From the IMG/VR virus record IMGVR_UViG_3300042549_009341, positions 1 to 30,433 of that record: DNA of 30,433 nucleotides, one strand, 5' to 3'. Positions 1 through 30,433 of the stretch are shown piece by piece. The DNA is from a virus. Positions within the stretch are counted from its first letter, which is position 1. Each line of letters starts with the position of its first letter. A program made the position numbers and the translations under genes. The notes below the pieces were generated by a model, which was not told the DNA's origin, did no database searches, and saw nothing but the letters and a program-made list of their open reading frames with translations.

Positions 1-71
1 ATAGTAAATGATTGTTCCTTAAGTTTAGATAAGAACGTATCAATAAATCCAGAAGTTTGATTTTCAGCCAT
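1..71 (-). CDS. Unknown protein, N-terminal end only (runs off left edge)
   Basis: An ATG at 71 on the minus strand opens a frame that stays open for 23 codons to the window edge; it starts MAENQTSGFIDTFLSKLKEQ. It begins 6 bp after the stop of the 78-851 gene and is probably co-transcribed with it. The visible part is hydrophilic and lacks the (L/I)NE leader of its neighbours. No function can be assigned from so short a piece. Confidence 0.6.
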   Translation of the reverse strand, partial: MAENQTSGFIDTFLSKLKEQSFT

Positions 72-77
72 TTTATA

Positions 78-851
78 TTAGCTAGGTTTTTTAGTTAGAA
101 CAGCAACCTCTTTTTTAGTTTGAGTTGTTGTATTTGTAATTGCGGCAATTGTAGTATTAGTAGCCTTAGCTGCTGCATAATTTTTAGCAGCGGCTTTTAA
201 TACAAGTTCGCTAGTCTCTCCGGTTGCACCATGAGCGCCTAATTTTAATGGATTAAGTTTTGCTAGAAATTGTAAAAATTTATTAATTGAGGCTGGAATA
301 CTTTGAGTTATTAAATTACTGATTTTAGTAATTGCAATATCAATTGAACCAAATTTACTTACAACCCATGTGCCTAATTCTGAATTTTTAAATTCTCGAA
401 TTTTTTGACCAACCCATTTTGCAAGATTGCTAACCATTCCAAGCAAAGTTTTAAGTTTAGATGAAACTTCCGGAGCAGCAGCTTTTGCTAATTTAAAAGC
501 AGTTGGATTAGATAGACCCTCAGTAAATGCAGCCATTACTATTTTAATTTGGGCCTTTAGCGCAACGGCAAGTGCTTGAGCTCCGCTAATTGCAGCAACT
601 GATGCTAGAGTTATTAAACCTTGCATATTTAAAGAAACTTTTTCAGCTTCAGTACTTGCAAAACTTGATTGAATTGAATAGGAAATTGCATGAATTATGT
701 CAATAACACTGCCTGACCCTGGAACTACCGTATCAGCCACTGCGCTAACCACATCAACGCCAAGATGCACCAAGTCATCCCATCCCCAATCTTCATTGAG
801 TTCTTGTTCCCGTTGGGTTGTCCAATCGTTATATTCTAGTAGGTACTGCAT
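78..851 (-). CDS. Leader-bearing hydrophobic virion-type protein, 257 aa
   Basis: The N-terminus is aromatic and charged and reaches LNE|D at residues 18-20, like the other probable prohead-protease leaders here. Residues about 25-110 are Ala/Val/Ile-rich. They contain a VPGSGSVIDIIHAIS segment that looks like the glycine/proline-broken helical hairpins of polymorphic-toxin pre-toxin regions; a similar segment occurs in the 796-aa protein at 25787-28177. The rest is amphipathic helices with Lys-rich stretches. The start overlaps the stop of the upstream gene (TAATG), so it is translated from the same late message. Packaging in the head and membrane insertion after ejection are inferences. I do not recognise a named family with certainty. 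Confidence 0.75.
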   Translation of the reverse strand: MQYLLEYNDWTTQREQELNEDWGWDDLVHLGVDVVSAVADTVVPGSGSVIDIIHAISYSIQSSFASTEAEKVSLNMQGLITLASVAAISGAQALAVALKAQIKIVMAAFTEGLSNPTAFKLAKAAAPEVSSKLKTLLGMVSNLAKWVGQKIREFKNSELGTWVVSKFGSIDIAITKISNLITQSIPASINKFLQFLAKLNPLKLGAHGATGETSELVLKAAAKNYAAAKATNTTIAAITNTTTQTKKEVAVLTKKPS

Positions 852-1108
852 TAAAATCCTTCAACATTAGGTAACTCGCTGCCTGGTTCAACATCATGAT
901 TGCGAGGTTCAAATTCATGATCAGTCATTTGATCTTCTGGATATTCATCCTCTTCTTCGGGTTGAACATCGCAATGCTCTTTACAGTCTGAGCAAATTCC
1001 ACCTTGCATGATTGGTGCACCACAGCAATCTGATTCGCCAGTTTCGTATGCATCATATGGATGCCAGCTTTCATTAAGAAAATCTTTAAAATTCTTTATA
1101 ATTGACAT
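851..1108 (-). CDS. Leader-bearing small zinc-ribbon-like protein, 85 aa
   Basis: The leader MSIIKNFKDFLNE|S (LNE at 11-13) matches the putative capsid-targeting consensus. Next comes a Cys cluster (CCGAP at about 28-32, then CSDC and a further Cys) that could bind one zinc ion, similar to small zinc-ribbon proteins with a CCGAP...C..C pattern. The C-terminal half is strongly acidic and proline-rich. It lies between two leader-bearing genes in one late operon: 15 bp after the 1124-1567 gene and overlapping the next start by one base. Function unknown; a packaged zinc-binding protein is the best reading. Confidence 0.75.
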   Translation of the reverse strand: MSIIKNFKDFLNESWHPYDAYETGESDCCGAPIMQGGICSDCKEHCDVQPEEEDEYPEDQMTDHEFEPRNHDVEPGSELPNVEGF

Positions 1109-1123
1109 AGTCCGTTAGTTATT

Positions 1124-1567
1124 TTATGGTTCAATGTCTTCGTCATCTTCAATACCAAGAGCCATTGAATTAAATTTATTCCAAGCAGTAATTGCAGCTT
1201 TCATTGTTTTATTAAGTTCAATTAGAGCAGTTTTTAATTCTTCAACTTTTGTTTTATCAGCTTCTTCAACTGGGTTTTTACGAATGTCTTCTGGAATTTC
1301 CAAGAATTCGCCTTGTTTTTCTTTAAATGCTTTAATTGCTTCTCTACGAGCTTTATCTAAAGTTTGGTATTCTTCAATTTCAGACTCAGCTGATACGATT
1401 TCTGGTTCAGATGGAATTTCTGGAGTAGTTGCGGCTGGTGTTTCAGTTGTAACCGGTAAAGCGGTTGCATCAGTTGCTGCCGTTACTTCTGGAGTAGCGG
1501 TTGGCACTTGCTCGTTTGCTTCAACTTTTTCAGATTCTTCAATCCATTGTTGATATTTATGAATCAT
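1124..1567 (-). CDS. Leader-bearing acidic, Ala/Thr/Glu/Pro-rich protein, 147 aa
   Basis: It begins MIHKYQQWIEE|S (IEE at 9-11), a variant of the leader motif. Residues about 15-65 are low-complexity (Ala, Thr, Pro, Glu), probably disordered. Residues about 66-135 are Lys/Glu-rich and helical, possibly coiled coil, and the C-terminus is very acidic. A late-type box (GATAAATAA on the minus strand, 1585-1593) lies 17 nt upstream of the ATG. The composition recalls small acidic scaffold or internal head proteins, but no homology is recognised. The antisense frame over the same bases is a Ser-rich shadow and is not annotated. Confidence 0.75.
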   Translation of the reverse strand: MIHKYQQWIEESEKVEANEQVPTATPEVTAATDATALPVTTETPAATTPEIPSEPEIVSAESEIEEYQTLDKARREAIKAFKEKQGEFLEIPEDIRKNPVEEADKTKVEELKTALIELNKTMKAAITAWNKFNSMALGIEDDEDIEP

Positions 1568-1584
1568 TACTATTGATTTTCTTA

Positions 1585-1593
1585 TTATTTATC
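1585..1593 (-). promoter_or_regulatory. Late-type promoter box
   Basis: The minus strand reads GATAAATAA, close to the T4 late consensus TATAAATA. It is placed for transcription of 1567-78 and is back to back with the plus-strand box at 603-611 (positions 1603-1611), with only 9 bp between them. Confidence 0.65.
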
Positions 1594-1602
1594 TACGCTA
1601 GG

Positions 1603-1611
1603 GATAAATAA
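1603..1611 (+). promoter_or_regulatory. Late-type promoter box, almost on the ATG
   Basis: GATAAATAA ends 6 nt before the ATG at 1618. With T4-like spacing, transcription would start within a base or two of the start codon, giving a leaderless or nearly leaderless metalloprotease message. Confidence 0.6.
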
Positions 1612-1617
1612 AATAGA

Positions 1618-2427
1618 ATGGCAACGATTGTAAACTTTAATACATGGGTATCTGAAAATATTGAGCATCCAAGACCTCTTAAGCAATTAAGCGATCTTGG
1701 TATTAATCGTAAATTCGGCAGAAACCCTCATACCGGTGACAAATATGAAACAGAGTTGTTTCCAATGTTCCGTCGGTTAAAGACTAGAATAGCCGCACTA
1801 CCTAAGAAACCAACACTAGAAGAATGGTTCGCAATGATGCAGAACTCAGATAATCAATTTTATTCAATGGTACAGGCGGATACTTTAGCTCAACCTGATG
1901 TACGTGAGTTATGGAGAGACCTAACTGGTCAACGCGCTTCAAAAATGAAGCGTTATAATTTGTCAGAATCAGCAGAACCTACTGCTTGGAAAAGTAAACT
2001 TGATCTAGACTGGACAGTTATTGCCCTTTGGCCAGAGGATTCCCTATATAAAGATTTTGCAAAGATTTTTAACTATTTAGGAATTGCATTTGCAGATCTT
2101 TCCTTAAAAACTATCTATATTGATGGAGTAATAATTGAGAGTCAAAACTTAACAAGTGATCACATACTTGCAATTGAAGCTCATGAAATTGCACATTTTG
2201 AATTAGAGCACTCGGCCTCTAAATACGATAGAGCAAATCAATATGATGAACGTCAAGAAATGGAAGCTGATTGGTTTGGTATTAGATTACTTAACCTAAA
2301 AAATGAAGTGGATGCAGCTGATCTTTTAGAAGATCGCTATGAATTATATTATGGTGAACCTTCATCTACTTTAACTGGAACCGAGCAACTTGAATTATCT
2401 CTTAATAACTATATCAATAATCTATAA
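1618..2427 (+). CDS. Leader-bearing HExxH zinc metalloprotease (ImmA/IrrE-like, M78 type), 269 aa
   Basis: The zinc motif is AHEIAHFE (HEIAH at 189-193), followed by EMEADWFG (EAD at 216-218) as the likely third ligand. This HExxH...EADxxG layout is typical of ImmA/IrrE-like (M78) peptidases, which cleave regulators such as phage repressors. The preceding hydrophobic strand and the position at the C-terminal third also fit. The N-terminus, MATIVNFNTWVSE|N, resembles the capsid-targeting leaders (VSE in place of LNE). Residues 15-130 are not recognised. The gene has its own late-type box and is followed 4 bp later by the LamG gene. Packaging and injection into the host is an inference; the substrate is unknown. 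Confidence 0.8.
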   Translation: MATIVNFNTWVSENIEHPRPLKQLSDLGINRKFGRNPHTGDKYETELFPMFRRLKTRIAALPKKPTLEEWFAMMQNSDNQFYSMVQADTLAQPDVRELWRDLTGQRASKMKRYNLSESAEPTAWKSKLDLDWTVIALWPEDSLYKDFAKIFNYLGIAFADLSLKTIYIDGVIIESQNLTSDHILAIEAHEIAHFELEHSASKYDRANQYDERQEMEADWFGIRLLNLKNEVDAADLLEDRYELYYGEPSSTLTGTEQLELSLNNYINNL

Positions 2428-2431
2428 TCAA

Positions 2432-3412
2432 ATGCCAAATTCAATAAAATATAACGTTGCCGCCCAAACACTAGCCCTAAAAGACGGCAATTACTGGATT
2501 GGCACTGGCGATGTGGAAAAGGGTCCAACTGCCACAACTGATTACTGGAACGGGATTACTCCTCCGGTTGGTGGCTACACAATTTATCTTAATAAAGCAA
2601 GTGGAGGACCTACTATATACGTTGCTGCTAATGCCGAAGCTCTAATATCTTTGACCAATCAAATTGGTTCACAAAGTTTTACAAGACTCGATGCGGCATT
2701 AGATTGGTATAACACTCAAGCAGATAAGATGGCTGTTAATATTGATTATCCACCAATCATAACCAGTGGATTAGTTACGTGTTGGGATGCGGGGTTTATT
2801 CCATCTTATCCAGGTAAAGGTACTACAATTTATGATATATCAGGAAATGGTAATAATGGAACTTTAGTTAATGGAGTTGGTTATAGTGCATCCAATGGAG
2901 GAGTATTAACATTTGATGGCGTAGATGATTGGCTTTATAGTGCTACCCCAAATTTAAGTGCCACAAATTATACAGTAATGGGTGCTTCTCGATATGTCGG
3001 AGTTTATAACCCGTCGTCTCCAAATCATCAAAGAATGATTAATTCCCCACTCGCTCTAACTAGTTCTAATTGGTTGATGGGGAATTGGGCAACTACTACT
3101 ACAAATTACTACGCTGAAGGTTGGGTATCAAGTGTTTACAGTGGACCTAATGATACAACTTGGCGAATATATTCAGCAATTGGGAATATTGCGGGAGATA
3201 GTTATTCTTTATATGTTAATAATTCATTAAGCTCTGGTCCTAATGGTGGGGGTTCTGCTGGGCCTAATGGATTTGCAGTTAGTGGTTATGGTGTTGGAAA
3301 TGAAGCTAGTACTGGTGAATTTGGTTTTTTATTAGCATATAATAGAATTCTTTCAGTTGATGAAATGACTCAAAATTATAATGCATATGCATCAAGATTT
3401 ATTGGGCTATAA
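2432..3412 (+). CDS. LamG/concanavalin-A-like virion decoration or fibre protein, 326 aa
   Basis: The start MPNSIKYN at 2432 is preferred over an upstream in-frame ATG that lies inside the previous gene. The first 110 residues form a module shared with the protein at 15733-16839, including a DAALDWYN segment and a PSYPGKGTTIYD segment. Then comes a typical LamG-like opening (SGNGNNGTL, then LTFDGVDDWL), followed by Gly/Asn/Ser-rich beta-strand sequence. LamG-like domains are beta-sandwiches that often bind carbohydrate, and in phages they occur on fibres and capsid or neck decorations. No signal peptide or (L/I)NE leader is seen. It is probably transcribed from the late box at 1603. Confidence 0.8.
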   Translation: MPNSIKYNVAAQTLALKDGNYWIGTGDVEKGPTATTDYWNGITPPVGGYTIYLNKASGGPTIYVAANAEALISLTNQIGSQSFTRLDAALDWYNTQADKMAVNIDYPPIITSGLVTCWDAGFIPSYPGKGTTIYDISGNGNNGTLVNGVGYSASNGGVLTFDGVDDWLYSATPNLSATNYTVMGASRYVGVYNPSSPNHQRMINSPLALTSSNWLMGNWATTTTNYYAEGWVSSVYSGPNDTTWRIYSAIGNIAGDSYSLYVNNSLSSGPNGGGSAGPNGFAVSGYGVGNEASTGEFGFLLAYNRILSVDEMTQNYNAYASRFIGL

Positions 3413-3427
3413 CTAATATTTATTAAT

Positions 3428-3685
3428 ATGATAAACACAGATAGAAAATTTCTAATACTTAACGTTTCTGAGTTGAGTATAATTAACTTTAATGAAGTTT
3501 TACAAACTTCTATTGATACTACACGAAAATCAGTAGATGGTACAAAAGCATTAGTTAAATGGGAAGGTAATACACCTACTTGTGTAGAAAACTTAACAAC
3601 AAGTAAAGGTCCTTATACTTCTAATGAAATTTTAATTATTTTAAATACTAGTGAATGGGCATCTCCAATGGCGCCAATGTTATAA
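3428..3685 (+). CDS. Small unknown phage protein, 85 aa
   Basis: A compact soluble protein beginning MINTDRKFLILNVSEL. It follows the LamG gene by 15 bp in the same late unit. The pattern of strands with conserved-looking Trp and Gly (VKWEGNTP) suggests a small beta-rich fold. Its place directly after a virion protein suggests a structural accessory or fibre partner, but no family is recognised. No leader motif, membrane segment or Shine-Dalgarno sequence is visible. Confidence 0.65.
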   Translation: MINTDRKFLILNVSELSIINFNEVLQTSIDTTRKSVDGTKALVKWEGNTPTCVENLTTSKGPYTSNEILIILNTSEWASPMAPML

Positions 3686-3690
3686 TTTAA

Positions 3691-3699
3691 GATAAATAA
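3691..3699 (+). promoter_or_regulatory. Late-type promoter box
   Basis: GATAAATAA lies 21 nt before the ATG at 3721 and just after the stop of the 3428-3685 gene. It serves the two-helix membrane protein gene. Confidence 0.6.
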
Positions 3700-3720
3700 C
3701 TAAAAATACTCTAAATTACT

Positions 3721-4038
3721 ATGAAAATTCCTAAAATTGGAGATGTTAAACGCTTTTCATTTGGCGAAATGACCTCAAATGATAATGGTAAAACGTCAGG
3801 AACATCAACTGCTGGTCTCTATATTATCTTTATTGGAGGCTTATGCTTCTTATTGGGCTGTATTGACAAGCTATGGATTACCAAGTCAATTGATGTTATT
3901 ACTCAAGCAATAACGTTTACCCTAATTGGCGCGACTTTACTTGGTGTTAAAAATGTTATGAATGGTAAAAAACCGGCAGCAACTGAGGTAGAGGCACCAG
4001 TTGAAGAACCTGCACCAGATCAACAACTTAATTCATAA
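3721..4038 (+). CDS. Two-helix membrane protein, holin candidate, 105 aa
   Basis: It has a charged N-terminus (about 30 residues) and then two membrane segments, about 33-54 (AGLYIIFIGGLCFLLG) and about 59-80 (TQAITFTLIGATLLG), joined by a short loop. The tail is Pro/Glu-rich and acidic. This size and topology are compatible with a class II/III holin or with a virion-associated membrane protein, but no sequence family is recognised. It is the last gene of a plus-strand late unit and is followed by a strong bidirectional terminator. A lysis role is an inference supported only by topology and late expression; the lysin candidate is about 5 kb away. Confidence 0.65.
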   Translation: MKIPKIGDVKRFSFGEMTSNDNGKTSGTSTAGLYIIFIGGLCFLLGCIDKLWITKSIDVITQAITFTLIGATLLGVKNVMNGKKPAATEVEAPVEEPAPDQQLNS

Positions 4039-4055
4039 TTAAAAACTAACTTAAT

Positions 4056-4087
4056 AAAAATAGCCCATATTAATATGGGCTATTTTT
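4056..4087. terminator. Bidirectional intrinsic terminator
   Basis: A perfect 32-bp inverted repeat (AAAAATAGCCCATATT and its complement) with A/T tracts on both sides lies between two convergent genes, so it can end transcripts from either strand. Confidence 0.85.
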
Positions 4088-4089
4088 GG

Positions 4090-4305
4090 TTAGTCAGTAT
4101 CGTCTTGTTTGCCATTTGTTATTTCTTTATAGTAATCCCAAAGCTCTTGGCAACCCTCATAATTTTCTTTATATTCCAAATATCCAATTACGCCAAGAAC
4201 CTCCTTCCAATAGGTTGAGGTAACTCCTTTGCGGTCAATATCTTTATACTTTTTGATCCATAGTTCTTCGTTTTCTACGTAGTCTCGTACCATCACAATA
4301 TCCAA
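4090..4305 (-). CDS. Small unknown protein overlapping the deacetylase gene, 71 aa
   Basis: A Glu/Lys/Tyr-rich soluble protein with no recognised motif. Its first ATG overlaps the 3' end of the deacetylase gene by 62 bp in another frame. A second in-frame ATG (MVRDYVEN) would shorten the overlap to 50 bp and give 67 aa. It ends just before the bidirectional terminator and is probably translated from the deacetylase message. Charged composition and codon usage like its neighbours support it as real. Confidence 0.55.
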   Translation of the reverse strand: MDIVMVRDYVENEELWIKKYKDIDRKGVTSTYWKEVLGVIGYLEYKENYEGCQELWDYYKEITNGKQDDTD

Positions 4306-5251
4306 TTTTTTGACGAGGACTTACCTCTATAGTATATTTAACGTCGACCTCAAGCAATTCCTTGAAACACTCAACAAAGTCACTGGTGTGTAAACTTAAG
4401 ACTGAATTATAATCGTCATCCCGGTATCCTCCAAATAGTGCGCATGCTACAGGTAATGGCCTTCCTAATAACCCATCCATCTTTTTTACCCATTTCCAAA
4501 AAAGAGTTGAACATGCAAGCCAATGGTCAGTATCGCATTGTCTTCCTAAGCTATCATCAGCGTGCGAATCTGCGCCATGACACCAAACTACATATTGAAT
4601 TTTATCGGTTAGGATAGCATATTTTAATCTTTCTAACCATTTTGCAAGATCTGCTAAATAGTCAGAGTCATATCCTTCTGGATTAATATTAAAATCTAAT
4701 GGAACTGCTTTATTTAAGTTTTTACAGAAACCTCGGCTATCCTCAATTGAATTTCCAAAATGCCCATCTAAATCTAAATAGGCTCCGCTTAATCCAAATT
4801 CATTATAGATTTTAAGTGATGCAATTACTTGACCGCTAAATGTACAAAATCCGCTGCCGCCTGATGGTCGGGCGTGGTGAAACCCACTAGTTGGACTGAA
4901 ACTAACTTGCTTTGGATTAACTATTGAATTTCGGATTGCTGAATACAGAGATGAATTTGTATATCTAATTGATTCAGCAAATTGCTTTGACCACGCTAAT
5001 GAATTTGAACTACATAACCCAGTCCCATTAAAAAAATCTTCCACATAACTTTTATGATGAGCCATTCTAAAATCAGTTTTAGTAAATGGTTTAAAATCAT
5101 CAGTTATTGAAAAATTGCCAAGAAGTTTTTTCTGTTTTAAATATTCCAAAAGCAACTTGGGTTTTAGTGGAGACTTACTATAATTAGAAGTCTTGTCATT
5201 TTCTAAAACCTGCTTTGGAGTATAAAAAGTTTTTATTTTCTTTGATCTCAT
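4244..5251 (-). CDS. HDAC-family (acetylpolyamine/AcuC-like) zinc deacetylase, 335 aa
   Basis: Family hallmarks appear in order: a GFHHARP His-His dyad (residues 125-126 from this start), GSGFCTF, a YLDLDGHFGNS zinc motif (D162 and H164), a CHGADSHADDSLG segment with the third zinc ligand (D228), and an FGGYR segment with the catalytic-type Tyr (276). Known members remove acetyl groups from lysine, polyamines or small molecules; the substrate here cannot be told. The usual DxHHGxG is DGHFGNS, a local departure from the family. The start MRSKKIKTF is preferred over the upstream ATG at 5296 because a -10-like element (GGTATATTAT) lies between them. The 3' end overlaps the next gene. Confidence 0.85.
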   Translation of the reverse strand: MRSKKIKTFYTPKQVLENDKTSNYSKSPLKPKLLLEYLKQKKLLGNFSITDDFKPFTKTDFRMAHHKSYVEDFFNGTGLCSSNSLAWSKQFAESIRYTNSSLYSAIRNSIVNPKQVSFSPTSGFHHARPSGGSGFCTFSGQVIASLKIYNEFGLSGAYLDLDGHFGNSIEDSRGFCKNLNKAVPLDFNINPEGYDSDYLADLAKWLERLKYAILTDKIQYVVWCHGADSHADDSLGRQCDTDHWLACSTLFWKWVKKMDGLLGRPLPVACALFGGYRDDDYNSVLSLHTSDFVECFKELLEVDVKYTIEVSPRQKIGYCDGTRLRRKRRTMDQKV

Positions 5252-5308
5252 ACTTAATATAATATACCACAAAAGCTTAGATACTTTCAATTGCATATTA
5301 TATTACCA

Positions 5309-6031
5309 TTAACTTAAATCAGTTGGTTCATCTTTAAAAAATTTATCCAGTTTATCAAGATGCTCAAATAATTCAGATGGCCCAATTGGATCAGTATTTA
5401 AGTCTGATTTTTTAATTATATCAGTTGTAAAGCTATAAAGAACCAATTCGCTTAATATAGTTCTGATAAAATCAAAGAATTGCCAATCGGTTATTCCGCT
5501 AAATAGTGCATCATTATGTTTGTCATCGTCATAATATTCTAGGAAATCATCAATCACAATTGACTTATCTAATAATTGATCAACTGTTATATCGTAAATA
5601 CTATGAAGTTCATCCTCTGAACCATCATCGTCTTCGTCAATAATTTCCAGAGCAAGTAGAGCTGGAAATGTGTATATCTTTAAGTCATCAATATCCGGCA
5701 CAGGTTTTACTTGACCCATCCATAATAGGCAAATTGCATCTATTTTAAGATCATGAGGTTCAGCAGGTCGGCTTAACAATTCAGCAAATAGGTCCTCAAC
5801 TTGAACTCCATTAAGATATGCAAGAAACACAAAATTTAGTTGCTCAGAATATGGAATTAACATATTAATAATATCTCTTAAGGTCACATTTTTCTCTATA
5901 TGAACTTCATACGGTAAATACCAAGTGATTGGTAAACTTGCATCAGCCATATTTCTCTCTATCCATTTTTCAGAAGTTTCATCCCAAAATGAAATTAGGA
6001 TAGATTGTTTAGTAAATGTGAGTTTTTGCAT
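5309..6031 (-). CDS. Unknown acidic protein, 240 aa
   Basis: A soluble Asp/Glu-rich protein of alternating helices and strands, with an acidic linker at about 135-142 (DEDDDGSED). There is no leader motif, membrane segment or recognisable catalytic signature. It sits directly upstream of the deacetylase gene (57 bp to that start) and has a weak TAGTAGAATA promoter-like motif about 20 nt before its ATG. It could be a host-takeover or regulatory protein, but that is only a guess from location. Confidence 0.7.
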   Translation of the reverse strand: MQKLTFTKQSILISFWDETSEKWIERNMADASLPITWYLPYEVHIEKNVTLRDIINMLIPYSEQLNFVFLAYLNGVQVEDLFAELLSRPAEPHDLKIDAICLLWMGQVKPVPDIDDLKIYTFPALLALEIIDEDDDGSEDELHSIYDITVDQLLDKSIVIDDFLEYYDDDKHNDALFSGITDWQFFDFIRTILSELVLYSFTTDIIKKSDLNTDPIGPSELFEHLDKLDKFFKDEPTDLS

Positions 6032-6049
6032 TGTTTAAATCTTTTTAAG

Positions 6050-6059
6050 TATTCTACTA
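6050..6059 (-). promoter_or_regulatory. TAGTATAATA-type promoter, variant
   Basis: The minus strand reads TAGTAGAATA, one mismatch from the recurring motif, about 20 nt upstream of the ATG at 6031. Confidence 0.4.
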
Positions 6060-6081
6060 TGGTTATCTAACCGGATTCAGG

Positions 6082-6090
6082 AATAAATAA
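6082..6090 (+). promoter_or_regulatory. Late-type promoter box
   Basis: AATAAATAA lies 24 nt before the ATG at 6115, with the AT-rich spacer typical of the other late boxes in this window. Confidence 0.6.
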
Positions 6091-6114
6091 CTAAAAAGTA
6101 TTTTTTATATAATT

Positions 6115-8079
6115 ATGGCAAAGTCTTTTATAGAAGCAATTAATGAATCAAATATTAATCAGGGTGGACTAGTTGATGAAATGGGAGTTAAACGCCCTGA
6201 ACGATTAGCTGGAAGTCATATCGGTAGAGCTAGACAAGAAACAGTTACTCGTAGAGAGCGTATGGCAAATCAGCCAGTTCGCAGAAGTTATACAGAAGTT
6301 GCTGCTGATTTAACTCGTGCACTAAAACAGGTTTCTAGACTTGAGATTACAATGGAAAAGCCCAGTAATACCAGAGACTATTATCCAAAATTTCCACAAC
6401 CTATTGTTGATTTACTCAAGGAAATTAAGCAACTTGATGAAGGGCGAATGAAAGAGGATTTTGGTAAATGGAGAGATGTGTATCCATCCGGTACGTCAGT
6501 TTATCTTAGAACTGAAGAGCCTAGCTCATTTCAACGCAGCCATTTCCCAAATGATGGAATTAGACCAGCGCTTAGGGGTACAGGATTAGGTTACAAATTG
6601 TACCGAACACTATTAAAATATGCAGGTTATATTTCATCAAATTCAAGTGGAACTACCGAAAAGGACAAAGCTTGGGGGTCATTGTTAGACTATAAAGCAA
6701 ACCCAGATGGAACACCGTCAGTTGATGATGCGCTAGCAATAATTGGTCCAGGTAGTTGGATGGCAATGGATAAAAGTATAAGCACTCAATCAAAAATTGA
6801 TGTAGCTGAAAGATTTATTGAACGTCAAATTGGTTTTAATAACACAAAACCGGACAGATTTGATATTGATGATGAACTTCTTGGACTTTTACCTGATACA
6901 TTTTTAACAAAATTAGATGATGATTATTTAACTTCATTAGGCCGAGACGGCCGTATACCAACTGAGAAATTAACCTCAATTAATGCAGCTAGATCAGAAG
7001 TTCAACGTCTTGACAGAGAAAGAGCAGAACGCCAAGCAATTGCAGATAGAGAGCGTAGAACTCGTGAAGAGGCTGAAACTAGGCAACGTCTTGCTACTCG
7101 TATTACACAATTTGGTGCAGAGCCAGATGCAGAATGGCAAGTTGGCGACTTTATTGTAGTTAAAAGCTACCTGTATGATGCAAGCTACGGTAGCTTACCA
7201 ATTAGACAAGTGGTTGATGTACGTAACGGAACTTATATTGCGGTAGGTATTAATGATGCTATCAGAATTGAGCAAGGTGAACTTACTCCAGGCGATGCAG
7301 GCGATACCCGAACAACAAATGATAAATCAATTTGGGTTAAAGTAAATATTGAAAGTATTCCTGACTTAGATAGGGTTAACTTAACCCCAGCTGGCAAAAC
7401 CTTTATTAGCAATAGATTACGCCCTGAAGTAATTCAACAACGCCGAGATGCTGAAGCTCAAGCAGAAAGAGAACGTATTGAAAGAGATCGTTCTCAAAAC
7501 TTGGCCAGAACTGCAGACAAAGCCTTATTTGGTAAACTTGATTTTACTGGAACTGAATTAAAACAGGCTGTTAATAATCGCCAAACTTTAGATAATCTTG
7601 ACCTGCTTAAGAAAATCAGAACTGGTAATTTTGCAAAATTTGTAGTTCTAGCAGAACCTCAACAAGCAACCCTTAGAGGAGCCGCTGGAGTTCCAGTATT
7701 TGTAGCAGTTGAAAAAATAGGTAGAGCAACAAGGTCAGTTGAAAGCCCGCAAGAATTAATTAGCAATCCTCGTAATATTATGCTAATTAATGTAGTTACT
7801 GGTAAAACAGTTGAAGGTCCATTTGTTGGAATGGGGTTAGTTGCCCTAAGCCTTGAACCTGTTACTGAACAGGATAAATTAATGGCCAGAGCCGGAGATC
7901 ACTACTATATTGCAAATCACCAAAACAATTGGGGTATTTTATCTAAATGTGATTATACAACCAGAAATACTGCAAATCAGCCATTTATTTACTTAAGAAC
8001 ATTTGGTGGAGCTGAAAGACCTACTCCAGTTAGATTAGATCTTTTAAGAAAGATCACTGACCGAACTGAGATTGTCTAA
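6115..8079 (+). CDS. Leader-bearing 654-aa protein with GNAT-like motif and charged coiled coil
   Basis: It begins MAKSFIEAINE|S (INE at 9-11), a good putative prohead-protease leader. Around residues 155-185, an RGTGLGYKLYRTLLKY segment followed by SSNSSGTTEKDKAWGSLL resembles the acetyl-CoA-binding motif A and following helix of GNAT N-acetyltransferases; this is a weak match. Residues about 290-325 are an Arg/Glu-rich coiled coil, with a second near 445-465. Between and after them are beta-rich segments (about 345-430 and 510-640). It is a single late gene with its own promoter box and its 3' end overlaps the convergent exonuclease gene by 4 bp. Probably packaged; a protein-modifying role would be analogous to the injected ADP-ribosyltransferase Alt of T4, but this is conjecture. 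Confidence 0.75.
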   Translation: MAKSFIEAINESNINQGGLVDEMGVKRPERLAGSHIGRARQETVTRRERMANQPVRRSYTEVAADLTRALKQVSRLEITMEKPSNTRDYYPKFPQPIVDLLKEIKQLDEGRMKEDFGKWRDVYPSGTSVYLRTEEPSSFQRSHFPNDGIRPALRGTGLGYKLYRTLLKYAGYISSNSSGTTEKDKAWGSLLDYKANPDGTPSVDDALAIIGPGSWMAMDKSISTQSKIDVAERFIERQIGFNNTKPDRFDIDDELLGLLPDTFLTKLDDDYLTSLGRDGRIPTEKLTSINAARSEVQRLDRERAERQAIADRERRTREEAETRQRLATRITQFGAEPDAEWQVGDFIVVKSYLYDASYGSLPIRQVVDVRNGTYIAVGINDAIRIEQGELTPGDAGDTRTTNDKSIWVKVNIESIPDLDRVNLTPAGKTFISNRLRPEVIQQRRDAEAQAERERIERDRSQNLARTADKALFGKLDFTGTELKQAVNNRQTLDNLDLLKKIRTGNFAKFVVLAEPQQATLRGAAGVPVFVAVEKIGRATRSVESPQELISNPRNIMLINVVTGKTVEGPFVGMGLVALSLEPVTEQDKLMARAGDHYYIANHQNNWGILSKCDYTTRNTANQPFIYLRTFGGAERPTPVRLDLLRKITDRTEIV

Positions 8080-8828
8080 AGTACAATTGGTGGATTCTTC
8101 TTATAGAAGTCGGCTAGTCTTTCTCTGAATTTAAAATAGTATTCTCGCATTTCGCTAGAGTCCATTCTAAAGTGCTGTGGAGCTAAATTTACTTCATTTG
8201 AAATCCAAATTCTGCAAGTAACAGTTTTAACCTGCATGCGATCCCAAACTGCAACTGAATATGCTGCAACTTGATTTTTATAGTCTTCAATCCATTTTTC
8301 TTCCTTTGGTTTACGAGCTGTCTTAAAATCTACAATTGCATGGTCACCAGTTATTAATTCAGAAACATTATCAACGGTACCAGCAAATCCACCATCCCTA
8401 GCAGTCCATAAGAATCGCTCTTGGGCAATTACCCGTTTAATTTCATCAAACGACTTTGATTTTATAAAATTATAGAAGAGCATGCCACCTACAATTTTTG
8501 CTCGATTATCAAATTGATCAATCTCATCGTCTATTCTGGCCAAGGACAAAGTGTCCTCGAGTCTGTCCTTGGCAGACATTGACTGTGGCAAATTAAGATA
8601 GATTTCGCATAACCTGTGCATTACAGTTCCACGGTTGGCTGCATCTTGTCCGATTTGATCGGCTTTTTGGTGACCGATTCGGTTTCTCCAAGCATCAAGT
8701 CCAGATTTATCAGAGGTATCTCCAAGTACAGACGTTACACTTGGGAAAGTTCCCAGTATTCCAGTTGAATCAGATACTTGATAGTATCTAAATCCATTCA
8801 GCACAACTCTTTTAATTGATTCAGGCAT
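8076..8828 (-). CDS. PD-(D/E)XK exonuclease (RecB/Cas4/MGME1-like), 250 aa
   Basis: The nuclease core is visible: His in RGTVMHRLCE (H71), Asp in GFAGTVDNVS (D153), the IVDFKTARK strand (D167 and K169), and the QVAAY motif helix (Q186, Y190). This is the arrangement of RecB-family single-stranded-DNA exonucleases such as MGME1 and Cas4, without the Cys cluster of Cas4. Length is normal for the compact members. The likely role is DNA processing during replication or recombination, or host DNA degradation. The gene is divergent from the late peptidoglycan-binding gene, and a TATATT element about 16 nt upstream may be its -10. Confidence 0.85.
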   Translation of the reverse strand: MPESIKRVVLNGFRYYQVSDSTGILGTFPSVTSVLGDTSDKSGLDAWRNRIGHQKADQIGQDAANRGTVMHRLCEIYLNLPQSMSAKDRLEDTLSLARIDDEIDQFDNRAKIVGGMLFYNFIKSKSFDEIKRVIAQERFLWTARDGGFAGTVDNVSELITGDHAIVDFKTARKPKEEKWIEDYKNQVAAYSVAVWDRMQVKTVTCRIWISNEVNLAPQHFRMDSSEMREYYFKFRERLADFYKKNPPIVL

Positions 8829-8829
8829 A

Positions 8830-8838
8830 GATAAATAA
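8830..8838 (+). promoter_or_regulatory. Late-type promoter box
   Basis: GATAAATAA begins 2 bp from the start codon of the divergent exonuclease gene and drives the gene starting at 8878 with a leader of about 35 nt. Confidence 0.6.
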
Positions 8839-8877
8839 CTTTACAATATAGTACACAATAAATATTTAAAGTTTACC

Positions 8878-9243
8878 ATGATTAAAACCTTTACTGAATT
8901 TAATTCAAACCTTAACGAAGGCCGTTTTTTAGACTGGTTAACCGGAAAGAGCGAAGAGGGCACAGCTAAGAAACAGGGTAATACTGACAATCAGGAGCTA
9001 ATTGACGATAAACTTTCTGAATTTTATAAAACACTTGAAGATTTTGCAAGAGAAAATAAGTCAGTACCCGTTCAAAAAACAGGAGAAATGCAATATTCAA
9101 AGATGATTGAAAATATTCAAACTGCCTTAATGTTCCTAGGTTATTCACTTCCAAAATTTGGAGTAGATGGCTATTTTGGACCAGAAACAGCTGATGCAAT
9201 CAAGAAGTTTAATGAAGCTACTAAAAAAGATCAGGGAATATAA
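8878..9243 (+). CDS. Leader-bearing peptidoglycan-binding-domain protein, 121 aa
   Basis: The leader MIKTFTEFNSNLNE|G (LNE at 12-14) is one of the clearest. After a charged linker, residues about 74-115 match the peptidoglycan-binding domain 1 pattern: an IQTALMFLGY helix, then VDGYFGPETADAIKKF. This three-helix domain usually anchors cell-wall hydrolases. No catalytic domain is present. The stop overlaps the ATG of the bifunctional lysin gene (TAATG), so the two are translationally coupled and probably act together on peptidoglycan. Late-type box upstream. Confidence 0.85.
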   Translation: MIKTFTEFNSNLNEGRFLDWLTGKSEEGTAKKQGNTDNQELIDDKLSEFYKTLEDFARENKSVPVQKTGEMQYSKMIENIQTALMFLGYSLPKFGVDGYFGPETADAIKKFNEATKKDQGI

Positions 9244-10577
9244 TGACCAAAATCAAATCATATACTGACTTTAAACGTGCGCTTAATGAAGCCTCTCAAT
9301 CTGACGAGCTTAGAGATACCTTAGCTGAGCTAGGATATTCTGAAAAATCTTCTGAGATTAGCAGCGGTGGAGATATTACTGATGATATTCAAAAGATTAC
9401 AAAAGTAGTTCTTGAAGAATTTAAAAAACTTGCACCAACTGTTAAAGTTACAGTTACTGGAGGCAATGATGCATTTCACCATAATTTATCATATGTGAGT
9501 CGACATACTAAAGGCCAAGCAATTGACTTAGCCATAACTCCAAATTCTGGAGAAGCTCGTAAACAAATGATTACTATATTAGACAGAATTTCAGCTGGAA
9601 CTCCAGGCTTTAGTTATATTGATGAATACTCTAATCCAACTGCGGCTGCTACTGGCGGTCACTTTCATTTATCATATGGCAAAAGTGCAGAAAATTCAAA
9701 AACAGCAAATGCCAAAGTCGATGATCCAATTACAGTTAGTGGCTTAACCGGAGCGGAAGCACCTGCTGGTAATTTATCTAGCAGCGGTATTGTAATTGAC
9801 TCGGACTTAATTAAGAGGCTTATTGCTAAATTAAAAGAAAAGAATTTTTCTCAAGCAGAATTAGACAAATATTCAACTTCATTGACTGCAGGTAAAGGTA
9901 CTAACTTTAAATCTGGAGGCGGCTTTCCAAAAGAAAATATGGTTGCATTAGAAAAGTCAATGGACAAAAATGGAATAACAAATGAATTTGCACGTAAAGC
10001 AATTTTAGGAGTAATTTCAAAAGAGTCTTCAAAAGGTGGTAGTGAAACTTCGTATTTTAGTACATCAATTGCAAGAATGAAAGAAGTATTTGGAGCCAGA
10101 ATTTCAAAATATTCAGATCAAGAAATTGAAGGTTGGAAACAATTAGGCAAAACTGGCTTTGACAGTAAATTTTGGGAAGCAGTATATGGAGGAATGTACG
10201 GCAATACTGAACCAGGAGATGGAGAAAAATACAGAGGCCGCGGTTTTAATGGAATAACATTTAAAGGAAATTACGAAAACCTACAAAAGATTTATAATAA
10301 GTCAAACCAGTCTTTAGGTAGTATTGATATTGTTAAAAATCCTGAACTTCTTGAAAAACCTGAGATTGCAGCAGAATTTGCAATCCTATATTTTATTGAT
10401 TCATTTAAGAGACATGGTAAAAATCCAAATAACTATTCAGATTTAGATTCAGCAGTTACTGACTATATTAGGTCTAACGCAGGTTGGGGGACTTCATTAG
10501 ATGGAGCAGTTGTTTCAGTCGGTTTACAAAAAGCAAAAGCTTTTGCTAATTCATTAACCTCAACTCAGACTGCTTAA
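9243..10577 (+). CDS. Leader-bearing bifunctional lysin: M15-type peptidase + GH19-type glycosidase, 444 aa
   Basis: The leader MTKIKSYTDFKRALNE|A has LNE at 14-16. Residues about 45-147 carry an M15 (VanY/D-Ala-D-Ala carboxypeptidase-like) signature: SRHTKGQAIDLAI (H88, D95) and GGHFHLSYG (H140, H142). Residues about 230-440 resemble GH19 phage endolysins: a helix with ISKESS (candidate acid E261) and a long YGGMYGN...GDGEKYRGRGFNG...GNY segment at 315-344. A Gly/Ser/Ala-rich linker joins them. The protein should cut both peptide and glycan bonds of peptidoglycan. A leader on a lysin suggests it may be virion-packaged instead of, or as well as, acting in lysis. It ends 4 bp inside the convergent gene. 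Confidence 0.85.
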   Translation: MTKIKSYTDFKRALNEASQSDELRDTLAELGYSEKSSEISSGGDITDDIQKITKVVLEEFKKLAPTVKVTVTGGNDAFHHNLSYVSRHTKGQAIDLAITPNSGEARKQMITILDRISAGTPGFSYIDEYSNPTAAATGGHFHLSYGKSAENSKTANAKVDDPITVSGLTGAEAPAGNLSSSGIVIDSDLIKRLIAKLKEKNFSQAELDKYSTSLTAGKGTNFKSGGGFPKENMVALEKSMDKNGITNEFARKAILGVISKESSKGGSETSYFSTSIARMKEVFGARISKYSDQEIEGWKQLGKTGFDSKFWEAVYGGMYGNTEPGDGEKYRGRGFNGITFKGNYENLQKIYNKSNQSLGSIDIVKNPELLEKPEIAAEFAILYFIDSFKRHGKNPNNYSDLDSAVTDYIRSNAGWGTSLDGAVVSVGLQKAKAFANSLTSTQTA

Positions 10578-10780
10578 TATTCAAGATCATAATAGATCCT
10601 GAATCCAAAATCCCAAATTAGTATATTAAAACTTACTATTAATAGCCAAGAGCTAACTCCAGATTCAACAAAGTGACCTTCTGGATTATAGGTAATATAC
10701 GGGGAAATTAAGCCAATTTGCTTAAATGCAGGTGACCATGTTTTATAACAATATGGTTCAATTCTTAATACTTTTTTCAT
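10574..10780 (-). CDS. Small membrane-anchored unknown protein, 68 aa
   Basis: The basic aromatic N-terminal half is followed by one likely membrane segment at about 44-60 (SWLLIVSFNILIWDFGF). The start overlaps the stop of the acetyltransferase gene (ATGA), a sign of translational coupling. It is the last gene of the thymidylate synthase operon and its stop overlaps that of the convergent lysin gene. No homology recognised. Confidence 0.6.
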   Translation of the reverse strand: MKKVLRIEPYCYKTWSPAFKQIGLISPYITYNPEGHFVESGVSSWLLIVSFNILIWDFGFRIYYDLEY

Positions 10781-11124
10781 AATTTAACTACTTTAAATAG
10801 GGCCTTTTCAATTGCATATCCATTGTTGATAAAATATTTTAAACTATCAACATTACAGTGTGCATAAATAGATTTATCTGATTCTTTTATTTTAGAGTCT
10901 CTATAGTTCCACAATAATTTATAGATGCCCTGACTTCTGTGTTCTTCTTTAACATATGCATGGCAAAGATAAATTACAGCAGCGTGTTCAACATACGAAA
11001 CAACTCCAACCAATTCATCTTTAATAAAGCACCCATAATAGGTTGCATATTCGTCTAGTAGGTCAGGTTTAAGTTCGCTGAATTCATGATCAACTTCCTT
11101 ATAGGTTATTTTTCTAATTTCCAT
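10777..11124 (-). CDS. GNAT-family N-acetyltransferase, 115 aa
   Basis: A compact GNAT fold: strands around GCFIKDELVGVVSYV, then the acetyl-CoA-binding motif A in AYVKEEHRSQGIYKLLW (RSQGIY in place of the usual RGxGxG/A), then a C-terminal Asn/Tyr segment (YFINNGYAIEK) typical of motif B. It is somewhat short for the family. It starts 3 bp after the thymidylate synthase stop, inside the nucleotide/repair operon. The acceptor substrate is unknown. Confidence 0.75.
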   Translation of the reverse strand: MEIRKITYKEVDHEFSELKPDLLDEYATYYGCFIKDELVGVVSYVEHAAVIYLCHAYVKEEHRSQGIYKLLWNYRDSKIKESDKSIYAHCNVDSLKYFINNGYAIEKALFKVVKL

Positions 11125-11127
11125 ATC

Positions 11128-12438
11128 TTAATTAGATAAAGGTGCTTTAATTGATGAATGTGATTGATAATTGGCTAATTGAATATCCTCTTCTAATAAA
11201 CACTTGCAAAAATTATCATCAGTGAAATTATTAAATACTGAGACTGCATCTAATGGACCATATTCAGTTTCCCTAGCCCAAAACTCAGTATTAATATTTA
11301 AAGAAGGTAATTGATAAGGTTCTCTTGTTCGATAAGGAATTTTGTGAGCATCATAATACTCAGACATACCTCCACCAAATGGCATTAGTTCATTAACTGC
11401 TTTATGGTATAAATGCCAGCTCATTGCATCTTTTAGCATTAGAGTTCTTTCCTCTGGTGTATACTTTCTACCAATTTGTTCCTTTGCTTGTTCAATATGA
11501 TTTGAATATAAATGTACATCGCCTAAGTTACCAATTAATTCATCTGGAACCATATTAACTGCTTTAGCAATGATTTCCAATAACAATCCATAAGAAGCAA
11601 TATTGAATGGTAAACCTAAGAAGGTATCAACTGAACGTTGATTCCACATTAATGAGATTGTTCGTTTTGGGATGTTATGATTGTTTAGAACTTCTAATGT
11701 CCTTTCTTCTGGAATTACTGTCCCATAATTACCACCTCTTCTAAACTCAGAAGGGTCTAAATCTCTTTTTGCAAATTCTAATACTCTATCATTCAAACTT
11801 AACTCTCTTGTATAAACTTGAAATCCATAATGACATGGTGGAAGAACCATTGAATCCAATTCTCCTACGTTCCAAGCATTAACCATTAATCGTCTTGAGT
11901 CTGGATTTGTTTTAAGGTCGTTGATTAGGTTTTGGATTTGATCTATAGGTTCATGTAAGGTATATCCAGTATTGTCTCCACTGTAATCTACTATCATGTT
12001 ATCAAAATTTACTTTGTTCCATTTTCTCCATTGCTTACCATAGATTGGACCTAAGTCACCCCACTCAGCAGCAAAATCAGAATCGACTTCTAAACTTGTT
12101 ATGAATTGCTCCATTGATAGTACACTAAAGTCTTCTCCATATTTTTGCTTTGATTTTATTACAAAATTCTTGTAAGCATCACCATCCCAAATATGACAGT
12201 TATTATCAACTAAATACTTAATGTTTGTATCACCACGTAAGAACCATAGCAATTCTGTTACAATAGTTTTAAATGGCATCTTCTTAGTTGTAAGTAAAGG
12301 AAAACCTTCTGACATTTTATGACGGATTTGTCTTCCAAATACACTAATTGTTCCAGTTCCTGTTCGGTCAGATTTAGTTACTCCATTATCTAAAATATCT
12401 TGGAGTAGTGCTTGATATTGTTTATCTAAACTATTCAT
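11128..12438 (-). CDS. thyA: Thymidylate synthase (ThyA type) with extra segments, 436 aa
   Basis: It converts dUMP to dTMP using methylene-tetrahydrofolate. Seen in order: an N-terminal TKSDRTGTGT phosphate-binding loop, FPLLTTKK, LLWFLRGDTN, the catalytic Cys in LPPCHYGFQ (C202), NQRSVDTFLGLPFNIASYG (from about 266), DVHLYSNH and the C-terminal region ending SIKAPLSN. Typical ThyA is about 264 aa. The excess comes from insertions near residues 92-125 and 212-258 and an extended C-terminal half. The start is 2 bp after the preceding 48-aa ORF. It supplies thymidine for phage replication. Deep conservation of the active-site motifs argues that it is functional. Confidence 0.95.
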   Translation of the reverse strand: MNSLDKQYQALLQDILDNGVTKSDRTGTGTISVFGRQIRHKMSEGFPLLTTKKMPFKTIVTELLWFLRGDTNIKYLVDNNCHIWDGDAYKNFVIKSKQKYGEDFSVLSMEQFITSLEVDSDFAAEWGDLGPIYGKQWRKWNKVNFDNMIVDYSGDNTGYTLHEPIDQIQNLINDLKTNPDSRRLMVNAWNVGELDSMVLPPCHYGFQVYTRELSLNDRVLEFAKRDLDPSEFRRGGNYGTVIPEERTLEVLNNHNIPKRTISLMWNQRSVDTFLGLPFNIASYGLLLEIIAKAVNMVPDELIGNLGDVHLYSNHIEQAKEQIGRKYTPEERTLMLKDAMSWHLYHKAVNELMPFGGGMSEYYDAHKIPYRTREPYQLPSLNINTEFWARETEYGPLDAVSVFNNFTDDNFCKCLLEEDIQLANYQSHSSIKAPLSN

Positions 12439-12440
12439 AA

Positions 12441-12587
12441 TTAAAACGGTTCATTAATAATTTGCTTAAGTCGTTTAATTTCAGCGATTACGTCATCACC
12501 TAATTCAATTTTAGACATCATTGATAAGTCCATTACTTGACTGTATAATACTTTGATTAATTCGTCTTTTGCTTCTTCTTTGTTCAT
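12441..12587 (-). CDS. Small helical protein, 48 aa
   Basis: This short frame reads MNKEEAKDELIKVLYSQVMD, continues as an amphipathic Lys/Glu/Leu-rich helix and ends NEPF. It fills exactly the gap between its neighbours, with 2 bp to the gene on each side, which is the spacing expected for a real gene in this packed operon. It resembles a small helical regulatory or subunit protein but cannot be assigned. Confidence 0.65.
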   Translation of the reverse strand: MNKEEAKDELIKVLYSQVMDLSMMSKIELGDDVIAEIKRLKQIINEPF

Positions 12588-12589
12588 AG

Positions 12590-12943
12590 TTAAAAATTTA
12601 TTTCTCTCCAAGGACCGTCATTTTGCCAAAATTCATAGGTTTCCCCGTCCTTAAACTGTTTATTATTTGATTTTATTTTTGAAAGCTCAGCTGCTGCTTT
12701 AACTCCTTGGCGATTTGTAATTATTTGTTTCCATTGACTGTTTACATCAGTAATTACAGGATCTTCAAAATTAATTGATACTCCAGTTTGGTCAATTATT
12801 ACGACCTTTACTGAACCCAATACTTGCCAATCTGAACCAACTGTAATTCCATAAAGAAATAGGGTCCTAGACTCTTCAAGTTCCCCATGTGATTTTACTA
12901 GCTGACTAAATACTAGATTACCTAAGTCAATAATATCTTTCAT
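12590..12943 (-). CDS. Unknown protein, first gene of the thymidylate synthase operon, 117 aa
   Basis: A soluble alpha/beta protein with a strand-rich middle (GSDWQVLGSVKVVIIDQTG) and a Trp-rich C-terminus (FWQNDGPWREINF). No known motif. The TATAAT of a TAGTATAATA promoter ends 6 nt before the ATG, and the first base of that motif belongs to the stop codon of the glycosylase gene, so the message is predicted to be leaderless. It is followed at 2-3 bp spacings by the 48-aa ORF, thymidylate synthase and the acetyltransferase. Confidence 0.7.
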   Translation of the reverse strand: MKDIIDLGNLVFSQLVKSHGELEESRTLFLYGITVGSDWQVLGSVKVVIIDQTGVSINFEDPVITDVNSQWKQIITNRQGVKAAAELSKIKSNNKQFKDGETYEFWQNDGPWREINF

Positions 12944-12948
12944 GTTTT

Positions 12949-12958
12949 TATTATACTA
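12949..12958 (-). promoter_or_regulatory. TAGTATAATA promoter fused to a stop codon
   Basis: The minus strand reads TAGTATAATA. The initial TAG is the glycosylase stop codon, and TATAAT ends 6 nt before the ATG at 12943. The whole 12-bp intergenic space is taken up by the promoter. Confidence 0.65.
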
Positions 12959-13762
12959 TGATTGTAGACTTGGAACCCAATGTGTTGTGCGACCGTCTGG
13001 TGTTTCTTCTCTAATTACTATGTTACCTAATGGATCCAATTTTTGAGCATAAACTTCAAACTCAAAAGTAAAGTCTCCAGGCTCTCCATTTACTTGACGA
13101 TAATTTCTGATACTTGCTCCGCCTTGATCGTATGAAGCTCTCATTATTAATTTACCCCAATTCCATAATTGACAAATCTCATCTTGTGTCAAATCTTGCA
13201 CCAATCTGTACGGGGATATTTTAGAGCGATAGAGCATTTCACATTTAATATAATTACCAACTCCAGCAAATAGAGACTGATTCATTAGCATTTCAGCAAC
13301 AGTTTTTTTCTGCACCTTAGGAATCTCAACCTTTCTAACGAAATCATACATGCTGGAAGTTTGATCGTTTAGCATGTCAAGCCCAAGGCTCTCCAATTTT
13401 TTTGAAAGCTCCGACTTCATTGTGAACTTTAAGGTGCCAAATCTACGCTGATCAACAAAGTACAGAGAGGTACCATCTTCAAAGCCTATTCGGAAATGAC
13501 TATAAGGTTTAATGGCAGTTGACCAGTACCCGCTCATTCCTAGTGTTATCCACAGGCATGTCTCGTCACTAAATTCCAGCCAGATGAATTTGCCCTTAAC
13601 TCCACCGCCAGTCACACGGACTGGCACCGATGTTTTAACATTAAGGTCTGGCGCTCTTTTTAGGAAACGGCCACCTAGTACCTCAAATTGAGAAATTGTT
13701 TTTGTTTTAGCGATTTCCGAGATTCCCTCGTAAACTCGTCTGCATTCCGGACCTTCTGGCAT
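12956..13762 (-). CDS. Fpg/Nei-type DNA glycosylase with zincless finger, 268 aa
   Basis: It excises oxidised bases and nicks the abasic site. It begins MPEGPE, so Pro2 is the Schiff-base nucleophile and Glu3 the catalytic acid; the conserved Lys is in GGGVKGKF (K58). The helix-two-turn-helix lies near residues 160-185 (MNQSLFAGVGNYIKCEML). The family's C-terminal zinc finger (normally four Cys) has no Cys here: the segment runs from VYAQKLDPLGN to GRTTHWVP, keeping the finger Arg (R258). This matches the zincless-finger form known in NEIL1, plants and some giant viruses. Damage preference cannot be read off. A GGTATAAT element 20 nt upstream is the likely promoter. Confidence 0.9.
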   Translation of the reverse strand: MPEGPECRRVYEGISEIAKTKTISQFEVLGGRFLKRAPDLNVKTSVPVRVTGGGVKGKFIWLEFSDETCLWITLGMSGYWSTAIKPYSHFRIGFEDGTSLYFVDQRRFGTLKFTMKSELSKKLESLGLDMLNDQTSSMYDFVRKVEIPKVQKKTVAEMLMNQSLFAGVGNYIKCEMLYRSKISPYRLVQDLTQDEICQLWNWGKLIMRASYDQGGASIRNYRQVNGEPGDFTFEFEVYAQKLDPLGNIVIREETPDGRTTHWVPSLQS

Positions 13763-13764
13763 TA

Positions 13765-13773
13765 GATAAATAA
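13765..13773 (+). promoter_or_regulatory. Late-type promoter box
   Basis: GATAAATAA lies 25 nt before the ATG at 13799 and 2 bp from the start codon of the divergent glycosylase gene. Confidence 0.6.
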
Positions 13774-13782
13774 GTTTATAAA

Positions 13783-13788
13783 ATTATA
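13783..13788 (-). promoter_or_regulatory. -10-like element for the glycosylase gene
   Basis: The minus strand reads GGTATAATTT, 20 nt before the ATG at 13762. It interleaves with the plus-strand late box at 13765-13773. Confidence 0.45.
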
Positions 13789-13798
13789 CCAAAAACAA

Positions 13799-14365
13799 AT
13801 GAAAAATTACATTGCACTATTTGAAAGCTTTGAAGAGAGTTACGATGAATTCCACCAAGCGCCAAATACAAAATCGGATTCTTTTTACCATAATATTTCA
13901 AAAGATCTAATTGAATTAGCAAGCAACTATACAAATGAGCCAGTTGAAATCGATCAACACTCAAATAAGTATGAAACTGCAACCAGAATTAAAGATTTAC
14001 AAAATGATCTTATCACAAAAATTTATGATGAATTTGGAGAAGATATTGCTCAAAGTTTTGCAGATGAGTCTGACGCACTATTAGCAAGTCTAGACATTTC
14101 CGAAAAGAAAAAAGGTTTATGGGATAATATTAATGCAAAAAGAAAGCGTGGAGAAAAACCTGCAAAGCCAGGAGAAAAAGGTTATCCAGCTCCAGGCGCT
14201 TTAAAATCTGCACAGAAAACTGAAGAGTCTATGGATAAGAAAAAGGTATTTGCAAAGACCAATAATATTCCAGACAATGGAGTGTTAAATGGTTCTAAAA
14301 AAGATACTAATCTGGAAACTGGTAAAAAGCCCCAATCTTTAAACCCTCGTAAAACTACTCGATAA
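13799..14365 (+). CDS. Basic, probably packaged virion protein, 188 aa
   Basis: The N-terminus MKNYIALFESFEE|S resembles the leader set (aromatic/Lys then an acidic xEE|S) but is the weakest of them. Residues 15-105 are acidic and helical. From about 105 to the end the protein is rich in Lys, Gly, Pro and Asn (for example KRKRGEKPAKPGEKGYPAPG) and ends NPRKTTR. A basic, disordered tail suits DNA or RNA contact inside the head. A late-type box is present. No family recognised; the antisense frame over the 3' half is a shadow. Confidence 0.7.
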   Translation: MKNYIALFESFEESYDEFHQAPNTKSDSFYHNISKDLIELASNYTNEPVEIDQHSNKYETATRIKDLQNDLITKIYDEFGEDIAQSFADESDALLASLDISEKKKGLWDNINAKRKRGEKPAKPGEKGYPAPGALKSAQKTEESMDKKKVFAKTNNIPDNGVLNGSKKDTNLETGKKPQSLNPRKTTR

Positions 14366-14374
14366 TTTACTAGT

Positions 14375-14394
14375 ATAACATAACATAACATAAA
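14375..14394 (+). repeat. ATAAC tandem repeat
   Basis: Three perfect ATAAC units and a fourth near copy follow a TAGTATAAC promoter-like sequence, just upstream of the gene at 14407. They may be part of its promoter or leader. Confidence 0.6.
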
Positions 14395-14406
14395 TTTAAA
14401 AGCAAT

Positions 14407-14604
14407 ATGTATTATCTAGCAAAATTAAGATTCGAGTCGGAAGACGACAACGGCAAAACGAAAAAAATTCGTGAACAGTACCTAGTTGAAGCAACTTCAA
14501 TTGGAGAAGCCGAAGAAAAATTATTGAAAAGATTCGGTGAAGGAATTTCGCCATGTCAATTAGAAGCGGTTCAAGAATCAAGGATTCTGGGCCTAATCGA
14601 ATAA
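14407..14604 (+). CDS. DUF4494-like small protein, 65 aa
   Basis: The pattern MYYLAKLRFE...GKTKKIREQYLVEATS...AEEKL resembles DUF4494, a small family of unknown function found largely in Bacteroidota and their phages. The match rests on memory of the N-terminal half, so it is moderately sure. The protein is soluble and alpha/beta. A TAGTATAAC element with ATAAC repeats precedes it and a strong terminator follows. If correct, it is one of the host clues in the window. Confidence 0.65.
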   Translation: MYYLAKLRFESEDDNGKTKKIREQYLVEATSIGEAEEKLLKRFGEGISPCQLEAVQESRILGLIE

Positions 14605-14620
14605 CCTAACTTACTTAAAT

Positions 14621-14648
14621 AAAAAAGAGAGCAACCGCTCTCTTTTTT
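14621..14648. terminator. Bidirectional intrinsic terminator
   Basis: A perfect 12-bp inverted repeat (AAAAAAGAGAGC / GCTCTCTTTTTT) with a 4-nt loop lies between convergent genes; the A/T tracts serve both strands. It touches the stop codon of the minus-strand gene. Confidence 0.85.
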
Positions 14649-14938
14649 TATGTGTGTTTTACTGGAACTTTACAGACTGAAATTATCTTTCCAATTGGCG
14701 ACCACTTGGCCTCTTCTTCATATGCAAACTTTTTAGTATCCCAAAGTTTAACTGAGCCAGTTTGATTCATTAGGGTCTGAGCTGCACGCTCACTTAAATT
14801 TGGAAAAGAAATAGCTGCCTCAAATAGTGCAAGTTTATAGGCTCCCCTAAAGGTACCAATAACACATAGATGAGTTTGGGCTTCTCCAGTGACAACCGTT
14901 AGTAAACAGACTTCTTTTGCTCTGGCTGGACTAGGCAT
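14648..14938 (-). CDS. Unknown protein, 96 aa
   Basis: A mixed alpha/beta protein with a hydrophobic beta hairpin (VCLLTVVTGEAQTHLCVIGTF), then helices (LALFEAAISF) and a Lys-rich C-terminus. No recognised motif. Its start overlaps the end of the upstream gene by 8 bp, so the two form a short operon ending at the terminator at 14621-14648. Confidence 0.65.
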   Translation of the reverse strand: MPSPARAKEVCLLTVVTGEAQTHLCVIGTFRGAYKLALFEAAISFPNLSERAAQTLMNQTGSVKLWDTKKFAYEEEAKWSPIGKIISVCKVPVKHT

Positions 14939-15155
14939 TAAAATACACTGGAAATTTTTTGACTAGACTTTTTAGGATTTGATCATCAGTTTGGCCAGTT
15001 TGTGACCTTTCATAAATATGATCCATTATATCAACGCTAGTTGAATTACCGATTACTGCATCAATTTTACGATTAATAAATTGAGTCGGCCCGTTTAATT
15101 TTACCTGTCTAGCAACTTCGGCTGGTTCAGGTACAAAAAATTTGTTAAATCCCAT
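14931..15155 (-). CDS. Unknown small protein, 74 aa
   Basis: A basic, soluble protein starting MGFNKFFVPEPAEVARQ. This ATG at 15155 is preferred over one at 15182 because a GAGTATAATA promoter lies between them and ends 9 nt before it. The upstream start would also fall inside the terminator of the structured RNA. Helices around an INRKIDAVIG segment suggest a small regulatory fold, without a recognised family. Confidence 0.65.
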   Translation of the reverse strand: MGFNKFFVPEPAEVARQVKLNGPTQFINRKIDAVIGNSTSVDIMDHIYERSQTGQTDDQILKSLVKKFPVYFNA

Positions 15156-15163
15156 AATACTAT

Positions 15164-15173
15164 TATTATACTC
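15164..15173 (-). promoter_or_regulatory. TAGTATAATA-type promoter
   Basis: The minus strand reads GAGTATAATA, with TATAAT ending 9 nt before the ATG at 15155. It lies directly downstream of the structured-RNA terminator. Confidence 0.6.
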
Positions 15174-15180
15174 TGTAAAC

Positions 15181-15213
15181 AAAAAAAAGGCTAGCTTTTT
15201 TACGGCTAGCCTT
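15181..15213 (-). terminator. Intrinsic terminator of the RNA candidate
   Basis: A 9-bp stem (15205-15213 with 15187-15195, AAGGCTAGC-type) with a 9-nt loop is followed on the minus strand by eight T. There is no T tract on the other side, so it acts on minus-strand transcripts. Confidence 0.85.
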
Positions 15214-15647
15214 GGTATCGTCGGAAAAAACGTATGAGAGGGGTAGGGTTTACCTCCAATTTGATGCTGAGCTTGCGTTATAACGACAACCTTCGTACAC
15301 TCCTGTCAGAGTCGACTCAAAGCAAGTTGGATCCGCTTGAATCACTATCGTGTTAACCACAACAGTACGAGTGCTTTATCCCACCTAGCAAAGGATTATT
15401 CAGCCATTTAACGGGACTATTTTATACCCGTATGCCGATTGCAAAATACCATATATGTATATCAAAACCTTAGACTCCAGCGGTTAACTGGTTCAAGTTG
15501 ACCGTTCAGCCAATACTTGCGGAGCATCCTCCTAATCTAAACCATTACCTGTTTTACAATCAGGTTGTTCTGGCACATACTCCTAACAGGCTCATGACTT
15601 CCTACTAGGTTTTTCCAACGTAAATTAAAGAACGATTATTATAAAGT
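15181..15647 (-). ncRNA. Candidate large structured RNA, about 450-465 nt
   Basis: This non-coding stretch has no credible ORF, looks visibly richer in G+C than its surroundings, and has a promoter and terminator of its own. Two -10 elements (TATAAT on the minus strand at 15654-15659 and 15638-15643) lie at the 5' end and a rho-independent terminator at the 3' end. Helices seen by eye: 15605-15613 with 15464-15473, closing the first domain; 15577-15583 with 15521-15527; hairpins at 15547-15565, 15481-15504, 15411-15431, 15343-15373, 15317-15340, 15299-15312 and 15242-15254. I do not recognise tmRNA, RNase P, 6S or group I/II intron signatures. Large phage RNAs such as ROOL and GOLLD are the obvious classes to compare, but identity is not shown. 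Confidence 0.6.
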
Positions 15648-15653
15648 CTATTT

Positions 15654-15659
15654 ATTATA
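15654..15659 (-). promoter_or_regulatory. Promoter of the RNA candidate
   Basis: The minus strand reads AGATATAATAAATAG, close to the TAGTATAATA motif. A second TATAAT follows at 15638-15643, so transcription may start near 15647 or near 15631. Confidence 0.5.
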
Positions 15660-15703
15660 TCTAGTTAGCAAAAAAGGTTTTAGAAAAATCCAACCGTTTA
15701 CTA

Positions 15704-15712
15704 AATAAATAA
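15704..15712 (+). promoter_or_regulatory. Late-type promoter box
   Basis: AATAAATAA lies 20 nt before the ATG at 15733, the start of the second LamG-like gene. Confidence 0.6.
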
Positions 15713-15732
15713 CCTAAAATAATTTTTATATT

Positions 15733-16839
15733 ATGCCAACAATCAATCCAGTATGTTACAATGGACTTAATAAACCAACTAGGGATGCCGTTAATTTCGG
15801 CACAGTTTCGTTAGGGACCATTAATAAGGACTATACTACTCTACTCGATAATAACTGGCGAGCAGGTATTAACCCATCAACTAACACTGTAATTTATACA
15901 GACACAAACAGCCGCGGTGTTGATACTCCAGCAGCCGCAATACCATCAATTCATTGGATTAGTGGTCAATCTCAAGCAAATATTATTGAATTAATTAGTC
16001 GTTTGCCTGAAAGAGCCCCAAATAACTATGAGATATTTGCAAGTTATGATGAGGCAATTGATTGGCTACTTAGTACTACCACCTATATGCTAGTGAATAC
16101 TAAATATCCTGAATATTTACTAGATGCTGAATGTGCAGTAAATATTGAATTAGGTTTCTTAGCAAGTTACCCAGGAACAGGTACACAAGTTTATGATCTA
16201 GTTTCTGGAAGTTTAAGCAATAATCGTTTTACTGCCGCAGGTGGTGCATTTACTGCCCCAGCAGCTGGAAGTTTTGTAGGTTATTTTAGATCACTGGCCG
16301 GCGGTAAATTAACAGTAAACCCACTTAAAGATGCTAGTGGCGATACATTTGACCAAAGTTTAGTAGTAGAAGGTGTATTCTATCAAGACGGTTCAGTTGC
16401 TGGGAATTTCCTAATTGGTGATGGTACTGACGATATTACCGTTATTGTTAATGGTGCTGGAAACCTTGAGATAAAATCAGGTTCTTTTACTTGGTCTTGG
16501 ACTGGAATATCTGCCCTTACTAGTACCGGTATATTTCATATTGCTGCGTATATTCCAACTGGAACCGGCACTACCACTGCAATTACGGTTTTTATAAATG
16601 GTACACAACTTGATAGTGCTGGACCTTCTGGATATGTTTTATCTGGCACAGGCCCTCTAGCAAATGCAACAATTGGTAGAATTAATTTATGTGAAGGTGG
16701 TTCTCCAACCCATGCAACAACTACCAGAGTTTACGGATTTAAGGTATACGGTTATAATGATGAAAGTACGGCAATGGGTTCAGTTGCTCAGCTTGGCCCA
16801 GTAAACTATGCAGCAATTTCTGCAGTATACGGAATTTAA
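15733..16839 (+). CDS. LamG-like virion decoration or fibre protein (paralogue), 368 aa
   Basis: Residues about 95-155 parallel the protein at 2432-3412: a DEAIDWL segment, a VNTKYPEYL segment and LASYPGTGTQVYDL match its DAALDWY, VNIDYPP and PSYPGKGTTIYDI. The C-terminal 200 residues are Gly/Thr/Ser-rich beta-strand sequence consistent with a concanavalin-A-like sandwich (for example the strand VFINGTQLDSAGPSG). The N-terminal 90 residues differ from the paralogue and may specify the attachment site. It is a single late gene. A hairpin at 16862-16890, just after the stop, may end its transcript. The ligand is unknown. Confidence 0.75.
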   Translation: MPTINPVCYNGLNKPTRDAVNFGTVSLGTINKDYTTLLDNNWRAGINPSTNTVIYTDTNSRGVDTPAAAIPSIHWISGQSQANIIELISRLPERAPNNYEIFASYDEAIDWLLSTTTYMLVNTKYPEYLLDAECAVNIELGFLASYPGTGTQVYDLVSGSLSNNRFTAAGGAFTAPAAGSFVGYFRSLAGGKLTVNPLKDASGDTFDQSLVVEGVFYQDGSVAGNFLIGDGTDDITVIVNGAGNLEIKSGSFTWSWTGISALTSTGIFHIAAYIPTGTGTTTAITVFINGTQLDSAGPSGYVLSGTGPLANATIGRINLCEGGSPTHATTTRVYGFKVYGYNDESTAMGSVAQLGPVNYAAISAVYGI

Positions 16840-17063
16840 TCTTTAAATTGATATTCTTTAGCAATGGATTCTCTTAATGAGAATCCATTGTCGTTTAAGA
16901 AGGCCTGAAAATCTGTGAATTTATAATTAATTCTGCAGCAGGTTTGACTGCACTCAACGGTAAGGTAGGTATGATTTAAGCAGCTAACGCTGATGTCTTT
17001 TATTTGATGCATAATTCCATCTTTGGTTAGGGTAGTATCAATTAGGGATAAACAGTCTCTCAT
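16836..17063 (-). CDS. Unknown Cys-containing small protein, 75 aa
   Basis: A small alpha/beta protein (MRDCLSLIDTTLTKDGIMHQ...) with four to five Cys in the middle (CLNH, ECSQTCC). It could hold a metal or disulphide, but the spacing matches no known finger. The stop overlaps that of the convergent LamG gene by 4 bp, and the start overlaps the upstream membrane-protein gene (ATGA-type, 4 bp). The 3' coding part contains a 12-bp perfect inverted repeat. Confidence 0.6.
   Translation of the reverse strand: MRDCLSLIDTTLTKDGIMHQIKDISVSCLNHTYLTVECSQTCCRINYKFTDFQAFLNDNGFSLRESIAKEYQFKD
16862..16890. terminator. Perfect hairpin inside the end of a gene, possible terminator
   Basis: CAATGGATTCTC and its exact complement are separated by 5 nt (TTAAT). 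It lies just past the LamG stop but inside the convergent coding gene, with only a weak T run after it. It could stop the LamG transcript. Confidence 0.45.
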
Positions 17064-17284
17064 ACTGATAATTTTTTATAACGCCAACGAAAGTAGATAG
17101 AGGATCCAAAGAAAACTGCCGCAATACAATACATAACGAAATTGGCTCGCCACAAGCTGCCAGTTACTTCGATTAGCCAAAATTGGACAATATCGAAGCC
17201 AAATGGGTTGAAAAATAGTGCGAGCATCATGCTCCAGGTTGATAGATTCCCGAGTAGGGTTCTTCTTTGAGGTTCGACTATCAC
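17060..17284 (-). CDS. Small two-helix membrane protein, GTG start, 74 aa
   Basis: Two hydrophobic segments, about 16-42 (WSMMLALFFNPFGFDIVQFWL) and about 48-66 (FVMYCIAAVFFGSSIYF), end in a basic tail (RWRYKKL). Membrane periodicity and an NPFGFD turn make this frame far more protein-like than the overlapping ATG frame (17076-17315), which is hydrophilic and lacks structure. The start is a GTG at 17284; no in-frame ATG lies close upstream. It overlaps the next gene by 4 bp. Function unknown; similar small membrane proteins occur in T4-like phages. Confidence 0.65.
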   Translation of the reverse strand: MIVEPQRRTLLGNLSTWSMMLALFFNPFGFDIVQFWLIEVTGSLWRANFVMYCIAAVFFGSSIYFRWRYKKLSV

Positions 17285-17353
17285 CGTCCATATGTGTCTC
17301 TTTTTTCAGGCTCACTAACTTAAGATCGCCAGGAAATTTCTAAAATTTCAAAT

Positions 17354-17362
17354 TTATTTATT
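17354..17362 (-). promoter_or_regulatory. Late-type promoter box
   Basis: The minus strand reads AATAAATAA. It overlaps the stop of the 17361-17621 gene and lies about 70 nt before the GTG at 17284. Confidence 0.45.
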
Positions 17363-17621
17363 ACCACTTAGGTTCCTCGCCAATTTGATCTAGTGCGCAA
17401 TGAAATCCAACAAGTCTGGTTTTTGCCTCTAAGAAACAGCCACATATTCCACATTGGGTTAGGATCTCGCCAAAATGCGGGCACTCTTTACAAATTGCCA
17501 TTCGACGGTCTTTTTCTGCATCATTCACAAATACTTTATTCATGATTCTGCTTAATACTGTAGTTTGTGGAACTGGTTGTTTATTACCGCAACCACAGCC
17601 TTTAGTTGTTTCTTCAGCCAT
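17361..17621 (-). CDS. Cys-rich zinc-binding protein, 86 aa
   Basis: It has a CGCG motif near the N-terminus. Its core has CKEC, CGICGC and HC pairs in the arrangement C-x2-C ... C-x2-C-x-C ... H-C, ending PKW. This is a recurrent small phage protein type, probably with one or two structural zinc ions. The TAATG junction with the UV endonuclease gene implies translational coupling. Its role in repair or another process is unknown. Confidence 0.75.
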   Translation of the reverse strand: MAEETTKGCGCGNKQPVPQTTVLSRIMNKVFVNDAEKDRRMAICKECPHFGEILTQCGICGCFLEAKTRLVGFHCALDQIGEEPKW

Positions 17622-18595
17622 TATGCTTCAATTTTTTCAAATAGTCTCTTATCGTCAAACTCTAAATAGTTTTCAAGCAAAGAATTAAAACCTTCGCGAT
17701 ACTTAAGTACAGCTAAGTCTTTGGCCTTTGCCTCAATTTCAATATCTATTGCTTGACCATAATTATTTATTTGCTCATAAATGTAATCAGCATGAGATCT
17801 AGCAATTACACCAGGATCCTCAAAGGTTTTTTTACTACTTGAATAATGAGTAAGCGGGGTATGACCGTGCCAAGTGGTAGCAGCTAACTTAAGAGCAGCC
17901 TCTTCAGTAAGATCGCTAGTATTAAACCGGTGATGATGAAAATCAAAAGTAATAGGAGTACCTATTTCAAGGTATACGAGTTGATAAAGATCTACTACTG
18001 AATATTGAGTAGCCTTATCGTCATTTTCTACAACTAACCTGGCTTTGGTATTCGGTTTAAGTAGTTGGAAATTCTCGCAAAAGCGTTTAGCTGCTGCAAT
18101 TTTATCGCCATATGTACCGCCAATATGAATATTAATTGGAAAACCTACATTAGTTGGTAACTTCATAAGATCCATAATTTCGCAGTGCTGATCTAGATCC
18201 TTTACTGTTTTTGCAATAACATCGGCTCTAGGAGAAGGTAAAACATCAAACTGGCCTGGGTGCATTGATACCCTGATATTATTTGCAACTGCAAACTTGC
18301 CAATTTCTTGCATGTCTGATAAAATTTCAGCAAAATTTGGCAGCCTTTGAATTTCGTATTCTGACATCCATGGAAAAATATCGCTTGACATTCGATATAC
18401 GTAAATGCCATTAGCTAAATTCCATTGTAGAATTTTTAGAACATCTTTTATATTTTGATGCGCAAGCTCAGCACAATATGAAACGCCCTTTTCTTGAAAG
18501 GTTTTACGGATCATACCTCGATTGGCTGTAATTTTTTGGTTGGCTAGAGACAAGTTAATGCAACAATAACCCAAACGGACGTTAGTATCTTTCAT
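17621..18595 (-). CDS. uvsE: UV damage endonuclease (UvdE/UvsE), 324 aa
   Basis: A TIM-barrel, metal-dependent nuclease that nicks DNA 5' to UV photoproducts and other lesions, starting a repair route independent of nucleotide excision. Family segments in order: LGYCCINLSL near the N-terminus, an IYVYRMSSDIFPW segment, SMHPGQFDVL, HIGGTYGDK, LVVENDD, TFDFHHHRFN and THYSSS. These include the metal-binding His, Glu and Asp residues. Length is normal. The TATAAT of a TAGTATAATA promoter ends 6 nt before the ATG, and that motif starts with the TAG stop of the upstream gene. The UV-repair role suits a phage of sunlit water. Confidence 0.95.
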   Translation of the reverse strand: MKDTNVRLGYCCINLSLANQKITANRGMIRKTFQEKGVSYCAELAHQNIKDVLKILQWNLANGIYVYRMSSDIFPWMSEYEIQRLPNFAEILSDMQEIGKFAVANNIRVSMHPGQFDVLPSPRADVIAKTVKDLDQHCEIMDLMKLPTNVGFPINIHIGGTYGDKIAAAKRFCENFQLLKPNTKARLVVENDDKATQYSVVDLYQLVYLEIGTPITFDFHHHRFNTSDLTEEAALKLAATTWHGHTPLTHYSSSKKTFEDPGVIARSHADYIYEQINNYGQAIDIEIEAKAKDLAVLKYREGFNSLLENYLEFDDKRLFEKIEA

Positions 18596-18600
18596 GTAGT

Positions 18601-18610
18601 TATTATACTA
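18601..18610 (-). promoter_or_regulatory. TAGTATAATA promoter fused to a stop codon
   Basis: The minus strand reads TAGTATAATA; its TAG is the stop codon of the 18608-18880 gene and its hexamer ends 6 nt before the UvsE ATG. Confidence 0.65.
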
Positions 18611-18880
18611 CAAAATTGTATTGGCTAGTTGAACCGATAACCAAATTCCTAAATAGGACCCGGCTACTGAGCCAGTAACATAACCAAACCATTGGTGTAG
18701 TGAATCTTCGCTCTTTGCAATTTTTCGGATTACGAAAAAATTTAGTGAAGCTATTGTAAAATCACTAACTGCTGCTAAGTGATATTGAGTTTCAGCAACT
18801 GCTCTAAAATTTATGCATAAAATTCCATACAGTACAAGCTGAATTGCAAATAATAATAAACATTCTTTTAATTTTGTCAT
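18608..18880 (-). CDS. Multi-helix small membrane protein, 90 aa
   Basis: About three hydrophobic segments: CLLLFAIQLVLYGILCINF near the N-terminus, a middle segment around SDFTIASLNFFVI, and GYVTGSVAGSYLGIWLSV near the C-terminus. A similar pattern of small membrane proteins is familiar from T4-like marine phages, but their role is not known. The ATG at 18880 is chosen; a TTG two codons upstream is an alternative. It follows the leader-bearing gene by 6 bp and is probably in its late transcript. Confidence 0.65.
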   Translation of the reverse strand: MTKLKECLLLFAIQLVLYGILCINFRAVAETQYHLAAVSDFTIASLNFFVIRKIAKSEDSLHQWFGYVTGSVAGSYLGIWLSVQLANTIL

Positions 18881-18886
18881 AGACAA

Positions 18887-19477
18887 TTAGTTATATAAAA
18901 AGTTACGAATTAATAGTTTAATATTTTTGAATATTAAAGATTTCCTAGAATTAAGAGATTTGGTAAAAGAAACTGACCAGTTTGAAGCATTATCTGCCTC
19001 AATTGACTTACTGTCAAATTTGTAACCAATCATAAAGCCTACATCAAATAACGATTCCACTAATTGTATAATTTGATTCACTAAGTCTGAGTCAGTTTTT
19101 TGCGAATCAAAGTCAGCAGCGGATGGAGCCAGTAATTTAAGTGCTGATTTTTTAAGTGTACCAATTGACTTTAATTGATTTTGTATTTCCATATAAATGA
19201 AAGTATATGCCTCAATTACCAGTTTATCAGCAGTTCCTGGCGAATTTAATAGAGCAGCTTGGACCATTGCTGGAGTTTTACCAACTAGCCAGGTACTAAA
19301 TTTATCAATTACCTGGTATACGTTAACAATCTTATTTGCTTTATCTAACTCAGTTTTATAAGTACTTTTAAATTCAGAAATACTCTTAAGTTGATTAGCT
19401 GTACACTCATTAATTGAACTAGTTAAAATAGCTGGGCTAAGTGCTTCATTTGTAAAAGTTTTAAAGGTCTTAATCAT
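18887..19477 (-). CDS. Leader-bearing virion-type protein, 196 aa
   Basis: It opens MIKTFKTFTNE|A, near-identical to other leaders here (MIKTF, then a phenylalanine, then NE). The rest is helical, with Leu/Ile/Lys heptads and no enzyme motif. The C-terminus is basic and hydrophobic (SLIFKNIKLLIRNFLYN). A late-type box 23 nt upstream supports late expression. Packaging into the head is inferred; the function after infection is unknown. Confidence 0.75.
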   Translation of the reverse strand: MIKTFKTFTNEALSPAILTSSINECTANQLKSISEFKSTYKTELDKANKIVNVYQVIDKFSTWLVGKTPAMVQAALLNSPGTADKLVIEAYTFIYMEIQNQLKSIGTLKKSALKLLAPSAADFDSQKTDSDLVNQIIQLVESLFDVGFMIGYKFDSKSIEADNASNWSVSFTKSLNSRKSLIFKNIKLLIRNFLYN

Positions 19478-19499
19478 AACACGTAATATTTTTATAATG

Positions 19500-19508
19500 T
19501 TATTTATT
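19500..19508 (-). promoter_or_regulatory. Late-type promoter box
   Basis: The minus strand reads AATAAATAA, 22 nt before the ATG at 19477, inside the 36-bp space after the exonuclease stop. Confidence 0.6.
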
Positions 19509-19513
19509 TCAGC

Positions 19514-20140
19514 CTAATTAATATTAACAAAGTTATAATTACTAGTTACAGTTCGGATGACTCTAACTACATCTAATGCATCTTGCAGAGCATCATGGGT
19601 TACTTCTCCAGATAATTGGCATCGATCCATGCACGTCTGTAAATTTGGTAAACTTTCATCCTCTTGCCAGTCCATTAATAGAATCGCTGGGTCCAGGATA
19701 CGTTGCCTCATTTGAATTGAGCTCATCCAATTTGGAAGTTTCTGTAAAAATACTTTATCAAAACTTGCAAAGTTTTTACCAGCAACATTAATCTTTACGC
19801 CGCCAGTTGCTTCACATGGAAATCCATTTGTGATTAACCACATTTGAAAAGATTTTGCAACCAAGCCTGCAGGTAAAATATTATGGGCCTTTCGGTATTC
19901 CAAACGTTCTTCCTTGGTTTTATTTTCAAGACCTCCTAAGATTTTTAGGATCCATGAATTTAAGGAAAGAGCAAATGCACTTCCAACATAAGCTTCATGT
20001 TCAATGATACACTGAAATTTAGGCAATTGATTGTATGGTACGGGATTTTGAGTGTCTTCAATCACTGCACCAATTTGAAGAATTTGACAAGACTCTGGAT
20101 TTAGACCAGTAGTCTCAATATCTATTGAGATGTATTTCAT
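19514..20140 (-). CDS. DEDDh 3'-5' exonuclease (DnaQ-like), 208 aa
   Basis: Motif I is SIDIETTGL (D7, E9). A GKNFASFDKVFL segment carries the motif II Asp, and HDALQDALD carries motif III His and Asp. This is the DEDDh exonuclease layout shared by DnaQ proofreading subunits, RNase T and oligoribonuclease. Which nucleic acid it acts on cannot be told. It lies in the ligase/kinase/SSB-like operon, downstream of the DUF3127-like gene, so DNA metabolism is likely. Confidence 0.85.
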   Translation of the reverse strand: MKYISIDIETTGLNPESCQILQIGAVIEDTQNPVPYNQLPKFQCIIEHEAYVGSAFALSLNSWILKILGGLENKTKEERLEYRKAHNILPAGLVAKSFQMWLITNGFPCEATGGVKINVAGKNFASFDKVFLQKLPNWMSSIQMRQRILDPAILLMDWQEDESLPNLQTCMDRCQLSGEVTHDALQDALDVVRVIRTVTSNYNFVNIN

Positions 20141-20149
20141 ATGTATAGA

Positions 20150-20569
20150 TTAAAATGGTAAATCGGCATCATCACTAAATGAGCTAGCTGGTGCAGCTGA
20201 TTTTTTAGGACCAGTGTCAATTCCAAGACTACGGAAAATTTCATCATCTTCGTCCTCTTCTTCAACTTTTTTACTTTTAGTAGATGCACGTTGTTGACCG
20301 CTAATTCGGTATGCCTCAAGACTATTGAAATATTTGGTTTGACCAGCTTTATCAGTCCAGTCTCTGCCTTTTACATCAAATGAAATAGAGACCGTATCTC
20401 CAACTCCATATGAATCAATCATATCGCATTTATCTTGGACTAGTCCAAATATTATTTTTTGTGGGTACTTGTCCCCTGATTCAATTACAAACTCTCTTTT
20501 GCGAAAGCCTTTGTTAAATGTCTGTGCTGGGAATATTTCGATAATTACCCCTGTTAATTCAAATGCCAT
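20150..20569 (-). CDS. DUF3127-like, SSB-like protein with acidic DDADLPF tail, 139 aa
   Basis: Residues 1-95 form a beta-rich domain (MAFELTGVIIEIFPAQTFN, then KGFRKREFVIE and later strands) that fits DUF3127, a small family concentrated in Bacteroidota and their phages. An acidic/Lys linker follows, and the last residues are DDADLPF. This closely mimics the acidic tip of bacterial SSB (DDDIPF), which recruits replication and repair proteins. It may be a single-strand DNA-binding protein in place of T4 gp32. The family call is from memory and moderately sure; the tail is directly visible. Confidence 0.75.
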   Translation of the reverse strand: MAFELTGVIIEIFPAQTFNKGFRKREFVIESGDKYPQKIIFGLVQDKCDMIDSYGVGDTVSISFDVKGRDWTDKAGQTKYFNSLEAYRISGQQRASTKSKKVEEEDEDDEIFRSLGIDTGPKKSAAPASSFSDDADLPF

Positions 20570-20570
20570 A

Positions 20571-21050
20571 TTAGAAATCGTGATTAGTTATTTTTATATC
20601 ATAGTTAGTAAAATTTTCAAAATCTTTGCGGTCTGCCTCAAGTCGACGCTCAACTGAATCTCCTGGCATATTGCGACTAAGCATACGCTTACGTCTAATC
20701 TCTTCATCAATATCAAAAAAGATTACTAGTGACTCTTTACGTGCATCATCAGATAAGTGGGCTAAACCAGACGGGGTCATAATAAAGACATCATCTTCTT
20801 CAAATTGTTCAACCGTTGTTCCATATATCCAGTTATTAAATGCAACCCATTCGTAAAACTGATCCATATCAATCATATCTTGAGCTTGAGGACGTGTCAT
20901 AAAGAAATAATCTTTTCCATCTATTTCGCCTTCTCTTGGCGGCCGTGTTGTGTAACTGATTGCGTATTTAAACCCGCGATCTTCAAATTTTTTGCGAAGG
21001 AAATCCTTGCCGCTTGCGGCTTTGCCGACTAAAATTATTCTTTTGCTCAT
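20571..21050 (-). CDS. Guanylate-kinase-like nucleotide kinase, 159 aa
   Basis: The P-loop is VGKAASGKD (G9-D16; Asp replaces the usual Ser/Thr after GK). Next come SYTTRPPREGEIDGKDYFF, the guanylate-kinase GMP-binding region, and a lid-type segment near 112-140 (RRKRMLSRNMPGD...RR). Guanylate kinase phosphorylates (d)GMP to the diphosphate. The protein is shorter than bacterial Gmk (about 207 aa). It is 8 bp after the ligase stop, in a DNA-metabolism operon. The unusual Asp leaves activity plausible but untested. Confidence 0.85.
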   Translation of the reverse strand: MSKRIILVGKAASGKDFLRKKFEDRGFKYAISYTTRPPREGEIDGKDYFFMTRPQAQDMIDMDQFYEWVAFNNWIYGTTVEQFEEDDVFIMTPSGLAHLSDDARKESLVIFFDIDEEIRRKRMLSRNMPGDSVERRLEADRKDFENFTNYDIKITNHDF

Positions 21051-21058
21051 ATATTAAA

Positions 21059-22348
21059 TTAAAATTCTCTCTTTTGGCCGTGAACTGCTTTGAATACTGG
21101 AAATCTTAGTGAGTGAGCACCATGTTGATCAGTAGTTTCTTCAAAGAATTGTACGGTAATTGTTTTACCTAAAATTTCATTTGGGTTTTCGTGATAATGG
21201 CGTCTTTGTTCAAGATTAAAGCCTGAACCTACTCTAACTGTATTGCCTTTATGTTCTACAATTACAGCTTTTAACATAAGCTCTTCAACTTCCTTACCCA
21301 TATCAATAATACGATTTACATCAGATTCAAGATCAATTACAACATATTCAGCATCATGCATCTTTTTAACCTTAAGCAGGTTCTTTGAACGTTTGCCTTC
21401 GTAACCAATATCCTTACGCATCATTACTCCTTCATAACCCATTTCAGTTGCATCAGCTACAATTTTTTCAAATTCTTCAACTGATTTTATTTGAAATTGA
21501 GGTAACGGTTCAGCATAGGTTAAGTCAGTTACAATTGCATTTAGGATAATTAGTCTAGCTGACAGAGAAACATCTCCAGCTTGATTCCAAAATTCAGATG
21601 CTTCTAAAAAATCAAATACATAATACTTTGGAGTTTGAATAGTATGGTTCTTTCTGCCAATTTCTTTGATAATACCTTGGAAATCTTCAAGTCCGCCTTC
21701 TTTCATAACGCAAACTTCTCCATCCAATATTTTATTCTTTAATCCAAGCTTCTTAATATCTTGGGCTAATATTGAAAGAGTTAAGAATTCATTGCCTGCT
21801 CGTGAATAAAATTTAGGTTCTCCATCTGCATCAATTACAGTAATACAGCGAACTCCATCAAGCTTACGACTTGCCCACCATTCCCCAGAGTCAAAGTTTA
21901 CCTTTTTTTCATTACCATCAAACTTCTCAGCTAGGGCAACATCAAAGGTAGGCACTGTGCCTGGCATTACTGAATTAATTAGGGTGGTAGTTGCTCGTGT
22001 TTTTAGGTTTCTGTCTATCACATCATAGATGACATCTGCGAACTCCTGATTCTTGGCAATAAAACCATTAACTACTTGGATAGCATTGTGGCCTGTGATT
22101 AGCCGTTCATTCAGATCATCAAGTAAATCAAATAGATCATCATAGTTATCAAAACTAAGATCCTGACGTTTCTTTAGGTTATCCGAAGTAACATAATACT
22201 GCTTAAATGGAGAATACACATATTCAAATAGTTTACGTAATACTGGAGTATCATACTTTTTAAGTATCTCTTTTTTATCATTTGTTGAAGAAGTTGCTTT
22301 CATTTCTTCAATAAATTGTGCAACTACTTTAAAATCTAGATTTGTCAT
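21059..22348 (-). CDS. ATP-dependent DNA ligase, 429 aa
   Basis: The adenylation motif is ASRKLDGVR with Lys162. It is followed by the Arg of YSRAGNEF, the Glu of LDGEVCV (about 211), the EGVMMRK segment and a C-terminal motif V in NLLKVKKM. After these comes an OB-fold region (VRVGSGF, then GKTITVQFFEE, and LRFPVF). It seals nicks in phage DNA, in the role of T4 gp30. Its N-terminal 130 residues are helical. A TAGTATAATA promoter ends 6 nt before the ATG, preceded by the terminator of the upstream gene. Confidence 0.95.
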   Translation of the reverse strand: MTNLDFKVVAQFIEEMKATSSTNDKKEILKKYDTPVLRKLFEYVYSPFKQYYVTSDNLKKRQDLSFDNYDDLFDLLDDLNERLITGHNAIQVVNGFIAKNQEFADVIYDVIDRNLKTRATTTLINSVMPGTVPTFDVALAEKFDGNEKKVNFDSGEWWASRKLDGVRCITVIDADGEPKFYSRAGNEFLTLSILAQDIKKLGLKNKILDGEVCVMKEGGLEDFQGIIKEIGRKNHTIQTPKYYVFDFLEASEFWNQAGDVSLSARLIILNAIVTDLTYAEPLPQFQIKSVEEFEKIVADATEMGYEGVMMRKDIGYEGKRSKNLLKVKKMHDAEYVVIDLESDVNRIIDMGKEVEELMLKAVIVEHKGNTVRVGSGFNLEQRRHYHENPNEILGKTITVQFFEETTDQHGAHSLRFPVFKAVHGQKREF

Positions 22349-22353
22349 ATGGC

Positions 22354-22363
22354 TATTATACTA
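22354..22363 (-). promoter_or_regulatory. TAGTATAATA promoter of the ligase operon
   Basis: The minus strand reads TAGTATAATA, with TATAAT ending 6 nt before the ATG at 22348; no other leader sequence separates them. Confidence 0.65.
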
Positions 22364-22365
22364 AA

Positions 22366-22391
22366 CAAAAAAAGCCGCTGACGCGGCTTTT
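22366..22391 (-). terminator. Intrinsic terminator
   Basis: The minus strand reads AAAAGCCGC, loop GTCA, GCGGCTTTT with more T, ending the 22409-22957 transcript immediately before the ligase promoter. Confidence 0.85.
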
Positions 22392-22408
22392 AAATAAAAA
22401 GTTAAAAA

Positions 22409-22957
22409 TTAAGCTTGAGGTTCTTGATTAGCAAGTTCTTCCTGCTTTGCAGTCTCTAACTTAATCTGATTAATGATTTGATCAAGTTGCTTCATTTCCA
22501 TTACTGGATTGTTAAGAGCAATTGCAATTCTAAAAATTCGTTGTGCTGATTCCATACTAGAACCTTCGAATTTATTGATAAGGATTGCAGCAGCTTCAAC
22601 CGCAGAAGCTTGAATTTGAACTCCAGCTGATTCAGCCTCTTTTTCTTCTTGCTCAAGACGTGCAATTGCAGAAGAGAATCCCATGAAACAATTCATAATC
22701 ATAAAAGCTTCATTTGGACCAGTGAATCCAAATTTACCGTCATTACATGAATTTTTAATCCATTTTAGATCTTTAATGTCCAAATTAACTTGGAAAAATC
22801 CAGTTCTTTTGTTAATTAGCATGTCTAATTCTGACATGTCAGCTTGAGGTTCTTGAATTGGCTCTGACTCTTCCATTTCAGCTTGAGGTTCTTCGATAGC
22901 TACGGTAGCTTCGTCCATTACTAATTCATCAGTAATTAATTCTTGTTGATTTTCCAT
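22409..22957 (-). CDS. Acidic unknown protein with EPQA repeats, 182 aa
   Basis: Residues 1-45 are very acidic and low-complexity, with repeats of EPQAEM / EPQADM; the last residues are again EPQA. The middle (about 50-160) is a helical, Met/Ala/Ile-rich domain with no recognised motif. It is a single gene with a weak promoter-like sequence (TAGTAAAATA) about 25 nt upstream and a strong terminator downstream. High expression is possible from this isolated layout but is inferred. It is near the ligase operon but separately transcribed. Confidence 0.7.
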   Translation of the reverse strand: MENQQELITDELVMDEATVAIEEPQAEMEESEPIQEPQADMSELDMLINKRTGFFQVNLDIKDLKWIKNSCNDGKFGFTGPNEAFMIMNCFMGFSSAIARLEQEEKEAESAGVQIQASAVEAAAILINKFEGSSMESAQRIFRIAIALNNPVMEMKQLDQIINQIKLETAKQEELANQEPQA

Positions 22958-22982
22958 TTTATATAAAATTTGTTGTTTAGCT

Positions 22983-22992
22983 ATTTTACTAA
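22983..22992 (-). promoter_or_regulatory. TAGTATAATA-type promoter, variant
   Basis: The minus strand reads TAGTAAAATA, 25 nt before the ATG at 22957. Confidence 0.4.
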
Positions 22993-23008
22993 AAACAGTG
23001 AAGGAGTT

Positions 23009-23476
23009 TTAGGAAATTCTATCTAAAATTATTAATTGTGCTCTGGATACTTTTGAATAGGCATCTTTAATATCAATAAAGCCAGCCCAGTCGATTTCTT
23101 CTGGCTGTAATTGACTTTTTGGGATAGCCAATCCATCTAGTCCAATTTCAGCAAGATCTGAAATTCTGCAAATAAAATAATGAAGTGAGCTTTTATAGTT
23201 GCCGTCTTTATCGAAAACTTGAACAGTTTCAACAGCCGGTTCTAATTTATCAGGTGAGAGCCTAATTCCAGTTTCTTCAAGAAGTTCTCTAAGCGCAGCA
23301 TCAAGAAGTTCTTCGCCTTCTTCAATTTTGCCTTTTGGAATTCCCATAATTGGTCTAGTCCAACTGCCATTAGTTGGATGAACTAGTAGAATCTTTTTTT
23401 GATAAAGAATAGCTACACCGGCTCCATCTGAATATTTCTTTGTTTCTGCCAAGAAATTAGAAAATGTTTTAATCAT
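23009..23476 (-). CDS. Leader-bearing Nudix hydrolase, 155 aa
   Basis: The Nudix box runs from G49 to I71 and holds all required residues: G-x5-E-x7-R-E-x2-E-E-x-G-I. The catalytic fold starts at about residue 14. The first residues, MIKTFSNFLAE|T (LAE at 9-11), are an extra leader like those on the virion-type proteins. The enzyme cleaves a nucleoside diphosphate linked to a second group; the substrate (dinucleoside polyphosphate, NAD-type, oxidised nucleotide or RNA cap) cannot be told. Its start overlaps the bS21 gene by 8 bp, so it is translated from the same message. Confidence 0.9.
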   Translation of the reverse strand: MIKTFSNFLAETKKYSDGAGVAILYQKKILLVHPTNGSWTRPIMGIPKGKIEEGEELLDAALRELLEETGIRLSPDKLEPAVETVQVFDKDGNYKSSLHYFICRISDLAEIGLDGLAIPKSQLQPEEIDWAGFIDIKDAYSKVSRAQLIILDRIS

Positions 23477-23654
23477 TGTTTAGAGATTGACGGTACTGTG
23501 CATTACGAATCTCCTGTCTACGTTTTATACTTGGTTTTATAAATTCCTTTCGGGAACGTAACTGCTTTACTGTACCGGTTTTTTCAAATTTGCGTTTTAA
23601 AACTTTAAGAGCCCTGTCTAAAGTTCCATTGTCTTTTACGTTTACTATTAACAT
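23469..23654 (-). CDS. rpsU: Ribosomal protein bS21, phage-encoded, 61 aa
   Basis: It matches bS21 throughout: MLIVNVKDNGTLDRALKVLK, then KRKFEKTGTVKQLRSRKEF and a basic tail with KPSIKRRQEIR. The RSRKEFIKPS segment is of the type seen in Bacteroidota bS21. In bacteria, bS21 sits near the 3' end of 16S rRNA on the small subunit; in Flavobacteriia it is part of the pocket that hides the anti-Shine-Dalgarno sequence. A phage copy could alter which messages are read. The TATAAT of a TAGTATAATA promoter ends 6 nt before the ATG and overlaps the stop of the upstream gene, with no Shine-Dalgarno sequence. Phage-encoded bS21 is known from other phages. Confidence 0.92.
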   Translation of the reverse strand: MLIVNVKDNGTLDRALKVLKRKFEKTGTVKQLRSRKEFIKPSIKRRQEIRNAQYRQSLNND

Positions 23655-23659
23655 AGATT

Positions 23660-23669
23660 TATTATACTA
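23660..23669 (-). promoter_or_regulatory. TAGTATAATA promoter of bS21
   Basis: The minus strand reads TAGTATAATA; it carries the TAA stop of the upstream gene and ends 6 nt from the bS21 ATG. Confidence 0.65.
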
Positions 23670-24654
23670 AAGAAGATTTAAGCGCAGCTAAACTAGCAGT
23701 ATATGAGGCTAAGTCAAAGCCGTATGTCGCAAGCATATCTGTGCTGTATTGATTTCCTCTAACTCCAATACACCATTGTGCAAAGGCTTTTTTCTCAATT
23801 AAAGAAATATCATTGGTTGCGCCACTATCTTTCATTACCGACAATACTCCACCAGAGGTTCCTCTAATTGCGGCATACATTCTATCTAATTGTCCAGTTG
23901 TGTATTTTGGAGAAATTAACATGTAAAGTCCATGAATTGCTCTTTCGTCAGTCATACTGATTAGTGATTCTTGAGTCTTTATGTTTATTGCCTGCAGTAT
24001 CATATTAACTTGAGGGTCAGTTGCTGCAGATCCTGCAATTTTATTAGCTGCACCAATTGCATCAATTTGAGTTGGCTTATCGCCTCCACTTAGTGGACTT
24101 ATCCATGTGGTAAAAATGTCACCAGTATCAACTAGGAATTTACCGGTTGCTGATTCTGCCAGTCTACTATAAAATCCACCTAGTGCTTTACACTTATTGA
24201 TTTGAGCATTAACCCAATCCATATGAGCTTTGTCCCAAGTCTTTCCAAATTTTTCAATCGATATTGTAATTAGAGCAGCAACAACTTCATTCATCTTACC
24301 TTTTGGGTCATATGCTGCAAGCTTTTCAATACTAACATTTTGACCTGTTACTGTACCAGCGGCACCTGCTACTGAAAGTTCAACTTTGCCGTTTGTAATT
24401 TTCCAATTAACATTAGTCATGTCTGAACCATTATCGTGTTTAACCATTACCGTTCCAGTAGTTTGGTCAGCTTCATGACCAGCAATAACGGCAGTTTGTA
24501 CTTGTTTCCATTGAGCTGCATAAGAGCCTCCAGCCTTTCCGCTTTTTATTTGCTCAAGTGCTTTTGCTGGATCAGCATCAGCTTCTAAAATAGCAGACTC
24601 ATTAATTTTATATTTTGATAGCTCTAAGCCCCTTGCGTAATTTGAAATATTCAT
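23662..24654 (-). CDS. Leader-bearing virion-type protein, 330 aa
   Basis: It begins MNISNYARGLELSKYKINE|S, with INE at 17-19; a second LEAD follows at once, so a later cleavage site is possible. The rest is Gly/Ala/Thr-rich with alternating strands and helices (for example VNWKITNGKVELSVAG) and no enzyme signature. It lies in a run of three leader-bearing genes (28177 to 23662). No clear late box lies in the 16-bp space before it, so it is probably read with the upstream gene. Virion location is inferred. Confidence 0.75.
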   Translation of the reverse strand: MNISNYARGLELSKYKINESAILEADADPAKALEQIKSGKAGGSYAAQWKQVQTAVIAGHEADQTTGTVMVKHDNGSDMTNVNWKITNGKVELSVAGAAGTVTGQNVSIEKLAAYDPKGKMNEVVAALITISIEKFGKTWDKAHMDWVNAQINKCKALGGFYSRLAESATGKFLVDTGDIFTTWISPLSGGDKPTQIDAIGAANKIAGSAATDPQVNMILQAINIKTQESLISMTDERAIHGLYMLISPKYTTGQLDRMYAAIRGTSGGVLSVMKDSGATNDISLIEKKAFAQWCIGVRGNQYSTDMLATYGFDLASYTASLAALKSSLV

Positions 24655-24670
24655 AAATAGATTTTATTTT

Positions 24671-25759
24671 TTAGAAAGTTAATGCGCCCTTTTTAGTTGT
24701 TACAGTTGTAGCAGCTACCTTTTCTGCAGGTTTAGCAGCAGTTGCTGCTTGAGCAGCCGGCGCTTTAACTGCTGCAATTTGTTCAGGTGTTACCTTGGCT
24801 AAGGCTGCATCTAATTTAGCCGCAATTTCTGCTGTAATTTCAGTAACTGGAACCGTTGGAGTACCAACTAAAATTGCAATTGCTTTAGCAGTTCCACTTC
24901 CATATTTACCAATTGCTCCACCTTTAGTATTAATTGCAGCAGCAGCATCTCCGCCGCCTGCAATAATTTTTTTCTGTAGGTCTTGAATTTTTTGATCAAA
25001 TGTTTGAGTAGCTTTTAATCCAACTGAGGTACTAGCAGTAGTAGTTGAACTAGCAGCAGTTGTTGAACTAGCGGCAGTTGTTGAACTAGCGGCAGTTGTT
25101 GAACTAGCGGCAGTTGTTGTAGATACTGTAGCAACTCCACCTTTTGCTCCATTTTTTTCAACGTATGCTGGATTAACTAAATTTGCTGGTATATTTCCAC
25201 CAGTAGTTTTATCCTTTGCCTCTATTCTTTTATTATCGTTAGTAACTCGTAAGTCAGGCAAATCTTGGATATTCCAAGCAACCAATTCAACGTCTGATCC
25301 TTCAACTGTAGCACTTGCTCTATGTGGAACTTTTGTAACATCATATGTAACCCACATACCTGCAACTTCGCCTGTTCGAAGTTGACCAGTTGCATAAGGT
25401 AAAAAAGCAACTTGTGCTTTATAAACATTTTGACCAATTAAATTAGTTTTATTTTGAACACCTAAATCAATAATAGCTAATAAGTTATGATTTGGAATCT
25501 TTTTTTCATCTTTAGTTACTGATAGAGCATCATAAGACTTCCACCAATTTTTAAAATCAGGGTCTTGAGAAAGTTCTCTTAATATTGTATTAGATGGATT
25601 AGTTTCGTCAACTGCTCCTTCTTCTCCACTACGTAATACTACGTTCCATCTTTTTATTTCGCCTTCTTTTGGATTTGCAACTGAAATCTTTCCAACTGTT
25701 CTGGCTTCATCAATTACTGGCGGTTTTTTAAATTCGTCAAATGTTTTAACAAGTGTCAT
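24671..25759 (-). CDS. Leader-bearing protein with AASSTT repeats and a PG-binding-like segment, 362 aa
   Basis: The leader MTLVKTFDEFKKPPVIDE|A has IDE at 16-18. Residues about 25-200 are an unrecognised alpha/beta domain. A low-complexity linker follows, with four exact or near copies of AASSTT (25041-25112). Next, residues about 250-295 (FDQKIQDLQKKIIAGG, then GGAIGKYGSGTAKAI) resemble a peptidoglycan-binding domain 1, the same fold suggested for the protein at 8878-9243. The C-terminal 70 residues are Ala/Lys/Pro/Thr-rich. A late-type box lies about 21 nt upstream. Its position in a virion-type operon and the possible wall-binding segment suggest a role at the cell wall after delivery. 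Confidence 0.75.
   Translation of the reverse strand: MTLVKTFDEFKKPPVIDEARTVGKISVANPKEGEIKRWNVVLRSGEEGAVDETNPSNTILRELSQDPDFKNWWKSYDALSVTKDEKKIPNHNLLAIIDLGVQNKTNLIGQNVYKAQVAFLPYATGQLRTGEVAGMWVTYDVTKVPHRASATVEGSDVELVAWNIQDLPDLRVTNDNKRIEAKDKTTGGNIPANLVNPAYVEKNGAKGGVATVSTTTAASSTTAASSTTAASSTTAASSTTTASTSVGLKATQTFDQKIQDLQKKIIAGGGDAAAAINTKGGAIGKYGSGTAKAIAILVGTPTVPVTEITAEIAAKLDAALAKVTPEQIAAVKAPAAQAATAAKPAEKVAATTVTTKKGALTF
25041..25112 (-). repeat. 18-bp tandem repeat, four copies, coding
   Basis: Units of GTTGTTGAACTAGCGGCA (plus strand) run in frame and encode AASSTT. Copies differ by at most a few bases; it is probably a flexible linker able to change copy number. Confidence 0.9.
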
Positions 25760-25779
25760 TTGTGTTTACTTATTTTTAG

Positions 25780-25788
25780 TTATTTATT
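25780..25788 (-). promoter_or_regulatory. Late-type promoter box
   Basis: The minus strand reads AATAAATAA, overlapping the stop of the 796-aa gene and lying 20 nt before the ATG at 25759. Confidence 0.6.
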
Positions 25789-28177
25789 ATGCAAAATTAA
25801 AGGTTTTAGTCCTAAATAAACCTTCATTAGTTTGATTATTTGGAAGTTTTAATTCTGGTGGAGTTCCATTTTTTATTTCTTCAAGTGCTAGTTTTTCAGC
25901 AGCATCTGCTTCTTCTTGAGACCATGAACCGTCCTTAACTCCTTCTTGTAAATACTCACGCATTCTTGAAGCATCTTTCATATTTAAACTAACTGTACCA
26001 GTTTTAAAATCCCATACGTCGGCTAAGGCTGCCTTAGTTGAAAGAGCTTGAGAATTTAGTGCACTTTGAGCATCAATTGAATCGTCTAATCCCATTGATT
26101 TTAAAATTTGCTTAGTGTATTCAGTACTCTTCTTTTGAAACTCGGCTGCTGCCTTTGGATCATCTGCCATATTTGCAGTACCTCCAAGTAGAGCAGTTGA
26201 CCCTGGGAAATTTGCACAATGTGCGCCAACTGTTGCTTTAACAGCGTCGTTCATTAGATTACAATTAGTTTTACCGCCATTTGCTTTTGCCTTTTTAATA
26301 GTCTCGTCATTTTTCTTAATGACTTCTTCTACAGCAGATGACTCAACTGGGGTTTTAGTTTCTGGATTAGTAAGTTTAACTTGATCAGCAGCCGCCTGAT
26401 TAGCAGCTGCATTATTTGCATCTACTGTAGAATCTCCAGTAGATATTGAATCTTCTTCATTTACTGCAGGAGTTAAGGCTCCTCCAATTAAACCAGATGC
26501 GGCTGAATTTGCCTTGCCAGTTGCCATTTGTTTAATACAATCCCAACTACCATAACGCTGCCATGCAAGTCTAGAAATAAAATTAAGTAGCCTTTTTAGA
26601 AATATACCTCTAGTTGCAAGAGCTCCGCCGGCTTTTGTTAATTTAGCCAATACATAAACCGTATCATCAAAGTTTTTAACACCCTGAATAAAAATTTCAG
26701 GTTTGGTTGCCCATGGCGTAAATGCCCTAACTTCAGCTTTTGATAAATTTTTAGCAACAGCTGGATCAGTTAACATTGTTTTAAAAACTTTGCGAATATC
26801 ATCAACCTTTCCGTCCTTTGCAAGTTGAGTAATATATTCTCCGCTTGGCTTCCAGTCATACTTCTTTGCAAAATATTCAGTTAATTTTGGATCCTTTTTA
26901 ATAATTTGATCAATTGCATCAACCGATGCTCCAATTAATTCATTTTCAACCTTTGCAGCTTTTGCTACTTGCTGGAGAGCCTCGGGTTGACCTGCAATTG
27001 AGGCCATAAATTTTTTATCTTGCTCAACCGCTTTTAGTAAGTCAGCTGAATACCCTCCTTCTTTTGCATAAGCCGTAATTACCGCTGGGTCAAAATCTTT
27101 ATATGCAGTTGAATTAAGTATAGCTTTTCCTTGTGGACTAGTTGCTGCATATTCAACGCCTTTTTTAGAAATTACCGTATCTGCTAATTTATCAGCGCCT
27201 TTTGCAATTTCTTTTTTAGTAGCTTCTTCTCCTAATAATTTAGCCGCAGTTTCAAAATTACGACCAAATAGCGCAAGTTGAGCTTCAAGTCCAAGTCTTT
27301 CAAATGCTTGGACTGCTTTTACTCCATATTTTCCAACAATTGGAACTAAATTAAAAACAGTTTTTATAAAATTAGTAACAAATTTAAGTACACCAACTGC
27401 AACTGTTCCAAAAAAGTTAGCAACTCCTTTAAATAAAGAGACGATTATTCCCGAAATGCTTTTATTGCCTAGTGTTCTAATTCCATTTTTTAAGGCAAGA
27501 ACTGCTGGCCCAATTTCGGTTGCAGAACTTCCAGTTCTGCATAGAATTTTGGTTAATTTTTCAAGTAGACTAAGAGCTGGTTTAGGTAACCATTTAATAG
27601 TTTTTAAGAAATTTGAAGTTTTAGTAACGTCAATTGCAGCAATTACACTAAGTATCATTGATACGTATTCGCCTTTGTATAAAGAAATTATTGCAGATAG
27701 GATATTTGCAACTACGTCAATTGGAAATCCAACCCAAGTAAAAGGAACAATCCCAATTACGTCTAACACTAATCTTAGAATATTTAGACCCATTTCAGTT
27801 GGATCTGGGTCAGCAACTAGGGCTTTTACAAAGTTCATAACTGAACTCATTACGCCTTCGTTAATTAATTGGACAGTATGTAGGTATGATTCGTTAAGTC
27901 TAAGTTTAATGGTATCATATCCCTGTCTAACCAAAAAGTCTTCCTTTTTGATAATATCATTAATATCTTCAAAATTTTCAAGTAAAAAAACTTGATGTTC
28001 AAAGATTTCTTCTTCTGAATGATTAGGGGTTCTAGGTTTACTTAATTTACTAAAGTCAACTGCATCTAAGGCAGCCCAAAAAGACTCAGGGATATTTTGA
28101 AAGTATTGAACCAGTTTTTCGTTAACTGGTTCAGCCCCTTGACTAAAGTACTGGTCTGCTGAAATTACATATCTCAT
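25787..28177 (-). CDS. Large leader-bearing hydrophobic virion-type protein, 796 aa
   Basis: Three possible cleavage motifs lie near the N-terminus: VNE|K at 18-20, LNE|S near 95 and INE|G near 107. Residues about 110-200 are hydrophobic helices (LDVIGIVPFTWVGFPIDVV, then ILSAIISLYKG), similar in layout to the 257-aa protein at 78-851. Residues about 230-310 hold another hydrophobic, Phe/Val-rich stretch (GVANFFGTVAVGVLKFV). The remainder is helical and charged, with Ala/Lys/Asn-rich low complexity. The C-terminus ends KTFNFA after a TNE|G. This could be an ejected internal protein that crosses or lines the membrane for DNA entry, but no family is recognised. Late-type box upstream. Confidence 0.75.
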   Translation of the reverse strand: MRYVISADQYFSQGAEPVNEKLVQYFQNIPESFWAALDAVDFSKLSKPRTPNHSEEEIFEHQVFLLENFEDINDIIKKEDFLVRQGYDTIKLRLNESYLHTVQLINEGVMSSVMNFVKALVADPDPTEMGLNILRLVLDVIGIVPFTWVGFPIDVVANILSAIISLYKGEYVSMILSVIAAIDVTKTSNFLKTIKWLPKPALSLLEKLTKILCRTGSSATEIGPAVLALKNGIRTLGNKSISGIIVSLFKGVANFFGTVAVGVLKFVTNFIKTVFNLVPIVGKYGVKAVQAFERLGLEAQLALFGRNFETAAKLLGEEATKKEIAKGADKLADTVISKKGVEYAATSPQGKAILNSTAYKDFDPAVITAYAKEGGYSADLLKAVEQDKKFMASIAGQPEALQQVAKAAKVENELIGASVDAIDQIIKKDPKLTEYFAKKYDWKPSGEYITQLAKDGKVDDIRKVFKTMLTDPAVAKNLSKAEVRAFTPWATKPEIFIQGVKNFDDTVYVLAKLTKAGGALATRGIFLKRLLNFISRLAWQRYGSWDCIKQMATGKANSAASGLIGGALTPAVNEEDSISTGDSTVDANNAAANQAAADQVKLTNPETKTPVESSAVEEVIKKNDETIKKAKANGGKTNCNLMNDAVKATVGAHCANFPGSTALLGGTANMADDPKAAAEFQKKSTEYTKQILKSMGLDDSIDAQSALNSQALSTKAALADVWDFKTGTVSLNMKDASRMREYLQEGVKDGSWSQEEADAAEKLALEEIKNGTPPELKLPNNQTNEGLFRTKTFNFA

Positions 28178-28200
28178 TAGGTAGTAATGGTAATTTCTTA

Positions 28201-28209
28201 TTATTTATT
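28201..28209 (-). promoter_or_regulatory. Late-type promoter box
   Basis: The minus strand reads GAATAAATAA, 23 nt before the ATG at 28177. Confidence 0.6.
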
Positions 28210-28223
28210 CGAGTGATCGGGTA

Positions 28224-29288
28224 TTAAAGTGAATCGGCAATCTGGCGCAATATTTTAAAATAGTCACCAGTTGAACAATCTGATAGAAATTTACAAATCT
28301 CAAAAAAATCATCTACTGTATCAAATGACATTGCTGGATGAAATCTTGGGTCTTTATAAGAAACTGGAATAGTTCCAAATATAACAGATTCATAAACCCT
28401 AGCCGGAGTGAACCTTTCTTTTAGGTAGAGATCCTTACTTACATTTATTGAAACTTGAGACATCTGCATGTCCACCCAGATTGCTTCACGATTTTCTCTT
28501 GGGCAAAGAGCAACATTACGCATTGTATCAATCCAGCTTTCCAAAGTTGGATGGTGCTTTGCAGCAACCGTCATAGTAAATGAACTTTCATCAAATTTAT
28601 TGGTGCTATCAATTGCAGAAATAATGTCAATAATTATTGGATTTTTAGAATGGCCTTCTTTGTAATTATCAAATGATAGGTTTCCATAATACATTAAATG
28701 GGTTGAATCTTTATTTGTATGGGCTTGATGTACGTCTAAACACGCATTCATAAAGCCTTTACTACAACCTGGAATAGTAATTGATGGAATTTCTCTACGT
28801 ATTCCTAATTCTGTTAATTTAAGAAGAAACTCATTGGATAATGAAAGATCTGTATCTAATATAACAATATCGGCTGCTTCATAGCCTGACGCTAGCGCAA
28901 TATTAATAATAGTTTCAAAATAAGCTGCATCCTTTAATTTCTTTTCAAGCGTAGACAAATTTCTGAATCGAGCCTTTAGAAATAATTTTGAATATTCTTT
29001 ATTTTTAATAGCCTCAAATACTGTGGATTGATGTAATCTATAATTATCAATTAATTTATCTGCAAATTGATTAAATACTTTGCCCAATTGATCTTCCGGA
29101 AAGCTAGGTCGACCTGCAAGATTAACCATTCCAGTATCTAAATAATTTACAAAATCAAATTTATCAATTTCATATTGATTAGCCAATTCATCTAATAAAC
29201 CTAATTGGTAAAAGGTATGACCTGGAATATTTTCATTAAATATTCCAAGTTCACCAAAATATGCATAAAGGGCTTTTTTATTTTCCAT
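28224..29288 (-). CDS. Glycosyltransferase-like protein (tentative), 354 aa
   Basis: The C-terminal segment FTPARVYESVIFGTIPVSYKD followed by FDTVDDFFE resembles the donor-binding end of GT-B glycosyltransferases (ExE-type helix, then a GxxP turn). The N-terminal half shows alternating strands and helices without a clear donor motif. The neighbour is an FkbM methyltransferase, a frequent partner of sugar-modifying enzymes. The ATG at 29288 (MENKKALYAYF) is chosen over 29336 because a GAGTATAATA promoter lies 7 nt upstream of it. Function in sugar or capsule modification is inferred. Confidence 0.55.
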   Translation of the reverse strand: MENKKALYAYFGELGIFNENIPGHTFYQLGLLDELANQYEIDKFDFVNYLDTGMVNLAGRPSFPEDQLGKVFNQFADKLIDNYRLHQSTVFEAIKNKEYSKLFLKARFRNLSTLEKKLKDAAYFETIINIALASGYEAADIVILDTDLSLSNEFLLKLTELGIRREIPSITIPGCSKGFMNACLDVHQAHTNKDSTHLMYYGNLSFDNYKEGHSKNPIIIDIISAIDSTNKFDESSFTMTVAAKHHPTLESWIDTMRNVALCPRENREAIWVDMQMSQVSINVSKDLYLKERFTPARVYESVIFGTIPVSYKDPRFHPAMSFDTVDDFFEICKFLSDCSTGDYFKILRQIADSL

Positions 29289-29294
29289 AATAGG

Positions 29295-29304
29295 TATTAT
29301 ACTC
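29295..29304 (-). promoter_or_regulatory. TAGTATAATA-type promoter
   Basis: The minus strand reads GAGTATAATA, with TATAAT ending 7 nt before the ATG at 29288. Confidence 0.6.
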
Positions 29305-29313
29305 GACTTTTGA

Positions 29314-30126
29314 TTAAGTATTTTTAAAACCGGCAAAATGCGTAATAAAATGCTTTCCGTTTATTGTACGTGGATTAACAAATAATTGCCCAAAGTTTGC
29401 TCTAAAAATATCAAGGATTTCAGTAAATTTAGCTGATCGATTTTCCAATAACCAACTATAATGAAAATGGTATTCAACAATAAAGAGACGAATTTGGTCT
29501 AGGCTCTCTTGATTTAAGGCTTTAATCATATCATACTCTAACCCTTCAATGTCCATCTTGATGGCTGTGATACCCTTTTCTTTGATAATAGTGTTTATAT
29601 TCTCAGCTGGGACAGTTGTAACCTGACGACCTCTAATGTGATGCACGCTATGCTTGCCAGAGTCTTGTGATAGGTAAAATTCTACTTCAGATGAATCATC
29701 TGCAACAATTGCTTTTTCAATAATTTCACAACGATCTTGAACGCCATTCATTTGAACATTTTGTTCTAGGAACTCCACATTATTATGGAAAGGTTCGTAT
29801 GAATAGACTTTCTTTACTTTTGGAAATTGAGTTAATAAACGGGTTGCAAAGATACCGATATGGCCGCCAGCGTCTAACCATGTATCTTCATGGTTTAGAT
29901 CTTCCAGGTTTAGTGGACCTCCATTTTGCGCATAATGCGGTATGAATAGAGGTTTAAAATATTCACCACCAGTTGGTTTAGTTGAAATATTTTGAGAGAC
30001 ATTAAATTTAATCTCTTCCTCAGACCTAACTAGAAATTGATAATCGTGATATTTGGTTTTCTTTTGGAAAACCTGAAGGGTTCCATTTTGTCTAGCCTCT
30101 TCAATTGAACATAATACGTCTGCCAT
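29314..30126 (-). CDS. FkbM-family SAM-dependent methyltransferase, 270 aa
   Basis: Motif I is TWLDAGGHIGIFA (glycine loop for S-adenosylmethionine), followed by the YSYEPFHNNVEFLEQNV segment and the IKMDIEGLEYDMI motif that defines the FkbM family. Members usually O-methylate sugars or small molecules. Length is normal. It stands upstream of the glycosyltransferase-like gene, and the two may modify a surface glycan or a base. A TAGTATAATT element 21 nt upstream is its likely promoter, so this gene would have a short leader. Confidence 0.85.
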   Translation of the reverse strand: MADVLCSIEEARQNGTLQVFQKKTKYHDYQFLVRSEEEIKFNVSQNISTKPTGGEYFKPLFIPHYAQNGGPLNLEDLNHEDTWLDAGGHIGIFATRLLTQFPKVKKVYSYEPFHNNVEFLEQNVQMNGVQDRCEIIEKAIVADDSSEVEFYLSQDSGKHSVHHIRGRQVTTVPAENINTIIKEKGITAIKMDIEGLEYDMIKALNQESLDQIRLFIVEYHFHYSWLLENRSAKFTEILDIFRANFGQLFVNPRTINGKHFITHFAGFKNT

Positions 30127-30147
30127 TTATAATTGTTGTTTAGACTA

Positions 30148-30153
30148 ATTATA
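30148..30153 (-). promoter_or_regulatory. TAGTATAAT promoter element
   Basis: The minus strand reads TAGTATAATT, 21 nt before the ATG at 30126. Confidence 0.5.
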
Positions 30154-30160
30154 CTACAGT

Positions 30161-30433
30161 TTATAAGCTTTGGTCTACGTTAACGTCCTTTTGTTTAATT
30201 AAAAGCTCATTTGGATTTTCGGGATTTGGTCCAGCTGTTTGATAATCATCATATCGGCTAGGCTCAGTCTTTTCAATCTCATCAGATTTAACGGATTGAA
30301 CTTTATTATCAGAGCCCATAACCTTATAGGTTTTAGCAATTGGATCAATTCCAATAATTTTGGCAGTATGGCCTGATTTTAACATGACCTCTTGGCCAGT
30401 TATGTATTTAGAAGAAGTAGGTGAAACTAAAGT
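30161..30433 (-). CDS. Unknown protein, C-terminal part (runs off right edge)
   Basis: The frame is open from the window end to the stop at 30161 without a break, so the ATG at 30385 is probably internal. Upstream residues (SSKYITGQEV) join smoothly to MLKSGHTAKIIGID, giving a small beta-barrel-like segment (VMLKSGHTAKIIGIDP, then YKVMGSD and VQSVKSDEIE), as in KOW- or SH3-like folds. The last 40 residues are Asn/Pro/Asp-rich. It is a partial gene with no assignable function. Confidence 0.55.
   Translation of the reverse strand, partial: TLVSPTSSKYITGQEVMLKSGHTAKIIGIDPIAKTYKVMGSDNKVQSVKSDEIEKTEPSRYDDYQTAGPNPENPNELLIKQKDVNVDQSL

Follow-up and report, generated by a model that had tools for sequence, protein, structure and literature searches.

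Proteins of a phage share an N-terminal leader that probably belongs to a T4-type capsid-targeting system

Why should a metalloprotease-like protein, a lysin and a Nudix hydrolase of one phage begin alike? The question is raised by the window analysed here, a stretch of 30,433 nt of a large, lake-type phage (positions 1-30,433 of IMG/VR record IMGVR_UViG_3300042549_009341) with 40 called genes. A preliminary description named 13 of its ORFs, all of which are present where it had placed them, and took their first residues for a capsid-targeting leader. As judged from sequence comparison, we put at about 0.86 the probability that these leaders serve capsid targeting of the T4 type, in which the set of cargo proteins is larger and exchangeable and the tag mimics a scaffold repeat.

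A leader common to otherwise unrelated proteins

In all genomes scanned, genes were called with a simple caller of our own that starts each gene at the first ATG. The strict core of the leader was defined as [FYW]xx[FYWL][LIVT]xE starting within the first 20 residues, and a two-part form as an aromatic pair followed by [LIV]xE within 8 residues. Five of the 40 window genes carry the strict core (851, FKDFLNE; 1124, YQQWIEE; 1618, FNTWVSE; 18887, FKTFTNE; 23009, FSNFLAE), against a mean of 0.33 and a maximum of 3 in 500 residue shuffles; elsewhere in the window proteins it matches once in 8,523 other positions. The two-part form adds the genes at 78, 8878, 9243 and 24671 and brings the count to 9/40 (1000 shuffles: mean 0.23, maximum 4); since it was written after viewing the window, this count is circular there, and the other genomes provide the independent test. 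The (L/I)xE site directly follows the aromatic pair in five of the nine firm genes and is displaced in four, and V or T replaces L/I in two of the five direct sites (WVSE and FTNE). A short N-terminal leader is thus common to otherwise unrelated proteins of the window, and it is real. The claim that eleven or more of the named genes carry it stands firmly for nine, probably for two more (6115 and 23662) and doubtfully for the last two (13799 and 25787), while the opening MIKTF was correctly noted in three proteins (8878, 18887 and 23009).

Three of the firm leaders lie close together on the minus strand (the residue after the Glu is given in parentheses). The 257-aa protein of 78..851 begins with MQYLLEYNDWTTQREQELNE, a two-part form with an aromatic pair and a displaced LNE that is kept in the ortholog from the syntenic relative G5. 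The 85-aa protein of 851..1108, Cys-rich and zinc-ribbon-like by eye, has the strict leader MSIIKNFKDFLNE (S), and its ortholog in the 271-kb relative G1 has SFTKFVNE (S). The 147-aa protein of 1124..1567 has the strict leader MIHKYQQWIEE (S). On the plus strand, 1618..2427 encodes a metalloprotease-like protein of 269 aa (PHROG 87; HEIAH present; Pfam M78 match below cut-off) with the strict leader MATIVNFNTWVSE (N), its G1 ortholog having TYSDWLNE (N). The 654-aa protein of 6115..8079 (plus strand) has the probable leader MAKSFIEAINE (S), in which FIEAINE corresponds to LRDIVNE in the G1 counterpart. Two-part leaders precede a 121-aa PG_binding_1 protein (8878..9243, plus strand; MIKTFTEFNSNLNE) and a 444-aa lysin (9243..10577, plus strand; MTKIKSYTDFKRALNE) with endolysin PHROG 181 at residues 236-419; orthologs of the lysin differ in their N-terminal part and still have a leader. 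The 188-aa protein of 13799..14365 (plus strand) is doubtful because its aromatic pair, FESF, comes without LxE.

The remaining genes are on the minus strand. The 196-aa protein of 18887..19477 (strict leader MIKTFKTFTNE (A)) appears to be a cargo cassette, with DNA 98-100% identical to G1 and absent from G5. The Nudix hydrolase of 23009..23476 (155 aa) has the strict leader MIKTFSNFLAE before its domain. In the 330-aa protein of 23662..24654 the leader is probable (NYARGLE ... KINE (S)), with two sites, one of them shifted, and the 362-aa protein of 24671..25759 has the two-part leader MTLVKTFDEFKKPPVIDE (A). The 796-aa protein of 25787..28177 has VNE at 18-20, LNE at 94-96 and INE at 105-107; it is doubtful because the VNE at 18-20 is kept in G5 and not in G1.

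Strict N-terminal matches are also in excess in G1 (22/279; shuffle mean 2.0), G5 (14/156; 1.2) and a third genome, G6 (13/105; 0.8), and in the huge phages LR756504 (32/874; 8.1), LR756500 (23/517; 5.2) and LR756501 (34/502; 4.8), the last two scanned over their first 400 kb. Because G6 and G1 are nearly identical phages and the window overlaps with G5, the counts from the window, G1, G5 and G6 are not independent. Two known false positives were left in the counts: a gene that, by resemblance, we take to be a topoisomerase subunit (YGMYTLE and the like, in G1, G5, LR756504, LR756500 and T4) and G1 gene 27927. The proposal that the packaged set is broader than that of T4 gains support as to the number of genes, from the 22/279 against 2.0 in G1. 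A pooled family scan of the three huge phages used 75 of 113 listed matches (40+27+46), 38 being discarded by eye as weak or lying across a piece boundary.

Positions outside the pattern are biased too. Among 113 leaders, which are the strict matches of five genomes and a different set from the 113 of the pooled scan, a non-start I, L, V or M stands at -3 in 91 (background 25%) and N, S, A or G follows the Glu in 77 (background 24%). When the window or G5 was compared with G1, 26 best-match pairs had a leader on either side; 19 had it on both, a number that includes one pair of topoisomerase false positives, and 7 had it on one. We do not claim that leader genes diverge faster (median identities 63 versus 67%, P=0.08).

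Protease, scaffold-like repeats and late-promoter-like elements

A gp21-type protease was to be expected elsewhere in the genome if the preliminary description was right. None was found in the window, which means nothing, as the window is a 30-kb fragment; a gp21-type S77 protease is present in four of the eight records searched, namely all four 270-271-kb relatives; the sample that yielded G5 also has a contig with one. The only solved match of the relatives' protease by sequence is T4 gp21 (5jbl), also the best match by fold, and H85, S140 and D168 are among the invariant columns of the alignment.

The 270-kb relatives join this protease, in one fusion protein, to a scaffold-like half in which the leader motif recurs. 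The repeats, with the core Y-x-x-Y-[LIV]-x-E in a 14-residue register, number 8 in G1, 11 in LR756504 and 13 in LR756501. From at least 579 confirmed protease-scaffold loci in IMG/VR we kept 80, a set holding near-duplicates, of which 77 have three or more repeats under a slightly looser pattern. Because the scaffold-like half is built of 14-residue repeats with the leader's own core, the leader most likely acts as a portable copy of one repeat. A strict dependence of leaders on repeats was considered and dropped: leader-motif repeats in register are lacking in T4 gp22 and in the fusion of Chryseobacterium phage MA9V-2, though both phages have leaders (MA9V-2, 7/255 strict matches, equal to the shuffle maximum of 7), and the LR756500 half has only 2 strict copies, neither in register, yet that phage has 23 leaders. 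The repeats are therefore not needed for the tag. The Lak-A1 fusion has 0 repeats, in a phage that shows no leader excess in the first 400 kb. The PTm1 fusion has no strict copy of the motif (leaders 4/288 versus 2.15 expected). An AlphaFold2 model of the repeat region gives long helices only at pLDDT of about 31-49. The literature searched showed no paper that connects the leader with a scaffold repeat, a weak negative, as most subscription journals lay outside the search.

The late-promoter-like element ATAAATAA lies upstream of 8 of the 13 named genes and 2 of the 27 others (P=0.0006). It starts 25 nt before gene 1124 and lies 14 nt upstream of gene 1618, 32 of gene 6115, 47 of gene 8878, 33 of gene 13799, 30 of gene 18887, 28 of gene 24671 and 31 of gene 25787; each of the other five named genes follows a gene with the element. 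It precedes 10/24 leader genes versus 41/255 others in G1, and 12/18 versus 22/138 in G5, and the enrichment in the window, G1, G5 and G6 has P values from 0.029 to 1.4e-5; no enrichment was seen in LR756504, LR756500 and LR756501. No copy stands within 50 nt upstream of the G1 genes for the major capsid protein and the portal; a tail-tube gene (PHROG 45) is preceded by one. A different element, TAGTATAATA, lies just upstream of the bS21 gene and, in G1, of the Nudix leader gene. TATAAATA is not enriched in the window, G1 and G6 (0 leader genes); in G5 it precedes 2/18 versus 3/138 genes.

Comparison with T4 and other phages

The T4 capsid-targeting sequence, like the window leaders, has 10-20 residues, an aromatic pair three apart and a hydrophobic-x-E cut site (Mullaney and Black 1996, as described in PMC9026906 and PMC3012670). 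In T4 IPIII, residues 4 and 7 are described as targeting and residues 8 and 10 as allowing cutting (PMC9026906). The positions fixed in the window leaders are those dissected in IPIII, and aromatics at the two targeting positions are firm in 9/13 named genes. T4 itself has 6/238 strict matches, within the shuffle maximum of 7; they include 61.1, whose leader reads MKTFKEFIKE, and the annotated internal virion proteins ipII and ipIII. The gp23 maturation site also matches (FGSFLTE at 59-65). A gp21-family protease, here in the relatives, and divergent protein bodies behind the leader are further likenesses. Unlike T4's handful, about 20 leader genes lie above chance in G1, enzymes are among the tagged proteins, and the protease of the relatives forms one protein with a scaffold-like half in which the leader motif is repeated.

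The inner-body and ejection proteins of phiKZ and SPN3US likewise form a large, diverse head-protein set, some of it reported to be processed after a Glu by a gp21-related protease (PMC5694885, PMC13282480); here such a set is predicted from genes. Most of the propeptides reported for SPN3US are far longer (four exceed 100 residues; gp45 has 20), with the motif A-x-E, whereas the window leaders are short and uniform (10-20 residues, [LIV]xE) and do not fit that type. P1 DarB is described as carried into the capsid by an N-terminal signal, as predicted here; in that account, however, the Dar N-termini share no consensus and P1 seems to have no separate scaffold (PMC9024508).

Weighing the readings

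That the likeness has no function, and comes from A/T-rich gene starts rich in K, N and F or from duplicated genes, has next to no chance of being right and is already contradicted. Gene starts in these AT-rich genomes do favour K, I, N and F, some tagged genes are paralogous (five LRR proteins), and the reversed motif gives 9 matches in LR756504, near the forward shuffle mean of 8.1, and 4 in LR756500, near 5.2. Same-residue shuffles nevertheless yield 4-16 times fewer matches in the window, G1, G5, G6 and the three huge phages, the reversed motif matches 0-1 times in the window, G1, G5 and G6, and synonymous codons vary at the leader's core positions. PA5oct (4/314 versus 1.98) and Lak-A1 (2/399 versus 2.9, first 400 kb) stay within the range of their shuffles, so that PA5oct, whose record has ESI-MS/MS notes, carries no proteomic information on the leader. 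Residue shuffles, internal-Met windows and, in most genomes, the reversed motif rule out chance or composition as the source. It is very improbable that the leader addresses proteins to another phage-made compartment or a membrane site unrelated to the head: jumbo phages are reported to sort proteins to compartments (PMC8191949), but the motif includes a site of the kind that gp21 cleaves and is identical to the leader of T4 internal proteins.

An unlikely reading, though the best placed of the rivals, is that the leader serves assembly alone, as a tag that the protease can remove from proteins which help to build or fill the prohead, without a delivered enzyme set. Two small leader-like genes do adjoin the G1 major capsid gene (MSNTVLNYAQFLLE, strict; MSDKNKNRLTPFKQFVIQE, by eye), neither with a PHROG match, and T4 IPIII is described as affecting head assembly (PMC9026906). 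Against this, several of the tagged proteins resemble enzymes or counter-defence proteins (Nudix, lysin, Acb1, radical SAM), most others having no known function, and one tagged gene, which G5 lacks, is an exchangeable cassette. A 666-aa G1 protein was not used as a tail sheath, having no PHROG match.

Capsid targeting, as the preliminary description proposed, is thus backed by the motif identity with T4 ipII, ipIII and gp23, the IPIII dissection, the relatives' protease, the scaffold repeats and the late-promoter-like elements; the literature searched yielded no proteomic study of virions from this group of phages. Leader, protease, repeats, late-promoter-like elements and cassette exchange each have a basis in the sequences. 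From these we infer the following route for what would be a large Bacteroidetes-type myovirus. Aromatics three apart, equivalent to IPIII residues 4 and 7, would dock each protein onto the repeats of the prohead core, the leader packing there like a scaffold repeat. The phage's gp21-type S77 protease would cut at the following [LIV]-x-E, freeing the mature protein inside the head to travel with the DNA on ejection, and the leader would be destroyed with the core at maturation.

We give even odds to a wider proposition, in which the leader copies the 14-residue scaffold repeat at the molecular level throughout a widespread group of large phages. The fused protease-scaffold repeats would then be a generic docking array, any gene gaining a 12-residue repeat-like tag would become head cargo, and each virion might be pre-loaded with dozens of exchangeable effectors (lytic, counter-defence and nucleotidyltransferase-like).

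If capsid targeting is right, the leader would be a readable address label for listing, from sequence, the head-carried proteins of large uncultured phages, candidate counter-defence proteins of unknown fold among them. For phiKZ-type phages, large packaged head-protein sets that use other signals are already described (PMC5694885, PMC13282480). The fusion would supply a scaffold candidate for large phages, no giant phage having had a confirmed gp22 counterpart according to a 2017 report (PMC5694885), and T4 capsid targeting would gain a concrete docking hypothesis.

Between two leader genes of the window lies a gene for ribosomal protein bS21 (23469..23654, minus strand; PHROG 21469), itself with no leader. 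Some freshwater Bacteroidetes phages also encode bS21, there beside TerL, MCP and protease, and one of their genes is called prohead core scaffolding and protease; the available part of that report does not mention the leader (PMC9723584). G1 has no bS21 match, and a copy of the gene is also present in G5.

A shared leader in the window and in related phages

The preliminary description had named thirteen genes of the window, all of which are present as open reading frames, as sharing a short N-terminal leader, one of them as a weak case, and this observation is borne out. A strict core, [FYW]xx[FYWL][LIVT]xE starting within the first 20 residues, occurs in 5 of the 40 window proteins (shuffle mean 0.33, maximum 3 in 500 shuffles) and at 1 of 8,523 other positions in these proteins. 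A two-part form, in which an aromatic pair is followed by [LIV]xE up to 8 residues later, occurs in 9 of 40 (mean 0.23, maximum 4 in 1000 shuffles). Among the thirteen, nine are firm; the genes starting at 6115 and 23662 are probable, and those at 13799 and 25787 doubtful.

The window is a complete IMG/VR record of 30,433 bases, yet a fragment of a larger phage. Relatives retrieved with its ligase gene comprise four records 270-271 kb long (ligase 92% identical), which are probably near-complete since they are about equal in length and carry the protease at differing distances from their ends, and a 128-kb record, G5 (98%), which has counterparts of 34 of the 40 window genes in unchanged order. 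As the preliminary description had suggested, the leader was sought genome-wide, and it exceeds shuffled expectation in the relatives: 22/279 proteins in the 271-kb G1 (shuffle mean 2.0), 14/156 in G5 (1.2) and 13/105 in G6, nearly the same phage as G1 (0.8). The huge phages LR756504, LR756500 and LR756501 gave 32/874 (8.1), 23/517 (5.2) and 34/502 (4.8), respectively, the latter two over their first 400 kb. Lak-A1 showed no excess over its first 400 kb (2/399 against 2.9). Counts were 4/288 in PTm1 (2.2), 4/314 in PA5oct (2.0), 7/255 in MA9V-2 (1.6) and 6/238 in T4 (1.6), the last two being within the shuffle maximum of 7.

Two positions outside the pattern are also biased in strict leaders: residue -3 is a non-start hydrophobic in 91/113 (background 25%), and the residue after E is N/S/A/G in 77/113 (24%). 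Of 26 best-match pairs with G1, both members score in 19, which include one topoisomerase false positive, and a single member scores in 7. The core is retained amid changed flanking residues (NFNTWVSE/TYSDWLNE, NFKDFLNE/SFTKFVNE), and the lysin keeps its leader despite an N-terminal region that is not the same among orthologs. Core codons vary synonymously (TTT 45, TAT 42, TTC 16; GAA 94 and GAG 20 of 114), indicating that the constraint acts on the protein.

Likeness to the T4 targeting signal; protease and scaffold-like repeats in relatives

Matches in T4 include ipII and ipIII, annotated internal virion proteins, and the uncharacterised 61.1; the remaining three look like background. The 54-residue hypothetical gp61.1 (NC_000866.4, 18966-19130) begins MKTFKEFIKED, near the internal-protein leader, and is a candidate unrecognised T4 internal protein. 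T4 gp23 has a single match, FGSFLTE at 59-65, at its known maturation site; PMC9026906 gives its propeptide as 65 residues. According to the same paper, the first 10 residues of IPIII suffice, with residues 4 and 7 as the main determinants of targeting and residues 8 and 10 as those of processing (PMC9026906). Mapped on the T4 leader, these are Tyr, Phe, Ile and Glu, which align with the four fixed leader positions. The two-part variants of the window fit such separate targeting and processing positions, as they retain the aromatic pair and displace the cut site.

A gp21-like protease, which the preliminary description had proposed to look for, was found in relatives: among 8 records searched, PF03420 (gp21-type S77 protease) scored above cut-off in all four 270-kb records; the other four records, which are shorter, gave no match. 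The G5-type protease lies on a separate contig of the same sample (3300027749_000080; analysed as L209/G009). The protease domain matches T4 gp21 (PDB 5jbl) in sequence (E 6.5e-4) and by Foldseek (E 1.2e-4), and invariant columns of an alignment with T4 gp21 include His85, Ser140 and Asp168, which we take to be catalytic.

In G1 the protease forms the first part of a single open frame of 674 codons, the second part of which carries eight YxxY[LIV]xE copies at exact 14-residue spacing (positions 284 to 382). LR756504 has 11 strict in-register copies and LR756501 has 13; in LR756500 the 2 strict copies fall out of register, and a degenerate form can be made out by eye. No in-register copies were seen in the Lak-A1, PTm1 or MA9V-2 fusions or in T4 gp22. 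With a slightly looser pattern, 77 of 80 IMG/VR loci (the best 80 of at least 579 confirmed relatives) had three or more, and the flanks of these best 80 held 69 leaders in 887 ORFs. With the protease-scaffold protein left out, the strict motif has ~33 matches among about 72,600 interior positions, from which we calculate a chance match of a 14-residue repeat in one register of ~0.6%. Since the same protease also cuts scaffolds, some likeness of leader and repeat is expected, but not in the aromatic pair. AlphaFold2 models long helices in the repeat region at pLDDT of about 31-49, so that a helical structure is only suggested.

Taken together, the IPIII positions, the protease in relatives and the repeats favour the capsid-targeting reading of the preliminary description. 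To the extent that sequence can tell, this is a T4-type system whose tag, in this phage group, looks like a repeat of the scaffold itself; the leader proteins would then be present in virions, cleaved and ejected. Compared with T4, the predicted client list is several-fold longer.

The scaffold half of the PTm1 protease-scaffold (L285:3962-5656) bears a repeat of another kind with LSE sites, judged by eye to be FTKELSEGIEKWI-like; it may be a variant docking code. In LR756501, a 1691-residue protein (21458-26533, minus strand) has seven F-V-[KN]-Y-[LI]-x-E sites at intervals of 58-61 residues and is possibly another core component.

Promoter-like elements

The T4-late-like element ATAAATAA starts 14-47 nt upstream of 8 of the 13 named window genes and 28-29 nt upstream of 2 of the 27 others (Fisher P=0.0006); each of the five named genes lacking its own copy follows a gene bearing one on the same strand. 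Enrichment recurs in G5 (12/18 leader genes against 22/138 others, P=1.4e-5) and G1 (10/24 against 41/255, P=0.0045). No such enrichment was seen in the huge phages, nor was the reverse complement significantly enriched. The element also precedes the G1 tail-tube gene (PHROG 45). Two observations speak against late timing: no copy lies in the 50 nt upstream of the G1 capsid and portal genes, and the bS21 gene and the G1 Nudix leader gene have TAGTATAATA in its place. A AGTATAATA-like element, possibly an early or middle promoter, stands directly before the start codons of 21059-22348, 17621-18595, 23469-23654 and 28224-29288, mostly non-leader genes; GTATAAT lies within 40 nt of 1/42 leader genes against 28/393 other genes in G1 and G5.

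Predicted cargo and gene exchange

Leader proteins of the window include a metalloprotease-like protein, a peptidoglycan-binding protein, a lysin and a Nudix protein. In G1 and G5, 1 of 20 scanned leader proteins exceeded the Pfam cut-off, with a phage lysozyme domain. A 381-residue G1 leader protein (L069:1769-2914) with a G5 ortholog resembles nucleotidyltransferase/DrrA N-terminal domains (sub-threshold in Pfam, weak against PDB) and possibly has a role analogous to that of T4 Alt. The huge-phage scan took in 75 of 113 leader matches; among the matches listed (25 of 40 families), 5 proteins had leucine-rich repeats, 2 were methyltransferases, and there was one each of radical SAM, DUF2201 and Acb1. 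The last, an Acb1-like anti-CBASS protein of LR756504 (L105:3145-3699), is above the Pfam cut-off but obtains a higher score with the wider 2'-5' RNA ligase family. Injection of Tad1 by phiKZ, as described in a review (PMC13282480), is a precedent for pre-loaded counter-defence.

The tagged gene 18887-19477 with its flanks (about 18,400-19,600, ~1.2 kb) is 98-100% identical to G1, against 68-85% in the surrounding DNA; the gene itself is missing from G5, where both flanks are present. This is a recent cassette exchange. Between two leader genes, the phage encodes ribosomal protein bS21 (23469-23654 (-); PHROG 21469); a search of 5 related records found it in 2.
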